This document shows positions 1-64,000 of a DNA stretch of 64,000 nt, piece after piece (positions within the stretch are counted from its first letter, which is position 1; the number at the start of each line of letters is the position of its first letter). The stretch is taken from positions 744,001-808,000 of the forward strand of contig NZ_CP059472.1 in NCBI RefSeq assembly GCF_014041915.1, read 5' to 3'. Below the pieces are notes generated by a model that was not told the DNA's origin, made no database searches, and worked only from the letters and a program-made list of their open reading frames with translations. Origin of the DNA: Marnyiella aurantia. GTDB lineage: Bacteria > Bacteroidota > Bacteroidia > Flavobacteriales > Weeksellaceae. Position numbers and translations under genes: made by a program.

Positions 1-65
1 TGGGCGGACTGGCCGTTTTTGGCTGGTACTCATTCAAAGGGGAATATTCTGAGGATAAGATCTAA
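1..65 (+). CDS. C-terminal tail of an unidentified protein
   Basis: An open frame enters from the left edge and ends in TAA at 63-65. Only about 20 residues are visible (GGLAVFGWYSF then KGEYSEDKI), with a hydrophobic stretch followed by a short charged tail, as at the end of a membrane protein. It lies 60 bases before the small membrane protein gene and points the same way, so it may belong to the same operon. The family cannot be named from this piece. Confidence 0.45.
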   Translation, partial: GGLAVFGWYSFKGEYSEDKI

Positions 66-125
66 AGCGGCCCATGCCAAGATGAATGGCCATTAAATCA
101 TATACTGATCTTTCCAAATTTCCAA

Positions 126-320
126 ATGAAAAACAGACACAAACAAAAACTGGTTATTTTGAGCATCACATTATTTGTGATGCTCAATGCACCGGTTTTA
201 CTTCTGTTCAACGGCACAAAGTCTTTCATGGGCCTGCCAGCTATTTATGCCTACCTTTTTGCGGTATGGTTTGCCTCCAGCTTACTGTCATTTTTAATAT
301 TCCGGAAGTATAATGAGTAG
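126..320 (+). CDS. DUF3311-like small two-helix membrane protein
   Basis: 64 residues with two hydrophobic segments (about 10-28 and 38-59) separated by a short loop containing GLPAIYAYLFAVW. The G-x-P-x-x-Y-x-Y-x-x-x-W pattern resembles DUF3311 proteins, which are small subunits encoded beside sodium/solute symporter (SSS) permeases. The stop codon overlaps the next gene by 8 bases, and that gene carries an SSS domain, so translational coupling and physical partnership are plausible inferences. The ATG at 126 is preferred over a different-frame ORF at 86-313 because only this frame encodes a coherent membrane protein. The family assignment comes from pattern recall, not a search. Confidence 0.65.
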   Translation: MKNRHKQKLVILSITLFVMLNAPVLLLFNGTKSFMGLPAIYAYLFAVWFASSLLSFLIFRKYNE

Positions 321-2964
321 TCCGATTTTATTTTTGCTCGTCATCCTGTCTTTGGGGCTGCTTTTCTTTATCGCTTTCTGGGCGGAAAAAAGGAAGAGCA
401 ATTTCTGGGTAAACAATCCTTACATCTACTCCCTTTCATTAGCGGTGTACTGTTCGGCGTGGACATATTACGGCAGTATAGGCGTGGCTTCCAACCAGGG
501 TTTGGAGTATCTGGCAGTTTACTTAGGTCCGGTAATCATCATTCCTTCCTGGATTTATATTAATACCAAAATTATCAGGATATCGCGGGTTCATAAAATA
601 AGCAGTATTGCCGATTTCATTTCTCTGCGCTATGGTAACAGCCGGTTTCTGGGAGCACTGGTCGCAATTGTATGTATGCTGGCGGTAATTCCATACATCG
701 GACTTCAGATTAAAGCGATCTCCGATACCTTTCATTTAATGACAGCTACGGCAAATTCGGATAATATTTTTCTTGATACCGCAACCTATGTCGTGGTGAT
801 TATCGCCATATTTTCCGCCTATTACGGAACTAAATATGTGGATGCTTCCGAAAAAAGACTGGGGATTATTTCTGCAGTAGCGTTTGAAAGCTTCCTGAAA
901 CTGATCTTCTTTATTGTACTGGGGATTTTTGTGGTGTACGGCGTATTTAACGGTTTTAATGATATCTACGAACAAGCTTCCAAACTTCCTGATTTTGCTC
1001 AGAAAAATACCATCAACGGTTTAGAAGGCGGCTTTAATTTTTTTCTGATGAGCATGCTTTCCATGACGGCGATTTTCATGCTTCCAAGGCAGTTTCACAC
1101 AACCATCGTGGAAAACAGAACAGAAAAGCACCTAAAAACAGCGATTTGGTTATTCCCGCTTTATTTATTGCTGATGAATATCTTCGTGTTTCCGATCGCT
1201 TGGGGTGGCAAGATCCTATTTTTAGGCGAAAATGTTAATCCGGAGTTTTATTCGATCCTTATTCCGCAGAAATTCGGGAATATACTAATTGCCGGAATGG
1301 TATTTCTGGGCGGCTTGAGTGCCTGTATTTCCATGATTATTATTTCGAGTATTTCACTGTCTATAATGCTGTCCAATAACATTATTATTCCCTACGGCTG
1401 GCTAAACAGTTTGAAAACCGAGACCGAATATTCCAACAACAGAACGATCGTCAATATCCGCAAATTCAGTATTTTCTCATTGATTATCGTTGGATTCCTG
1501 TTCTACAAATTCCTCATTAGCAGTGCATCCTTATTTTCTGTGGGACTTATTGCTTTTGTGATGATTGCACAGCTGGCACCTTCATTTTTTGGTGCGATTT
1601 TCTGGCGGCGGGGGAGCTTCTCCGGCGCGGTAAGTGGCCTAATTGTGGGTATGTTGATCTGTTATTTCAATCTTATTTTGCCCCATTATTTCGAAACTAC
1701 TTATCAGAATTCAGCAGTATTTAATTTTTTTAAACTGAACTATCTTTCGCCGGTTGCCAATGTTTTTTTCTGGAGTTTGCTTATAAACAGTGGACTTTTT
1801 ATGATCGTTTCGTCCCTCACCGCGGGTAATTACAGAGAAAGAAACTTTGCGGAACTTTATGTTGACATTAACGATTATATTCAGAATCATGAAAACGCCT
1901 ATATCTGGAAAGGCACCGCCAACATTTCCGATATCCGCAAAATTCTGACCCGCTTTTTAGGTGAGAAAAAAACCCGACAGGCGCTGAAGATCTTTAATCT
2001 AAAGTACAATATTTCTGATGAAAACGACAGTGCAGATTCGCGATTCATTAAGTTTTCAGAGAATTTACTCAGCGGAAGAATCGGTACTGCTTCAGCTAAA
2101 ATATTAATTGAAGGGGTAACTCAGGAGGATAAAATTACCTTGCCTGAGGTTCTTAAAATTCTGGAAGAATCAAAAGAGAACATCTCCATGAACAAGCAGC
2201 TCACCGAGCATTCGCAACAGCTGAGCAAACTTTCGGAAGAGTTGCAGAATGCGAATGAAACACTGGTGATAAAAGACAAACAGAAAGACGATTTTCTGGA
2301 TTCCGTAGCACACGAACTGCGCACTCCCCTTACCGCCATCCGCGCAACCAGCGAATTGCTTTTGGATGATGAAGATATGCCTGCAGAGATTAAAAAAGAC
2401 TTTTTGGGCAATATTATTTCCGAAAGTGACAGGCTTGCCGAAATCATTAATGACATCCTGTACCTGGATAAACTGGAAGCCGGAACTATGCCGCTTAATA
2501 TTGACAGGAAAAACATAGTTGAAACCTACCATAAATCACTAAAACCTTTACTGCACCTGTTTGATCAGAAACACCTGCACCACTCCGAAGTGAATTTACT
2601 TAATAATGAAACTTATGAATATGATGAGATGAAGATGATTCAGGTGTTCCAGAATATCCTGGGGAACGCACTGAAATTCACCAATGAACAGGGAATGATA
2701 CAGACTAAATTGCAGGAAAAAGAAGGCAGACTAAAGATATCGGTTTTCAATACGGGAAAAATGATTCCGGAAGAAGATCTGGAGTTCGTTTTCGAAAAGT
2801 TTTACCAAAGTAAAAATCAGAATCTCCTGAAACCTGTAGGGAGCGGTTTGGGACTGGCAATTTGTAAACGGATAATTAATGCGCATGGCGGAACCATTAA
2901 AGCTAAAAACAAAGAAATCGGGGTAACCTTCGAGATTTTTTTGCCCACTAAAAATGATACATAA
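313..2964 (+). CDS. SSS-domain sensor histidine kinase (CrbS/CbrA-like)
   Basis: 883-residue hybrid of a transporter and a kinase. Residues 1 to about 520 form a multi-helix membrane region with the look of an SLC5/SSS sodium/solute symporter. It is followed by a linker, a coiled coil near 615-650, a HisKA domain with H-box HELRTPLTAI (His667), and an HATPase domain with N-box NILGNALKFTN and G-box GSGLGLAI. In the related CbrA and CrbS families the symporter part senses or carries a substrate and the kinase drives a two-component cascade. CrbS controls acetyl-CoA synthetase in Vibrio and Pseudomonas, which fits the prpE and acs genes downstream. The TAA overlaps the ATG of the response regulator by one base. 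The ligand (acetate or another short-chain acid) is inference. Confidence 0.88.
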   Translation: MSSPILFLLVILSLGLLFFIAFWAEKRKSNFWVNNPYIYSLSLAVYCSAWTYYGSIGVASNQGLEYLAVYLGPVIIIPSWIYINTKIIRISRVHKISSIADFISLRYGNSRFLGALVAIVCMLAVIPYIGLQIKAISDTFHLMTATANSDNIFLDTATYVVVIIAIFSAYYGTKYVDASEKRLGIISAVAFESFLKLIFFIVLGIFVVYGVFNGFNDIYEQASKLPDFAQKNTINGLEGGFNFFLMSMLSMTAIFMLPRQFHTTIVENRTEKHLKTAIWLFPLYLLLMNIFVFPIAWGGKILFLGENVNPEFYSILIPQKFGNILIAGMVFLGGLSACISMIIISSISLSIMLSNNIIIPYGWLNSLKTETEYSNNRTIVNIRKFSIFSLIIVGFLFYKFLISSASLFSVGLIAFVMIAQLAPSFFGAIFWRRGSFSGAVSGLIVGMLICYFNLILPHYFETTYQNSAVFNFFKLNYLSPVANVFFWSLLINSGLFMIVSSLTAGNYRERNFAELYVDINDYIQNHENAYIWKGTANISDIRKILTRFLGEKKTRQALKIFNLKYNISDENDSADSRFIKFSENLLSGRIGTASAKILIEGVTQEDKITLPEVLKILEESKENISMNKQLTEHSQQLSKLSEELQNANETLVIKDKQKDDFLDSVAHELRTPLTAIRATSELLLDDEDMPAEIKKDFLGNIISESDRLAEIINDILYLDKLEAGTMPLNIDRKNIVETYHKSLKPLLHLFDQKHLHHSEVNLLNNETYEYDEMKMIQVFQNILGNALKFTNEQGMIQTKLQEKEGRLKISVFNTGKMIPEEDLEFVFEKFYQSKNQNLLKPVGSGLGLAICKRIINAHGGTIKAKNKEIGVTFEIFLPTKNDT

Positions 2965-3326
2965 TGAAAAAGATACTAATTGCAGACGACGAACATAAAA
3001 TTATAATGACGCTGGAATATGCCTTCCGCAAAGCAGGTTACGAGGTATTTATCGCGCGGGACGGCTCCGAAGTATTGGAAATCCTGAAAACCGAAATTCC
3101 GGATATTATTCTGCTCGATATTATGATGCCGAACGTGGACGGATATACTACCCTGGCAGAAATCCGAAAGAACGAAGCTTATTCCAATATAAAAGTCATA
3201 TTCCTTTCAGCAAAAAGCGGTGAGGGCGATATTGCCCAAGGATTGGAACTGGGTGCCGATGCGTACGTTACAAAGCCCTACTCCATTAAAAAACTTACAG
3301 AACAGGTAGAAAATCTAATTAAATAA
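2964..3326 (+). CDS. single-domain response regulator (CheY-like)
   Basis: 120 residues forming only a receiver domain. The acidic pair D8-D9, the phosphoacceptor D52 in LLDIMMP, the signalling S82 and the conserved K104 in TKPY are all present, so phosphorylation is expected. No DNA-binding or enzymatic output domain follows. The start overlaps the histidine kinase stop (TAATG), so the two are almost certainly a cognate pair. Because there is no output domain, it must act through a protein partner or a phosphorelay. This differs from the LuxR-type CrbR that partners CrbS in Gammaproteobacteria. It ends only 10 bases before prpE. Confidence 0.92.
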   Translation: MKKILIADDEHKIIMTLEYAFRKAGYEVFIARDGSEVLEILKTEIPDIILLDIMMPNVDGYTTLAEIRKNEAYSNIKVIFLSAKSGEGDIAQGLELGADAYVTKPYSIKKLTEQVENLIK

Positions 3327-3336
3327 AACTGAAAAT

Positions 3337-5235
3337 ATGAAAGCGCAGGAAATGTTCCGCGAAAGTGTGGACAATAAAGAAGAATTTTGGGCAGCACAGG
3401 CCGAAAATATTGAATGGTTCAAAAAACCGACCCAAATACTTACGAACGACGGTGAAAACTATCCGACCTGGTACACAGACGGAGAGTTAAACACCTGTTA
3501 TCTGGCTCTGGACAAGCATATTAATGATGGTTTCGGCGATCAGGCAGCTATTATTTACGATTCACCGGTAACCTCCAGAATCATTAAATACACCTACAGC
3601 GAAGTTCGGGAAAAGGTTGCTAAACTGGCGGGAGGATTGCAAAACTTAGGGTTGCAAAAAGGCGATACCGCTATTGTTTATATGCCTATGATTCCCGAGT
3701 CATTATTTGCCATGCTGGCATGTGCGAGATTGGGCGTAACGCATTCCGTGGTTTTTGGTGGTTTTGCACCTACAGAACTGGCCATCAGGATCGATGACTG
3801 TAATCCGAAAGCCATCATTACCGCAAGTTCCGGTATGGAGGTGGCGCGCCGGATTCCGTATTTGCCTTTTGTTAAAGAAGCCATTTCACTTTCCGAGCAC
3901 AAACCCGAGCATATTGTTGCGTTCGACCGCAAACTGTTGGGCAACAGAATTAATCATAAAGCTGACGGTCTGACTGATTTTGATAAACTGATCGCAGAAT
4001 CGGAACCTGTGGAGTGTGTCCCCGTAGAATCTAACCACCCACTCTATATTCTTTATACCTCTGGAACCACCGGAAAACCAAAGGGCGTGGTTCGCGACAA
4101 TGGAGGTCATGCAGTCGCGATGAAATTTGCGATTAAAAATATTTACGGCGCAAATGAAGGCGAAACCTTCTGGGCCGCCTCTGATATCGGTTGGGCTGTG
4201 GGCCACAGTTTCTCGGTTTATGCTCCGCTCATCAATAGAAACACTACGGTTATTTTTGAAGGAAAACCTATTGGCACTCCGGATGCTGGTACTTTCTGGC
4301 GTGTCATTGAGGAACATAAAGTTTCGGTCATGTTTACCGCTCCTACGGCAATCAGAGCTATTAAAAAAGAAGATCCTGAAGGCGAGTTTGTAAAGAAATA
4401 CGATTTATCTTCCCTCAGAACCCAGTTTTTGGCCGGCGAACGCTGCGATGTGGCTACCTTGGACTGGTACGAGGAATTTGTGGGCGTTCCCGCAATTGAT
4501 CACTGGTGGCAAACCGAATCCGGCTGGCCGATGTTGGGCTTAATGCCCGGTGTGGAAGATGTTAAAATTAAACGAGCCTCCGCAGGAAAACCAATTCCCG
4601 GTTATGACATCAAAATTTTCAGCGAAGAAGGTTACGAACTGGAAGCGCACCACGAAGGATATCTGGTTATTAAACTTCCGCTGGCTCCGGGAGCCATGAC
4701 CGGAGTTTGGGGCGATCCCGAACGGTTTAAATTCGGCTATCTCTCCAGGTTTCCGGGATATTATTTCTCCGGTGATGGCGCGATTAAAGATGAAGACGGT
4801 TATGTGTTCGTTACCGGACGCGTGGACGATGTGATTAATGTGGCCGGACACCGGCTTTCCACCTCAGAAATGGAGGAAGTGGTATCGGCGCACAAGGAGG
4901 TCGCCGAATGCTGCGTGGTGGGAATTGATGATGATCTGAAAGGTCAGGTTCCTTTTGCCATCGCGGTCTTAAAATCGGGCTCCAAAGCAGATCAGGAGCA
5001 GCTGGAAAAGGATATTGTGAATTTGGTAAGAGAGAAAATAGGCGCAGTGGCCTGTCTTAAGAATGCCATGGTCGTAAACAGACTTCCGAAAACACGTTCC
5101 GGAAAAATTTTAAGAAAACTGATCCGCACCATGCTGGATGGGAAGGAATACCAGATGCCATCCACCATAGATGATGAATCCATTGTGGAAGAACTTCAGC
5201 AAATGATGGACTTGTATAAAAAAGAAAAAATCTAA
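3337..5235 (+). CDS. prpE: propionyl-CoA synthetase (PrpE-like acyl-CoA ligase)
   Basis: 632-residue AMP-forming acyl-CoA ligase of the acetyl/propionyl-CoA synthetase group. Visible motifs are the P-loop-like YTSGTTGKPKG, the adenylate-binding HWWQTESGWPM, the hinge-region GRVDDVINVAGHRLS and the C-terminal PKTRSGKI with catalytic Lys590. The ESGWPM and FLAGERCD variants are typical of PrpE rather than Acs (ETGG). It makes propionyl-CoA (or a similar short-chain acyl-CoA) from the free acid, ATP and CoA in the cytoplasm. It follows the response regulator by 10 bases, so it is probably in the kinase operon. Lys590 is the site that acetylation controls in this family. Confidence 0.85.
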   Translation: MKAQEMFRESVDNKEEFWAAQAENIEWFKKPTQILTNDGENYPTWYTDGELNTCYLALDKHINDGFGDQAAIIYDSPVTSRIIKYTYSEVREKVAKLAGGLQNLGLQKGDTAIVYMPMIPESLFAMLACARLGVTHSVVFGGFAPTELAIRIDDCNPKAIITASSGMEVARRIPYLPFVKEAISLSEHKPEHIVAFDRKLLGNRINHKADGLTDFDKLIAESEPVECVPVESNHPLYILYTSGTTGKPKGVVRDNGGHAVAMKFAIKNIYGANEGETFWAASDIGWAVGHSFSVYAPLINRNTTVIFEGKPIGTPDAGTFWRVIEEHKVSVMFTAPTAIRAIKKEDPEGEFVKKYDLSSLRTQFLAGERCDVATLDWYEEFVGVPAIDHWWQTESGWPMLGLMPGVEDVKIKRASAGKPIPGYDIKIFSEEGYELEAHHEGYLVIKLPLAPGAMTGVWGDPERFKFGYLSRFPGYYFSGDGAIKDEDGYVFVTGRVDDVINVAGHRLSTSEMEEVVSAHKEVAECCVVGIDDDLKGQVPFAIAVLKSGSKADQEQLEKDIVNLVREKIGAVACLKNAMVVNRLPKTRSGKILRKLIRTMLDGKEYQMPSTIDDESIVEELQQMMDLYKKEKI

Positions 5236-5261
5236 CTTAGATACCTGAACAGGATTTGGCT

Positions 5262-5352
5262 ACCCAGGCTCCTTAGCCCTGATAGGAGCGGTTACCCCGC
5301 ACCCGCCGCAGGCGGGGAGGAGTATGAGCGCATAGCAGGAAAAAGCTCCTGA
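5262..5352 (+). repeat. intergenic structured repeat element
   Basis: The 145-base gap between prpE and acs contains a GC-rich block unlike the flanking intergenic DNA. It has a GCTCCT/AGGAGC hairpin (5268-5273 with 5284-5289), a perfect CCCGCC-GCA-GGCGGG hairpin (5302-5316), and the phrase GAGCGCATAGCAGGAAAAAGC near its end. A second GCTCCT at 5345-5350 can pair with the same AGGAGC, giving an alternative fold. Phrases such as TAGCCCTGATAGGAGCGG and AGCGCATAGCAGGAA occur in an interspersed intergenic repeat of Flavobacteriia, as far as I recall. No ORF is needed to explain it. Function is unknown. Confidence 0.6.
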
Positions 5353-5380
5353 ATAAAAGCAGAATAAAAAATTAAAAATT

Positions 5381-7288
5381 ATGAAAAATTATTTTATAGA
5401 TGATCTACCGGATTATTTTAAACAGTATAAAAAATCGATCAAAAACCCCAAGAAATTCTGGGATAAAATTGCTGACGAAAACTTCGTGTGGTACCAGCGA
5501 TGGAGAAAAGTGGTGGAATATGACATGCATGAGGCCAAAATTAAATGGTTTAAAAATGCCAAACTCAACATCACCAAGAACTGCATAGACCGCCACCTGA
5601 ACACCCGCGGCGACAAGACCGCGATTATCTGGGAACCCAACGATCCGACCGAAGAGGCACAGCATATTTCGTATTCCGAACTGCGCGACAGAGTCTGCAA
5701 AATGGCCAATGTGCTGCGCGATATGGGCATTGAAAAGGGCGACCGGGTCTGCATTTATCTGCCGATGATTCCTGAACTTGCCGTGATGATGCTTGCCTGC
5801 GCGCGCCTGGGAGCAGTGCATTCGGTGATATTTGCTGGATTCTCTGCCTCGGCGGTGACTTCACGTGTGAATGACTGCCAGGCAAAACTGATAATCTGTT
5901 CGGACGGAAGTTACCGCGGTAACAAAGCCATCGATCTCAAAGGAATTATCGACGAAGCCGTGGAAAGCTGCCCGACTGTGGAGAAAGTTTTGGTTGTGAA
6001 AAGAACCGGCGGCAACGTAAAAATGAAGGAAGGACGCGACTTCTGGCTGGAACCGCTTTACGAAAAAGCCGCTTCAGATTTCATTTCGGTGATAATGGAT
6101 GCCGAAGATCCACTGTTCATTCTGTACACTTCCGGCTCCACTGGAAAACCCAAAGGCATGTTGCACACCACGGCCGGTTATATGGTTTACACGGCGTATA
6201 CTTTCAAGAACGTATTTAATTACAGGGAAAACGATATTTACTGGTGCACAGCGGACATTGGCTGGATCACAGGGCACTCGTACATCCTCTACGGACCGCT
6301 CGCAAACGGCGCTACGACGGTAATCTTCGAAGGTGTTCCTACGTACCCGGAACCCGACCGTTTCTGGGAAGTGATTGAAAAACACAAAGTCACCCAGTTT
6401 TACACAGCTCCGACTGCAATCCGCTCGCTGGCCAAGGAGTCTTATGAGTGGGTAGAGAAACATGACCTTTCCAGTCTGCGCATTATAGGTTCCGTGGGCG
6501 AACCCATTAACGATGAGGCCTGGCACTGGTACAACGACCATGTGGGCAAAAAGAAATGCCCGATTGTGGATACCTGGTGGCAAACTGAGACCGGCGGCAT
6601 TATGATTTCGCCGATTCCGTTTGTAACGCCAACCAAACCGACCTACGCTACCCTTCCACTTCCGGGAATTCAGCCGGTTTTGATGGATGATAAACGGAAT
6701 GAAATCACCGGAAATCAGGTTGACGGCAACCTCTGTATCCGTTTTCCGTGGCCCGGAATCGCGAGAACGATCTGGGGCGATCATCAGCGGTATAAGGAAA
6801 CCTACTTCACGGCATTTCCGGGTAAATATTTCACCGGCGACGGTGCCCTGCGCGATGAAGTGGGCTACTACAGAATTACGGGACGTGTAGATGATGTGAT
6901 TATTGTTTCCGGGCACAACCTCGGAACTGCACCCATAGAGGACAGCATCAACCAGCATCCTGCGGTGGCAGAATCGGCGATTGTAGGTTATCCGCACGAC
7001 ATCAAAGGAAGCGCGCTCTATGGGTATGTCATTTTGAAAGATGTGGGCGAGAGCCGCGACCGCGACAACTTGAGAAAGGAAATTAACCAGGTAATCAGCG
7101 ATACAGTGGGACCGATTGCTAAACTGGATAAGATTCAGTTCGTGTCTGCCTTGCCAAAAACACGTTCAGGCAAAATTATGCGGAGGATTTTAAGGAAAAT
7201 TGCAGAAGGAGATTTTGCCAACTTTGGCGACACCTCTACCCTGCTGAATCCGGAGATTGTGGAGGAAATAAAAGAGGAGAGGATTTAG
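5381..7288 (+). CDS. acs: acetyl-CoA synthetase
   Basis: 635-residue AMP-forming acetate:CoA ligase. It shows an N-terminal Acs region, YTSGSTGKPKGML for ATP binding, the acetate-pocket motif TWWQTETGG, the hinge GRVDDVIIVSGHNLGT, and PKTRSGKI with catalytic Lys598. The ETGG form separates it from the PrpE paralogue upstream. Length matches typical Acs (about 640-650). It activates acetate for the TCA and glyoxylate pathways. It follows prpE by 145 bases occupied by a structured repeat, so co-transcription from the kinase operon is possible but unproven. The nearby SSS-type kinase is the best candidate regulator by analogy with CrbS control of acs. Confidence 0.93.
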   Translation: MKNYFIDDLPDYFKQYKKSIKNPKKFWDKIADENFVWYQRWRKVVEYDMHEAKIKWFKNAKLNITKNCIDRHLNTRGDKTAIIWEPNDPTEEAQHISYSELRDRVCKMANVLRDMGIEKGDRVCIYLPMIPELAVMMLACARLGAVHSVIFAGFSASAVTSRVNDCQAKLIICSDGSYRGNKAIDLKGIIDEAVESCPTVEKVLVVKRTGGNVKMKEGRDFWLEPLYEKAASDFISVIMDAEDPLFILYTSGSTGKPKGMLHTTAGYMVYTAYTFKNVFNYRENDIYWCTADIGWITGHSYILYGPLANGATTVIFEGVPTYPEPDRFWEVIEKHKVTQFYTAPTAIRSLAKESYEWVEKHDLSSLRIIGSVGEPINDEAWHWYNDHVGKKKCPIVDTWWQTETGGIMISPIPFVTPTKPTYATLPLPGIQPVLMDDKRNEITGNQVDGNLCIRFPWPGIARTIWGDHQRYKETYFTAFPGKYFTGDGALRDEVGYYRITGRVDDVIIVSGHNLGTAPIEDSINQHPAVAESAIVGYPHDIKGSALYGYVILKDVGESRDRDNLRKEINQVISDTVGPIAKLDKIQFVSALPKTRSGKIMRRILRKIAEGDFANFGDTSTLLNPEIVEEIKEERI

Positions 7289-7532
7289 TGAATGGTGGTT
7301 GGTGGTTGGTAATTTATTGATTTGTATAAAATCCTCTTACCCGATTGTTTATGATATTTTAGTACTTTCAGACCTAATTAATCAACTACAGTAATCAATA
7401 TATTCCTTACGATGCGCTATTTTTCTCTTAAAGAAAGGAATAATTAAAGAGTTTCATGAGAAAACCAGCAATCGTAAGTAATTTAAATACTCCGACACTG
7501 GGCAAACGATCAAATAAACCAAACATTAGCTG
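7289..7532. other. intergenic region, AT-rich, no feature recognised
   Basis: 244 bases between acs and a lone secreted-protein gene. A short direct repeat (GGTGGTTGGTGGTTGG) lies just after acs. I see no convincing terminator, no full TAnnTTTG promoter and no ORF. Confidence 0.4.
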
Positions 7533-8264
7533 ATGAACAAAAATACTATAATAATACTCATACTTCTGTTTCAACTATTGCCAGCTCAAAAGTTGGAATT
7601 TTTCAAGCAGAACATAGAATCTAAAGGCAGCTTTGTAATTAGCACCTACAGCGAAAATTATTATAAGGAAGTAATCAAAAATTCGCTGCCATTACTGCAA
7701 CCAATAAAAATAACAGGTAAAGCTGATTTTGAGGAGTTAAGTAAATTATTCCCTGGTTATATCGAGGGACAATGCTTAAAAGTTGAAAAAGAGACGTTTA
7801 AACCGAGGGTTTTCAAAATATGTACAGCCGGTACAAAACGAGATAATGATTCTACATCAATTATAGTTGATGGCAACCTAATGCTTGACTCTAAACTTGA
7901 TGAATTTTATATTTTCAAATACTATTTTATGGATAGCGGTGGCTATTACCTGTTAAATATCAACAGCAAAAAAATTTATCATGTATTTAATGAACCTCAA
8001 TTTTCGCCAGATAAGTCTTTTATTGTAGCTCCTTTTGTACGTTATAATGATTTTATGCTAGAGATCTTCGACACTGAATCCGATAGAAATCTAAGTTATT
8101 ATTTAGGTGATGGCAGGTTCACGCTAAATAAGATTGAATTAGTTAAGATTAACAGTTTTCGTAAAAAAGTATTGTTTTTGGACTTAACCCAAAAAGTTGA
8201 ATATGATGAGTACTTTCAAAAGATTGAAGACAGAACCAGAAACATTCGGCTGCTAATTCAATAA
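7533..8264 (+). CDS. putative secreted protein of unknown function
   Basis: 243 residues. The N-terminus (MNKNTIIILILLFQLLPAQ) is a short signal peptide ending in a typical Bacteroidetes AQ cleavage site. The rest is a soluble, Lys/Tyr/Phe-rich chain with no motif I recognise. It lacks a T9SS sorting domain and a lipobox, so a periplasmic location is most likely. The gene is visibly richer in A and T than acs upstream or the lipoprotein gene downstream, and it is flanked by unannotated AT-rich gaps on both sides, which could mean recent acquisition or relaxed selection. Confidence 0.6.
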   Translation: MNKNTIIILILLFQLLPAQKLEFFKQNIESKGSFVISTYSENYYKEVIKNSLPLLQPIKITGKADFEELSKLFPGYIEGQCLKVEKETFKPRVFKICTAGTKRDNDSTSIIVDGNLMLDSKLDEFYIFKYYFMDSGGYYLLNINSKKIYHVFNEPQFSPDKSFIVAPFVRYNDFMLEIFDTESDRNLSYYLGDGRFTLNKIELVKINSFRKKVLFLDLTQKVEYDEYFQKIEDRTRNIRLLIQ

Positions 8265-8438
8265 TTTCAGTAAACAACTATTTGGTGGGAAAATTATATT
8301 AACCTTTAAGCAATTATGGCATGACGCAGGACTTGAAAGTAATCGAGATGGTCTAAGTGAAACTGTCTAGATATCATAATTACTTAGTACTCAACTTAGG
8401 AATACATTTTGATTAACTGCACCCGTTATCTGTTATAA

Positions 8439-9614
8439 ATGAAAAACTTACTATACACACTGGCTTTGGGAACTGCGGTGATTTCCTGCTCCAAATCGGA
8501 GATGCAGCAAACCAGTGATACCATAAAAAATGCCGACAGCCTCTTTACGCGTGCCAACGACGGCGTTCGTACGCTGGATTCCATTTCTAAAATTGTAAGG
8601 GATACCGCAAAATTCAATAAGATTATCGTTCCGGAGATTGAAAAGACCAAGGAAAGCGTTGGCAAAGTGATTCAGGACAACGCGAAAAGCCTTGACTCCC
8701 TGAATGCCGTACTTAAAAATGCCAGAAGGGATATCCAGAAAGGTTCCGATGTACTTAAGACAGTTGATTCTGCAGGCAGAGTGCTTAAGGAGACCTCCAA
8801 CCCGATTGATGTGCTTTCCACCATCTCAAAGACTATTGACAAGGTTTCTAAGTCGGCCCGACAAAGTACGCAGCCTGAAAAGACTGAGGAAAAGGCTGAG
8901 GAAAAATCTGTTGCGCCAGACAATAATACAGTATCGCCATCTGTGGCTGAAGCCGCTCCAATGATTACAAATCCGATTACAAAAACGGGTGTGATGGAAA
9001 TCACCGTGTATGACCTCAGTAACTCACGGGATGACCTTTCGCTGGCGCTAAAAAGGTTTCAGGGAGGTATTGTTTCAGAAAAATTTGAAGATATAAACGG
9101 CGACAGGAAGCAGGTGATCCGCGTGACGATTCCGACCCAATATTTTGATGAAGCAGCCACTCATTTACCCGACCGCCTGGGCACGCTGACTACCAGAAGT
9201 GTGGAAAGTTCCGGAACTGATTACGACCCAAACCGTATGTCCAGCCTGGAATTTATCCTGAGTGAGAAGCGTCAGGAAGCCATGACCGATATCCTGGCGG
9301 AAAAAGAGCCTGATTCTACACCAACAAATGACAACAGTGCTTCCGGAGCGTTTATGAAAGGGTTTGATGTTTTAGGCAAAGTCCTGCTTGCGTTGTTACC
9401 CTTTTGGCCGGTGCTCGTCATCGGTGCATTGATTTGGTATTTTATGCGTGGCAGAAACAAAAACAGGCAATTTGAAGAAACACCTAAACCTTATGTAGAG
9501 GAGGTGCCACAGGAGGAATTTATTGAAACCCATCCTGTAAAAAAGGCCGAAGAAGTTAATCCACCCGCTGAAAAAACCGATACAGATCCCTATGAGAAGT
9601 ACCGCCCCAAATAA
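8439..9614 (+). CDS. DUF4349-like lipoprotein
   Basis: 391 residues. A lipobox (AVISC, Cys17) follows the signal sequence. Residues about 25-130 are helical and coiled-coil-like with repeated Lys/Asp/Ser. A low-complexity Glu/Lys/Pro linker follows, then a domain at about 180-285 (MEITVYDLSN, IRVTIPTQYFDEAATHLPD, LGTLTTRSVES) that matches the pattern of DUF4349 proteins. A single transmembrane helix (about 305-328, VLLALLPFWPVLVIGALIWYF) and a charged Pro-rich tail complete it. A lipid anchor and a C-terminal membrane helix together would place the middle domain in the periplasm. The family is inferred by eye and the function is unknown. Confidence 0.6.
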   Translation: MKNLLYTLALGTAVISCSKSEMQQTSDTIKNADSLFTRANDGVRTLDSISKIVRDTAKFNKIIVPEIEKTKESVGKVIQDNAKSLDSLNAVLKNARRDIQKGSDVLKTVDSAGRVLKETSNPIDVLSTISKTIDKVSKSARQSTQPEKTEEKAEEKSVAPDNNTVSPSVAEAAPMITNPITKTGVMEITVYDLSNSRDDLSLALKRFQGGIVSEKFEDINGDRKQVIRVTIPTQYFDEAATHLPDRLGTLTTRSVESSGTDYDPNRMSSLEFILSEKRQEAMTDILAEKEPDSTPTNDNSASGAFMKGFDVLGKVLLALLPFWPVLVIGALIWYFMRGRNKNRQFEETPKPYVEEVPQEEFIETHPVKKAEEVNPPAEKTDTDPYEKYRPK

Positions 9615-9652
9615 ATTAATAATGGTACTGCTCCTTTTACGGATACACAGAA

Positions 9653-9680
9653 AATCCCTTCAGTTGTCGCTGAAGGGATT
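9653..9680 (-). terminator. intrinsic terminator of the eRF1-like gene
   Basis: Perfect 11-bp stem (AATCCCTTCAG with CTGAAGGGATT) and a 6-base loop. Read on the minus strand it is followed by a short T run. It sits 20 bases past the stop of the minus-strand gene that ends at 9701. Confidence 0.75.
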
Positions 9681-9700
9681 CTGCAAAAATGTAAGAAAAA

Positions 9701-10078
9701 TTAATTTCCGAAATGCGATTTTACAGTCTCCAACACTTGTTGGTCACCCATCTGTTGGGATGTTTGCAGTGTAATATCCAGATCTTTATACTCAGGAGTT
9801 GAAAGCAGGTGACTTTTTAGTTCTTCCTGAATGGTTCCGGGACCTGTAATAAGCACCTTTTCTGTATTTACAAGTAATTCTGCTATCTCCTTAAAAAATT
9901 TGCGCTTGTTAGTCTGTTCAGCGTTGTTTCCAGTATGCTCGTTAGAGTTTCCATGCTGAATTTCATGCTTCACGGGATTGCAGAGAAAAAATTCTGATGC
10001 TGACTGTTCATCATGATTCTTGGCTACAATAGCCTTTTCGGTATCGATCCACAGACCGGCTAATTTTTGGTTGTTCAT
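9701..10078 (-). CDS. hypothetical cytoplasmic protein, possibly eRF1/Pelota-like
   Basis: 125 residues, no signal peptide or membrane segment. The N-terminal strand (AGLWIDTEKAIVAK), the later KVLITGPGTIQEELKSHLL and the closing LQTSQQMGDQQVLETVKSHF resemble the middle domain of eRF1/Pelota-type proteins and bacterial relatives (attachment or translation-linked proteins of about 125-150 residues), in which a GPG-x-x-x-E-E pattern recurs. The match is by eye and the role is unknown. The ATG at 10076-10078 is the only sensible start. The gene stands alone with its own terminator. Confidence 0.55.
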   Translation of the reverse strand: MNNQKLAGLWIDTEKAIVAKNHDEQSASEFFLCNPVKHEIQHGNSNEHTGNNAEQTNKRKFFKEIAELLVNTEKVLITGPGTIQEELKSHLLSTPEYKDLDITLQTSQQMGDQQVLETVKSHFGN

Positions 10079-10162
10079 CTTTTTAATTGTTTATTGACTG
10101 CAGATGTACAACAATAATGCAAAGGTCCTGTTAAGGTTTGTTAAACTTGCCTTTGCGCCTGA

Positions 10163-10399
10163 TCAGATGGTGCCCGTGGATTTCAGGTAATAAACAATTA
10201 GTGTAGCCACAAACAGGATGCAGAAAATAATTAAAGTTACCATTTGTTTGCGGAACCAGGCCAGGGTTATCAGTCCGCCGATTCCCAGCACGAGCAAACC
10301 AATTTTCAGGGCCGGCTGATCCACAAAAACCGAAATGGTTATAGCGATCAGGGACAAAAGCCGAATAATGCCTTCACGTTTTATAAAGTACTCTTTCAT
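10163..10399 (-). CDS. small membrane protein of unknown function
   Basis: 78 residues, mostly hydrophobic, with three likely membrane segments (about 11-27, 31-46 and 52-72) and basic residues between them. No recognised family. It lies on the same strand as the next two genes; the terminator at 10411-10441 separates it from the gene upstream. Confidence 0.55.
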   Translation of the reverse strand: MKEYFIKREGIIRLLSLIAITISVFVDQPALKIGLLVLGIGGLITLAWFRKQMVTLIIFCILFVATLIVYYLKSTGTI

Positions 10400-10410
10400 T
10401 TTAATAATTT

Positions 10411-10441
10411 AAAAAAATCCCTCCGAATTCTCGAAGGGATT
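10411..10441 (-). terminator. intrinsic terminator
   Basis: AATCCCT...AGGGATT stem with one internal mismatch, then CGA/TCG around an ATTC loop. On the minus strand it runs into seven T. It terminates the membrane-anchored protein gene ending at 10449. Confidence 0.75.
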
Positions 10442-10448
10442 GCTGTTC

Positions 10449-10850
10449 TTATTTCATATTGACAATCCTGTCTACCACATATTTGGTATTGCCTCGCCAT
10501 GGAATGGCCCCGTTATACTCCTTATAATGAAGGTCGAAGTGTTTTCCGCTGTTTTCCTCCAATTGTTTGAAAACCTGGGGATCATCTACAGAAAATTCAA
10601 ACTCATAACTGGTGAGCGCACCTGTCCGGCCTTTACCAAAACCTTCCTGAATAATCTTACCTTCATAGGTTTTGAAAACATAGCCCTTCTTCACCGCGTA
10701 ATTCAGATAGCCGGATTTCACCCCTTCACCAAATACAAAATAGTATTTATACCAGACGAATACTCCGCCAAAAAGGAAAATAATAAGCAGCACCCATATA
10801 AGGATCTTTCCGTAACCTCCTTTTTTCTCTTCAAACTGATATTCGGCCAT
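10449..10850 (-). CDS. single-pass membrane protein of unknown function
   Basis: 133 residues: a short charged N-terminus, one transmembrane helix at about 15-36 (ILIWVLLIIFLFGGVFVWYKYY), then a soluble domain of about 95 residues with FKTYEGKIIQEGFG and HYKEYNGAIPWRGNTKYVV. This is the form of a conserved Bacteroidetes hypothetical protein, sometimes mislabelled a dehydrogenase. I see no nucleotide-binding motif. It lies 43 bases downstream of the acyl-CoA dehydrogenase gene on the same strand and may share its transcript. Confidence 0.7.
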   Translation of the reverse strand: MAEYQFEEKKGGYGKILIWVLLIIFLFGGVFVWYKYYFVFGEGVKSGYLNYAVKKGYVFKTYEGKIIQEGFGKGRTGALTSYEFEFSVDDPQVFKQLEENSGKHFDLHYKEYNGAIPWRGNTKYVVDRIVNMK

Positions 10851-10893
10851 AGCTGTCTTTTTATGTGGTTCTCAGGACTGACTTTTAAATCAG

Positions 10894-12036
10894 TTATTTC
10901 TTAGCGATGCTTCTGGAGATAACGATTCTCTGGATCTCTGAAGTTCCTTCGTAAATCTGGGTAATCTTTGCATCACGCATCATGCGCTCCACATGGTACT
11001 CCTTCACATAACCGTATCCGCCGTGGATCTGCACTGCTTCAATGGTAGTATCCATAGCGACCTGTGAGGAATACAGTTTTGCCATAGCTCCGATTTCACC
11101 GATATCTTTACCTTCATCTTTCTCAAAAGCAGCTTTCAGACACAGCATTCGGGCTGCAGTAATCTGCGTAGCCATATCAGCAAGTTTAAAGGCAATAGCC
11201 TGGTGGTTGATGATCTCCGTACCGAATGCTTTTCTCTCCTTAGCATATTTCAGTGCCAGTTCGTACGCCCCGGAAGCGATACCCAAAGCCTGGGAAGCGA
11301 TACCGATACGCCCGCCGTTCAGGACACCCATAGCAAAGTTGAATCCAAATCCGTCCTCACCAATTCTGTTTTCCTTAGGTACTTTAACATCGGTAAAAAG
11401 AAGTGAGTGCGTATCGCTCCCACGGATTCCAAGTTTGTCCTCTTTCGGACCGATCTCGAAACCTTTCCATCCTTTCTCTACGATAAAAGCGTTAATTCCT
11501 TTATGTTTTTTCTCAGGATCGGTTTGTGCAATAACGATATAATAAGTGGCATTGCCCCCGTTTGTAATCCAGTTCTTGGTTCCGTTCAGGATATAATGGT
11601 CACCCATATCTACAGCCGTAGTTTTCTGGGACGTAGCATCCGAACCGGCTTCAGGCTCAGAAAGAGCGAAAGCTCCGATCACCTCACCGCTGGCCAGCGG
11701 GTACAGATATTTCATTTTCTGATCTTCGTTGCAGTATTTTTCAAGACCGGCACATACCAGAGAGTTATTTACTGACATCACTACAGCCGCCGAAGCATCA
11801 ACTTTGGCAATCTCCTCCATAGCCAAAACGTAGGAAATGCTGTCCATACCGGCACCGCCGTATTTAGGGTCCACCATCATCCCAAGAAAACCGAGTTCCC
11901 CCATTTTCTTAACCTGTTCGTGCGGAAATTTCTGAGCATTGTCTCTTTCGATAACACCGGGCAGCAGTTCAGCCTGTGCAAAGTCCCGGGCTGCCTGCTG
12001 TATCATCAAATGCTCTTCTGATAAATTAAAGTTCAT
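10894..12036 (-). CDS. acyl-CoA dehydrogenase (short/medium-chain type)
   Basis: 380-residue FAD enzyme of the acyl-CoA dehydrogenase family, which oxidises acyl-CoA to trans-2-enoyl-CoA and passes electrons to ETF. It has the N-terminal helical domain, the FAD and substrate loop GAFALSEPEAGSDATS, the beta-domain, and the C-terminal QIYEGTSEIQR motif whose Glu (about residue 363) is the expected catalytic base. Length is normal. It is divergent from the long-chain acyl-CoA ligase gene at 12167, so the two together probably serve fatty acid or branched-chain acyl-CoA catabolism. The chain-length preference cannot be read from the sequence. Confidence 0.92.
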   Translation of the reverse strand: MNFNLSEEHLMIQQAARDFAQAELLPGVIERDNAQKFPHEQVKKMGELGFLGMMVDPKYGGAGMDSISYVLAMEEIAKVDASAAVVMSVNNSLVCAGLEKYCNEDQKMKYLYPLASGEVIGAFALSEPEAGSDATSQKTTAVDMGDHYILNGTKNWITNGGNATYYIVIAQTDPEKKHKGINAFIVEKGWKGFEIGPKEDKLGIRGSDTHSLLFTDVKVPKENRIGEDGFGFNFAMGVLNGGRIGIASQALGIASGAYELALKYAKERKAFGTEIINHQAIAFKLADMATQITAARMLCLKAAFEKDEGKDIGEIGAMAKLYSSQVAMDTTIEAVQIHGGYGYVKEYHVERMMRDAKITQIYEGTSEIQRIVISRSIAKK

Positions 12037-12056
12037 AATGGATTTTTGTTTGCCTG

Positions 12057-12064
12057 CAAATTTA
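12057..12064 (-). promoter_or_regulatory. -7 promoter box of acyl-CoA dehydrogenase gene
   Basis: On the minus strand this reads TAAATTTG, an exact TAnnTTTG Bacteroidetes -7 box, 20 bases before the ATG. No clear TTG lies 17-23 bases upstream, so the -33 part is weak. Confidence 0.5.
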
Positions 12065-12099
12065 CGGTTTTTTGATCCAACATGGAAATTTGTTTCATA

Positions 12100-12130
12100 T
12101 TGGAGATCTGGCCGAAAAAGAATATATTTA
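12100..12130 (+). promoter_or_regulatory. promoter of long-chain acyl-CoA ligase gene
   Basis: TTG (12100-12102), 20 bases, then TATATTTA (12123-12130), close to the TTG-N17-23-TAnnTTTG consensus. The box lies 36 bases before the ATG at 12167. Confidence 0.55.
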
Positions 12131-12166
12131 CCAATACGATTGAGAATTTAACCTAAAAACTACAGT

Positions 12167-13948
12167 ATGTCCATCAGAAGATTATTTGATATTGCACATC
12201 ACGCCACTGAAAAATTTCCGCAGGACGATATGTTTGTCACAAAATATAACGGGGAATGGCAAAAAACCTCAAGTAAGGAGTATGTGAACCTTGGAAACAG
12301 AATTTCCCGCGGACTTCTGAAACTGGGAATTAAGCCCGGCGACAAGATCGCTCTGATAACGACTGCTACCCGTACAGAGTGGGCTGTGATGGATCTGGGC
12401 ATTTCGCAGATTGGCGCTATAAGCGTGCCGGTTTATCCTACAATCTCTGCCGATGATTATGTTTATATATTTAATGATGCCGAGGTTAAATACTGCTTTG
12501 TCTCAGACCGCGATCTGCTGCAGAAGGTTAAAACTGCCAAACCGGAAGTGCCTTCGCTGCAGGGCATCTTTACTTTCGACTCTATTGAAGGGGCGGCTAA
12601 CTGGCAGGAGGTGCTGGACCTGGGTAGTGACGAAGCCAACCAGCGTGAGGTAACAGATCTTTCGGCAACCATAAATCCGGAAGATCTTGCGACCATCATT
12701 TACACGTCCGGAACCACGGGCAAACCAAAAGGGGTTATGCTTACGCACCTTAATATAGTTTCGAATGTTCTGGCCTCAGACAAGCGTATTCCCCGCGACA
12801 AAAGGCTGGACTATAAAGATTCCAGAGTACTGAGCTTCCTCCCCATCTGCCATATTTTTGAGAGGATGCTTTTTTACCTTTTTCAGTATAACGGTTTCAG
12901 CATTTACTTCGCCGAAAGCATCGAAAAAATGGGCGATAATATTAAAGAAGTCAAGCCTCATTATATGAGCGTTGTACCGCGCCTTATAGAAAAAGTATAC
13001 GATAAGATTTACGATAAAGGCACCAGCGCAGGTGGTCTGAAATCCAAGATTTTTCTGTGGGCGCTGGGTGTAAACAAGAACAAAAAAAACATTGGCAAGC
13101 CCTCCGGACTTTTGGAGGTAATTGCGGATAAGCTGGTATTTTCCAAATGGAGAGAAGGCTTGGGTGGTAACATCATCACCTTGGTATCAGGCTCTGCTGC
13201 CCTTTCTGAAAGGCTTAACAAAATGTTCCAAAATGCGGGCATTCCGATTCTGGAAGGTTATGGACTTACTGAAACATCTCCCGTGATTTCTGTTAACTCT
13301 TTTGAAAAGATGAAGATCGGAACCGTAGGCCATGTACTGGATAATCTGGAAGTGAAAATTCAGGAAGATGGTGAGATCACAGTAAAAGGTCCGTCCGTAT
13401 TCAAAGGTTATTTTAAGAATGAACAGCTTAACAGCGAAGTTTTCACGGAGGACGGATTTTTCCGCACCGGTGACATTGGACATATAGACAATGAGGGCTT
13501 CCTGAAGATCACTGACCGTAAAAAGGAAATGTTCAAGACCTCCGGTGGGAAATATATCGCACCGCAGGTAATCGAAAACCAGGCAAAGGCTTCAAAATTC
13601 ATTGAGCAGATTATGGTAGTTGGCGACGGTGAAAAAATGCCCTGTGCTTTTGTACAGCCTGATTTTAATTTTGCCAAACACTGGGCCGAGCGTCACAAAC
13701 TGGACATAGGAAGCACGCCGCAGGAGATTTCACAAAGCAGGGAGCTTAAAGACAGGATAGGTAAGGAAATTGATTATCTGAATACCAAACTGGGCAGCTG
13801 GGAGCAAATCAAAAGATTCGAACTTACACCAGAAGTTTGGTCTATTGACGATGGCCTGCTCACCCCTACCATGAAACTGAAGCGGAAAGCGATTAAGGAA
13901 CATTTTTCAGACCTGTACAACAGTATGTATGGTCATAACAGTAAATAG
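12167..13948 (+). CDS. long-chain fatty acid--CoA ligase (FAA1-type)
   Basis: 593-residue AMP-forming ligase of the long-chain (COG1022/FAA1) branch. Motifs: YTSGTTGKPKGVMLTH for ATP binding, the family-specific SFLPICHIFER after it, LEGYGLTETSPV for adenylate binding, and FFRTGDIG then TDRKKEMFKTSGGKYIAP at the C-terminal hinge. There is no N-terminal signal or anchor. It activates fatty acids to acyl-CoA for beta-oxidation or lipid synthesis. It is divergent from an acyl-CoA dehydrogenase, with both -7 boxes in the 130-base gap. A bidirectional terminator follows. Confidence 0.92.
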   Translation: MSIRRLFDIAHHATEKFPQDDMFVTKYNGEWQKTSSKEYVNLGNRISRGLLKLGIKPGDKIALITTATRTEWAVMDLGISQIGAISVPVYPTISADDYVYIFNDAEVKYCFVSDRDLLQKVKTAKPEVPSLQGIFTFDSIEGAANWQEVLDLGSDEANQREVTDLSATINPEDLATIIYTSGTTGKPKGVMLTHLNIVSNVLASDKRIPRDKRLDYKDSRVLSFLPICHIFERMLFYLFQYNGFSIYFAESIEKMGDNIKEVKPHYMSVVPRLIEKVYDKIYDKGTSAGGLKSKIFLWALGVNKNKKNIGKPSGLLEVIADKLVFSKWREGLGGNIITLVSGSAALSERLNKMFQNAGIPILEGYGLTETSPVISVNSFEKMKIGTVGHVLDNLEVKIQEDGEITVKGPSVFKGYFKNEQLNSEVFTEDGFFRTGDIGHIDNEGFLKITDRKKEMFKTSGGKYIAPQVIENQAKASKFIEQIMVVGDGEKMPCAFVQPDFNFAKHWAERHKLDIGSTPQEISQSRELKDRIGKEIDYLNTKLGSWEQIKRFELTPEVWSIDDGLLTPTMKLKRKAIKEHFSDLYNSMYGHNSK

Positions 13949-13968
13949 GACATCAATTATTAATATTG

Positions 13969-13995
13969 AAAAAGCCCGCTGCAGCGGGCTTTTTT
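13969..13995. terminator. bidirectional intrinsic terminator
   Basis: AAGCCCGCTGCAGCGGGCTT, a perfect self-complementary stem flanked by five A and six T. It lies between the convergent acyl-CoA ligase gene (+) and the coiled-coil gene ending at 14017 (-) and suits both strands. Confidence 0.9.
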
Positions 13996-14016
13996 ACTAT
14001 ATATTGGAAAACAAAA

Positions 14017-14796
14017 CTAGAATTTGATGATGTCCTGCATCTTCTCATTTTCTTCGTTTACCATTTCATCATCAATAAGGATCTTTCCTGAATGCTCGTC
14101 AATGATGATTTTCTTACGCTGTGCGATTTCCATTTGCTTCTGTGGCGGCACGGTAAAGAATGAACCCTTAGGCGCGCCTCTTTCCAGACCCACTACAGCC
14201 AGACCGGTTGTGGAGCTCGAACGGATCCTGTTATAAGAAGCCAACAAACGCTCATCGATATTCTTGGAGAATTCTGCTGATTTCTCAACAAGAAAATCTT
14301 CCTCTTTCTGTGTTTCAGCCACAAGGTTTTCAAGTTCTTCTTTCTTGAATTTAAGGTGACTCTTCAACTGCTCGATCTTGTTGTTAAGCTCGTCCATAGT
14401 CTCATTTTTATGGGAGATCTTGGCCTCAAACTCATTGATTCTTTTATCAGCCAGCTGGATTTCAAGTTCCTGAAATTCAATCTCCTTATCCAGGGATTCA
14501 AATTCCTTGTTGTTGCGTACGTTATCCTGCTGCGATTTATATTTTTCAATAAGGGAATTAGCATGGTTAATTACTTCCCTCTTGGTATTGATCTCGTCGT
14601 TCTGCTCTTTAATCTCAGCCTGAAACTTCTCCGCTCTTTTTTCCAAACCTTCGATCTCAATCTCCAGATCTTCCACTTCAATAGGAAGTTCTCCCCTGGT
14701 GTTGCGGATATCGTCTAATCTGGAATCAATAATCTGAAGGTCATACAGCGCCCTTAATTTTTCTTCAACAGAAATTTCTACGTTTTTCTTAGCCAT
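14017..14796 (-). CDS. CdsZ/zf-RING_7-type coiled-coil protein with degenerate zinc ribbon
   Basis: 259 residues. Residues about 10-185 form a long helical hairpin coiled coil (heptads rich in Glu, Lys and Leu, KEFESLDKEIEFQELEI). The C-terminal part follows the layout of the C4 zinc ribbon of this family, including SSTTGLAVV, VPPQKQMEI and GKILIDDE. In the family the ribbon carries two CxxC-type knuckles (roughly GACGGC and CEHCGR). Here the matching places read GAPKGS and DEHSGK, so all four zinc ligands are gone. It begins 3 bases after the Nif3-family gene stop, a common pairing in Bacteroidetes, implying one transcript. Cellular role is unknown. Confidence 0.85.
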   Translation of the reverse strand: MAKKNVEISVEEKLRALYDLQIIDSRLDDIRNTRGELPIEVEDLEIEIEGLEKRAEKFQAEIKEQNDEINTKREVINHANSLIEKYKSQQDNVRNNKEFESLDKEIEFQELEIQLADKRINEFEAKISHKNETMDELNNKIEQLKSHLKFKKEELENLVAETQKEEDFLVEKSAEFSKNIDERLLASYNRIRSSSTTGLAVVGLERGAPKGSFFTVPPQKQMEIAQRKKIIIDEHSGKILIDDEMVNEENEKMQDIIKF

Positions 14797-14799
14797 ATA

Positions 14800-15898
14800 T
14801 TATAAAAAGTAATTAACAGGATTGGTATTCCTGATTGATTTTGAGACTGCAAATTTACGAAATTTTTCCGACAAAATGTCAAATAATTGTTGAGTTACAA
14901 ACTGTTCCGATTCATAATGACCGATATCACAAATCACCATTTTATTCTCTGCACCAAAGAAATCATGGTACTTCACGTCACCTGTAATGTATGCATCGCA
15001 ACCAACTGCCAGTGCTGCACTTATTCCGGAGGCACCACTGCCGCCCAATACACCTACCCTTTTGATTTGTTCCGAAACCAAATTACTGTGGCGAATTACA
15101 GGAAGGTTAAATTTTTCCTTTACAAACCGCAGGAAGTCTGCGCTGCTCATCGGTTCATCAAATTCGCCGTAGCGGCCCAGGCCCGAGTACTGGTTTTCAT
15201 TCTCCAGCCGGATAATATTATAGGCCACCTCCTCATAGGGATGTGCTTTCTTCATCGCCGCAACGGTTCTGCTCTGCTTATAGGATTCAAAAATAACCGA
15301 CAGCTTTTCTTCCGACACGCTGCTGCGGAAGCCCTGGCTACCCGAAAAGGGATCGGAACCCGGCAAAGGCCTGAATGTTCCGGTGCCGGTATGGCTGAAG
15401 CTGCACTGGTCGTAGAATCCAATTCCGCCTGCTCCGGCAGAAAAAAAGAGCTTCTCTGACGGCATCAGCGTGTTCACTGGGAACCATGACCTCCAGCTTC
15501 TTCAGATTTTCCTTTTTTGGCATGAGTATTTTCTGGTCTTTAAGCCCCAGCTTTTGGCAGATCCCAAAATTGACGCCGAAATAATCATTATCGAATGCTG
15601 TGTGTATCGCATAAATGGCAATCCTATTTTCTATGGCCTTCATAACAGCCCTTTCCACATAGTTTTTGCCGGTGAGCGATTTAAGACCTGAAAATATGAT
15701 TGGGTGAAAAGTAATGATCAGGTTCGCAGCTGACTCTACAGCTTCATCCACTACACTTTCCAGCGCGTCATGGCACACCAGCATTCCTGTAATTTCCCTT
15801 TCAGGATTACCGCAGAGCAGACCCACATTATCAAAGGCTTCCGCCTGTTTCATTGAAAATATATTTTCAATTTCAAAAATCACCTCCTTTAACTTCAT
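14800..15898 (-). pseudogene. Nif3-like dinuclear metal-centre protein, frameshifted
   Basis: Two overlapping frames together encode one Nif3/YqfO-family protein. The first part (from MKLKEVIFEIENIFS, ATG at 15896-15898) has the metal-binding ITFHPIIFSGLKSL and VPSEHADAVREALF. The second continues in another frame with SAGAGGIGFYDQCSFS, FRPLPGSDPF, KAHPYEEVAYNI and VKYHDFFGAENKMVICDIGHYESE. The join falls at seven consecutive T on the minus strand (A at 15441-15447). Six T would read EALFSAGAG and restore the frame. Either it is a real frameshift or a homopolymer base-call error. The family binds two metals near its active site and has unsettled function. It is upstream of, and 3 bases from, the coiled-coil gene. 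Confidence 0.85.
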
Positions 15899-15946
15899 TT
15901 CATTAAGTTTGTAACGAAAATAAGGATAAATTCCAAACAGAGCCAT

Positions 15947-16819
15947 ATGGAACCGCACAACGCCATTGAAAAGGAGCACGATTTCATTCCGGAGAGAAAA
16001 AAATGGAAGCGGCAGCTTTTCAGGATCATCTACCGTGCTGATACTCCTTTAGGTAAACTGTTTGACATTTGCCTGCTCATCCTGATCTTCCTGAGCACCT
16101 TCATCGTTATGATGGAGAGTGTACCCTCCTTTGACCTCAGATTCCACACCCTGTTTGTTGTGTTGGAATGGACGATTTCACTTTTTTTTACTGCCGAATA
16201 CATTCTTCGGATTATCACAATCCGTAATAAACGTGAATATATTTTCAGCTTTTTCGGAATCATTGACTTACTTGCAATTGTTCCTTTTTTCCTGAGCCTT
16301 CTGCTGCCTGTAACCAAGTTTTTCCTTATCATCAGGATGCTGCGTATCCTTCGTATTTTCAGGATCCTGAACCTGCTGGATTTCATGAATGACGGTTACC
16401 TTATTGTACGTGCATTGAAGAACAGCTCGCGTAAAATTTACATCTTCCTGCTTTTCCTGATGATATTTTCGGTGATTGTAGGCTCCATGATGTACATGGT
16501 AGAAGGACACAAGGAAGGTTTTGAAAGTATCCCGCAAAGCATCTACTGGGCTGTAGTTACTGTAACTACGGTAGGCTACGGGGATGTATCACCTACTACC
16601 CCGCTGGGTAAATTTTTCGCCATCCTTCTGATGCTTGCCGGTTACTCGATAATTGCTGTTCCTACGGGAATAGTGACCGCCGAAATGAGAAATAAAAGAC
16701 AGAATTTTGAAAAAGTATGCAGCCGCTGCATGAATGATGATATTGACGATGATGCGAATTACTGCAAACGCTGCGGCGAAAAGACCGCAATCCCTGGACG
16801 AAATGTGGGAAATCAGTAG
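15947..16819 (+). CDS. voltage-gated-type potassium channel with C-terminal zinc ribbon
   Basis: 290-residue six-helix ion channel subunit. S4 carries spaced arginines (RMLRILRIFRILNL), and the pore loop has the K+ selectivity filter TTVGYGD (G210-D213). S6 ends with AVPTGIVTAEM, after which comes a short cytoplasmic tail holding CSRC and CKRC, a four-cysteine zinc ribbon. Length fits small Kv-like bacterial channels. It would assemble as a tetramer in the inner membrane. The start lies 48 bases from the divergent Nif3 gene; a TAAGTTTG -7-like box sits at 15904-15911 but lacks an obvious -33. The tail ribbon may be a gating or assembly element, which is inference. Confidence 0.9.
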   Translation: MEPHNAIEKEHDFIPERKKWKRQLFRIIYRADTPLGKLFDICLLILIFLSTFIVMMESVPSFDLRFHTLFVVLEWTISLFFTAEYILRIITIRNKREYIFSFFGIIDLLAIVPFFLSLLLPVTKFFLIIRMLRILRIFRILNLLDFMNDGYLIVRALKNSSRKIYIFLLFLMIFSVIVGSMMYMVEGHKEGFESIPQSIYWAVVTVTTVGYGDVSPTTPLGKFFAILLMLAGYSIIAVPTGIVTAEMRNKRQNFEKVCSRCMNDDIDDDANYCKRCGEKTAIPGRNVGNQ

Positions 16820-16952
16820 GTACTGAAGCAACTCCATTAGGTATTTACACACTTTAATACCGAGAATAATTTCAACTGTCCCCGTCCGAGCGACAAAAAA
16901 ACACTCCATAAAATTGTAAATAATCTCAATTTGCTTTGGTTTCCTCAGACAT

Positions 16953-16980
16953 AAAAAAACAGCCTCAAAAAGAGGCCGTT
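16953..16980 (-). terminator. intrinsic terminator of first T9SS gene
   Basis: GCCTC-AAAAA-GAGGC stem extended by AAC/GTT around one mismatch, with seven A upstream that read as T on the minus strand. It lies 25 bases past the stop at 17005. Confidence 0.7.
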
Positions 16981-17004
16981 CAATTTTAGTGAATACGAAA
17001 GCTT

Positions 17005-19110
17005 TTACTTTTTAATCACTTTTCTTGAATATTGAGTTCCGTCCTGTAATGTCAGTACGGCCACATAATTTCCGGCAGCCAGTCTGCGCACATCTACAGT
17101 TGTGATCGTTCTGCCGCTTTGAGACAGGGCCAGACCACCGGTCATTGAGTAGAATTCCACCTTTGTAACTGTAGCTTTTGTGTTAACAGTGGCATAATCT
17201 GTCATTGGATTCGGACTGATCTCGATTGGTACATACGAGTCCGCAAGATCGCTAACACCCATACTACAGTTTGGGCTAGAATCAAGCGTGGCTATCACTT
17301 CCTGCAGGGCTGATTCACATACCGAAGAAAGCTGCCAGTTGTAGAAATAATAATACAGGTCATTTCGCGGAGTATTAGCTGCTGTAAGAGTACTTGTGTT
17401 TATTGTTAGAAGTCCCGGGAAAGTAAACGGATATGCATATCCTCCGGTAGGCGCCACAGCAGCGGGGTCAAACAAGAGTTGTGAGAATCCGCTCATACTG
17501 CGTGGTCTCATTTTATAACTGATACCGGGAGCAATTGCAAATCCTAAATTCACTACTTGCGGGACAGGTGCCGAAACAGGCGAACCTGTAACATTTACTG
17601 TAGCAGAATGCACGATTGCTCCAGCGGAATTAAGTACATCAATAATAACTGTTCCTGTGGCTGAAGTTGCGCTTACAGGGTAAATGGTTACTGTTTCAAT
17701 AGTTACGGGTGCAAACACATCGAATACCAATCCAAATAATGTGGTACCAGCTCCTCCGGTCGCTCCCGTTTCCGGTGCGGTTTTCCCGACAGGTCCTGCG
17801 GCACCCTGTGAAGCGCTTACCCAATAGGACGTGGTGGCAGTAACGGCAGGCGTAGTAAAGACATTGCCCGTCGCTAATGGCGACCCTCCTGCTGAAGACG
17901 CATACCAGTTTACAGTGGCGCCTGCCTGTGCAGTCGCATTAAGCACTGCAGGTTCATTCAGACATACAGTGTCACCGGTTGTCTGCAAAATAGCGGGCGG
18001 CACGCAACTGGTTGAAAAAATTACGGGCTGCACTGTCCAGACACTTTGATCGCCGGCCGAACAATTGGAGCGTATCCAAACGTAATAGGTGGTAGCTGGA
18101 GTGAGAGCAGATGTAAGCTGATAACCCAGACCTGTAACACCCGAAACAGCAGGTGATGTTGCGGCAACAGGTGCGGTGCCGGTGGTGTTATAATAAATAT
18201 CGTAGCCATTGGCAGGAGGTGTCACCGAAGCATTCCATGTTAGTGAAGCTCCCGTCTGGGTTATATTACCCGCACTCAAACCGGACGGCATGAGACATGT
18301 AGGAGGATCCCAGGTATAGGTAAGTCCGGACGGCGGCATTCCCGGCGGGTTTACCTGTGTATTCACTGCCTGTGTGCTGTTATTGGCAGTGCCGGCAGTG
18401 GAGGCATCAAAAAGTACGGAAGTACTGCTGAGCCTGTTATTATAATCTGAATTACCGGCTCCCCTTAGACCGACCTGTCTGGTAGCAGTAATAGCGGTGG
18501 ATCCTGTAAGATACTGTCCGCCTCCGTACACTACAGATATTCTGTTGGAACTTTCATGCAGCCTGATCTGAAATGACAGGAGATATACATTGGTGGTGGA
18601 TGTACTGTTTACCGGTCTGAAATTACGCCATTGAATGACTGCAATCCTGTTTGGTGCTGTTCCTTCTGTACCCCAGGTAATTGATCCCGCATTCGTAGTG
18701 TCGAAATACGAATTCAGGTCACCACCAAAGGCGGAGACTGCGCCTTCGTACGCAACGCTTCCCGATATCGGAGTCGTGGTAGTGGCCGCCGGCGGAGTAC
18801 TTCCAAAGGTGATAAAACCATTTGAAGAAACGTTTAGATTGGTATAATCCTGCGCGTTGAAATTAAAGGTAAACGGGAGCGTCAGATTGTACACATTACT
18901 GTTCAGACTACCTGCGGAGGTATTGTCAACGGCTTTACCCAACTCCGTCGGAGTAGTAATTTCGGTATATACCGCAGTACTTTGCGTAAAGTTGTAAAGA
19001 CTCACCTGAGCGTGTACATTAAACGCTGCCAGCAGTCCCAGCACAACTGTCAAAAATTTTCCCCACCGAGTTGTTTGGGGACTACTACTTCGCTGATCGA
19101 TTTTTCTCAT
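17005..19110 (-). CDS. T9SS-secreted modular protein (Fn3, split Ig-like)
   Basis: 701 residues, the last gene of a nine-gene array. Order: long signal peptide 1-35 ending HAQ; a shared N-terminal beta module 36-272 (SSNGFITFG, GTAPNRIAVIQW, VGLRGAGNSDYNNR); Fn3 273-367; an Ig-like domain whose first half (about 370-433, NWYASSAGG, YWVSA) and last strand (598-610, CESALQEVIATL) are separated by a 160-residue beta-sandwich insertion; and a C-terminal T9SS type A sorting domain about 629-701. That sorting domain is divergent (ISPNPMTDY, VEFYSMTGG) compared with its neighbours' nearly identical ones. It is probably exported across the outer membrane and surface attached. An adhesin role is inference. 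No catalytic motif is seen. Confidence 0.85.
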   Translation of the reverse strand: MRKIDQRSSSPQTTRWGKFLTVVLGLLAAFNVHAQVSLYNFTQSTAVYTEITTPTELGKAVDNTSAGSLNSNVYNLTLPFTFNFNAQDYTNLNVSSNGFITFGSTPPAATTTTPISGSVAYEGAVSAFGGDLNSYFDTTNAGSITWGTEGTAPNRIAVIQWRNFRPVNSTSTTNVYLLSFQIRLHESSNRISVVYGGGQYLTGSTAITATRQVGLRGAGNSDYNNRLSSTSVLFDASTAGTANNSTQAVNTQVNPPGMPPSGLTYTWDPPTCLMPSGLSAGNITQTGASLTWNASVTPPANGYDIYYNTTGTAPVAATSPAVSGVTGLGYQLTSALTPATTYYVWIRSNCSAGDQSVWTVQPVIFSTSCVPPAILQTTGDTVCLNEPAVLNATAQAGATVNWYASSAGGSPLATGNVFTTPAVTATTSYWVSASQGAAGPVGKTAPETGATGGAGTTLFGLVFDVFAPVTIETVTIYPVSATSATGTVIIDVLNSAGAIVHSATVNVTGSPVSAPVPQVVNLGFAIAPGISYKMRPRSMSGFSQLLFDPAAVAPTGGYAYPFTFPGLLTINTSTLTAANTPRNDLYYYFYNWQLSSVCESALQEVIATLDSSPNCSMGVSDLADSYVPIEISPNPMTDYATVNTKATVTKVEFYSMTGGLALSQSGRTITTVDVRRLAAGNYVAVLTLQDGTQYSRKVIKK

Positions 19111-19183
19111 ATTATAAATTCTAAATTAGATTACATTGCTTTTTTATCTTACTGATCTAGCAACCATTACATTGCAGAAAAAT

Positions 19184-19210
19184 AAAAAAAAGCGGCGAAA
19201 ATCGCCGCTT
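19184..19210 (-). terminator. intrinsic terminator
   Basis: AAGCGGCGA-AAA-TCGCCGCTT perfect 9-bp stem with a run of A that gives T on the minus strand, just past the T9SS gene ending at 19224. Confidence 0.85.
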
Positions 19211-19223
19211 CAGTTTAAAATAT

Positions 19224-21962
19224 TTACTTCTTAATTGCTTTCACAGATTTGGAAGTCCCGTCTTTGTAATCCAATTTCAGGATATAAAGTCCAGCTTTCA
19301 GTTCACTTAAGTTAATCTGTCTTCCAGGATTGGCAATAGTCTTCACCAATCTTCCGGACATGTCAACAACCGAAACCGATTTCAGGTTCTGCGCATCTGT
19401 TATATTAAGAACGTCAGTAAACGGATTTGGATAAACTCTTACCTCTTTTGAATCTGTTATGATTTCAGACGTGGACAGTGAACTGTCGGTAATCATAAAA
19501 TTATCCACATAGAACTCGAAATCTTCGCCATCGGAAACTGTTCCGTCCGTGCCATAAAAGGCAAACATCACCTGGGAAGTAGCAGAAGCAGCCGGTATAG
19601 TATAGCTGTATGGATGCGAACTGTTATCTATATTATCTGCTGCGGTCCAGGTTTGGATTGTAGTCCAGGTTGCACCACCATCAGTGGACATCAGCACATT
19701 TATAACGTCATCTGATCCCATAGGGCTTGGATTTGCACTTCCGTACTCGGTAATCCCGTAATCAAACGTCAGAGTTTTTGTGCCGCCTGCAGAAAGATTG
19801 AAGACCGGACTGATTAACCAACCGGCACGACCGGAACTGTAGAGATTAATTGAAGTAGCGCCGGCGCCGGTTGTTCCGGTAAGGAAAACCATAGCCCTCC
19901 AGTTAAAGGAAATGCCACTTCCAGTACCCGTAGGACCAGTTGCAGGACTACCGCCCGAAGCTACAGACCAGCAGCTACCCGGGAATGTGTTGAAGTTATT
20001 TGTATAATTTGGGAGAATTGAAGCACAAACTGTAGTGAAGCTCCGGACAGCACAGGACTGAGAAAGTACGGTGCCATTACTCGCATTAACTGTATAATAA
20101 TAAGTTGTACTGTTCGCAAGTGGTGCAGTAAGCGTGTAAGTAGTTACATTACCCACATTAACAGCATTAAGTATATCTGTTCCGCCTGACGTTGATCCCA
20201 TTGTTATTATATAGGAGGTAGCACCGGGCATCGCATTCCAGGTTATTGTTGGAGTAAGGGAAGCTCCGGTAACTCCATTAGCAGGCGCGGTTACTACCGG
20301 ACAGAAGGAGATTGTTGTAAAAGAAGGGCCGGCAGACCAAAGACTCTGTGTACTGCTACTGCAATTGGACCTAACCCAAACATAATACAGGGTTGAAGGT
20401 AATAGACCAGTCAACGAGTACGCAGGTGTGGCAAGTCCGGCAGCGGTTGGCACTGTGGCTGCAGTAGGCGGGGTGTTACTTGTGCTGTAATAGAAATCAT
20501 AACCATTGCCAGGAACGGGGGCAGTGGCATTCCATACAAAATCTGCACTGAAACTGGTCACATTCGAAACTGCGACTCCGGTAGGCTGAAGGCATGTAGG
20601 TGTTTCCATCACGCGCACCTCATCCAACAGAAGATCATCGTAAAAATAACCGTTTCCTGCAGCATCCTTATCCACGGTGAACCTCACACGAATTGTGGCT
20701 CCTGCATACGCAGCACCTAAAGGAATTCCTTCCAGTCTCCAGTTACTGGCGTTGGTGTCGTTGGTAAAAATCTGGTTCCAGGTAGTGCCGTCGCTGGTCA
20801 CATGTACCGTAAGCTTGTTATTATCATACGGAGGCAGGGTTCCTGTAGCAGAAGTAAGGTGATTTTTGTACCATTCAAACTGAACATACGGATTGGTAAG
20901 TCCTGTCAAATTAATTTCAGGAGTGGTTAACTGGACCTGGTGTTCTCCTGTATAGGGTGAACTTGCATCAACCCAGGCAAAGGTACCCGCGGTTCTTCCG
21001 TTATTTACCGGACTTGCTCCATATTCGGGATTTCCGGAAAATTTCCAGAATGCATTGGTACTGGTAGAAGTAGTGGTAGGATTTATATTTGTCCAGCAGT
21101 TAGGTAAAGTACCGGAACTGAAAGATTCATAGAAAGGAGCAGCAAGCGGGGCACACGATGTCGCTGCGGATCCGGCGGCAACCCAGACACTTTGATCGGC
21201 TGTGCTGCATCTGGAGCGCACCCAAACATAATAGGTGGTTGCCGGCGCAAGACTGCTCAACGCTGCAGGTGAAGACGCAGCATTACTACTTGGGACTGTT
21301 GCAGCAACAGGCGGTGTGTTCGTTGCGCTATAGTAAATATCATACCCGTTAGCAGGAGCCGTTGCAGGAGCCGTCCACGTTACCTGCAGGCCTGAGCTGG
21401 AAACAGTAGTTGTGTTCAGGGCACTTGGGGCTACGCATGACGGCGGCACAGTAACAGCCAGGGTATAATCATGTACTTCGCCAAAACCATCCGTATTATC
21501 GCAAGGTTCCGGCGGTTCGGTGCCGTCATAATCGTATTTTGTTGCTATTCTCAGGCGGTAGTTACCCAAAGGCGTCGACGCGGGGACGGTTACTGTAGAT
21601 GAAGTTTGAGTGCTGGCACCCGTTTGAGGACTGGCCCCGCTGCCGATGAGTTCAGATGAATCAAAACTGCCGTCATTATTAAAATCAGCCCATACCCTAA
21701 CAGTCTGGTAGCCGTAGTCATGTGTAACCGTAAAGTTATACGCCACCGAGGCGGACAAATTTATGGTGTGGGTGGAATGAAAATCACCGTACTGGCCGGC
21801 AGAACATCCTGTGTTCACATGGCTGAAGCCTGCAGCAGGAATTGAAAAACTGTTAATCTGGTCTCCATCATCACATCCATCCGAATACGACGGCGTGCAG
21901 TAGGTCTGTGCAGATGCTCCGAGCCCGAGGGACAAAAAGCATGATAGTAATACTTTCTTCAT
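19224..21962 (-). CDS. T9SS-secreted modular protein (GEVED, Fn3, MAM/anchor-J)
   Basis: 912 residues. Signal peptide ends ASAQ (residue 19). Next comes a GEVED-type domain to about 170 (VWADFNNDGSFDSSELIG, GEVHDYTLAV), Fn3, a MAM/choice-of-anchor-J beta-sandwich (about 268-450; FSSGTLPNCW, GYFYDDLLLDEVRV), two Fn3-like domains, a second anchor-J-type domain (FPGSCWSVASGG, DGEDFEFYVDNF) and a type A sorting domain ([12 protein letters not shown] ... ALKAIKK-like basic end). The anchor-J module is almost the same as one in the 27450-31124 gene, evidence of module exchange. Expected cell-surface or secreted; ligand unknown. Confidence 0.86.
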   Translation of the reverse strand: MKKVLLSCFLSLGLGASAQTYCTPSYSDGCDDGDQINSFSIPAAGFSHVNTGCSAGQYGDFHSTHTINLSASVAYNFTVTHDYGYQTVRVWADFNNDGSFDSSELIGSGASPQTGASTQTSSTVTVPASTPLGNYRLRIATKYDYDGTEPPEPCDNTDGFGEVHDYTLAVTVPPSCVAPSALNTTTVSSSGLQVTWTAPATAPANGYDIYYSATNTPPVAATVPSSNAASSPAALSSLAPATTYYVWVRSRCSTADQSVWVAAGSAATSCAPLAAPFYESFSSGTLPNCWTNINPTTTSTSTNAFWKFSGNPEYGASPVNNGRTAGTFAWVDASSPYTGEHQVQLTTPEINLTGLTNPYVQFEWYKNHLTSATGTLPPYDNNKLTVHVTSDGTTWNQIFTNDTNASNWRLEGIPLGAAYAGATIRVRFTVDKDAAGNGYFYDDLLLDEVRVMETPTCLQPTGVAVSNVTSFSADFVWNATAPVPGNGYDFYYSTSNTPPTAATVPTAAGLATPAYSLTGLLPSTLYYVWVRSNCSSSTQSLWSAGPSFTTISFCPVVTAPANGVTGASLTPTITWNAMPGATSYIITMGSTSGGTDILNAVNVGNVTTYTLTAPLANSTTYYYTVNASNGTVLSQSCAVRSFTTVCASILPNYTNNFNTFPGSCWSVASGGSPATGPTGTGSGISFNWRAMVFLTGTTGAGATSINLYSSGRAGWLISPVFNLSAGGTKTLTFDYGITEYGSANPSPMGSDDVINVLMSTDGGATWTTIQTWTAADNIDNSSHPYSYTIPAASATSQVMFAFYGTDGTVSDGEDFEFYVDNFMITDSSLSTSEIITDSKEVRVYPNPFTDVLNITDAQNLKSVSVVDMSGRLVKTIANPGRQINLSELKAGLYILKLDYKDGTSKSVKAIKK

Positions 21963-22191
21963 AATTGTGAATTATTTGGTTTAAGCTAATTTATAACATT
22001 TTAGTACATTGCACCTAATTAAAGTGTTTATTTAATGCAAATATTATTAAGTAATAATTACTTCAGTATCTAATTTACATTGAAGAATAATTACTTTTTT
22101 TTAACTCCAGGAGAGCGGGACATCTAACGCCATCTATAATTTTTTGCGAATCTGGGATTGTGCGCCGCGGATAACAGTTAAATTTAACCAC

Positions 22192-22223
22192 AAAAAAAAG
22201 GACAGCTGTTGCCAGCTGTCCTT
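22192..22223 (-). terminator. intrinsic terminator
   Basis: AAGGACAGCTG-TTGC-CAGCTGTCCTT perfect 11-bp stem preceded by eight A (T run on the minus strand), 20 bases past the stop at 22243. Confidence 0.88.
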
Positions 22224-22242
22224 CCCGTTTAGTTCGTTTAAA

Positions 22243-24660
22243 TTACTTCTTAATTGCTTTCACAGATTTGGACGTTCCGTCTTTATAATCCAGTTTCAGA
22301 ATATAAAGTCCGGCTTTCAGTTCACTTAAGTTAATCTGTCTTCCAGGATTGGCAATTGTTTTCACCAACCTTCCGGACATATCAATTACGGTCACTGATT
22401 TCAGGTCTTTCGCCTCCGTGATGTTCACAACGTCGGTGAATGGGTTTGGATATACTTTTACCTCTTTACTATCTGCAGTAATCTCCCCAACTCCTAAAGC
22501 GCCTGCTGCAAGTCCGAAGTTATCAACAAAGAATTCCACATCTTCGGCGTCATTGGTGCTTCCTTCGGTTGCATAAATAGCAAATTTGGTTTGGTTTGTA
22601 CCTCCGTTTACCACATAAGCATACGTTGTGGAGGTGTTACTGATCGCAGAGGAAGCATCCCAGGTATGCAGTACTGTCCAGGTGGATCCACCATTGGTAG
22701 ACATCAGGACCTGAACCTGGTCGTCACTGCCCAGTACTCCGGATGTGGTATCGGCCCATTCAACAAGTCCATAATCAAATGTTAAGGTATAAGGTCCTGC
22801 AGAAAGATCGAATGTAGGGGACATTAACCAGCCTGTCGTGAAATCCGAATAAAGATTAATTCCTGCCGCACCACTTGGGCCCGAGTTCAGGAAGCCGTCA
22901 TTATACCAGTTCGCACTTGTACCTGTAGGTCCTGTTGCTGGAGTGCCTCCTGAAGCCTGCTCCCAGCAGACGCCCGGGAATGCGCTGAAATCATTGGTGT
23001 ATGCTGGGGTAATGGTCGCACAGGCAGTTGTTAGTTGAACACCTCCTGTCCAGACGCTCATATCATTGGCTGAACATACAGAGCGAACCCAAACATAATA
23101 CGTGGTCGCAGCGGACAGGCCGGTAATAATAGCCGGTGACGAAGCCGTAGTGACGGAATTTGCAGGGGTTAATACGGTTGCACCGGTAGGTGCACTATTT
23201 ACAGTACTGAAATACACCTGATAACCGCCGGCTGGCGTACTGACAGAAGGAGTAAATGTGATGGATCCACCGGTAGCGGTAACCGTAGCAGCATCTACCA
23301 GTATATTTGTAGTACTGTCACAGGTTGGGATGGCCTCCACCGCAAAATTATCTGTGAAGAAATCCAGATCCTCGGCATCATTTGTGGTACCCGAAGTTAC
23401 ATATAATGCGAACCGAGTACTGTTACCAGTATAGGTGGTCAGATTATAGGTATAAGTGTTCGTAGTGTTGGATGGGGAATTGGTGGCATCCCAGGTCTGA
23501 AGAACAGTCCAGGTTACACCGCCATCAGTGGAAATTAGGAATTGAACCAAATCATCAGAACCCAGCGCACTTGGTGTAATATCGGCATATTCGGTAACGC
23601 CATAGTCAAATTTAACACGGTAACCACCTGCTGACAAATCAAATACCGGGGATATCAGCCATCCTGTTCTGTCAGTGGAATAAATATTGAACTTTGCTGC
23701 ACCGGTATTTCCATTGTTAAGGAATCCATCATCATACCAATAAGTGCTTGTTCCGGTTCCTGGTCCTGTAGCAGGTGCACCACCGGTGGCCTGAGACCAG
23801 CACGCACCTGGAAAAGTGCTAAAATCATTGCTGTAGTTTGGAGTAAATGTTGCACAAAGCGTAGTAAAGGAACCTGTTGAAGCAACCCAGATACTCTGAT
23901 CCGTGGTTGTACAATTTGTCCGGATCCATGCATAATAGGTAGTAGTTGGATTAAGGCCATTTAAAGTTGCGGTCAGGTTAGGGGTGCTCAAGGAATTGGT
24001 GGCATCCAAAACCGTAGTAGCGGTAGGCGCCGCATTTACAGTGCTGTAGTACACCGTATAGCCATTAGCAGGAGGAGTGGTTGGTGCAGTCCACGTCAGC
24101 ACTGCTGAAGTAGGTAAAATATTTGATGCTGCAAAATTCCCTGGGACTATGCAGCTGGGCGGGGCGGTAACGGCCAGCGTGTAGTCATGTGCCTCTCCAT
24201 ATCCTGATACGTTACAGGGAATGGGTGCACTATTCCAACGATCAGCTACACGCATTCTGTAAGTGCCTACAGGAGTGCCTGCCGGTACAGTAATCGTGGA
24301 AGCTGTCTGCATTCCTGATCCACTTGAACCTGAACCTATTAATTCCGTTGTGGGATCAAAGGTTCCGTCATTATTAAAATCGGCCCAAATGCTCACATAT
24401 TGACCGCTATAGTCGTGGGTAACTGTAAAATCGTACGGCAGAGAAGGCTGTAGGGTTAAAGTGAGGGTACTGCTAAAATCTTCGTAGGATCCCGCTGAAC
24501 AACCCGTATCAGTATGGGCGAATCCTGCCGCCGGGACCGTAAAGCTGTCTATCATATCTCCCCCACTGCAGCCACTTGCAAACTCCGGGAGACAATAAGT
24601 TTGTGCTGAAAACTGCGCCATGGTTAAGCCCAGTGCCGCCAATAGATAAATTCTCTTCAT
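22243..24660 (-). CDS. T9SS-secreted modular protein (GEVED, Fn3, anchor-J)
   Basis: 805 residues. Signal peptide ends FSAQ (19). A GEVED domain to about 170 (SIWADFNNDGTFDPTTELIG, GEAHDYTLAV) is followed by Fn3, an anchor-J-like domain (FPGACWSQATGG, DAEDLDFFTDNF), Fn3, a second anchor-J-like domain (FPGVCWEQASGG, DAEDVEFFVDNF) and a type A sorting domain ([12 protein letters not shown]). The two anchor-J/Fn3 pairs are internal duplicates. The 3' end of the gene differs by only about six bases in 105 from that of the next gene in the array, by my visual count. A TATATTAG box sits 25 bases before the ATG. Confidence 0.86.
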   Translation of the reverse strand: MKRIYLLAALGLTMAQFSAQTYCLPEFASGCSGGDMIDSFTVPAAGFAHTDTGCSAGSYEDFSSTLTLTLQPSLPYDFTVTHDYSGQYVSIWADFNNDGTFDPTTELIGSGSSGSGMQTASTITVPAGTPVGTYRMRVADRWNSAPIPCNVSGYGEAHDYTLAVTAPPSCIVPGNFAASNILPTSAVLTWTAPTTPPANGYTVYYSTVNAAPTATTVLDATNSLSTPNLTATLNGLNPTTTYYAWIRTNCTTTDQSIWVASTGSFTTLCATFTPNYSNDFSTFPGACWSQATGGAPATGPGTGTSTYWYDDGFLNNGNTGAAKFNIYSTDRTGWLISPVFDLSAGGYRVKFDYGVTEYADITPSALGSDDLVQFLISTDGGVTWTVLQTWDATNSPSNTTNTYTYNLTTYTGNSTRFALYVTSGTTNDAEDLDFFTDNFAVEAIPTCDSTTNILVDAATVTATGGSITFTPSVSTPAGGYQVYFSTVNSAPTGATVLTPANSVTTASSPAIITGLSAATTYYVWVRSVCSANDMSVWTGGVQLTTACATITPAYTNDFSAFPGVCWEQASGGTPATGPTGTSANWYNDGFLNSGPSGAAGINLYSDFTTGWLMSPTFDLSAGPYTLTFDYGLVEWADTTSGVLGSDDQVQVLMSTNGGSTWTVLHTWDASSAISNTSTTYAYVVNGGTNQTKFAIYATEGSTNDAEDVEFFVDNFGLAAGALGVGEITADSKEVKVYPNPFTDVVNITEAKDLKSVTVIDMSGRLVKTIANPGRQINLSELKAGLYILKLDYKDGTSKSVKAIKK

Positions 24661-24685
24661 TTTATCAAATTTTTTGTATTTATAG

Positions 24686-24693
24686 CTAATATA
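24686..24693 (-). promoter_or_regulatory. shared -7 box (variant) of T9SS gene
   Basis: Minus strand TATATTAG, 25 bases before the ATG at 24660, matching the position of the TATATTTA boxes of sister genes. Confidence 0.5.
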
Positions 24694-24846
24694 GAAAATC
24701 TATTTAATATTCCCAGGAATTTAAGCCTTTTTTTTATTTATTATACGGGTATTTTGCAAAATGATTAACATATCATATTTTAATAGATAAAAAATTTAGA
24801 TTAGATTACGTGATTGTTTACCGATAACAGCTGAATCTGAGATAAC

Positions 24847-24881
24847 AAAAAAAAGCTGCCCCACCCATTGGTGAGACAGCT
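24847..24881 (-). terminator. intrinsic terminator
   Basis: AGCTG...CAGCT stem enclosing CACC-CATT-GGTG, with two mismatches, and eight A giving T on the minus strand. It lies past the stop at 24901. Confidence 0.75.
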
Positions 24882-24900
24882 CATAAATACTATTTACTAA

Positions 24901-27189
24901 TTACTTCTTAATCGCTTTCACAGATTTGGAAGTTCCGTTTTTATAATCCAGCTTCAGGATATAAAGTCCGGCTTTCAGTTCGCCTAAACTGATTTGTCGT
25001 CCCGGATTTGAAACGGTTTTCACTATTCTACCGGACATGTCCATGACGGATATTGATTTGAGATCTTTTGCATCTGCAAAATGAACGAATTCCGTAAATG
25101 GATTTGGATACACTTTCACTTCTTTAACCTCAGCGGCAGGATCAAGAGTTCCCAGAGATCCGTCATAGGCTGAGATCTGGAACGGTCCGTCCTGCGGAGA
25201 GCCGCCATTCCATTTCAGTACGCTGATGAGGAGTGTAGACCCTGCTGTTTGTCCTGTAAGGTTTACGGTGGAAAAAGCGTCGCCTAAATTATCGTCATTA
25301 CAACCACCGGTAACCGGAGTAAGTGTACCGCAGGTTCCGCTAAACACATTCAGGACAGTATCGGTCATCGGCGATCCGGCTACGGGTCCTGTAGCAATAG
25401 TAATGCTACCCGATGCTGGAACTACTACGGAATACCAAACGTTATTATCCGCACTGGTCTGACAGGACTGCGGAGCGCCGTCGGTGGTTGCACCAAGACT
25501 GGTCGTTGTAAGTGCATTTTGTGCAAAAGTAGCGCCGGGTGTAAGTGCAACCGGGCTCGTGCAATTATCGTTTGCAGGAGGGGAAGGCGGGAGGGTAACA
25601 CAAATATTGAACGAATTGGCATAGCCCGCACCATTGCTGTTATAAACCCGCACATAATAGGTATTGCCTACCGTCAATCCGGTTAGCTGGGCCGCACTTG
25701 CCGCCGAAGTATCACAGAGGATACTTGTAAGAGTACCGCATGCGCCGCTGAAGGCCTGCAGATACAGCGAGGTGCTATTTGTACCGGTACCGACGGAAAC
25801 CACATTAGACAGGTTCACCAAATGGGTAACATTTGTGGCAACAAATGAATACCATACGTCATCATCGGCTGTACCGGTGCACGGCGCTGGCGCAATACCT
25901 GAACTTGTTGCGCCCAGAGTGGTCCCTGCAGTAAGAGTTGCACAGGTCCCTGAAGCACTGGGCGTAAGCACGACTGCAGCGTCGCAGTTATCATTAGGTG
26001 GCACTACGGGAGTGATAACGCAAATGTTAAAGGTGTTTGCATAGGCTGTAGATCCGGTGTTACTGTTATATACCCGGACATAGTAAATGGTTCCTATTGT
26101 TAATCCGACTAGGGCAGTTGGAGTGGCTGCAGACGTATCACATATTAGACTGGTTAAACCTGCACAACTACCACTGAATACCTGCGAATACAAAGATGTA
26201 GATGAGGTTGTACCAACAGATGCAACATTTGAAATCACTATGTTATGTGTTGCAGAGGTAGCCATGAAAGAATACCATACATCGTCATCCGCAGTTCCGG
26301 TACAGGTGCCCAGGGGAACTCCGGAGCTGGTCGCAGATAGTGTTGTGCCTGCTACCGCCGATGCGCAACTGGAACCTGCATTGGCCGTGAGCATGATAGC
26401 TCCAGTACAGTTGTCATTCGCTGGTGCGGCTGGCGCAGCTGGCGTGGTAAAGGACCAAATTGTTGTATTGCAACCCAGGGCATCGTTACCCCCTTCAGTT
26501 GGAACTACATACCAGTAATAAGTTGTACTGTATAAGAGCGGAACGGTAGGCGTATACGAAGTGGCAGGAAAGTTAACTGTGGCTGCCACTGTTGTAGGCG
26601 GATTAACAGTACCGAGGTAAACTTTATACCCTGTTGGTACCGGACCTCCTGCAGCCGGTGTCCATGACAATGTAGGGATGTTGGTCGTAAGCACGGTACC
26701 ATTGGCAGGAGCCGCTAAAGTGGCACAATTCGGCGCCGGTGGCGCAACTGAAATATCCAGCGTAAACTCTCCACATGCCGGAGCTGGCCAGGTATCCACA
26801 TAAACATAATACGTACCGTTGCTGGGAATGTGAATGAACCCCTCACCCACTCCTGTACTCGAGGCAACAGACCCCAGGCAGTTTGCAGCTGTAGGAGGAC
26901 ACGCAGAGTGCACAGATACTATTTTCCACGTAGCCGCCCCACCCATAGTAAATTTTAAAGTGACAGGTGCTGTGGTCACAGCAATAGAATAAACATAGTC
27001 TTCGCCGCCGCCATAACTCGCATTACAAAAGGACCCCGCAGGGTAATCATTTACCTTGCCACAGGTCGTCTGAGTGCCGCTGGAAAACGGCAGGGATGCA
27101 ATCGGAACCGCTGTAACGCAGTCGTTCTGGGCTTTGAGCCCGACGCCTGAAAGCAGCATAATCGTCAGAATGATAAAGAGTTTTTTCAT
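24901..27189 (-). CDS. T9SS-secreted protein with Cys-rich NDNC repeats
   Basis: 762 residues. Signal peptide ends LKAQ (21). An N-terminal pre-peptidase-like beta domain (GEDYVYSIAV, GTYYVYVDTWP) is followed by an Fn3-like domain (about 155-250), then three tandem repeats of about 135 residues that each start NDNC and carry [13 protein letters not shown], SGxC and [12 protein letters not shown]. The third repeat is diverged (SADNNVWYSV). A type A sorting domain closes the protein (VYPNPFTEFVHFADAKDL). Paired cysteines in each repeat suggest disulfides, as expected for an extracellular protein. The same repeat type occurs in the 31400-34678 gene. No enzyme motif is visible. Confidence 0.86.
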   Translation of the reverse strand: MKKLFIILTIMLLSGVGLKAQNDCVTAVPIASLPFSSGTQTTCGKVNDYPAGSFCNASYGGGEDYVYSIAVTTAPVTLKFTMGGAATWKIVSVHSACPPTAANCLGSVASSTGVGEGFIHIPSNGTYYVYVDTWPAPACGEFTLDISVAPPAPNCATLAAPANGTVLTTNIPTLSWTPAAGGPVPTGYKVYLGTVNPPTTVAATVNFPATSYTPTVPLLYSTTYYWYVVPTEGGNDALGCNTTIWSFTTPAAPAAPANDNCTGAIMLTANAGSSCASAVAGTTLSATSSGVPLGTCTGTADDDVWYSFMATSATHNIVISNVASVGTTSSTSLYSQVFSGSCAGLTSLICDTSAATPTALVGLTIGTIYYVRVYNSNTGSTAYANTFNICVITPVVPPNDNCDAAVVLTPSASGTCATLTAGTTLGATSSGIAPAPCTGTADDDVWYSFVATNVTHLVNLSNVVSVGTGTNSTSLYLQAFSGACGTLTSILCDTSAASAAQLTGLTVGNTYYVRVYNSNGAGYANSFNICVTLPPSPPANDNCTSPVALTPGATFAQNALTTTSLGATTDGAPQSCQTSADNNVWYSVVVPASGSITIATGPVAGSPMTDTVLNVFSGTCGTLTPVTGGCNDDNLGDAFSTVNLTGQTAGSTLLISVLKWNGGSPQDGPFQISAYDGSLGTLDPAAEVKEVKVYPNPFTEFVHFADAKDLKSISVMDMSGRIVKTVSNPGRQISLGELKAGLYILKLDYKNGTSKSVKAIKK

Positions 27190-27214
27190 AATCTTGTTTT
27201 TTATAATGTGAAAC

Positions 27215-27222
27215 TAAATATA
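27215..27222 (-). promoter_or_regulatory. shared -7 box of T9SS gene
   Basis: Minus strand TATATTTA, 25 bases before the ATG at 27189 and preceded by GATG as in the 31151 copy. No TTG at 17-23 bases upstream. Confidence 0.55.
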
Positions 27223-27399
27223 CATCTTTTTTATAAAAATGAATAATTTTCGTTAAAAATCAAAAAACCTTTATCAGAAACGTGTAACGGATATTTAATA
27301 CGCAATAACATAAACAAATGTTTACATTTAAATGAATGCTGTACATCTATACTGCGGCATACAGCATTTGTTATCTCTATTGACGAAAACTTATTGCAT

Positions 27400-27424
27400 A
27401 AAAAAAGCAGCTGTTTCCAGCTGC
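27400..27424 (-). terminator. intrinsic terminator
   Basis: GCAGCTG-TTTC-CAGCTGC stem with a preceding A run (T on the minus strand), 25 bases past the stop at 27450. Confidence 0.85.
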
Positions 27425-27449
27425 CTTAAGTTTAATAAAATATTAAGAA

Positions 27450-30400
27450 TTATTTCTTAATTGCCTTCACTGTTTGTACAGTTCCGTCTTTATAATCCAG
27501 TTTTAGGATATACAGACCTGCCTTAAGTTCACTTAGGTTGATTTGCCTTCCCGGATTGGCAATTGTTTTTACCATTCTTCCGGACATATCTACTACAGAA
27601 ACTGATTTCAGGTCCTTCACATCGGAGATGTTCACCACATCTGTAAATGGATTCGGATACACCTTCACCTCCTTAGTGTTGGAAACTACCTCACCTGTAG
27701 CAAGATTTGGATTCTGCAATACAGAAATCTCGTCTAACAGAAGATCATCATAGAAGTATCCGTTTCCAGCTACATCTTTGTCCACAGTAAAGCGAAATCT
27801 TACTGTAGCACCTACATAGGAAGACGCCAGAGGAATTCCTACAGTACGCCATACGCTGGAATTTGTATCGTCCGCAAATATCTGCGTCCAGGTGGTTCCA
27901 TCGGTTGTTACGTGCACAAGCAGTTTATTATTGTCATAGCTTGGCAATGAACCTGCTGGTGCATCCAAATGATTTTTAAACCATTCAAACTGCAGGTAAG
28001 GATTTGTAAGTCCCGTGAGGTCTATTTGAGGGCTGATCAGCTGCACTGTATGCTCACCGGTGTAAGGTGAACTTGCGTCTACCCAGGCGAAAGTGCCTCC
28101 AGGCTTAGTGCTGTTTGCAATAACAGCACCATAATCTGCAGTTCCGGAGAATTTCCAGAAAGCATTTGCGTTCGTAGAGGTACTGGTTGGATTCACATTA
28201 GACCAGCAGTTAGGCAAAGATCCTGAACTGAACGATTGTGTATATGGTGCAGCTACAGGTGCGCATAATGTGTTAAAAGACGGTCCGGCTACCCAATCAC
28301 TCAAGTCGGTAGCAGAGCAGTTGGCACGAACCCACACAAAATAAGTAGAAGATGGAGTAAGCGCACTTAACGCCACTGTATTTGTGGTGCTTCCGGCAGA
28401 GTTGGTTGCATCTAATACTGTGGACGAGGTTGGAGCCGTATTTACTGTACTGTAGTAAACTGTATAGCCATTCGCCGGAGCTGGTGAGGATACAGTTACA
28501 TTAACATTCGCACCTGTTGAGGTAATTGATGCGGCATCCACGGTAATACCGGTTGGAGGCAAACAGGATGGTGGAGGAGTGACATTTACGGTATAATCCT
28601 CAAAAGCACCATATGTACCTGTATAGCACGACGAGCTAGGACCAGCATCATTATCGGTACCCCCAATTCTCATTCTGTAAGTACCAGGCGCAGTTGTAGC
28701 AGGTATGGTAATCAGTGCTGATAAAGTGGTCGGATCAGCTGATGTTGACAAACCTGTGTACAGCAATTCCGTGGCGTCATTAAAAATCAAATCATTATTA
28801 AGATCGATCCAGATTTTTGTGCCGTAGGAATAACCTGTAGCGTAGGTAATATTTACCTGCGAAGCAACACCTGCGGGAATATCTCCTACCATGGCGCTGT
28901 AATTTCCATAATTTCCGGTTTCTGCGGCAGTGGTGTTATTCACCACATTTGTTCCGGAACCGAAGGTTACATTGATAATTCCCTGTCCGTCCACAGAACT
29001 TGGAGCTGGTGAACAGTAACCTGTGTAAATACTAACAGGACCAACCCAGGTACTTTGTGACGTCCCACAGTTGGATGCTACCCAAATATAATAAGTAGTG
29101 TTTGGTACTAAACCCGGAATTGTTGCGGACACTGTAGTTGAGGATACAGAATTTGTAGCATCAAGAACAGTGGACGCAGTTGGAGCCGTATTAACAGTAC
29201 TGTAATACACATTATAGCCGGCGGAAGGAACACTAGCAGGTGCTGTCCATGATACAGTGGCTGTTACTGCTGTAAATGAATCCACTGTTAAAGCTGTAGG
29301 GATAAAGCAGCTAGGTGCTTCCATAAAGCTAATATCATCAATGGCCAAGTCTCCATAGAAATCAGTTCCTCTAACTGCTCTGAAGCGGACTTTTACATCA
29401 CCAGTGATGTTGAGAACACCTAAATCCACAATCGCTAACTTCCAGGGATCTGTTAAAGAAGTGTTTTGCTGGCCTGTTAAAACAAGCATATCATTGGTCC
29501 ATGCAGCACCATCAAACACATCCACATGCAAAGCTCCCATGGTGGCTCCATACATATGGTAGTAAAACTGTAATGAAGGATTTGTTAATGCGGTTACATT
29601 TACATTTGGAGTGTACAGTTCCGCAATACTTCCGGTTGAACCCTCTGATGCTTCAGTATAAAAATACCTAACGCCGCTATATGCAGATGCAGGCCCTGTA
29701 TCTGAAGAAGGCGTAGAACCCGACCCATCAACATTCCACCTGTAAAGTGTTGTAGTTCCGCCGGGGTTTGTGAACCAACAGTCTGCAATAACTGCACTTG
29801 TAGTATTTGCAGCAGATTCAACAGTATAAGTCCATGGTGCAGTTACCGCAGGACATGCTGTAACAAAACTCCCTTTGGCTGACCAGACGCTCTGATCAGG
29901 GGCAGTACAGTTAGTCCGAAGCCATACGTAATACTGGGTTGAAGGGTTAAGACCTGCAATAGTACCCGTTGAAGCAGGAGCTGTAACAGTAACTGAATTA
30001 GTAGCATCTAAAACCGTTGCAGCTGTAGGCGCTGTATTGGTTGTGCTATAATAAATAGTGTAGCTGGATGCAGCCGGTAAAGCAGGCCAGCTTAAAGATA
30101 CTGAGCTGGATGACGGTATTCCAAATGTTACGATGCCCGGCGCTATACAGATTGGAGGAGTCCAGTTGAAAGTGAGACCAGAAGCAGGAAAATTGGTATT
30201 GTTTCTTGCAACGGTAGCAGAATTACTGGTCCCGGCATTTGTCGCATTCCAAGGGTTGGACACAGTGCCTGCCCTGTTATTATAATCAGAGTTAGCAAAC
30301 CCTCGTAAACCAATCTGATTTGTTTTGGAACCGGTACTAAAAATATAGGACGGTCCATAAACCGCTGACACAATATTACTGGTTTCGGCAAGCCTCAGTT

Positions 30401-31124
30401 GAAAATTCAGATGATTGCTATCGGAAGCGGCACTCCCATAATCATTATATCCCTTCCATTCAATCACAAACACCCGGTTCGGGGCAGTACCTTCGGTAGC
30501 AGTATAAACAATGCCACTGCCATATCTAACCACAGCTGCACTTGAACTACTGGTTGCAGGTGCAGACATTGTGATGGTTCCTGCAGTTGCATCAAATGCG
30601 GTGACGGTTGCACCTGTTGGGATTCCGTTAACAGCATTTAATGCCTTGCCAACTTCAATCCCCTGCATTGAAACCACATTCGTTATCACATTTGATCCGT
30701 TCGTTGTAACACCGGAAGTAATGAAAGCTCCCCACAAATCCCGGTTCATTACACTTATAGCTCCATCATAAGCTGTTGTAGCAGATATAAGTGAAGAACC
30801 GGTGTTCGTTACAGCTCCAAATGTAGCTCCGCCGTTAGAGTTCACATAAACTGAATTGTAGTTGTTACCGTTAAAATTGAAATCAAAAGGTATAGTAACC
30901 GTCCAACCCGACGTGTCGTTGGTTGTTGATGTAGTAGCTTCACTACCCGCTACCACCGTACCACTGGCTGCAATACTTGAAAAAGCACCATTACTTTGCG
31001 AAAAGGTGTATGCGCTGACCTGCGCTTTCACATTACCGAGCGACGCGGTAAGAACCATCAGCAACATACTGCTGAAGTACCGCCATCGGGAAGTGCGCGG
31101 TACTTTTTTGTAAAAGTTTTTCAT
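27450..31124 (-). CDS. large T9SS-secreted modular protein (1224 aa)
   Basis: The largest gene of the array. Order: long signal peptide ending VKAQ (35); the shared N-terminal module (VNSNGGATFG, GTAPNRVFVIEW, IGLRGFANSDYNNR) carrying a unique insertion of about 60 residues; Fn3; a MAM-like domain (about 430-605, LYTPNVNVTALTNP, LAIDDISFMEAPSC); Fn3; a GEVED domain (IWIDLNNDLIFNDATELLY, GAFEDYTVNV); Fn3; an anchor-J domain nearly matching that of the 19224-21962 protein (GYFYDDLLLDEISV); and a type A sorting domain ([12 protein letters not shown]). It is thus a mosaic of the module types found in both subgroups of neighbours. It is expected at the cell surface; the ligand is unknown. Confidence 0.86.
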   Translation of the reverse strand: MKNFYKKVPRTSRWRYFSSMLLMVLTASLGNVKAQVSAYTFSQSNGAFSSIAASGTVVAGSEATTSTTNDTSGWTVTIPFDFNFNGNNYNSVYVNSNGGATFGAVTNTGSSLISATTAYDGAISVMNRDLWGAFITSGVTTNGSNVITNVVSMQGIEVGKALNAVNGIPTGATVTAFDATAGTITMSAPATSSSSAAVVRYGSGIVYTATEGTAPNRVFVIEWKGYNDYGSAASDSNHLNFQLRLAETSNIVSAVYGPSYIFSTGSKTNQIGLRGFANSDYNNRAGTVSNPWNATNAGTSNSATVARNNTNFPASGLTFNWTPPICIAPGIVTFGIPSSSSVSLSWPALPAASSYTIYYSTTNTAPTAATVLDATNSVTVTAPASTGTIAGLNPSTQYYVWLRTNCTAPDQSVWSAKGSFVTACPAVTAPWTYTVESAANTTSAVIADCWFTNPGGTTTLYRWNVDGSGSTPSSDTGPASAYSGVRYFYTEASEGSTGSIAELYTPNVNVTALTNPSLQFYYHMYGATMGALHVDVFDGAAWTNDMLVLTGQQNTSLTDPWKLAIVDLGVLNITGDVKVRFRAVRGTDFYGDLAIDDISFMEAPSCFIPTALTVDSFTAVTATVSWTAPASVPSAGYNVYYSTVNTAPTASTVLDATNSVSSTTVSATIPGLVPNTTYYIWVASNCGTSQSTWVGPVSIYTGYCSPAPSSVDGQGIINVTFGSGTNVVNNTTAAETGNYGNYSAMVGDIPAGVASQVNITYATGYSYGTKIWIDLNNDLIFNDATELLYTGLSTSADPTTLSALITIPATTAPGTYRMRIGGTDNDAGPSSSCYTGTYGAFEDYTVNVTPPPSCLPPTGITVDAASITSTGANVNVTVSSPAPANGYTVYYSTVNTAPTSSTVLDATNSAGSTTNTVALSALTPSSTYFVWVRANCSATDLSDWVAGPSFNTLCAPVAAPYTQSFSSGSLPNCWSNVNPTSTSTNANAFWKFSGTADYGAVIANSTKPGGTFAWVDASSPYTGEHTVQLISPQIDLTGLTNPYLQFEWFKNHLDAPAGSLPSYDNNKLLVHVTTDGTTWTQIFADDTNSSVWRTVGIPLASSYVGATVRFRFTVDKDVAGNGYFYDDLLLDEISVLQNPNLATGEVVSNTKEVKVYPNPFTDVVNISDVKDLKSVSVVDMSGRMVKTIANPGRQINLSELKAGLYILKLDYKDGTVQTVKAIKK

Positions 31125-31150
31125 AAATGTTAAAAGTTTAAATTCGAGGG

Positions 31151-31182
31151 TAAATATACATCATTTATTGAAATACATACAA
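31151..31182 (-). promoter_or_regulatory. promoter of the 1224-residue T9SS gene
   Basis: Minus strand TTG (31180-31182), 21 bases, TATATTTA (31151-31158), then 26 bases to the ATG at 31124. Both elements fit the Bacteroidetes consensus. Confidence 0.65.
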
Positions 31183-31344
31183 TACCGCTAATTTTAACTT
31201 ATAAAATAAAAAATTTTAACTAAATATATAATTGTAACTAAGTTAAATGAGATAATAATTTACGAATTTATCAATTATGTATTTATAATTTCAATTGTGA
31301 GTATTTTAATGATTAATCAATTGTAAGCAAAACCTACAAAACAC

Positions 31345-31377
31345 AAAAAAAAGCAGCCGTTTTCAAAACGACTGCTT
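31345..31377 (-). terminator. intrinsic terminator
   Basis: AAGCAG(C)CGTTTT paired with AAAACG(A)CTGCTT around a one-base loop centre, A run upstream. Past the stop at 31400. Confidence 0.8.
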
Positions 31378-31399
31378 CCAATATTTAACTGATTTCTAA

Positions 31400-34300
31400 C
31401 TACTTCTTAATTACCTTCACTGTTTTCACAGTTCCGCCTTTATAATCCAGTTTCAGGATATAGAGGCCGGATTTCAGTTCACCCAAGTTGATCTGTCTAC
31501 CCGGATTGGCAATTGTTTTTACCATTCTTCCGGACATATCGACTACAGTTACCGCTTTTAAATCCTTGACATCGGAGATATGGACCATATCGGTGAACGG
31601 ATTAGGGTAAACAGTTACTTTTTCAGCACCTGCTATGACCTGCGAAGTACTTAAAGTAGAACAGGTGGCAGTAATGCTGTAGTTTCCTATCCTTGTTGCC
31701 GCAAAGCCTGTAAGAAGAATATAATAAGTTGTTCCCGCAGTTGCAGTAAAGGTAAGTGTTGGCGCGTTATAAAGATTCGGTGCAGGACAGCCAGAGTCGG
31801 CATACCCAGTGCCCGATACATTAGAAACGCATACCTGTGTAGTACAGTCACCACTGTATACCCGCAAATAGGCATCGAACTCAGTCCCGCAGGCACTCAG
31901 GGTAATCGGGCCGTTTGACGTGGCGGTGAGGGTATGCCACACTCCTTTGAAGTTAGCTCCCGTGGCACTTCCGCAGGCGGAAGCAGGTAATGTATCATCT
32001 GTCGCCAGGGCATTGTTACCGGTCACAGTTCCGTTACATGCTATTGCAGTAGCGCCCGCACAGGTATCATTGGTTGGTACAGATGGTGTTGTAATACAAA
32101 TCTGGAAATTGGAATACACTCCCAAAACTGCTGAAGTTGAAAATACCCGTACATAATACTCGGTTCCTACGGAAAGCCCGGTCATGAGTACATTGGAATT
32201 TCCAAAGGCTCCGCCGAAGCAACTGAGAGCAGTTAAACTGCCGCACGTTCCTGAGTACACCTGAGTGGTAGTCGCATTATCGCTGTAATTAACCTGGACC
32301 ATGTGAGTTGCAGAAGTTGCTGTAAACTTATACCAAACATCATCATCAATTCCTGTCGCATTGCAGGTAGGTGCAGTTCCGGTACTGGCCGTTGCACTCA
32401 CAGTCGTTCCGCTTGTTGGTGTACATGCAGCCGTAGTACTTGGAGTCAATGTTGTGGCTGTAGCACACTCATCATTGGCCGGTACAGGCGCAGATGTGGT
32501 TACACAAATATCGAATGAATTGGCATTAGTCAATGAACCGGTACCAGAATTATAAACCCGCACATAATATGTACTACCAACCGTTAAGCCGGTTAGTACT
32601 GCCGGTGAAGCAGCTGTGGTGTCGCACAGGATATTTGTCAGCGAACCACAGGTTCCTCCAAGTACCTGAAGATTGAGTGAGGTGCTGGAAGTGGTACCCA
32701 CCGAAACCACATTGGAAAGGGTTACAGTATGTGCTGTACTTGTGGCAACAAATGAATACCAAACATCATCATCAGCGGTACCGGTACAGGGTGCCAGAGC
32801 ATCCGCAGAGGCAGTGGCACCTAATGTAGTTCCTGATACAGCCGCAGCACAGGTACCGGTGGAACTTGCTGTAAGCATGACCGCGCTTGCACAATCGTTG
32901 TTAGCAGGAACCACTGGGGTAATGATACAGATATCAAAGGAATTCGCATAAGTCACACCAATATTGGAGTTATACAGTCTGACATAATAGGTTTGACCTA
33001 CAGTCAGGGCAGTCAGTGAAACCGGGGTTGCTGCAGTAGTGTCACATGCTACGCTGGTTAGGGTACCGCAGGAACCTGTCATCACCTGTACATAGAAAGA
33101 CGTTGAATTAACCGCTCCAACAGACAGAATATTGGAAACTACTACCATATGGGAAGTGCTGGTGGCCACAAAGGAATACCAGACATCATCGTCAGCAGTA
33201 CCGGTACACGGGGTAACCGCTACACCTGAATCCGTGGCACCAAGGGTGGTTCCGGAAACCGGAGTGGCACACGTTGATATAGCACTTGGAATAAGGACGA
33301 CTGCAGTAATACAGTTATCATTTGCCGGTGGTGGTGGTGGTGTAGTTACACAAATACTGAAACTTGCACTGCCACCGGGCCCTGCTACAGTGTATACCCG
33401 TACATAATAGGTTTGCCCAACGGTCAGTCCGCCGGCCAGATTAGCGTTGGCATCTGAACAGAGAATACTTGTCATTGTTCCGCATGCGCCGCTAAGTACC
33501 TGATAGTACATGTCTGTTGTAGCAGTTGCGCCCGTGGACACCACATTGGATAATGAAATGATATGCGAAGTGGAGGTTGCCACAAATGAATACCACACGT
33601 CATCGTCTGCATTACCAGTGCAGGGTGCTGCTGCCATTGATTCGGTGGCACCTAAGGTATTGCCGGCAACCGGTGCTGCGCAGGCGTCGTTTGCATTTAC
33701 GGTTAATGCCACAGCTGTTGCACATTCATTATTTGAAGGCGTGGCCGGCGTTGAAAATGAGATTTCAGTACAGCCAGTAGCGTCTCCAATTGCGTTGGTT
33801 GGGACAATTCGGGCATAATAGGTAGTAGAAGGCAGCAATCCGGTAAAGGTGTAGCTGGTTACATTTCCCAGGTTTGTACCGTTCACAATATCAGTCCCAC
33901 CAGGGGTCGTTCCAATATAAAGTTTATATCCCGCAGCAAATGCAGCCGCGTTCCACGTCAGGGAACTTCCGTTAACTACATTTACAGCACCGGCGCTTGG
34001 AGCAGTGATGGTTGTACACGCTGGTGGCGCAGTAGCCAGCACATCGAAGGCCATTTTTGGACGTCTGTAATTTGCATTGGTCAGAGCATCAGATAAAGCA
34101 CCCGTGGTATTTAGGTACCGTGTTGTGTTACTGTTACCGGTATTAATACATGGTCCGGTGTACTCATACTCCCAGGTTATTGCGGCAGTAGGACCGGTAG
34201 TTTGAACATATTCCACAAATACCGCAAGGTTACTGCCCGCTGTATAAGTAAAATTGGTGGTGTGCGGAAACTGCTTATATCCTGCAGTGCTTCCCACAAT

Positions 34301-34678
34301 GGCAGACGGATCTCCAGTGTACACCAGGGTTGCCGTGGTGATTTCTGCAGACCATGAAGGTGCAGTTGCAAAATCTACAGCAGGGGTATTCTTCAGGTAA
34401 ATACTGAAAGTGGTTCCCGCTGGCAAAGTAGTGGTAGATGAAAACCTCTTAAAATAGGTTGACGTTAGCGTTCCGTTCGCAACATCCAAGAGTTGGCTGG
34501 CCGGAATAATAAAGGCGGTTCGGTTTTTACTGTTAGCAGTTGTCACACTGTTCATTGGTCCATAAATGTTCGATCCCAATGGTGAAGAACAATCCGGTAG
34601 CGTAAAATTCTGCGCAACATACAGCTGACTAGACATGAGGCCTATCAGCAGAGCATAAAAAAGTCTGAATTTTTTCAT
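31400..34678 (-). CDS. T9SS-secreted protein with five Cys-rich NDNC-type repeats
   Basis: 1092 residues from the ATG at 34676-34678 ([15 protein letters not shown]), chosen because it starts a normal signal peptide ending YVAQ and lies 24 bases after the shared -7 box. An ORF start 54 bases upstream would place extra residues before it. After an N-terminal beta domain and an Fn3-like domain come four tandem repeats of about 135 residues (NxC start, [25 protein letters not shown]) and a fifth, diverged one ([10 protein letters not shown]). The type A sorting domain ([18 protein letters not shown]) ends the protein. The repeats are strongly similar to those of the 24901-27189 protein, so this is a repeat-number variant of the same design. 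Extracellular role, function unknown. Confidence 0.86.
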
Positions 34679-34702
34679 CTGTTTTTTGTTTGTATTAAGA
34701 CG

Positions 34703-34732
34703 TAAATATACATTAAAATCTAAAAAACGCAA
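34703..34732 (-). promoter_or_regulatory. promoter of the NDNC-repeat T9SS gene
   Basis: Minus strand TTG (34730-34732), 19 bases, TATATTTA (34703-34710), then 24 bases to the ATG at 34678. It supports that start over the upstream one at 34732, which would lie inside the promoter. Confidence 0.65.
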
Positions 34733-34870
34733 TTTTATTTCACATTATTTGAATTAACTATACCTACGCACCTTATCCGATAGAAGAAGTCTATTAAAAT
34801 AACCATATGTTTGAACTTTTGTCATTCGTTACAGAGGTGATGGGGTGTGAAGGCAATGGAGCTGTTGAAT

Positions 34871-34896
34871 AAAAAAAGACAGCCCGAAGGCTGTCT
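34871..34896 (-). terminator. intrinsic terminator
   Basis: AGACAGCC-CGAA-GGCTGTCT perfect 8-bp stem with a tetraloop and seven A (T on the minus strand). Past the stop at 34922. Confidence 0.88.
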
Positions 34897-34921
34897 GATC
34901 AATAAGCAAAAATAGAAGAAA

Positions 34922-37009
34922 TTACTTCTTGATTACTTTAATATTTTGCACTGATCCCTCCTTAAAATCAAGCTTAAGAATATAAATTCCGGATTTCAAC
35001 TCACCTAAATTGAGCTGTCTTCCCGGATTGGCCACGGACTTCACCATTCTGCCGGACATATCGAGTACAGAAACTGATTTCAGGTCTTTCGCATCTGAAA
35101 TGTTTACTACATCAGTAAACGGATTCGGATACACTTTGATACTTCCAGCGCTATCGGCTTCAGAAGTTCCCATGGTGCAGGTACTGTCGTAAGTGGCAGT
35201 AACCATAGTCCGTGCAGATTCGCATATGGCGGATACAGACCAGTTGTACAGATAATAATAATAAAGGTTGGACGCACCGGAAGTATATGCCGAATTAATA
35301 CTTGCAAAACCAGGCAAGATATAAGGATAAGCGAAACCGGTGCTGCTTTCACGGATCAAACCTGTCATTCCTGAAGCTGCCGTCACGACTAAACGGTGGC
35401 CAATGCCTGAAGGTACTGCAAAATTAAGTGGTATAGTATTCAGTGCTCCGGTTGGAGATACCGTAACATTTGCTGTGTAAGACTGTAGTTCCACCCCTGC
35501 CGAGTTCTTTAAGGCAATGGTAACTGTACCGGAGGTGGAGGTAGTAGAGACAGGGTATACGTCTACCGATACCAGTGTAAAATTGCTGAACGCATCAAAC
35601 ATTAAACCCACGTCACTAAACCCGTTGTTGGTGCTGGTGGATACAGGCACATCTTTACCAACGGTTCCCGTTGAACCTACTCCCGCCGATACCCAATAAC
35701 TGGTGGTTGCAGTTAGGACAGGTGTGGTATAGGTAGGTCCGGTACTAAGCGGCGTAGTTGTGGAAGCATCCGCGTACCAGTATACGGTGGCTGCGGCATC
35801 TGCGGCTGCAGTTAAAGTTGCCGTTCCACCCAGACACACCGGAGTGGGAGTAACACTGGTACCGGTAATTGCTGGTGGCGAACAAAGTGTACTTAAGGTA
35901 ATTGCCACAGGAGACCAGATACTTTTATCTGTGGAAGAGCATACCGTTCTGATCCAAACATAATAAGTGGTTAATGGGGTAAGTCCTGAAATGGTCGCAG
36001 TGGTGCCGGAAACAGATACAGAGTTGGTTGCATCCAGAACAGTCGAGGCAGTGGGTGCTACATTAGTGGTGCTGTAATACAATTCGTATCCGGATGCGGT
36101 ACTTGCGGAAGAAGTCCACGTCATCACCCCACTGCTGGTAGTGGGAGATCCAGGAGTAACCTGAAGACTTGAAGGCAGATAGCAGGACGGTGGAGTCCAG
36201 GTGTAAGTAAGGCCCGAAGCGGGCATTCCTGGTGTGGCATTTACTGTGTGGAAGGCCTGGTCATCACCATTTGCAGTACCTGCTGCCGAGCTGTTATATG
36301 ATGTGGAGGTATCATTGAATCTATTGTTAAAATCTGTATTTGTTGCTCCGCGAAGCCCGACCTGATTAACTGCGGAACTATAACTCGTGGAACCCACAAG
36401 GTAGGATCCTGAACTATATACCACAGCAACCTTGTTAGAGGTTTCCTGCAATCTGATTTGAAAGGAAAAACTATATACGGTTGTGATGGTAGCCACACTG
36501 GTTGGTCGGAAATTAGTCCACTGGATCACCACTTCTCTATTTGGCGCTGTTCCTATGGTCTCCCAACGGATATCACCAGTCTGTCCGGCAACATTAAAAA
36601 AGGAACTGATGTCCCGGCCAAATGCCGACACCGCACCCTCATAAGCAGTGCTGCCCGAAATAGGTGTGGAATAGCTGGCGATAGGAGTCGTGGCGCCGAA
36701 GGTTATAAAGCCGTTTGTTGAAACGTTCAGCGCAGAATAACTCTGCCCGTTAAACTGGAAGGCAAAGGGCAGTGTAACAGGATAGATAGCACTGTTTAGG
36801 TTGGTCGTTGAAGTATTTCCGGTTGCGGTACCCAGAACCGTCCCGCCCGTTACCGGCGTAAAAGTACCGTTGCTCTGCTGAAACGCGTAAGAACTCACCT
36901 GTGCGTGTAGCACATTTCCCCCAATCGTGAACAAAACTGCCGATAAAATACCGGCAAAAAAAGAGCGCCTTTTTTGTGGCATACCCTTCATCATGTAAAA
37001 TTTTTCCAT
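34922..37009 (-). CDS. T9SS-secreted modular protein (Fn3, split Ig-like)
   Basis: 695 residues. Signal peptide with a long basic n-region ends LHAQ (37). It has the shared N-terminal module (VSTNGFITFG, GTAPNREVVIQWTNFRP, VGLRGATNTDFNNRF), one Fn3 domain, and an Ig-like domain in which YWVSA (438-442) and CESARTMVTATYD (from 596) are separated by a beta-sandwich of about 150 residues. The sorting domain ([18 protein letters not shown]) is canonical. It is the short version of the two larger genes that follow it in transcription-upstream direction, lacking their MAM-like domain and second Fn3. Likely a cell-surface protein; ligand unknown. Confidence 0.86.
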   Translation of the reverse strand: MEKFYMMKGMPQKRRSFFAGILSAVLFTIGGNVLHAQVSSYAFQQSNGTFTPVTGGTVLGTATGNTSTTNLNSAIYPVTLPFAFQFNGQSYSALNVSTNGFITFGATTPIASYSTPISGSTAYEGAVSAFGRDISSFFNVAGQTGDIRWETIGTAPNREVVIQWTNFRPTSVATITTVYSFSFQIRLQETSNKVAVVYSSGSYLVGSTSYSSAVNQVGLRGATNTDFNNRFNDTSTSYNSSAAGTANGDDQAFHTVNATPGMPASGLTYTWTPPSCYLPSSLQVTPGSPTTSSGVMTWTSSASTASGYELYYSTTNVAPTASTVLDATNSVSVSGTTATISGLTPLTTYYVWIRTVCSSTDKSIWSPVAITLSTLCSPPAITGTSVTPTPVCLGGTATLTAAADAAATVYWYADASTTTPLSTGPTYTTPVLTATTSYWVSAGVGSTGTVGKDVPVSTSTNNGFSDVGLMFDAFSNFTLVSVDVYPVSTTSTSGTVTIALKNSAGVELQSYTANVTVSPTGALNTIPLNFAVPSGIGHRLVVTAASGMTGLIRESSTGFAYPYILPGFASINSAYTSGASNLYYYYLYNWSVSAICESARTMVTATYDSTCTMGTSEADSAGSIKVYPNPFTDVVNISDAKDLKSVSVLDMSGRMVKSVANPGRQLNLGELKSGIYILKLDFKEGSVQNIKVIKK

Positions 37010-37035
37010 CTATATTTTTATTATTAATTAGCGAA

Positions 37036-37043
37036 TAAAGATA
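37036..37043 (-). promoter_or_regulatory. shared -7 box (variant) of T9SS gene
   Basis: Minus strand TATCTTTA, 26 bases before the ATG at 37009. No clear -33 element. Confidence 0.5.
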
Positions 37044-37240
37044 AACTTTTTTACCATAAACCTGGTCTTTTTTATTAAAAGGTCATGGCAACACTCCATT
37101 CATGAATTTATCCGCAAAATTTTAGACACAATCTCTTCTTTACGTATACGAGATTAGGACTCAGTATGGAATCTCTTTTTTTTCAAGGGAGTCCGCAAGA
37201 CGATAAAAATTCAGATCATATAAATCCATTTACATATTGC

Positions 37241-37273
37241 AAAAAAGAGGCTGCCTCGTTCTGAGACAGCCTC
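37241..37273 (-). terminator. intrinsic terminator
   Basis: GAGGCTG(C)CTC-GTTCT-GAG(A)CAGCCTC stem with one mismatch and six A upstream. Past the stop at 37303. Confidence 0.85.
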
Positions 37274-37302
37274 CTGCACTGTTTATAGCAGTATAAAAAT
37301 TA

Positions 37303-40146
37303 CTACTTTTTCACTGCTTTTATGCTCTTCGAAGAGCCATCCTTATATTTAAGGTTGATAAGGTACAATCCAGCGTTTAATTCAGATAAATTAATTTGGG
37401 CTGCAGGTCTGTCTAAAGTCTTTACCAGCCTTCCGGACATATCCAGAACCGTAATGGACTGTACATCGCGGATCTCTGAAATATTTATAACCTCAGTAAA
37501 CGGATTTGGATATACTTTCACATCTCCAGCGCTGTGTGCTTCCGAAGTTCCCATGGTACAGTCCACCGTGGCAGTAACCATTGTCCTTGGTGATTCGCAG
37601 TAGCCTGTAAAGTTCAGATTATAGAAATAAAAATAGTACGCAGGATAATTTACAAATGTCGTTCCGGTAATCGTTAACTCCGGAGTACTGTATGGAAAAG
37701 TGGCACCCACTGAATTTCGATACAGATTAGCTGCTCCTGTTCTCTTCATTGAATAATTACCGGGAGCTAATGCTATATTTAAGGGGATTGTTTGTGGTGT
37801 GGATGCTCCTGCTCCTGAAGTTGTAAAAGGATAAGAACCCACAACTACATCATTTGCATCCAGAATTTCAATAACTCCGGCCTGACCTGCGGTGCCGGAA
37901 AACACATCAACAGAATTCAACGTAATATTAGATGAAACAGTAAACAGTAGGTTCCAATTTGTATTGGTATTGGAGCTGGTACCCAATAGTGCCGGAGATA
38001 CAGGACCAACATATGTGGGACTTCCTGATGTAGCAGCTGATACCCAATAGTTTGTAGTGGCGGTTAGTGCCGGTGTAGTAAAAGTACCCCCTGTACCTAC
38101 CTGGTTTCCTCCTGTTGCGGCATCATACCAGTTAAGCGTAGTTCCGGCAGAGCCCGTGGCACTTAAAGTTGCGGTACCGCTGCAAATTACAGTTCCTGTA
38201 GTGCCGGTGATTAATGGGGTCTGACATAACGTCGCAAGCGTAACCGATACCGGAGTCCAGACACTCTTATCCGTAGCAGAGCACACAGATCTTACCCATA
38301 TATAATAAATTGTAGCCGGAGCTAATCCAGACAGGGTTGCTGTAGTACCAGCCACAGAGAGGGAATTTGAACTGTTCAGTACAGTAGTATCTACCGGAGC
38401 TGTGGGATCAGTACTGAAATAAAGTTCGTAACTCACAGCTACTGTGGTGGGTGCTGTCCAAGTAAGAACACCTCCGTCAGTTGTGGCGGATCCGGCAGTA
38501 ACCGCCAGATTTGTAGGTTCAAAACAGGTCGGTATTTTCTCTACGAAAATATCATCCAGATATACCGTACGGCTGCTTCCGCCCAAACCATGTCTGAATG
38601 CAACATACTGGTTAGAAGCTGCAGGCAGAGCAACTATATGTTCAACATAGGTTTGGGTTAGCGAAACAGTAGATATAACATTAAAGGTTCCGGGATTTGA
38701 CGGATCGGATAGAGTTCCTACATCCATAGTATAGTTATTGCCACCTGCACGAACCGAAAATCTAACCTGTCTGGTCCCGTCGGAAAGGTTGGAAGTCTGA
38801 GGAGAAACCAGCATTACATCACCCGTAGTATCTGCTCCGTTAGCAAGCACATAACTATGAGGAGCTGAAAGTGCATTTGAAGTACTAATATAACCCGAAC
38901 CTGCAGAGCCTGCAGTTTCCAGATAAGACCAACACGCAGGCGCATTTGGATTTGTGGTGGAACCTACGGGAGTAGAATCAAAACTTTCATAGTAAGGTGC
39001 CGACACTGCGTTACAGGTTGTTGCAAAACTTAGTACAGATGACCAGTTACTGCTGTCTGTTGCGCTGCATTTACCTCGAACCCAAACATAATATTGTGTC
39101 CCGGAAGTAAGTCCGGAGATGGTTCCTGAAAGTGAGCCAGCGGCAACGCTTACAGAGTTGGAACCGTCTAAGACAGTTGAAGCATCAGGGGCAACGCCTG
39201 TTGTGTTAAAGTAAATCTCATACCCCATGGCAGGAACCTGCGCGGATGCAGTCCAGTCAATTTGCGCTGCATTAAGGCCGACAGCACCTAAGGCAATGGT
39301 AGTAGGTGCGTAGCAAGTAGGAGGAGTCCAGGTATAAGTTAATCCGTCTGAGGGCATGCCTGGAACCGCAACAGTAGTGTTGAATGCCTGGTCATCACTG
39401 TTGCTGGTCCCTGGTACTGAACCGGTATAAGGGGTAGCAGCTGCATTGAACCGGTTATTAAAATCGGCATTAGTCATACCGCGAAGCCCTACCTGGTTTA
39501 TTGCCGACGAATAAGATGTAGAACCCACCAGATAATCACCCTGCGAATACACTACAGCAACTACATTGCTAGTCTCCTTAAGCCTGATTTGAAATGAAAA
39601 ACTGTAAACAGATGTGATTCCGGTTAAACTTGTTGGCCGGAAATTGGTCCATTGTATTACTACCTCACGGTTAGGAGCAGTACCTAAGGTTTCCCAGCGG
39701 ATATCTCCAGTACGGCCTGCGACATCATAAAACGAACTGATATCCCGCCCAAAAGCCGAAACTGCACCATCATAAGCTGTCGATCCGGATATTGGCGTGG
39801 AGTAACTTGTTGTTGGGGCCGTAGCACCAAAAGTGATAAAGCCATTTGTTGAAACATTCAGAGAGGTGTAACTCTGATTGTTAAACTGAAAGCTGAAAGG
39901 CAGCGTAACCGGATAGATCGCGCTGTTCAGATTCGTAGTTGAAGTGTTTCCCGTGGCAGTTGCTAAAACTGTTCCCCCGGTAAGCGGAAAAAACACACCG
40001 CTACTTTGCGCAAAGCTGTAAGCACTGACCTGCGCATTCATATTGAGCGCGGTAGCTGATGTGAGCAGTAGTACACCGACCCCGGTAAGAAGGGTGCTTA
40101 CCCTTTTCCGAAGTCCATGATTCTTTTCCTGGTAAAATTTTATCAT
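37303..40146 (-). CDS. T9SS-secreted modular protein (Fn3, MAM-like, split Ig-like)
   Basis: 947 residues. Signal peptide ends MNAQ (39). Order: shared N-terminal module 40 to about 280; Fn3; a MAM-like beta-sandwich (about 375-545; YYESFDSTPVGS, AFRHGLGGSSRTVYLDDIFV); Fn3; an Ig-like domain split between Y700 (NYWVSA) and C850 (CESPRTMVTATVD) by about 145 residues; and a type A sorting domain (VYPNPFTEVINI). The sorting domain is somewhat diverged (RPAAQINLSELNAGLYLINL). Close paralogue of the genes on both sides, so it probably arose by tandem duplication. Surface exposure is expected from the T9SS signal. Confidence 0.86.
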   Translation of the reverse strand: MIKFYQEKNHGLRKRVSTLLTGVGVLLLTSATALNMNAQVSAYSFAQSSGVFFPLTGGTVLATATGNTSTTNLNSAIYPVTLPFSFQFNNQSYTSLNVSTNGFITFGATAPTTSYSTPISGSTAYDGAVSAFGRDISSFYDVAGRTGDIRWETLGTAPNREVVIQWTNFRPTSLTGITSVYSFSFQIRLKETSNVVAVVYSQGDYLVGSTSYSSAINQVGLRGMTNADFNNRFNAAATPYTGSVPGTSNSDDQAFNTTVAVPGMPSDGLTYTWTPPTCYAPTTIALGAVGLNAAQIDWTASAQVPAMGYEIYFNTTGVAPDASTVLDGSNSVSVAAGSLSGTISGLTSGTQYYVWVRGKCSATDSSNWSSVLSFATTCNAVSAPYYESFDSTPVGSTTNPNAPACWSYLETAGSAGSGYISTSNALSAPHSYVLANGADTTGDVMLVSPQTSNLSDGTRQVRFSVRAGGNNYTMDVGTLSDPSNPGTFNVISTVSLTQTYVEHIVALPAASNQYVAFRHGLGGSSRTVYLDDIFVEKIPTCFEPTNLAVTAGSATTDGGVLTWTAPTTVAVSYELYFSTDPTAPVDTTVLNSSNSLSVAGTTATLSGLAPATIYYIWVRSVCSATDKSVWTPVSVTLATLCQTPLITGTTGTVICSGTATLSATGSAGTTLNWYDAATGGNQVGTGGTFTTPALTATTNYWVSAATSGSPTYVGPVSPALLGTSSNTNTNWNLLFTVSSNITLNSVDVFSGTAGQAGVIEILDANDVVVGSYPFTTSGAGASTPQTIPLNIALAPGNYSMKRTGAANLYRNSVGATFPYSTPELTITGTTFVNYPAYYFYFYNLNFTGYCESPRTMVTATVDCTMGTSEAHSAGDVKVYPNPFTEVINISEIRDVQSITVLDMSGRLVKTLDRPAAQINLSELNAGLYLINLKYKDGSSKSIKAVKK

Positions 40147-40170
40147 TTTATTAAGTTTAAATATTCAAGT

Positions 40171-40178
40171 TAAATATA
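40171..40178 (-). promoter_or_regulatory. shared -7 box of T9SS gene
   Basis: Minus strand TATATTTA, 24 bases before the ATG at 40146. A TTG lies 26 bases upstream, somewhat too far for a standard -33. Confidence 0.55.
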
Positions 40179-40842
40179 AGAAATATTTTACATATGGATA
40201 AATTCAAGTATCATAATCTCAAACAACCAATGCTTTTAAGATAAATTAGGAAAAAGAATAATCTGCTGTAATTAACTGGGAGCAGAGGTCTATGCGCATA
40301 TTTTTACAGATTAAAAATGCACTGTTAAAAAATGGCTTTCCCGGCAAAATGCCCGTATGACTACAATTTATCCCGCGACCAAAGATGCTGAACAGGCTAC
40401 AGCAATGAATGCTTATTAATTTTTGGCACTTTCTAAAATACTGAAGAAAGCCTCTTTAGAACATAACCCAGAAAGATTCAGGTGCATTATCAAATTCTGT
40501 CATTTATCATGTTGTGAAATCCCACTTGTTTTCCGCATGAATACGGTCGTACCTAGTAGCCCTCTCTCCCATCTAATCCGCTTTCTCCTTCGTATTAGTC
40601 CCGATAACTGCGATGGCCCGACCATTGAATATATGTTTTTAGGTGGAGAAAGATTAGCAGCTAAAAACCGTCTTCGTGGGTGCTGAACTGATAAAAAACA
40701 ACCCTATCTGGGCACTAAACCCTATCTTCAGCCCTCCGCGCTATGTAGTTCACTGTGATCTGCTTTATAATTTCAGCCAGCTGTGAAATCTGGGGGATCA
40801 TTTTACCTAACTAAAAAGAGCAGCAGTAGCTTAGAATTCCAC
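40179..40842. other. long intergenic gap inside the T9SS array, no gene recognised
   Basis: The 744 bases between two T9SS genes are about three times the other gaps of the array. There are only short frames, including a TTG-started one at 40423-40686 without recognisable content. I see no hairpin besides the terminator at its left end. It could hold the remains of a lost gene or a non-coding element. Confidence 0.4.
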
Positions 40843-40869
40843 AAAAAAGCGGCCTCATTGGAGGCCGCT
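40843..40869 (-). terminator. intrinsic terminator
   Basis: AGCGGCCTC-ATTG-GAGGCCGCT perfect 9-bp stem with six A upstream (T on the minus strand). Past the stop at 40891. Confidence 0.88.
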
Positions 40870-40890
40870 CAAGATCCAATATAAATAAGA

Positions 40891-43767
40891 TTACTTTTTA
40901 ATTGCTTTCACTGACTTGGAAGTCCCATCTTTGTAATCCAGTTTAAGGATATACATTCCGGCTTTCAATTCAGAAAGATTAATCTGTCGTCCAGGATTGG
41001 CAATAGTCTTCACCATTCTGCCTGACATATCAAGCACTGTGACAGTTTTCAAATCCTTCACGTCGGAGATGTTTACAATATCCATAAATGGATTAGGATA
41101 GATCACCGGTTCGTTAGTGTTTCCTGCCTCAGAGGTTCCCATTGTACAGTTAGGGTCCACCGTAACAGTTACTACAGATTTAGCACTCTCGCAACCAGTT
41201 GAATAATTCCAGTTATAGATATAGTACCAGTAGTCAGGACCGGAGGTAAAGTTATTTCCCGTTACATTGATCGCGGGTGAAGTGAAGGGATAGGTGGCAC
41301 CGGAAGTATTACGCTGAAGATTAATACCTACTCCCTGCCCGATCCTGTAACCCGTGCCGACCGGCAGAAGGTAGTTCAGAGCTACAGTTTGTGGTGTCAC
41401 TCCATCGTTCACCGAAACTGTGTACGGAACTGAAACCAAAGTTGCACCACTGCTGTCCCTGATCTCAATTGAAGATGCAGTACCGATGGCTACAGTAGTG
41501 GCGGGAAAAACATCTACAGTGTTTAAAGTAACTGGCGTAACAACATCAAAAATCTGGTAATAGGTACCGATGGCATAATTAGAGGCACTGATGGTTCCAA
41601 GTGATGATGGACTTGCCGGACCCACATTTCCCGTACTTCCTGATCCGGAAGACACATAGAAATCTGTGGTCACATTCAGTGGTCCCGTAGTAAAGGTAGT
41701 TCCCGTGGCTAACGGAGTTGTATCCGCAGCATTTGCATACCAGTTAATCTGTGCCCCAGCATCTGCCGTTGCGGTTATGGTAGCCGTTCCGCCTACACAT
41801 ACGGGTACCGGTGTTACTGTTGTGGCAGATATACCCGGTGGCTGACAAAGAGTAACCATTGTTACCGCGGTGGGTGTCCAGACACTCTTGTCCGAAGCCG
41901 AGCACACAGACCTTACCCATACATAATATACTGTTGATGGATTAAGTCCGGAAAGGGTTGCGGTTGTGCCAACCACAGAGAGTGAGTTGGTACCGTCCAG
42001 TACGGTACCGGCTACAGGAGCTGTAGGATCTGTACTGTAATAGATTTCATATCCGGTAGCCGGCGTGGAGGGAGCCGCCCAGCTAATGGTACCACCGGTA
42101 CCGGTTACGCTTCCTGCAGTTACAGAAAGTGCAGTAGGTTCAAAGCAGGTGGGAGCATCTTCAACGGTGATATCATCCATATAGATGCCACGGTAAGTAC
42201 CGCCTAGCCCATGTCTGAATACCAAATACTGATGTGTGCCGGCAGGAATCACTACCGTATATTCCTGATGCGAATTCGTTAAGGGAATTGTAGTTAAAAG
42301 TGAAAGACTGCCCAGATTGGATGGGCTGTCCAGGGTTCCTACTTCAAGGATAGAGGCGCTGCCACTTCCCCTGGCTGAAAATTTCACCCACTTTGTTCCG
42401 TCAGCCAGGTTTAATGTCTGAGGTGAAATCAACAGAATATTACCGGTAGTGTCAGAGCTGTTGTACATATAAAAGCTGTGCGGAGCTGAAACTGAATTAC
42501 TGGTGGATACATAACCGTAAGCAGCAGACCCTGATTCTTCGGAATAGGTCCAGCACACCGGAGCAGTATTATTGGTACTGCTACCGACGGGTGCAGTGTC
42601 GAAATTCTGGGTATAAGGCGCATTCAAGGGTACACACTCGGTACTCAATGTAATTCCTGATGACCAGTTTCCGAAATCGGTGGAGGAACATTTACCACGT
42701 ATCCAGATATAATACTGAGTGCCGGAGCTAAGCCCGGAAAGGGTAGCTGAAAGGGCCGAACTTGATACAGATAAAGAATTTGTTCCATCCAATACCGTTG
42801 ATGAATCCGGTGCAACGCCGGTAGTATTATAATAAATATCGTAACCGGCGGCAGGAAGCTGAGCAGGCGCCGTCCAGTTTACCACTGCTGTACCCACGGT
42901 CACTGGTCCGGGTGTAAATGAAACCGGCGAATAACAGGTAGGCGGTGTCCAGGTATAGGTAAGGCCGTCCGTGGGCATTCCGGGGGGAACATTTACCGTG
43001 CTGAAAGACTGATCCAAACCGTTGGAGGTTCCTGCTTCAGAATTAATGAATAAAGTTCCGGTTGGGTTATACCGGTTATTAAAATCGGAGTTTGTGGCTC
43101 CCCGCAGACCGATCTGGTTGACGGATGATGAATATGAGGTGGAACCTACTAAATATGATCCGCTGGTATATACCGTGGAAATAATGTTCGTAGTCTCCTG
43201 CAGTCTTATCTGGAAAGAAAATGAATACACACTCGTCGTTGAAGTGGTATTGGTTGGTCTGAAATCCGTCCATTGGATAACCACTTCCCTGTTTGGAGCA
43301 GTACCGACTGTTTCCCAACTGATGTTTCCGGTGCGTCCTGCAATATTATAGAAAGATGTTAAGTCGCGTGCAAACGCTGCAATGGCGCCCTCATAAGCGA
43401 TGGAGGATGAGATAGGTGAAGATAAAGTTGCACTTGGCGCGGTAGCCCCAAAGGTGACAAAGCCGTTCGTAGAGACATTTAACTCCGTGTAGCTTTGCTG
43501 GTTAAAATTAAATGCAAAAGGTAGAGTTACAGAATAAACCTGACTGTTAAGATTAGTAGTTGATGTATTTCCTGTAGCTGTTCCTAATACTGTTCCTCCT
43601 GTAATCGGAGTAAACGTTCCCATACTCTGAGAGAATAAATAGGCACTTACCTGTGCCTGTAATTTCGTCCCAATAGCTGCCGAAAGCAGTAACACACTCA
43701 AACCGGCCAGCATACTGCGTATTCTGCCCCTCAAAAGTCTCGTTTTTTCTCTGTAATTTTTACTCAT
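40891..43767 (-). CDS. T9SS-secreted modular protein (Fn3, MAM-like, split Ig-like)
   Basis: 958 residues, first gene of the array in transcription direction. Its layout equals that of the 37303-40146 protein: signal peptide ending LQAQ (39), shared N-terminal module (VSTNGFVTFG, GTAPNREVVIQWTDFRP), Fn3, MAM-like domain (YTQNFDTAPVGSS, FRHGLGGTYRGIYMDDITV), Fn3, an Ig-like domain split between FYVSS (about 703-707) and CESAKSVVTVTVD (from 859), and a type A sorting domain (IYPNPFMDIVNISDVKDL) that is of the homogenised type. Two adjacent genes of equal plan point to tandem duplication. Surface location expected, ligand unknown. Confidence 0.86.
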   Translation of the reverse strand: MSKNYREKTRLLRGRIRSMLAGLSVLLLSAAIGTKLQAQVSAYLFSQSMGTFTPITGGTVLGTATGNTSTTNLNSQVYSVTLPFAFNFNQQSYTELNVSTNGFVTFGATAPSATLSSPISSSIAYEGAIAAFARDLTSFYNIAGRTGNISWETVGTAPNREVVIQWTDFRPTNTTSTTSVYSFSFQIRLQETTNIISTVYTSGSYLVGSTSYSSSVNQIGLRGATNSDFNNRYNPTGTLFINSEAGTSNGLDQSFSTVNVPPGMPTDGLTYTWTPPTCYSPVSFTPGPVTVGTAVVNWTAPAQLPAAGYDIYYNTTGVAPDSSTVLDGTNSLSVSSSALSATLSGLSSGTQYYIWIRGKCSSTDFGNWSSGITLSTECVPLNAPYTQNFDTAPVGSSTNNTAPVCWTYSEESGSAAYGYVSTSNSVSAPHSFYMYNSSDTTGNILLISPQTLNLADGTKWVKFSARGSGSASILEVGTLDSPSNLGSLSLLTTIPLTNSHQEYTVVIPAGTHQYLVFRHGLGGTYRGIYMDDITVEDAPTCFEPTALSVTAGSVTGTGGTISWAAPSTPATGYEIYYSTDPTAPVAGTVLDGTNSLSVVGTTATLSGLNPSTVYYVWVRSVCSASDKSVWTPTAVTMVTLCQPPGISATTVTPVPVCVGGTATITATADAGAQINWYANAADTTPLATGTTFTTGPLNVTTDFYVSSGSGSTGNVGPASPSSLGTISASNYAIGTYYQIFDVVTPVTLNTVDVFPATTVAIGTASSIEIRDSSGATLVSVPYTVSVNDGVTPQTVALNYLLPVGTGYRIGQGVGINLQRNTSGATYPFTSPAINVTGNNFTSGPDYWYYIYNWNYSTGCESAKSVVTVTVDPNCTMGTSEAGNTNEPVIYPNPFMDIVNISDVKDLKTVTVLDMSGRMVKTIANPGRQINLSELKAGMYILKLDYKDGTSKSVKAIKK

Positions 43768-43791
43768 AAGCTTTAATTAATTGGTTGGCTA

Positions 43792-43823
43792 TAAATATAG
43801 GATTTTCAAAATAAAGCGCCAAA
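43792..43823 (-). promoter_or_regulatory. promoter of first T9SS array gene
   Basis: Minus strand TTTG (43820-43823), 20 bases, TATATTTA (43792-43799), then 24 bases to the ATG at 43767. Best complete example of the shared array promoter. Confidence 0.68.
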
Positions 43824-43922
43824 AAGCCCGTAAACCAGCTAACAGAAGGTAATTATGATGCGAATTCAACAAATTTCAAGACCCTGTTTTTATGCCTAGA
43901 ATAGCACTTATGGAATTATTTT

Positions 43923-43960
43923 AAAAAAAAGCACCCCTGAAAGAAAATTTTCAGGGGTGC
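43923..43960 (-). terminator. intrinsic terminator of the efflux operon
   Basis: GCACCCCTGAAA (43931-43942) pairs perfectly with TTTCAGGGGTGC (43949-43960) around GAAAAT. Eight A at 43923-43930 give a T tract on the minus strand, 20 bases past the RND gene stop. Confidence 0.92.
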
Positions 43961-43979
43961 TGTTATAGAGTTACCGTTT

Positions 43980-46900
43980 CTAAAATTCCAACTCATTTTC
44001 CGGATGGATATGCTTATAATCTGCAACCATCTCCTCTTCATAATCAGTCTTTTCTTTTTTGCTGAACCTGTTTTCCAGTCGTACCATAATAAGGTATACC
44101 ACCGGGACAATAATCAGGGTCAGGAACAGGGAGGAAATAAGACCTCCGATAATTACGATAGCCAAACCATTGTTCATCTCTGCAGCGGCGCCGGAGGCGA
44201 GTGCAATTGGCAACATACCGAATACCATGGCTATAGTGGTCATAAGGATAGGTCTCAACCTGGCATGGTTGGCCTGGATAAGTGCATTCTCGATACTCTC
44301 ACCTTTATCTACCCTGTGATTGGCAAAATCGACAAGAAGAATTGCATTCTTGGCCACCAGACCAATCAGCATGATGATACCTAATATCGTAAAGATATTT
44401 AAACTCTGATTGGTAAGCGCCAGCGCCCAAAGTGCACCGATAAATGAAAGCGGAATGGAAAAGAGTACGATAAACGGTTTCAGGAAGTCATTATAGAGCA
44501 CCACCATAATCATATATACTAACATGATAGCGGCAAGAAGAGCAACTCCCAAGGTTCCGAAACCTTCACTCTGGTTTTCCATGTTTCCGCCCCAGACCCA
44601 GTTTACACCGGCAGGCTTTTTAATTTCGGCCATCTTGGTTTCCCATTCCGCAGCCACAGTACCCGTGGTCTTACCTACGGTTTGTGCCTGTACGGTAACC
44701 GAAGGAGATCTGTCATATCTTTCCAGCAATGCCGGTCCGGAGGTAAAGTTGATATCTGCAAACTGCGCAAGCTGTATTCTCATACCGTCCTGATTCACGA
44801 AGTTGATATTTCTTACATCGTCAATACTGGTTCGGTTGGCTTCATCAAGAATGATATTGATATCGTACTCATTGTTACCCGTACGGAACTTATTATCGGT
44901 ATTACCACTAAATGCCGTTCTAAGGGTCTGACCCACGGAGGCTACATTCAGTCCAAGTGAAGTCATTTTATCCCTGTCTACCGTAACTGAAATTTCAGGG
45001 TTACCTTCTTCCACACTCAGCTTAATTTCAGAAGCTCCGTCTATTGTTCTCAATTGTGCCTCGGCAGTTTTGGCGTAAGCCATCGCGTCTTCCATTGTAG
45101 TACCCGTAACTGTCATTTGCAGCGGAGCCTGTTCAGCTCCCATAAATCCAACAGGAACCGTAGTGACCTTCGCTCCTACCAAAACCTTCTCCAGATCGCG
45201 TTTCAGTTTGGCAGCGTACACTTTGGTATCATCTGCACGTTCTGCTTTAGGAACAAGTTCTACACTGATCTCAGATTTGTAATTGGTAGACTGCATGGCA
45301 CCCATGCCCCCACTTACCGAACCTACAGAGGTAATCATCTTCACGATCTCCGGTTTTTTAGCCAGGTGCTTTTCAGCTGCCTGGGTAATGAAGTTAGTCT
45401 CTTCCAGCGAGGTATCTTTCGGCATCTCGATCTGCACCAGGAATTCTCCTTTATCGGTACCCGGGAAAAAGTCCGAACCAATATAACCCATTACCGCCAT
45501 CGCAATAGCACTGATAAACAGCACAATGGTTATGGCGAAGGTTTTCAGCTTGTTTACCAAACTCCACTTTAAGATACCCTCGATCTTGTGTGTAAACCAG
45601 GTAAGGCCGTCTTCAAATTTATACAGGATCTTTCCGAAGAATGTGGTTTTTTCTATCACTTCCAGTTTGCCGTAGCGAGAGAAAAGCCATGGCACCACCG
45701 TAAAGGATACCAGCAAAGACAGCATGGTAGCAATAATTACGGTAACACAGAACTGCGAGATAATGTCGGATACCAAACCGGAACTCATCGCAATCGGCAG
45801 GAACACCACCACGATTACAAGCGTAATTGCGGTCACGGTAAAACCAATTTCCTTAGCACCGTCATAAGACGCGCGGACTTTGTTTTTACCCATTTCCATG
45901 TGGCGGTGAATGTTTTCGATAACCACGATCGCATCATCCACAAGAATACCAACAACCAGCGAAAGTCCGAGCAAACTCATAAGGTTAAGACTGTAACCCA
46001 GAATGTACATCCCTATAAAGGTCGCAATAAGCGAAGTCGGGATGGCTACCATTACGATAAGGGCATTACGGAAACTGTGCAGGAAGAACATCATTACAAA
46101 CGCTACAAGCGCGATGGCGATAAGTAAATCTTTAATTACAGCATTCGCAGCGGCCAAAGTGAAGGTAGAAGTATCACTGGCTACAGTAATCTTAATGTTG
46201 TTACCCTTATACTGCTCTTCAATCTGTGCAATTTTCTCCTGAACCAGACGGCTCACTTCTACCGCATTCGCATCAGTCTGCTTCTGCACCTGGAGCATCA
46301 TTGTATTTTCCTGGTTAATCCTGGCGATTTTATCGGCTACCTTCTGCGTATCCTGAACCTCAGCGATATCTGAAAGACGGATATTCTGTCCGTTTTTGGA
46401 TGAGATGGTCAGGTTCCGCAGTTCTTCTACAGAACTGATTTTACCCGCAAGACGGATCAGCGTACTGTTTTCACGCGTCTTCAGACTTCCGGTAGGGAAA
46501 TCGAGGTTGGACATCGTTATAGTTTGCTGTACCTCCGGAATTGTAATTCCGTACCCTTCCATTTTGGCCTGGTTGAGGTTGATTCTGATTTCCCTTTCCT
46601 GGCCACCAACGATATCTACATTGGATACCCCGGGGATTCTGGAAAAGACCGGCTGAATTCTCTGGTCAATAAGGTCATACAATTCATTCTCGGTCAGGTT
46701 ACCGGTAACCCCCATCCTAACAATCGGCATGTCCGACAGTGAAAACTGGGTAAGTGAAGGTTCATCTATATCCTCAGGCAAATCTGAGCGGATGGCATTA
46801 ATTTTACGCTGTGCCTCGTTTAGGGCAAAATCCACATCGGCATCATTATTAAACTGAATGATGACTACCGACAGACTTTCATAGGACTTGGACTGTATTT

Positions 46901-47135
46901 TCTTGACACCCTCCAGTGCCGACACGGCATCTTCAATCTTTCGTGAAACCGTATTTTCCACTTCCGAAGGTGATGCACCAGGATAAACCGTAGCGACGGT
47001 TACTACCTTCACTTCAAATTTCGGGATAAGTTCGTAGTTCAGCTGCGAGTAGCTGAAAAGCCCTCCAATGATCAGTAATGCGAGCATTACAATCACCAGG
47101 CTGGGTCGTTTAATCGATACTTCTGCTAATTTCAT
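43980..47135 (-). CDS. RND multidrug efflux permease (HAE-1/AcrB family)
   Basis: 1051-residue inner-membrane proton antiporter that feeds substrates into a tripartite pump. Twelve membrane segments with two large periplasmic loops are apparent. TM4 holds the proton-relay pair in VVGILVDDAIVVIENIHRHME. GSDFFPGTDKGEF opens the second periplasmic domain, and later helices include GLVAKNAILLVDFANH. Length is standard. It is the last gene of a tetR-tolC-adaptor-RND operon, 23 bases after the adaptor. Substrates cannot be inferred; detergents, dyes or antibiotics are typical for the family. Confidence 0.93.
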   Translation of the reverse strand: MKLAEVSIKRPSLVIVMLALLIIGGLFSYSQLNYELIPKFEVKVVTVATVYPGASPSEVENTVSRKIEDAVSALEGVKKIQSKSYESLSVVIIQFNNDADVDFALNEAQRKINAIRSDLPEDIDEPSLTQFSLSDMPIVRMGVTGNLTENELYDLIDQRIQPVFSRIPGVSNVDIVGGQEREIRINLNQAKMEGYGITIPEVQQTITMSNLDFPTGSLKTRENSTLIRLAGKISSVEELRNLTISSKNGQNIRLSDIAEVQDTQKVADKIARINQENTMMLQVQKQTDANAVEVSRLVQEKIAQIEEQYKGNNIKITVASDTSTFTLAAANAVIKDLLIAIALVAFVMMFFLHSFRNALIVMVAIPTSLIATFIGMYILGYSLNLMSLLGLSLVVGILVDDAIVVIENIHRHMEMGKNKVRASYDGAKEIGFTVTAITLVIVVVFLPIAMSSGLVSDIISQFCVTVIIATMLSLLVSFTVVPWLFSRYGKLEVIEKTTFFGKILYKFEDGLTWFTHKIEGILKWSLVNKLKTFAITIVLFISAIAMAVMGYIGSDFFPGTDKGEFLVQIEMPKDTSLEETNFITQAAEKHLAKKPEIVKMITSVGSVSGGMGAMQSTNYKSEISVELVPKAERADDTKVYAAKLKRDLEKVLVGAKVTTVPVGFMGAEQAPLQMTVTGTTMEDAMAYAKTAEAQLRTIDGASEIKLSVEEGNPEISVTVDRDKMTSLGLNVASVGQTLRTAFSGNTDNKFRTGNNEYDINIILDEANRTSIDDVRNINFVNQDGMRIQLAQFADINFTSGPALLERYDRSPSVTVQAQTVGKTTGTVAAEWETKMAEIKKPAGVNWVWGGNMENQSEGFGTLGVALLAAIMLVYMIMVVLYNDFLKPFIVLFSIPLSFIGALWALALTNQSLNIFTILGIIMLIGLVAKNAILLVDFANHRVDKGESIENALIQANHARLRPILMTTIAMVFGMLPIALASGAAAEMNNGLAIVIIGGLISSLFLTLIIVPVVYLIMVRLENRFSKKEKTDYEEEMVADYKHIHPENELEF

Positions 47136-47158
47136 TTATATATATGCTTACTCGATTA

Positions 47159-48214
47159 TTATATCAGTTTACGGATAGGCGTTTTGTCCGTCAGGTTGAT
47201 CTGACCGCTGGTAACAACTTCGTCTCCTGCTTTCAGGCCACTGATCACTTCTACACGGTCTCCGTAATTTACACCGCCCTGAATTTTGGTCAGGTGGGCT
47301 ACGTTATTGCGGACAACAAATACTGTATTATCACTTACACTGCCTACAAATGCCTCACGTGGAATGGTAAGTACACTGCCACTGCCGCTTCTGCTGAAGA
47401 CTGCAGTTCCGTACATTCCTGCTTTCAGTTTGTTGAAGGAATTAGGAACAGTAATTTCTACAGGGAACTTAAGCGCTCCGGAAGCTGATGGCGCAATGAA
47501 GGTGATTCTTCCGTCCAGGGCACCTTCAATTACATCAGGCTGTACCTTTACGCTGCTGCCTACGGATAACTGACTCACCAGGGACTGATCTACATCAACC
47601 TTAAGTTTAACAGAGGAAATATCCACCACCTCTACTATAGGTGTACCCGGATTAAGCACAGTTCCTACCTCTACGAACTTCTGATTTACGATCCCGCTCA
47701 CTTTAGAAATTACGTTGGTATCGCCAGACTGCAGGTTTGCAGACTGAAGCTGGGTTCTGGCATTCTTAACCTGCAATCTTGCCTGATCAAGCTGCAGTGC
47801 GGTTACACCACCGGTCTTATATGCCTGCTCGTAACGGTTTAGGGCCATTACCGCATTATCCAGATTGGCTTTGGCACCCGATACATTTACATTAAGCTTC
47901 TCGCCTGCCAGCCTTCCAATGCTTTGTCCTGCACGTACATAGCTGCCCTCTCTTACATTAAGGGAGATAAGCTGCCCACCCATTTCTGCTGAAACCTGTG
48001 CCTGTCTGTTCGGAAGAAAGGTACCGTTCACCATAAACTCACCGCTTATTTCCTCCTGCTTTACAAGCGTGGTACGCACCGCCACATTTGTGTTCTTCTC
48101 TGCTACTACAGCTACCTGTTCCTCATTCTTCTTTTTATTATTCTGAAGGATGAAGTAAAATACGATACCGATCCCCAGAACGGCCAGTATGCTGATGATT
48201 GTATTCTTTTTCAT
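47159..48214 (-). CDS. RND efflux periplasmic adaptor (membrane fusion protein)
   Basis: 351 residues. An N-terminal membrane helix (about 5-24, no lipobox) anchors it in the inner membrane. Then come a lipoyl-like half (NGTFLPNRQAQVSAEMGG, VREGSYVRAGQSIGRL), a helical hairpin (about 105-160), the second lipoyl half (SGIVNQKFVEVGTVLNPG) and beta-barrel and membrane-proximal domains. This is the standard HlyD/AcrA-type order. It bridges the RND permease and the TolC-like channel encoded beside it. It starts 7 bases after the tolC-family stop. Confidence 0.92.
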   Translation of the reverse strand: MKKNTIISILAVLGIGIVFYFILQNNKKKNEEQVAVVAEKNTNVAVRTTLVKQEEISGEFMVNGTFLPNRQAQVSAEMGGQLISLNVREGSYVRAGQSIGRLAGEKLNVNVSGAKANLDNAVMALNRYEQAYKTGGVTALQLDQARLQVKNARTQLQSANLQSGDTNVISKVSGIVNQKFVEVGTVLNPGTPIVEVVDISSVKLKVDVDQSLVSQLSVGSSVKVQPDVIEGALDGRITFIAPSASGALKFPVEITVPNSFNKLKAGMYGTAVFSRSGSGSVLTIPREAFVGSVSDNTVFVVRNNVAHLTKIQGGVNYGDRVEVISGLKAGDEVVTSGQINLTDKTPIRKLI

Positions 48215-48221
48215 AGTTTAA

Positions 48222-49559
48222 TTAATTAATATCTGTTAATGTTTTTAATTTTCCCTGAGATTTAAGCAAGTCAATCTCAGCGAGTTTATAATCAAGTTTA
48301 GCTTTTGTTAAATTATTCTTTGCTTCGGTAAGATCACGCTCAGCATCCAGGATATCATTTAAGGTGGCCAAACCGTGCTGGTAATTGCTGCGCGTATTGG
48401 AAAGTACTTGATCTGCCAATACCACATTTTCTTCCTGCATGGAAATCATGGTCATATTATTATCCAGTTCAGTGACTGCGTTTTTATGCTGAAGATCCAG
48501 ACCTAACTGCGTTTCCCTTAAATCTGCCTGTGCCTTTTCAATTTCAATCATGTTTAGTTCCACACGTGATTTTGTAGCAAAACCGTTGAAAATAGGAACC
48601 CGTATGTTAAGACCTACAGAAGCCATATCGGACCAGAATACGCCATTTTCCTTACCGTTCCACCAGGGCATTTTATCGCCCTGCCCCAGAAATCCATAGT
48701 TTGCTGAAAGTGCTACCGTAGGATAATATTCGGCCTCCGTTGCTTTTTTCTGCCATTCCAGCAGTTCAATCTGCTTGTTAACCAGCTGAATTTCGGTACG
48801 GGCTGCAAAGTCTGCACTGCGGTCCGGCAGCAAAGAAGGTTCAAAAGTCTGCTCCGGAAGTTCTATTTCCTCATTCATAGGCATCCCAATCATAAACTTG
48901 AGTGCGTTTTCAGCCAGATCGACCGTATTTTCAAGCTGCTTTACTCCGGAACTTACGTTATTTCGTGCCACCACTACCCTGTCATAGTCAATTTTGCGGG
49001 CCAATCCTGCATCATATAATCCTTTAATTACTTTAATAGTTTGGTTAGTAATTTCAAGGTTGCTTTTGGCATTAGTCAGCATCTGATCCGCCTGATATAC
49101 CTGAAAGTAAGCATTGGCCACTTTCTCTATGATCTGCTCCTCGGTCAATTTCGCATTGATCAGATAAAATTCCTTAGTTGATCTGGCTGCTTTCAGGCCT
49201 ACAAAAACCGACTGATTGAAGAGGTTCTGTGTGAGCTGTACCATATTACTTGACGTCCACTTCTGGCCAAAGGCCACCTTCACCTGCTGACCCGGTGCTC
49301 CGAATATCTCACCCGGCAAAACGGATTCCTGCAGCAGAGGGTTATAACTGGTGGAACTGTTAAAACTGATGTTTGGGTACGCATTGGATTTCACTTCTGC
49401 AATCTGTGCATCGCCTTTACGGATATCCAATCGGGCTTTCTCGGCCTCAGCTTTATGTTCCAAAGCATAAGTTATTGCCTCCGGCAGTGTCAGAAGTTCA
49501 GCATCCTGAGCATTAAGCAGTCCTGCAGACAGTATAAAGCCAAAAATTAATTTCTTCAT
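48222..49559 (-). CDS. TolC-family outer membrane efflux protein
   Basis: 445 residues. A signal peptide (MKKLIFGFILSAGLLNAQ) is followed by two related halves rich in long amphipathic helices (LTLPEAITYALEHKAEAEKA; later LDLQHKNAVTELDNNMTMIS), as in the trimeric TolC channel-tunnel. The length and internal duplication fit the family. Its ATG overlaps the tetR-family stop codon by one base. It forms the outer membrane exit of the pump. Confidence 0.92.
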   Translation of the reverse strand: MKKLIFGFILSAGLLNAQDAELLTLPEAITYALEHKAEAEKARLDIRKGDAQIAEVKSNAYPNISFNSSTSYNPLLQESVLPGEIFGAPGQQVKVAFGQKWTSSNMVQLTQNLFNQSVFVGLKAARSTKEFYLINAKLTEEQIIEKVANAYFQVYQADQMLTNAKSNLEITNQTIKVIKGLYDAGLARKIDYDRVVVARNNVSSGVKQLENTVDLAENALKFMIGMPMNEEIELPEQTFEPSLLPDRSADFAARTEIQLVNKQIELLEWQKKATEAEYYPTVALSANYGFLGQGDKMPWWNGKENGVFWSDMASVGLNIRVPIFNGFATKSRVELNMIEIEKAQADLRETQLGLDLQHKNAVTELDNNMTMISMQEENVVLADQVLSNTRSNYQHGLATLNDILDAERDLTEAKNNLTKAKLDYKLAEIDLLKSQGKLKTLTDIN

Positions 49560-50158
49560 TATTTTAAATTGTTATATTTTATTAACTGTTGTTTCCCAAG
49601 CTCGGTGGTAATGGCGTTCATATAAAAATTAAGCGCTACATTACTGTACTCTGTCCTGTCTGTCTTTGTAGTATCCAGGAACGGTGAACTGTCATAGGAC
49701 ATGACCATCTGGAAATAAATACTGGCATAAAGGTCCGCATCGAAGTCCATTCTGTAAAAACCCTGTTCACGGCCACGCTTTATATTCTGCACCAGCACCG
49801 AACTGAACCTTTCAGAAAAATTCATCATGTGTTTGTTAAAAATTGCAGGATAGTATTTTAATAACTGGCGGATCAAAAGTGAATTATTGGATCTGGCGGC
49901 CTTCTCTATCTGCTCATCACGGCAGTACATACGTTCCACGGCATTTTCAATCTGATAATCCAGTTCACTTAGCTTCTCGATGACTTCAGTAAGTTTATAC
50001 TCCAGAACATCTTCCAGCAGAGCCTCCTTATTAGAGTATTTTTGATATAAGGTTTTTTTGGACATCCCAAATTCCTTTGCGATATCATCCATTGTGAGGG
50101 TTTTTGCACCGTTCTCTATGAAGAGTTCCGCAACCTTTTCCAGAAAAGTTTTATCCAT
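49559..50158 (-). CDS. TetR/AcrR-family repressor of the efflux operon
   Basis: 199 residues from the ATG at 50156-50158. The N-terminal helix-turn-helix (MDDIAKEFGMSKKTLYQKYSN) is classic TetR. The C-terminal ligand-binding part is helical and poorly conserved. A TTG start at 50179 would lie inside the -7 box, so it is rejected. It is the first gene of the operon and shares its promoter, which carries a perfect inverted repeat. Autorepression relieved by a pump substrate is the expected logic. Confidence 0.9.
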   Translation of the reverse strand: MDKTFLEKVAELFIENGAKTLTMDDIAKEFGMSKKTLYQKYSNKEALLEDVLEYKLTEVIEKLSELDYQIENAVERMYCRDEQIEKAARSNNSLLIRQLLKYYPAIFNKHMMNFSERFSSVLVQNIKRGREQGFYRMDFDADLYASIYFQMVMSYDSSPFLDTTKTDRTEYSNVALNFYMNAITTELGKQQLIKYNNLK

Positions 50159-50176
50159 TATGTGATTTTGGTTGGG

Positions 50177-50208
50177 CAAAGATACGCTTTAGGAAACTTA
50201 TAAACCAA
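50177..50208 (-). promoter_or_regulatory. promoter of the tetR-efflux operon
   Basis: Minus strand TTG (50206-50208 region, within TTTGG), 21 bases, then TATCTTTG at 50177-50184, an exact TAnnTTTG. The predicted start of transcription is about 12 bases before the ATG at 50158. Confidence 0.75.
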
Positions 50209-50220
50209 ATTAGTTTCCTA
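50190..50220. promoter_or_regulatory. inverted repeat, probable TetR operator
   Basis: TAGGAAACT (50190-50198) and AGTTTCCTA (50212-50220) are perfect inverted copies 13 bases apart. They sit across the -33 to -7 region of the tetR promoter, so bound repressor would exclude RNA polymerase. Confidence 0.75.
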
Positions 50221-50476
50221 GTTTATTCACGATAATTATAATAGATTTTATAGATAAAATGACCAACCAACCTTTCTAAGTTTCTAAAAAGTCCAGGTAA
50301 TTTGTAAAAAGCCGATAATTTGAGCTAATTCTGTGAAATGAGAAGAAAAACGTAATCACCACAAAATGTGGAGTCTAAGGATTTGTCTAATTATAAATTG
50401 ACTAAGGAATTACCGTGAATAACCCCGTTTATCTAACGCATTCTGCTGATATTTACGAAATCCACAGTTGAAGGGA
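50221..50476. other. intergenic gap between efflux operon and curli locus
   Basis: AT-rich, with no ORF of note. A small CCACA-AAA-TGTGG hairpin lies near 50357-50372. No recognised regulatory site besides the promoters at both ends. Confidence 0.35.
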
Positions 50477-50506
50477 TTTGCTGCATCTAAGGTGATACTA
50501 CATTTG
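50477..50506 (+). promoter_or_regulatory. promoter of the major curlin gene
   Basis: TTTG (50477-50480), 18 bases, TACATTTG (50499-50506): an exact match to the Bacteroidetes consensus. It is 32 bases before the ATG at 50539, with an A/T-rich leader. Confidence 0.82.
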
Positions 50507-50538
50507 TAACACAAACTAACCAAATAAATTTTTTAAAC

Positions 50539-51198
50539 ATGAAAAAATTAGTTACAGGTGCAATTGCACTAATGGCAGTAGGTTTTACTTACGCACAATC
50601 AAATGTTGATTATTCCAGACAGTATGGAACTGAAAACGTCTCCGGTCTTTTACAGGATGGAATTCAGAACGACAACAATTTACTTCAGGACGGAACTATT
50701 AACAAGGCTTACATTGCACAGGACGGTTATTTAAACCGCAGTGTCGCTGTGAGTCAAGGAACCGACAACTATCTGGAGATTGATCAGGAAGGTTATGACA
50801 ACAGCAACGATGCATGGCAGGTTGGTTTAAGAAACAAGGCCAAAGTTAACCAGAAGCAGGCACTAGGTGGCCAGATTGCGTGGAGCAGACAAAATGGTAC
50901 TGACAACGAAGTTTTGCAGTTGCAATGGGATACTAGTAACAGGTCATACATGACTCAGGTTGGTGACAGAAACTATTCAGGGGTGCAACAGTACACTGTT
51001 GGTAACGTAGCTACTACTGAGCAGTATGGTAATGACAACAGAATTGAAAATTGGCAAACCGGAAATTCAAATCAGAATTACCACCGTCAGGATGGTTGGG
51101 AAAACAAGGCTAAGCTTGATCAGATGGGAACCAATCAGATGCACACCGGTTTCCAGAATGGAACAGGAAATGTAATGACAGTTACCCAAATGGATTAA
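50539..51198 (+). CDS. curlin-repeat amyloid subunit (CsgA-like)
   Basis: 219 residues. The signal peptide ends TYAQ (20). The mature chain consists of 17 consecutive units of 11 residues with the curlin pattern Q-x-G-x-x-N-x5 (first Q at 28, then 39, 50, 61 and so on to 206), plus a partial unit at the end. One 2-residue insertion occurs near 105-118. E. coli CsgA carries five double-strand repeats of 22-23 residues; this chain would form a beta-solenoid of about 8-9 turns. It has a strong promoter and terminator of its own, separate from the assembly genes, as expected for an abundant subunit. The role as extracellular amyloid fibre is inferred from the family. Confidence 0.85.
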   Translation: MKKLVTGAIALMAVGFTYAQSNVDYSRQYGTENVSGLLQDGIQNDNNLLQDGTINKAYIAQDGYLNRSVAVSQGTDNYLEIDQEGYDNSNDAWQVGLRNKAKVNQKQALGGQIAWSRQNGTDNEVLQLQWDTSNRSYMTQVGDRNYSGVQQYTVGNVATTEQYGNDNRIENWQTGNSNQNYHRQDGWENKAKLDQMGTNQMHTGFQNGTGNVMTVTQMD

Positions 51199-51219
51199 TA
51201 AATCCTGATATAAATTGCG

Positions 51220-51250
51220 AATCCGTCTCAAATTGGGACGGATTTTTTTT
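51220..51250 (+). terminator. intrinsic terminator of the curlin gene
   Basis: AATCCGTCTC (51220-51229) pairs with GGGACGGATT (51235-51244) including one T-G wobble, then eight T. It separates the subunit gene from the assembly operon. Confidence 0.88.
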
Positions 51251-51462
51251 GCTTTGAATTTCACTACAAAACTGTTCCTCTGCCAACATGTAATTTAAGT
51301 ATTGGATGGAGATTTACATTTGACTGAAATGCGATTTCAGAATGACAAACCGGAATGAGAACAAAATTTCAAGTGTCTTGTTTTTAAATTAATGTCAATA
51401 GGTTATTTACCCCATCATCTAACTGTTTTTGGGGAGATTTAGGAAGTCCCTTCCAGCGGGGA
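51251..51462. other. intergenic region upstream of curli assembly operon
   Basis: About 210 bases with no ORF or hairpin that I can support. Confidence 0.35.
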
Positions 51463-51492
51463 TTTGCGATATATAATCATAGGCTAAATTTG
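51463..51492 (+). promoter_or_regulatory. promoter of the curli assembly operon
   Basis: TTTG (51463-51466), 18 bases, TAAATTTG (51485-51492): exact consensus, with the same 18-base spacing as the curlin gene promoter. It is 31 bases before the ATG at 51524. Confidence 0.82.
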
Positions 51493-51523
51493 TGTATATA
51501 AAAACCCTTAAACCTTTGAAAAC

Positions 51524-51748
51524 ATGAAAAAAAGAACAAGCGCAGAAAGACCTCCAGCCGGAACGTCTGTAATTGCAAAACCCCCTCCACTTCCATACAG
51601 GGAGCAGATTTACGAATCAGATCCAGGACACTATGTAACGAAACTGACTAAGCAGTCAGGTTCAGTTAATTCATTCACTGATAATACCGGCAAGCTGAAC
51701 TGGATTACGCCGGCGTCCATGTGTAGAACGACATACGGGCAGTTCTAG
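51524..51748 (+). CDS. small protein of unknown function, first gene of curli assembly operon
   Basis: 74 residues, Pro-rich near the N-terminus (ERPPAGTSVIAKPPPLPY), with no signal peptide, membrane helix or curlin repeat. It starts 31 bases after a consensus promoter and ends 17 bases before the next gene, so it has normal gene spacing. It matches no family I know. It may be a cytoplasmic regulator, a leader peptide or a secreted factor with an unusual signal. The reading frame could also be spurious. Confidence 0.5.
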   Translation: MKKRTSAERPPAGTSVIAKPPPLPYREQIYESDPGHYVTKLTKQSGSVNSFTDNTGKLNWITPASMCRTTYGQF

Positions 51749-51765
51749 TCCAAATACCTACAATC

Positions 51766-52167
51766 ATGAAAAAAGCAATAACGTTCATTTTAATTCTGCT
51801 GAACCTACAGATGAGTTTTGCACAGGAAGTTCCGCTTTACGAAATCAACAGCAATAATGTTCTGGACTATTACGGACAGATAGCAACGGCCAATTTAAAC
51901 CCAGCCTCAACAACTGTTGCTGCGCAAATCGGGAATAACAACTTTATTGAAATTACTGATACTTCAGCTGCAATGATCAATATTTTCCAGCTGGGAGATA
52001 ATAATACCACCCTGTATCAGAACATCAATTCTTATCCTGGAAAAGCCGATATTTCTATTCGAGGTTCAAACAATCTCATCAATATAGAAGGCAGCAACAG
52101 CATCTCAGACGGAATGAAAATGAATATTAATGCTGATGACATGACAATTCTTATGAGAAACAACTAA
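51766..52167 (+). CDS. minor curlin-like subunit (possible CsgB-type nucleator)
   Basis: 133 residues with a signal peptide ending SFAQ (20). Residues about 50-105 contain irregular curlin-like units (AAQIGNNNFIEI, FQLGDNNTTLYQ, IRGSNNLINI) with the Q-x-G-x-N-N spacing. The units are fewer and less regular than in the 219-residue subunit, as in a nucleator or minor subunit. It sits in the assembly operon, not with the major subunit. Identity as CsgB is inference. It precedes the csgE-like gene by 4 bases. Confidence 0.65.
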   Translation: MKKAITFILILLNLQMSFAQEVPLYEINSNNVLDYYGQIATANLNPASTTVAAQIGNNNFIEITDTSAAMINIFQLGDNNTTLYQNINSYPGKADISIRGSNNLINIEGSNSISDGMKMNINADDMTILMRNN

Positions 52168-52171
52168 ACCC

Positions 52172-52894
52172 TTGAAAATGAAAACTCTCCTCGCAGTTCT
52201 GAGTGTTCTTTTTCTCAGTACAATCTTCCACGCCCAGACAGCGGAAAACGTTTCGGGAAAAATAATCACAGAAAACAATGAAGGTCAGATTAAAATAAAA
52301 GCGGCAGCAATAAGCAGCTCACAGACCTTCAAGGACTTGAATTACATACTTATAACCCTGAAAAAAGGAAAGTCAGGAACATCATCCAATAAACAAAGCG
52401 GGAAATTCTCTTTAAAACCCAACGAAACCCGAATACTCTCTGAAACCAATGTGAACTTAGCTAAAAGTGATGGGCTTAAGATCTTTTTATTCCTAAAAGA
52501 TGAAGAGTCTGACCGCACAGTTGCGAAAGACAGTTTGGAAATCAATGCGGGTCAGTTTACAGCTGAGGTAACCTTTATACCGGAAAAAGACCTGGAGTTA
52601 AGCGGGCTTACAATTGACGAGACGAAAACCCGTATGGGACAGCTGTTTTATGAATCATTTTTTAAAAAGTACAACCAAATACCGGAAAAGTATGATGGCA
52701 CAGTCATAATTACAGAACTTCCTTCATTTGGACGAAACAGCAGGATAACCGTTACTGTGGATGACCTGGTAATTTACAGTTTTCTCTCAAAACCAGATGA
52801 AGAAGCCCTGGAGGAAGAAGCAGAAAGTGCCCTGAATTACCTGGCAGACTATAATGCTAACCAAAATCTTCGTGAAAAAGAATTTAAATACTAA
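52172..52894 (+). CDS. csgE: CsgH-like/CsgE fusion, curli secretion specificity factor
   Basis: 240 residues. The signal peptide ends FHAQ (22). Residues about 24-125 form an Ig-like beta domain (QIKIKAAAIS, KDLNYILITLKKG, GKFSLKPNETRILS) resembling CsgH, an amyloid inhibitor-chaperone known in Alphaproteobacteria. Residues about 141-228 match CsgE (LSGLTIDETKTRMGQLFY, VTVDDLVIYSFL, and a closing acidic helix), which gates the CsgG pore. In E. coli CsgE is only about 129 residues. The fusion would hold a chaperone next to the gate. The CsgH assignment is by eye. Translational spacing to csgF is 5 bases. Confidence 0.78.
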   Translation: MKMKTLLAVLSVLFLSTIFHAQTAENVSGKIITENNEGQIKIKAAAISSSQTFKDLNYILITLKKGKSGTSSNKQSGKFSLKPNETRILSETNVNLAKSDGLKIFLFLKDEESDRTVAKDSLEINAGQFTAEVTFIPEKDLELSGLTIDETKTRMGQLFYESFFKKYNQIPEKYDGTVIITELPSFGRNSRITVTVDDLVIYSFLSKPDEEALEEEAESALNYLADYNANQNLREKEFKY

Positions 52895-52899
52895 TAACC

Positions 52900-53310
52900 A
52901 TGAAAAAAATAATATATCTCTTTCTAATATTTTTCGTAACGGGCTATACGAATGCTCAACAGTTTGTGTACAAGCCAATCAACCCTGCCTTTGGAGGAGA
53001 AACATTTAATTACCAATGGCTTCAAAGTTCGGCCAGTGCACAAAATCAGTTTGACAACAGTTCAAGCAGTCGGGGGTTATCCTCACTAAATTCATTAAAC
53101 AACTTTACAGATAACCTGAACAGACAGCTTCTGAATGAAATATCAAGAAAACTTATGGGAGACCAGTTTGGCGACGGTGATTTAAAACCCGGTACCTACG
53201 TCTTTGGTTCGATGTATCTTGAAGTCATCCAGACAGGTCAGGGGCTTCTTATCAACATTCTAAATACCAGCACCGGTGAACAGTCTGAGATCCTGATTCC
53301 CGGAAGCTAA
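52900..53310 (+). CDS. csgF: curli assembly protein CsgF
   Basis: 136 residues. The signal peptide ends NAQ (20). The mature N-terminus QFVYKPINPAFGG carries the F-x-x-P-x-N-P-x-F-G-G motif by which CsgF inserts into the CsgG channel. Its C-terminal part (about 90-136) is beta-rich. Length matches E. coli CsgF (about 138). It would connect the fibre to the outer membrane pore and be surface exposed. It lies between the csgE-like and csgG-like genes in the same operon. Confidence 0.88.
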   Translation: MKKIIYLFLIFFVTGYTNAQQFVYKPINPAFGGETFNYQWLQSSASAQNQFDNSSSSRGLSSLNSLNNFTDNLNRQLLNEISRKLMGDQFGDGDLKPGTYVFGSMYLEVIQTGQGLLINILNTSTGEQSEILIPGS

Positions 53311-53328
53311 CAAAAACCTTGAAAACAC

Positions 53329-54699
53329 ATGAAAACATATCACGAAATAAAGCAGGCATCACTTTGCCTTGTTTCCTTCTTTCTGGTTAGCTGTACCCTC
53401 TTCAGCATTCCTACAGACAGGGAGAAATCAACGATGGGCGAAATAACCCCTTACACGCCAGAAATCAGAAACTTACCGGCCCCTAAAGACAAAGTTGTCG
53501 TTGGAGTATATAAATTCAGAGATCAAACCGGCCAGTATAAAGCGGCTGAAAACGGTGCCAGCTGGAGTACAGCAGTGCCACAGGGAACTACAACAATCTT
53601 GTTGAAAGCGCTGGAAGACAGCCGCTGGTTTAAGGCCATAGAGCGGGAAAACATTGGAAACTTACTGAATGAAAGACAGATAATCCGCAGTACACGTAAA
53701 GAATATTCAGGGTCTGAAGGAGATGCTGCATTATTACCACCACTATTGTTTGCGGGCATAATCCTGGAAGGTGGTGTTATTTCCTACGATACAAATGTGA
53801 TGACAGGTGGTGTAGGAGCCAGGTATTTTGGACTGGGTGCAAGTGCTCAATACAGACAGGACAGAATCACGGTTTATCTACGTGCTGTTTCCACTGCAAC
53901 AGGGGAAATATTAAAAACTGTTTATACATCCAAAACAATCCTGTCAACAAGCGTGAACGGCAATTTCTTCAGGTTTATTGATACTGAACGGTTAATGGAG
54001 TCAGATATAGGGATTACACAGAATGAACCGGTACATCTGGCGGTAACGGAGGCTATTGAAAAGGCCGTCCTGTCACTAATAATTGAAGGAGTTCAGGATA
54101 ATCTTTGGGCCAGCAAGCTAAAAGACCCTAACGATTTTACCAATATTATTGCGGCGTACAAAAGCGAGAAGAAAATAACTAATGACCGCTTCGCAGATGG
54201 CAGTGCACTTTCCAGCCAGCGGCCTAGAAGCGCCATTTTTGGTTATGCAGATGCGCTCCAGATTAAAGGAGACTATACCAGAGCCAAAACTACTTTAGGA
54301 GGCAAGATAGGTTACAAGCACTTCCTGACAAACCACCTGAATGCAGAGCTTAATGTGGGCGTGATGACCTTGGAAAACACCGGCATTGTAAGCAAGTCAG
54401 GTTTAACATCTGAATTCAATCTGGAATATCTGATGATGCCAAAGTACAAGTTTTCGCCTTTTGTATATGCAGGTGCGGGCATGGTTCTGTTTCCCGATAA
54501 TCCAAGATACAAAGCACAGTTAGGAGGCGGACTGGAATATCTTATGAGCCGTAATCTGGCCGTACGTCTTATGGCCCAATATGACCTTGGCTTTACCGAC
54601 GACTGGGACGACCTGGTCCGCGGGTCCAGGAAGGACCATGCGGTGCGCGTAGGAGCAGGCTTAAATTTTTACTTCGGCAACAAAAACGTTAAAAAATAA
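53329..54699 (+). CDS. csgG: CsgG-type curli secretion pore lipoprotein with extra C-terminal beta-barrel
   Basis: 456 residues, against about 277 in E. coli. The lipobox LVSC (Cys22) is followed by CsgG hallmarks: VVVGVYKFRDQTGQYK, WFKAIERENIGNLLNERQI, LFAGIILEGGVISYD and VYLRAVSTATGEIL, to about residue 275. A linker and about 160 residues of alternating hydrophobic strands follow (TTLGGKIGYKHFLTNHLNAE, VYAGAGMVLFPDNP, LGGGLEYLMSRNLAV, ending VGAGLNFYFG). This resembles an OmpA-like barrel and would give each pore subunit its own small barrel. It starts 18 bases after csgF. The fused domain's role is unknown. Confidence 0.82.
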   Translation: MKTYHEIKQASLCLVSFFLVSCTLFSIPTDREKSTMGEITPYTPEIRNLPAPKDKVVVGVYKFRDQTGQYKAAENGASWSTAVPQGTTTILLKALEDSRWFKAIERENIGNLLNERQIIRSTRKEYSGSEGDAALLPPLLFAGIILEGGVISYDTNVMTGGVGARYFGLGASAQYRQDRITVYLRAVSTATGEILKTVYTSKTILSTSVNGNFFRFIDTERLMESDIGITQNEPVHLAVTEAIEKAVLSLIIEGVQDNLWASKLKDPNDFTNIIAAYKSEKKITNDRFADGSALSSQRPRSAIFGYADALQIKGDYTRAKTTLGGKIGYKHFLTNHLNAELNVGVMTLENTGIVSKSGLTSEFNLEYLMMPKYKFSPFVYAGAGMVLFPDNPRYKAQLGGGLEYLMSRNLAVRLMAQYDLGFTDDWDDLVRGSRKDHAVRVGAGLNFYFGNKNVKK

Positions 54700-54703
54700 A
54701 ACC

Positions 54704-56203
54704 ATGAAAAACATTATTATATATAGCATTATTGCACTTATTCTTTCACTTCTTATGATCTCGTGCAGTGAAGAACTTATTGATAAGGCACAGGTTGGTA
54801 ACATTAAAGGTGTAGTGATAAAAAAAGGCACCAACCAACCTTTACAGAATGTAAAGATTTCTACAAGTCCTTCTACCGAAACTGTGTTTACGAAAGATGA
54901 CGGTTCTTTCCTGATTGAGAACGTTCCGCTGGGCGATTACTCTGTACGCGCAGAAATAACCGGCTACCTGGCGAACCTACAGGGAGTAAATTTAAAGAGT
55001 GATCAGCAAACTGTATCCATTGTTTTTGAAATGAGTGACGACACGTCCAACAATGCCCCGCCAACAGTGCCTCAGTTGATAAGCCCAATTGATAATGCAG
55101 TAGATCAGCCTTTAGCAGTGGATCTTTCATGGACGAGCACCGACCCTGATACTGCCGATGTGCTGAAGTATAAGTTAACTGTAAAAAACGACTTCGACCA
55201 GAACATTATTGAAATAAATGATCTTACAGCGAATCACTATTATCTCGAAAATCTGAAATATGGAGTTACCTATTATTGGCAGGTACAGGTAAGCGATGGT
55301 GTAAATCCACCGGCAAACAGTACAGTATTCCGTTTCAAGACAAGCGCAATGCCCAACAACCGTTTTCACTATGTTAAAAAGAACAGCAACGGAAACTATT
55401 ATATTGTTTCGTCTAATGAAACCAATGTGAATTTCTCACTAACTCCAACTACACTTAGCAGTTACCGTCCGCGTCTGAACCAAAATGCCAATCTGGTCGC
55501 ATTTCTCAGAAATGTGGGAGGTAACATTCATCTGTTTACAGCCAAGCCAGACGGTTCCGATGTTTTCCAGGTAACAACCGTTCCTGTGGCGGGCTTTAAC
55601 AGCAATGAACTGGATTTTTCCTGGAGAAGCAATGTACAGGAATTCATCTACCCAAATTTCAACAATCTGTACCGAATCAATAAAGACGGCAGTGGGCTGC
55701 AACTTATCTATACCACACCGGACGGCAGTTTCATCACAGAGTGCGACTGGAGTTATGACGGCAGCAAGATTGCGATTAAAACAAATGACGTCCATGGGTA
55801 TAATGTAAAGATTTATGTAATCGACATGGTCGGAAATACCCTACATACAGTCCTGCAAAATGTTTCCGGAGCCGCAGGCGGCCTTAATTTCTCGGTAGAC
55901 GGAAATCAATTGCTTTATACGTACGATGTATCCGGTCATCAGGAACCAAATTACCGCCAGCTGGACAGCCGGATCTTCGTGTACAACTTGCAGAATGACA
56001 CACGAAAGGACTGGTCTGCGGTAACTTCCAAAGTTAGCGGTACGAACGACCTGGATCCGCGATTCTCGCCAAATAATGCCGAAATCATCTTTACAAACAC
56101 ATCTAATGATAATATATCCCCCAGGAATATTTATAAAATTACCCTGCAGGATAATGAACGCACAGCTTTATTCCCGAACGCAGAAATGCCGGATTGGGAG
56201 TGA
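54704..56203 (+). CDS. lipoprotein with carboxypeptidase-regulatory, Fn3 and PD40 propeller domains
   Basis: 499 residues. The lipobox MISC (Cys21) follows a signal peptide. Residues about 30-110 form a CarbopepD-regulatory-like beta-sandwich (GVVIKKGTNQPLQNVKIS, LLGDY-type PLGDYSVRAEITGYL). About 115-210 is Fn3-like (YYWQVQVSDG). About 220-499 contains WD40-like PD40/TolB-type blades (TAKPDGSDVFQVTTVPVAG, INKDGSGLQLIYTTPDGS, DPRFSPNNAEIIFTN). The first and last genes of the operon are the least understood. It begins 4 bases after csgG, so it is co-transcribed, and a terminator follows. Probably outer-membrane associated; partner unknown. Confidence 0.78.
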   Translation: MKNIIIYSIIALILSLLMISCSEELIDKAQVGNIKGVVIKKGTNQPLQNVKISTSPSTETVFTKDDGSFLIENVPLGDYSVRAEITGYLANLQGVNLKSDQQTVSIVFEMSDDTSNNAPPTVPQLISPIDNAVDQPLAVDLSWTSTDPDTADVLKYKLTVKNDFDQNIIEINDLTANHYYLENLKYGVTYYWQVQVSDGVNPPANSTVFRFKTSAMPNNRFHYVKKNSNGNYYIVSSNETNVNFSLTPTTLSSYRPRLNQNANLVAFLRNVGGNIHLFTAKPDGSDVFQVTTVPVAGFNSNELDFSWRSNVQEFIYPNFNNLYRINKDGSGLQLIYTTPDGSFITECDWSYDGSKIAIKTNDVHGYNVKIYVIDMVGNTLHTVLQNVSGAAGGLNFSVDGNQLLYTYDVSGHQEPNYRQLDSRIFVYNLQNDTRKDWSAVTSKVSGTNDLDPRFSPNNAEIIFTNTSNDNISPRNIYKITLQDNERTALFPNAEMPDWE

Positions 56204-56216
56204 TGTTTTCAAGGGG

Positions 56217-56247
56217 AGTTGAGGAAGAAATTCCTCAACTTTTTTTC
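56217..56247 (+). terminator. intrinsic terminator of the curli assembly operon
   Basis: AGTTGAGGAA-GAAA-TTCCTCAACT perfect 10-bp stem followed by a T tract (56240-56247). Confidence 0.9.
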
Positions 56248-56290
56248 TTAAAAAAAGAAGGCAGAGGATTTAGAATCCTCTGCCTTCTTT
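56248..56290 (-). terminator. intrinsic terminator of the LuxR-type regulator gene
   Basis: GAAGGCAGAGGATT (56257-56270) pairs perfectly with AATCCTCTGCCTTC (56274-56287) around TAG. A at 56249-56256 gives T on the minus strand, 24 bases past the stop at 56314. It abuts the operon terminator of the opposite strand. Confidence 0.88.
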
Positions 56291-56313
56291 ATGAGTTTAT
56301 GTGGTACTACAAT

Positions 56314-56973
56314 TTAGTTTACCAGGCTGTTTTCAAGAGCATATTTCACCAGCTGCGAAGAACTGTTGATGTTAAATTTCAGCAGTATATTTCTGCGGTG
56401 CGATTCCACAGTGTGCGTACTGATGAAAAGCTTCTCTGCAATCGCTTTCGTACGTAAACCATCACAGATTAGATTAAGCACATCAAGTTCACGTGCGGTA
56501 AGTTCGCTGTTACGGGGACCTGATTTTTCTTTTTCATCATCCACACTGCATATAAAATTGACCAAAGCTTCTTTTGAATCATTACTGATGTACACATGTC
56601 CATCAATGATTTGTGCCAAAGCCTTGTGAAACTCTTCATAATCCGTGTCTCTTCCAAGATAACCTTTAACCCCCCTGTCAAAGAATCTCTTCACCATTTT
56701 CATTTCAGACTTAACTGAAATAACAATAATCTTTAAATCCGCATTAATTGAAAGTGCCTTTTCCACCAGGTCCAGAGCCTCCACCATATTCATGCTGTTT
56801 AAATACAGCAGCAGGATATGCGAATTTTCGCTTACCAACTCCCGAACCTCGCTTAAAGAACTGGTTTTAAGGATTTCATACTGATCATGAAATCCTTGAT
56901 CCCGAAGGGAATTGACCATAAAACTCAGACAGAGCCCATGTTCACTGTAAATAATTGTTTCTTTTTTCATCAT
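56314..56973 (-). CDS. LuxR-family regulator with degenerate receiver (CsgD-like candidate)
   Basis: 219 residues. The N-terminal part (about 1-125) folds like a receiver domain, but the phosphoacceptor position reads LLLYLNSMN where an Asp is expected (LLDxxMP), the acidic pair is replaced by SEH, and the usual Lys is in an unusual context (ISVKSEMK, then GYLGRDTD). Residues about 150-219 form a LuxR/NarL helix-turn-helix (SELTARELDVLNLICDG, IAEKLFISTHTVESHRRNI). CsgD of E. coli also pairs an atypical receiver with a LuxR DNA-binding domain. The gene faces the curli operon. Control of that operon is inference from position. Confidence 0.82.
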   Translation of the reverse strand: MMKKETIIYSEHGLCLSFMVNSLRDQGFHDQYEILKTSSLSEVRELVSENSHILLLYLNSMNMVEALDLVEKALSINADLKIIVISVKSEMKMVKRFFDRGVKGYLGRDTDYEEFHKALAQIIDGHVYISNDSKEALVNFICSVDDEKEKSGPRNSELTARELDVLNLICDGLRTKAIAEKLFISTHTVESHRRNILLKFNINSSSQLVKYALENSLVN

Positions 56974-57100
56974 TGTGTTGTTTTTACTAAATTAATAAAT
57001 ATTACAACACCAGCCTAATTTATTAATGATATTTTACGCTAATTTTCATAATATTAACAATTATAAAGGTTCAACGACACCGATAGGCGTTTAATAATAT

Positions 57101-60100
57101 TTAATTTAAAAACACCTCGTGTCGCTGCATTTCATTAAAGACTTCGATGAGGTCTCCGCTGATATTTACATGGGTCTGCAGGCTCAGGACCTCCAGATGA
57201 CTTTGATCCTCTGGATTTTTAACGTAGAAGCCCAGCTTTTGGTTTCCATTGAGGCCGCTCAGGGTTTCTTTAAGAAATTCCAAATCATCGCGCCGAAGAT
57301 GATTTACATCAAGCACCACCGTCATACTTTTAGCGAATTGCTCAAAAGCCTCCTTCAGTTCGCTGACCTCCGTAACATTTACAAATACGCGTCCATCCCT
57401 GGAAATCGTAAATTTTATCTTAAAAATCAGAAAACGCTGTACATCAATCTTATCCCGAAGACGCAGATAATCGCGGTCTCCAAGCCGGAAGGAGTAACTG
57501 CCGGAATAGTCTTCCAGCGTTATAAATGCAATCTTTTCCCCGCTGTTACGTCCGTCCCGGACGGTATATTCTGTTATGAGTCCTGCCACCATGTACTCTT
57601 TTGAATTATTGTTGAATTTCTGCTTTTCCCTGTAATCCTGGATTTCCTCAAAAAGACGGATCTGGTCCGGACCAAAAACCTTATCCCGAAAAGCATCAAT
57701 TTCATCAAGATTCAGGAAGTTGAAATTCCCTTTTGCCTCCACATTTTTCTGCTCTTCTTCCACAATTTCATCGCCGTCATCTATAATCAGATCTACAACC
57801 TCATCACCTTCTTCATCACCCATTTCTACAGGAATAATTACAGGATCAAGTGTTTGCAATCCGTCTTCAGGCCGACCACCCAAAATACTGTTTCGTCCCA
57901 GTGCACCCTGTATAAAACGGTACTGATATTTAAACTCGTCCAATGGATGTGCAGAAAGATAAAAACCAATAATTTCCTTCTCTTTGTTCAGCAGGTACAT
58001 ATTTGGCCATTCTGGCGCGGGATTGATTTTTGGCGGCTCAATCCTGACTTCTTCTGCGAAATCAGCAAACAGTGAATTTTCAATTTCGTTACGGCTGTCC
58101 TGGAAACTTTGGCCATAGCGAAGAAGTCTTTCAAGATTTGTTTTTCCATTATTATCGATGTCAAAATACTGCGCTCTGTGATATTTATCCACCTCATCAA
58201 AGGCTCCCGCCATTACCAAACTTTCCGCCACCCGCTTGTTGATTTGGGATGAAGGTATCCGCTGGAAAAAATCATATATATCGCTGTACGCCTGTTCTTT
58301 GCGGGTAATAACTATTGCCTCACTTGGGCCCTCGCCTATGCCTTTTATAGCACCCAGGCCGAACCTGATCTGTCCTTTGTCATTAACCGAAAACTCGTAT
58401 TGTGATTCATTTACATCCGGCCCCAAAACATCAACCCCCATATTTTTACAGTCTTCCATAAACATGGTGATCTGCTTGGTATTATTCAGGTTATTCGTCA
58501 TCACACTGGACATATATTCAGCTGGATAATTTGCCTTTAAATATGCTGTCTGATAGGCAATAAGCGCGTAGCATGTAGAGTGGGACTTGTTAAACGCATA
58601 TTCTGCAAATGCCTCCCAGTCCTTCCAGATTTTGTTGAGTCTGTCTACATCCAGGTTGTTTTTTTCGCCGCCTTCCAGGAATTTTGGATACATTTTATCC
58701 AAAGTAGCACGGTCCTTTTTACCCATAGCTTTCCGTAAAGTATCAGCCTCACCTTTTGTAAAATTGGCCAGTTTCTGCGACAGCAGCATTACCTGCTCCT
58801 GATATACCGTAATACCATAGGTTTCCTTCAGATATTCCTCTGTTTCAGGAAGGTCGTATACGATTTCCTCTGTCCCATGCTTACGGTTAATGAAGTTTGG
58901 AATGTACTTAATAGGACCCGGCCTGTACAGGGCATTCATTGCAATAAGATCGGCAAACTTGGTAGGCTTGAGCTCACGCATATACTTCTGCATTCCCGGG
59001 CTTTCATACTGAAATATCCCAACAGTTCGGCCTTCCTTGAAGAGTTGGTACGTACGGGCATCATCAAGTGGAATTTCATCCGGATTGATATCAATTCCAT
59101 GTCTTTCACTGATAAGCTTAATGGCATGTTTGATGATCGTGAGCGTCCTGAGCCCCAGGAAGTCCATCTTCAGCAGCCCCGCATTTTCAGCAACCGAGTT
59201 ATCAAACTGTGACACCAGGATGTCCGCATCTTTGGAGGCAATGGTAATCGGTACGAGATTGGAAATATCTTCAGGTGTGATGATTACACCACAGGCATGA
59301 ATTCCGGTGTTGCGGATGCACCCTTCCATTTTCTGTGCTGCAGCAAGCACCTCATAACGGCTGTCTTCCGGGTTGGCCAGAATGTCCTTCATTTCCTGAG
59401 CCAGAATCCGGTCTTCATCCCCCAGCTTTTCGAACTTGGCAAAAGCTTTGGCTATATTCATACCCGGTGTGGACGGGACTAACTTGGCTATATTATTGGT
59501 TTCAGGAATAGACAGATCCAGCACCCGCCCGGCGTCCTTGATAGCGGATTTACCTCCTAATACCGAATAGGTAATAATTTGCGCAACATTGGTTTTGCCA
59601 TATTTGTCTACAACCCATTTTATAATTCTGTCACGTCCTTCGTCATCGAAATCGATATCAATATCAGGCATCGAAATCCTTTCAGGATTTAGGAAACGCT
59701 CAAAAAGCAGATCATAGGCGATGGGATCCACATTGGTGATACCGGTGCAATAAGCAACAGCCGATCCGGCCGCCGAGCCACGCCCCGGGCCTACCCAAAC
59801 GCCCATTTTACGCGCCTCGTTACAGAAATCCTGAACAATCAGAAAGTAACCTGGGTAACCTGTCTTTGCAATTACTTCCAGCTCAAAATCAAGACGTTCG
59901 CGTATCTCATCCGTTATTACTTCATATCTTTTAGCGGCACCCTCATACGTAAGGTGTCGCAAATAGGCATTTTCACCGCGCTTTCCGCCGTCCAGAAGGT
60001 CATCTTCACGCAAAAATTCCTCTGGAATATCAAATTCAGGCAGAAGTACATCACGTTTTAATGTATATGGCGAAAATTTTTCTAACAGTTCTGAATAAGC

Positions 60101-61738
60101 AGCAAATGCATCGGGAAACTGATTGAATGCCTGTCTTAATTCATCAGGATCCTTAATGTAGAATTCCCTTGACGGCAGACCGCGTCTTTTGCCGAAACCA
60201 CGGCCCACAGGAGAACTTAGCTTTTCACCGTCTTTGATACAATACAGGATATCCTGGATATGAGCATCTTCCTTTTCAGTGTAAAACGTTTCATTCTGTG
60301 CCAGAATCTTCACCTCATATTTATCTGCGAACTGCAGGAGAACCTCGTTCAAGTGCTCCTCTTCGTCCACCTGGTGGTTCTGAATTTGCACATAAAAGTC
60401 ATCGCCAAAGGTTTCCTTCCACCACCGGAATGCCTCCTCCCCTTTTGTTTCCCCAAATTCAAGTATGGTATTAGGCACATCTCCTGCAGCCCCAGCTGTG
60501 AGGGCAATAAGATTATCCTTATACTCAGAGATCATGGCTTTGGAAATACGCGGTACACCGAAATAAAAACCGTTCACATATCCAAGGCTGGATAACTTTG
60601 CGAGGTTACGGTAACCGTCAAAATTTTTTGCCAGCAATACTACATGTGTTCTTCGGTCTGGATCGTCTTTGGTAAACTGCTTTTGCTCCGGCCGGTCTGA
60701 TATATAAAATTCACATCCGATTACCGCAAGGAGAGGCTTACGGCGGGGCTCAATCATCGAAAACTCCTGGTCTTCCGCTTCTGCCTTCTCTTTCCGTTTA
60801 ATATATTCCTCATAATTTTTCCTGATGGTATCATTTGCTTTTTCCACTTCAGAAACAAATTTAAAAGCACCCATCATATTCCCCAGATCAACAAGACCTA
60901 CAGCCGGAAAATCATTCTGTAAGGCTTTGCTGACCAAATCTGAAATATTGGTTGAAGCCTGAAGCGAGGAATATATACTGTGGTTATGGAAGTTAAAGTA
61001 TTCGCCCAGTTCGATTTCGTCAGACTCGCCAAAATCGACCGTTTTCTTCTTCTTAAAGGCAGCAACCTGACGCCTGATCACGATGGGGAACGGTGCAAAA
61101 GGTTCGGGATGACCGGTAATAAATTCCTGGAGTTCGTGGTCGGTTATTCGCAGAAGCTGTGCGGGTACAATCCCGATACGGATCATCTCAAAGAAGACCT
61201 GCGCTGTTGCATTTACGTCGGCAGCGGCATTGTGTGCCTCATCAAACCGATTACCATAAAGTTTCTCGTACAGCTCCTCCAGTTTTGGGGATTTATACCG
61301 GCCGTTTTTGCCGCCGCCCAACTGACAAAACGGAGTACCAAGCTCCATCGTGTCTGCCGCAGGTTTTTCCTGCAGATTGTTCTGAATATCTAGCCGGAAA
61401 AATTCTGCACCGGCAATCTTGTAGTCGAAATCTATATTGTGTCCTGCTACTACCTCAGCCCTCTCCAGCACCTGTTGAAATTCCAGTAATACTTCACCCA
61501 GATTACGCCCAAGTTCATGAGCCATTTTTGTGGAGATACCATGGATTCTGGTCGCATTAAAGGGTATATCATAACCTTCCGGCTTGATGATATAATCCTG
61601 ATTTTCAATTAAATTACCATTACGGTCGTGTAGCTGCCACGCAATCTGAACCATTCTGGGCCAGTTCTGCGAATCGGAAATCGGAGCATTGAAATTTTGT
61701 GGTAAACCGGTTGTTTCAGTATCGAATATTAAGAACAT
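57101..61738 (-). CDS. dnaE: DNA polymerase III alpha subunit with fused DnaQ-type exonuclease
   Basis: 1545 residues. Residues 1 to about 190 form a DEDDh 3'-5' exonuclease (FDTETTG with D6 and E8; GHNIDFDYKIAG; HNAAADVNAT). A PHP domain starts near 245 (NFHNHSIYSSL, His251 and His253). The polymerase core carries the catalytic aspartates in MPDIDIDFDDEGRD (D692 and D694), with finger and thumb regions, and an OB-fold region near the end (FITLEDYSGSYSFRLGDRDY). Fusion of proofreading and polymerase in one chain is usual for Flavobacteriia. The PHP part lacks several metal ligands (VDLGN where TDHGN is expected). It replicates the chromosome. Confidence 0.92.
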   Translation of the reverse strand: MFLIFDTETTGLPQNFNAPISDSQNWPRMVQIAWQLHDRNGNLIENQDYIIKPEGYDIPFNATRIHGISTKMAHELGRNLGEVLLEFQQVLERAEVVAGHNIDFDYKIAGAEFFRLDIQNNLQEKPAADTMELGTPFCQLGGGKNGRYKSPKLEELYEKLYGNRFDEAHNAAADVNATAQVFFEMIRIGIVPAQLLRITDHELQEFITGHPEPFAPFPIVIRRQVAAFKKKKTVDFGESDEIELGEYFNFHNHSIYSSLQASTNISDLVSKALQNDFPAVGLVDLGNMMGAFKFVSEVEKANDTIRKNYEEYIKRKEKAEAEDQEFSMIEPRRKPLLAVIGCEFYISDRPEQKQFTKDDPDRRTHVVLLAKNFDGYRNLAKLSSLGYVNGFYFGVPRISKAMISEYKDNLIALTAGAAGDVPNTILEFGETKGEEAFRWWKETFGDDFYVQIQNHQVDEEEHLNEVLLQFADKYEVKILAQNETFYTEKEDAHIQDILYCIKDGEKLSSPVGRGFGKRRGLPSREFYIKDPDELRQAFNQFPDAFAAYSELLEKFSPYTLKRDVLLPEFDIPEEFLREDDLLDGGKRGENAYLRHLTYEGAAKRYEVITDEIRERLDFELEVIAKTGYPGYFLIVQDFCNEARKMGVWVGPGRGSAAGSAVAYCTGITNVDPIAYDLLFERFLNPERISMPDIDIDFDDEGRDRIIKWVVDKYGKTNVAQIITYSVLGGKSAIKDAGRVLDLSIPETNNIAKLVPSTPGMNIAKAFAKFEKLGDEDRILAQEMKDILANPEDSRYEVLAAAQKMEGCIRNTGIHACGVIITPEDISNLVPITIASKDADILVSQFDNSVAENAGLLKMDFLGLRTLTIIKHAIKLISERHGIDINPDEIPLDDARTYQLFKEGRTVGIFQYESPGMQKYMRELKPTKFADLIAMNALYRPGPIKYIPNFINRKHGTEEIVYDLPETEEYLKETYGITVYQEQVMLLSQKLANFTKGEADTLRKAMGKKDRATLDKMYPKFLEGGEKNNLDVDRLNKIWKDWEAFAEYAFNKSHSTCYALIAYQTAYLKANYPAEYMSSVMTNNLNNTKQITMFMEDCKNMGVDVLGPDVNESQYEFSVNDKGQIRFGLGAIKGIGEGPSEAIVITRKEQAYSDIYDFFQRIPSSQINKRVAESLVMAGAFDEVDKYHRAQYFDIDNNGKTNLERLLRYGQSFQDSRNEIENSLFADFAEEVRIEPPKINPAPEWPNMYLLNKEKEIIGFYLSAHPLDEFKYQYRFIQGALGRNSILGGRPEDGLQTLDPVIIPVEMGDEEGDEVVDLIIDDGDEIVEEEQKNVEAKGNFNFLNLDEIDAFRDKVFGPDQIRLFEEIQDYREKQKFNNNSKEYMVAGLITEYTVRDGRNSGEKIAFITLEDYSGSYSFRLGDRDYLRLRDKIDVQRFLIFKIKFTISRDGRVFVNVTEVSELKEAFEQFAKSMTVVLDVNHLRRDDLEFLKETLSGLNGNQKLGFYVKNPEDQSHLEVLSLQTHVNISGDLIEVFNEMQRHEVFLN

Positions 61739-62056
61739 TATTCAGATGAAATTTCGGTAAAATTAGCTTAAAATTTCTTTAAAAAAAACTTAGCTTGTTG
61801 TGATATTTCACATTGAAAGAGATTGGAAAATTACTGTTGAATTTGAAATGCTGAGAATAAAAACTGAAAGTAAATGCCATTTGCACCATTGTAATTTGCC
61901 CAGCCCACCGAACAATGTTGCAAATAATCTTTACTTCTGTGCGATTGATTAATTCATATAGGAGTTCAAGAAACTAAAACGATAATTGGATAAATAGATT
62001 AATGGTCTGGGTTTAACATTATTTAAACATTCTCTTAATCATAAGTACAATTTACC
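61739..62056. other. intergenic region between dnaE and mntH
   Basis: About 320 AT-rich bases between divergent genes. A weak TAATTTTA on the minus strand (near 61761) could be the dnaE -7 box. No ORF or clear hairpin. Confidence 0.35.
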
Positions 62057-62064
62057 TATTTTTG
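62057..62064 (+). promoter_or_regulatory. -7 promoter box of mntH
   Basis: TATTTTTG at 62057-62064 is an exact TAnnTTTG, 24 bases before the ATG at 62089. The -33 region has no clear TTG. The box overlaps the first bases of an inverted repeat. Confidence 0.6.
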
Positions 62065-62081
62065 TTAGACTAATCTAACAA
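62062..62081. promoter_or_regulatory. inverted repeat, probable MntR/DtxR-type operator of mntH
   Basis: TTGTTAGA (62062-62069), CTAA, TCTAACAA (62074-62081): a perfect 8-bp inverted repeat from the -7 box to 7 bases before the ATG. The core TTAGACTAATCTAA is of the TTAG-n-CTAA form recognised by DtxR/MntR metal repressors. Repression of mntH by Mn-bound regulator is the expected logic. The regulator itself is not in the window. Confidence 0.68.
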
Positions 62082-62088
62082 GAACGAA

Positions 62089-63426
62089 ATGTTTTTCAAC
62101 TCAAATCCAAAAGCCTGGCGACGGGAGCGCTCAGCCGACTCGTTGCCTGAGGTATTTTCCAGCATCAACATTCCTAAGAATGCCGGTTTTTGGCGAAAGC
62201 TGATGGCCTTCACGGGCCCAGGAATGATGGTTGCCGTGGGATATATGGATCCGGGCAATTGGGCCACCGATATTGCAGGAGGTGCCCAGTTTGGATACAC
62301 GCTTCTGTCTGTCATTCTGATTTCCAATATTTTTGCGATCATCCTTCAGCACCTTTCTCTAAAATTGGGAATAGTAGCCGAAAGGGATCTTGCGCAAGCG
62401 TGTAGAGACCACTTCAGTCCTACTGTAAATTTTATACTTTGGGTTCTGTGTGAGATTGCTATCGCTGCATGTGACCTTGCTGAAGTGATAGGTTCAGCCA
62501 TAGCTCTTAATCTCCTGTTTGGCATTCCACTTACCTGGGGTGTAGTAATCACAGTTGTTGACGTCTTTTTAATTTTATTCCTCCAGGCCAAAGGCTTCCG
62601 CGTGATCGAAAGTATTGTAGCAGGACTTATCTTCATTATTTTAGGCTGTTTTGCTTATGAGATTATCCTTAGCAAACCAGATATTTTTCCAATTCTGAGT
62701 GGACTTGTACCGCAAAAAGAGGTTATAACAAATCCTTCCATGCTGTACATTGCCATAGGTATCCTTGGCGCCACGGTCATGCCGCATAACCTGTACCTGC
62801 ACAGCAGCATTGTTCAGACCAGAAACTACGAGCGGACTTCTGAAGGTAAAAAGGAAGCCATAAAATTTGCTACAATAGACAGTACAGTAGCATTGCTACT
62901 GGCCTTCTTCATCAATGCAGCCATCCTTATTGTGGCAGCGGCAACGTTCCATACCACCGGAAACCGTGACGTGGCCGACATCCATGACGCGCACAAAATG
63001 CTTGCTCCAATTCTGGGGACTACCCTGGCCAGTATATTTTTTGCTGTAGCGCTATTGGCCTCCGGGCAGAACTCAACATTAACAGGAACGTTAGCAGGAC
63101 AGATCGTAATGGAAGGTTTTCTGAATATCAGGCTCAAACCCTGGCTGCGGCGGTTGGTTACAAGGTTGATCGCCGTTATTCCTGCGCTGATAGTGACCAT
63201 CATTTACGGAGAGCGCGGAACCACAGACCTGCTCCTTTTAAGCCAGGTAATCCTGTCTATGCAACTGAGTTTTGCAGTAGTACCTCTTGTTATGTTTACA
63301 GGTTCCAAATTGAAAATGGGCGAATTTGCGAATAAACTTTGGCTTAAAATCCTGATTTGGATCATCGCCTTTATCATTATAATCCTGAATCTTTATTTGC
63401 TTTATGAAACATTCTTTATGGGCTGA
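62089..63426 (+). CDS. mntH: Nramp-family divalent metal transporter (MntH)
   Basis: 445 residues with about 11 transmembrane helices. It carries the Nramp signature [11 protein letters not shown] in TM1 and [15 protein letters not shown] in TM6, the two unwound segments that bind the metal. It imports Mn2+ (and Fe2+) with protons across the inner membrane. Length is slightly above that of E. coli MntH (about 412). The promoter contains a probable MntR operator. It precedes grpE by 119 bases with a separate promoter. Confidence 0.92.
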
Positions 63427-63485
63427 ATTTCTTTCTGAAGAATTTCAACAGTAAGGCCGATTAAGGATTTACAAATCCTGCCGAA

Positions 63486-63517
63486 TTGTCCTCTAAGTAC
63501 CTTTGGCAATATCTTTG
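63486..63517 (+). promoter_or_regulatory. promoter of grpE
   Basis: TTG (63486-63488), 21 bases, TATCTTTG (63510-63517), an exact TAnnTTTG, 28 bases before the grpE ATG at 63546. No HrcA-type inverted repeat (CIRCE) is visible. Confidence 0.72.
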
Positions 63518-63545
63518 TGAATCCGATGGTATAAATTTTAAAAAT

Positions 63546-64000
63546 ATGTCGGAAAACGAAGATATTCAGAAGGAAGTGCTTAATGAAGCTGAGGAGCAGA
63601 GTACTGAAAATACAGAACAGAACACTGAAAATGTGACAACGGAGAAAAATGCAGAAGAACTTTTGGCAGAAGAAAAAGACCGTTATATCCGTTTGTTTGC
63701 AGAATTTGAAAATTATAAGAAAAGAACTGCAAAGGAGAAAATGGATTATTTCCAGTTTGCAAATCAGGAAATGATGGTTTCTATGCTGGGTATCCTGGAC
63801 GATTTCGAGCGCGCGCTTAAGGAAATGAGTAAAAGCGGTCTGGAAGCAGAGCTGCAGGGTGTAGAACTTATCTATCAGAAATTCCAGAACAGATTGTCCG
63901 AAAAAGGTCTTAAGCCTATGACCGTACAGGCTGGCGATAATTTTAATGTGGATTTCCATGAAGCCATAACCCAGATCCCTGCGCCTAGCGACGATTTGAA
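63546..64000 (+). CDS. grpE: nucleotide exchange factor GrpE (partial, runs off the window)
   Basis: 151 codons are visible from the ATG at 63546-63548 (MSENEDIQKEVLNE). An acidic, Glu-rich low-complexity start is followed by the long coiled-coil helix (EEKDRYIRLFAEFENYKKR), the conserved MMVSMLGILDDFERALKE, and the beginning of the beta-wing (DNFNVDFHEAI). GrpE drives ADP release from DnaK. Typical length is about 190 residues, so about 40 are missing at the right edge. dnaJ would be expected next. A large opposing frame over this region is a shadow of it. Confidence 0.93.
   Translation, partial: MSENEDIQKEVLNEAEEQSTENTEQNTENVTTEKNAEELLAEEKDRYIRLFAEFENYKKRTAKEKMDYFQFANQEMMVSMLGILDDFERALKEMSKSGLEAELQGVELIYQKFQNRLSEKGLKPMTVQAGDNFNVDFHEAITQIPAPSDDL

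Follow-up and report, generated by a model that had tools for sequence, protein, structure and literature searches.

Off-consensus -7 boxes at an even distance before nine tandem type IX secretion cargo genes of Marnyiella aurantia

Nine tandem genes for cargo of the type IX secretion system (T9SS) occupy positions 17005..43767 on the minus strand of the window, i.e. the stretch of 64,000 nucleotides (744001-808000 of a 2.61 Mb genome that consists of one contig) that was analysed. We consider it probable that they are served by sigma-A promoters, in a duplicated monocistronic array whose -7 box has been conserved in an off-consensus form. Each box is a variant of the Bacteroidetes housekeeping -7 element, so that an ordinary promoter variant explains what seems to be a special box. 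Both the box and its spacing recur in related species, which speaks for common descent or common tuning and not for a new master switch.

The array, its boxes and its terminator-like hairpins

All nine array proteins (genes 17005-19110, 19224-21962, 22243-24660, 24901-27189, 27450-31124, 31400-34678, 34922-37009, 37303-40146 and 40891-43767, minus strand throughout) carry a C-terminal Por_Secre_tail sorting domain that scores above its curated cut-off, the mark of type A cargo of T9SS, along with fn3 and, varying by gene, GEVED, Ig_7, MAM or GBD_T9SS_assoc domains. They are cargo, not machinery. Genome-wide, the type A sorting domain has 48 matches. The N-termini sort the nine genes into four families; families A (five genes) and B (two) consist of paralogues. 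Since family A finds its best protein relatives in records of Chryseobacterium and Kaistella, the genome most likely belongs to the Chryseobacterium group. Adjoining the array, the region 43980-50179 resembles an RND efflux operon when its translations are inspected by eye.

The earlier note had described seven boxes ending 24-26 bases before the ATG, and each was found in its place on the minus strand. TATATTTA precedes genes 40891-43767 (43792..43799), 37303-40146 (40171..40178) and 31400-34678 (34703..34710) by 24 bases, gene 24901-27189 (27215..27222) by 25 and gene 27450-31124 (31151..31158) by 26, while TATCTTTA (37036..37043) lies 26 bases before gene 34922-37009 and TATATTAG (24686..24693) 25 bases before gene 22243-24660. 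A relaxed match adds two -7-like boxes on the same strand outside the original seven: TAAATTAG at 21986..21993, 23 bases from the ATG of gene 19224-21962, and TAATTTAG at 19121..19128, an outlier at 10 bases from that of gene 17005-19110. The core TAHHTT is therefore present about 10-40 bases before the start codon of all nine genes, with the ending TTTA in six, TTAG in three and TTTG in none. The TTG said to lie 19-21 bases upstream of the box in three genes was confirmed for three of the nine; these candidate -33 elements, again on the minus strand, stand 20 bases from the box of gene 40891-43767 (43820..43822), 19 from that of gene 31400-34678 (34730..34732) and 21 from that of gene 27450-31124 (31180..31182).

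Folding, performed without a shuffled control, places a hairpin followed by a T-run downstream of every one of the nine genes, so that each looks like a separate transcription unit, in agreement with the proposal that each has its own terminator. The terminator-like hairpins (minus strand) at 16957..16981, 19189..19211 and 22197..22224, after genes 17005, 19224 and 22243, come from folding. A consensus terminator scan of 24600-44200 covered the other six hairpin places and listed five of them, namely 24853..24882, 27404..27427, 31350..31378, 34877..34896 and 40847..40870, after genes 24901, 27450, 31400, 34922 and 40891; the hairpin at 37246..37274, after gene 37303, is found by folding and is absent from the scan's list.

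The housekeeping promoter and the array's departures from it

Excerpts of two papers identify TAnnTTTG as the -7 element recognized by the primary sigma factor of Bacteroidetes, transcription starting 4-5 bases downstream (PMC6847099, PMC9723704), and describe the motifs SM1-3 of F. psychrophilum as variations around TAnnTTTG that are read by sigma-A (PMC9723704). By the same excerpts, the sigma-ABfr promoter of F. johnsoniae (PMC6847099) and of F. psychrophilum SM1-3 (PMC9723704) combines a -33 TTTG with a -7 TAnnTTTG, and leaders have a mean length of 33 bases in the former (PMC6847099) and a median of 24 in the latter (PMC9723704). Applying the published gap of 4-5 bases to the seven boxes yields implied leaders of 19-22 bases, near these excerpted values; the constant leader length that had been called unusual is thus not so. 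The array resembles a sigma-ABfr promoter in its TAHHTT core, in the place of the box before the ATG, in the implied leader length and in the TTG found 19-21 bases upstream in three of nine genes. It differs in that all nine boxes end in TTTA or TTAG instead of TTTG, and in that the spacing is more even than before ordinary genes. The comparison with SM1-3 draws on their description in the text of PMC9723704, as excerpted.

The background for this genome was a sample of 52 stretches of 20 kb, to which the window and the T9SS regions were added; together they make up 43% of its sequence. Calling the longest ATG-initiated ORF, a rule under which starts can be wrong (one congener start is visibly so), gave 893 ORFs, of which 519 (41 T9SS and 478 non-T9SS) are preceded by 80 or more free bases; 47 of the 48 T9SS matches were assigned to an ORF. 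The box endings TG, TA and AG were admitted in the genome-sample statistics, the random draws and the relatives' counts at 23-26 bases, with CG and GG added in the signal-peptide comparison, the family A homologues and the congener clusters; the counts of a -33 TTG admitted any base followed by A or G.

The consensus TAHHTTTG occurs 10-40 bases before the start of 116 of the 478 sampled non-T9SS genes and is frequent at 16-26 bases, where scrambled boxes have no such peak. Hence, this genome does use the -7 element of its phylum, and the TAHHTT core that the array boxes share with it was counted in favor of the sigma-A reading. A second sharp peak of TAHHTTTG stands at exactly 4 bases before the start (16 genes, versus none for three scrambled boxes). 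E. coli-type sigma-70 promoters gave no signal (39 found, 36.4 expected in shuffles) and were set aside. The genome has six matches to sigma-70 region 2, which represent one primary sigma factor (290 aa, regions 1.2-4) and five proteins of ECF size, as well as one sigma-54. The primary sigma factor is the simplest reader of the array boxes.

The -33 element is less clear. In Chryseobacterium-group loci, a TTG at gaps of 18-22 bases precedes 28 of 74 ordinary promoters (3 at the control gaps of 11-15), 14 of 37 family A promoters (5 at control gaps) and 14 of 21 boxed promoters of other-family T9SS genes (again 5 at control gaps). A -33 element, where there is one, thus occupies the same position in T9SS as in ordinary promoters, which was counted for the sigma-A reading. 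In this genome, the corresponding figures are 20/156 against 15/156 at control gaps for ordinary boxed promoters and 3/19 against 3/19 for the other T9SS promoters. The geometry of the housekeeping promoter is seen in relatives and is hardly visible here. Together with the presence of TTG in only three of nine array genes, this was counted against the sigma-A reading, although so weak a control bears equally on that reading and on one that invokes a regulon.

A box TAHHTT(TG/TA/AG) lies at 23-26 bases in eight of the nine array genes, against 31 of the 478 non-T9SS genes in the sample whose upstream region is free (17 of 119 for the AT-rich ones among them). With 80% AT in the last 60 bases upstream of the array genes, AT-rich intergenic DNA might be thought to supply such boxes by chance. 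However, eight boxes within 4 bases never came up when nine AT-rich genes were drawn at random 20000 times, and draws of four genes, one per N-terminal family, gave four of four in 20 of 20000, with gene 17005 set aside and family A represented by the four members that agree. With family A so counted, the even spacing survives the paralogy of the nine genes, and the constancy that the earlier note had remarked on goes beyond chance. Given also that the pattern is conserved in congeners, chance is hardly credible as an explanation; the draws rule it out unless the background sample is badly biased. The search of the sampled genes for the motif led to the same side, in that TATATTTA at exactly 24-26 bases is not as common before unrelated genes: it occurs in five of nine array genes, in none of the 32 other T9SS genes and in none of the 478 others in the sample. 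As a raw pattern it has 20 occurrences genome-wide, five of them in the array, against 8 for the reversed control pattern.

How far this spacing is peculiar to the array depends on the comparison. Ordinary TTTG boxes within 60 bases of the start (162 genes) have a median distance of 20 bases and an interquartile range (IQR) of 16-29, with 15% at 23-26; in genes with several such boxes, the one nearest 22 bases entered these figures. Since the range takes in 24-26 bases, it was counted for the sigma-A reading, whereas the greater evenness of the array than of ordinary promoters was counted against a plain form of it. Boxed genes with a signal-peptide call have a median distance of 24 bases (IQR 16-32), no different from the array (p 0.76), so that what is special in this genome is the evenness and not the length.

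The ending is a second departure that a plain sigma-A reading would not predict, and it was weighed accordingly. Boxes at 10-40 bases in the 478 sampled non-T9SS genes comprise 116 TTTG, 44 TTTA-only and 5 TTAG-only, and the absence of TTTG from nine array boxes differs from these 116 TTTG and 49 TTTA- or TTAG-only boxes at p 3e-5 (Fisher), or 2e-4 within AT-rich genes. Nevertheless, TTTA or TTAG is the sole ending in 49 of the 165 ordinary genes with a box, in some of them by chance. Export in general was rejected as the cause: in the sample, 70 non-T9SS genes have a signal-peptide call, a crude one that flags only 56% of the nine array genes, and 21 of the 29 boxed among them are TTTG, so that export as such does not bring the off-consensus ending with it. 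Of the 32 other T9SS cargo genes, 9 have a TTTG box within 10-40 bases, 6 a TTTA box only and 3 a TTAG box only, at scattered distances; the counts become 9 TTTG and 12 other boxes once the endings are widened by CG and GG. Any lean of these genes away from TTTG is weak at most, p being 0.11 when they are compared with all sampled genes and 0.045 when the comparison is with those that have a signal-peptide call.

Conservation in relatives and the case for a shared regulator

Clusters of such genes, syntenic with the array, are carried by three congener genomes. Their boxes end in TTTA or TTAG in 13 of 14 genes and lie at 21-28 bases in 14 of 14, where one start was moved to the next in-frame ATG and three boxes are the candidate at 20 bases or more of two. 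When the four species are pooled, TTTG is missing from 22 of 23 cluster promoters and the box stands at 21-28 bases in 22 of 23, with the same one start moved and the same three picked from two candidates. The earlier note is supported in that the spacing is constant, the genes look like separate units, and box and spacing are kept in three congeners; an unusual leader is not supported, and one sigma factor or regulator of T9SS genes at large is possible at most.

Farther out, the relatives' genes share descent, which makes their counts dependent on one another. The match was assigned an ORF in 67 of 77 loci. The Chryseobacterium group comprises 48 loci by their labels, with L182 left out, and 46 of their match genes have a free region upstream. 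L173 and the G003 cluster have four promoters in common, and these were counted in both sets. In this group, 36 of 46 family A homologues are boxed at 8-40 bases (32 non-TTTG and 4 TTTG), with a median distance of 23 and an IQR of 22-24. T9SS genes of other families in the same loci have 13 TTTG and 11 other boxes at a median of 23.5 (IQR 22-25.25; p 2.5e-4 versus signal-peptide genes). A box at 23-26 bases precedes 21 of 74 T9SS genes in the relatives' loci against 8 of 277 others. Of all figures this one argues most for a T9SS-related feature that extends beyond the array, even though the genes are related by descent. As the spacing is thereby special to T9SS genes more widely, it was counted against a plain sigma-A reading. 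Loci outside the Chryseobacterium group have no like pattern, with such a box in 2 of 26 T9SS genes and 7 of 138 others.

These observations lend some weight to a regulon, in which weak off-consensus promoters depend on one activator or alternative sigma factor and surface proteins are switched together. The class of box and its spacing are common to four families without N-terminal likeness and persist in four species whose flanks differ; the family A homologues and the other-family genes of the Chryseobacterium group, with their distances of 23 and 23.5 bases, fit as well. Against this, no shared upstream site survives multiple-testing correction. A comparison of 20 of the 23 cluster promoters with 74 AT-matched ones gave no shared activator site upstream of the box, the best of 1323 hexamers tested, TAAAAT, being present in 14/20 versus 19/74 (p 4e-4). 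We think such a regulon unlikely, while a dedicated regulator of the array is possible. The version in which a Chryseobacterium-group promoter class, TAHHTTTA or TAHHTTAG at 21-28 bases before the ATG, co-switches the T9SS surface-protein array through one activator or sigma factor appears slightly less likely again. A T9SS-wide regulon in this genome is not borne out, as the 32 other cargo genes mostly lack the array's box distance and none has TATATTTA at 24-26 bases. The proposal of one sigma factor or regulator for the T9SS genes gains no support, with a box at 23-26 bases in only 3 of the 32 and no common upstream site.

As excerpted, SM6 of F. psychrophilum (PMC9723704) concerns type IX secretion, as the array does, and drives T9SS component genes, as does PorXY-SigP of Porphyromonas gingivalis (PMC7712824), whereas the array consists of cargo: all nine proteins have the cargo sorting domain, and none of the component targets of a SigP- or SM6-like ECF regulon is among them. 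The ECF-like SM6 motif has, in the excerpt, a CGT box unlike the array's -7 box, the boxes alone being compared (PMC9723704). SM5 of F. psychrophilum, TAnnTTGY, shares TAnnTT at the same place but is described as requiring GY after TT (PMC9723704, excerpt); SM5-type TAHHTTGY was found in none of the 23 cluster promoters of the four species at 14-30 bases before the called start.

It could also be argued that duplication simply brought promoter and leader along and that their likeness reflects youth only, since families A and B are paralogues and, of 36 pairs of upstream regions, 3 exceed shuffles in alignment at z > 2.5 (best z 4.0). Yet, once aligned on the box, the leaders resemble one another no more than shuffles do (0.389 versus 0.364, z 1.3). 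The 30 bases upstream of the box do so slightly more than shuffles (0.350 versus 0.314, z 2.9), a likeness matched by 25% of ordinary-promoter sets, and the pattern is common to other species. Recent copying on its own is therefore very unlikely.

Under the preferred reading, that of sigma-A promoters in a duplicated array, each of the nine genes would be its own transcription unit with its own terminator, and the promoters would be read by the single primary sigma factor, of the housekeeping sigma-ABfr type. Transcription would start 4-5 bases after the box, leaving leaders of about 19-22 bases in seven genes. The array presumably grew by duplication of surface-protein genes, and descent as well as selection on the promoter-leader unit may have kept the box and its spacing, the box in the form TAHHTTTA or TAHHTTAG instead of TAHHTTTG. 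Lack of the consensus ending may lower basal strength, or leave room for an activator. The analysis itself establishes the position of the boxes, their statistics, their conservation in the genus, the terminator-like hairpins and the single primary sigma gene; activity as sigma-A promoters, the start sites, the origin by duplication and the lower basal strength are inferred.

Within the literature covered on Flavobacterium and TANNTTTG, on T9SS-cargo or Chryseobacterium promoters and on TAnnTTTG mutants, this promoter class is absent from the titles and the opening parts of abstracts, and no title covered there on Chryseobacterium promoters and sigma factors announces a start-site map of that genus. 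An array whose members depart from the consensus in a like manner is therefore a handle on the tuning of surface proteins. Taken together, the main meaning of our results is that the array's box is explained by a variant of the promoter ordinarily used in this phylum, and that a leader of near 20 bases is ordinary as well.

Upstream gaps and box variants within the cluster

Among the nine tandem T9SS cargo genes, gene 37303 (named, as are the others, by its lower coordinate) is preceded by a gap of 744 bases (window 40147-40890); the upstream gaps of the other eight measure 113-293 bases. The GEVED-type genes 19224 and 22243, together with the four genes that match them best in three congeners, carry the promoter box TAAATTAG, TAATTTAG or TATATTAG, and a C directly follows the box in all six promoters. 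Among the 17 remaining cluster promoters, a TTAG ending is found in three, none of which has a C after the box.

T9SS genes elsewhere in the genome

Beyond the window, a stretch of ~3.4 kb on the genome's single contig, C1 (C1:965654-969016), holds a gene for T9SS cargo, a sigma factor gene of ECF size (match at C1 967291) and the sigma-54 gene (match at C1 968543-969016). Also outside the window, an adjacent T9SS gene pair at C1:2528165-2532133 has near-identical bases 5' of the called starts, a sequence likeness which suggests that the genes were duplicated recently or that a start was miscalled.

The canonical box close to the start codon

The canonical housekeeping -7 box, TAHHTTTG, shows a sharp second peak at exactly 4 bases 5' of the ATG (16 of 478 sampled non-T9SS genes), a position at which three scrambled boxes gave no occurrences in the same sample. 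This peak suggests that the Marnyiella aurantia genome encodes a set of leaderless mRNAs.
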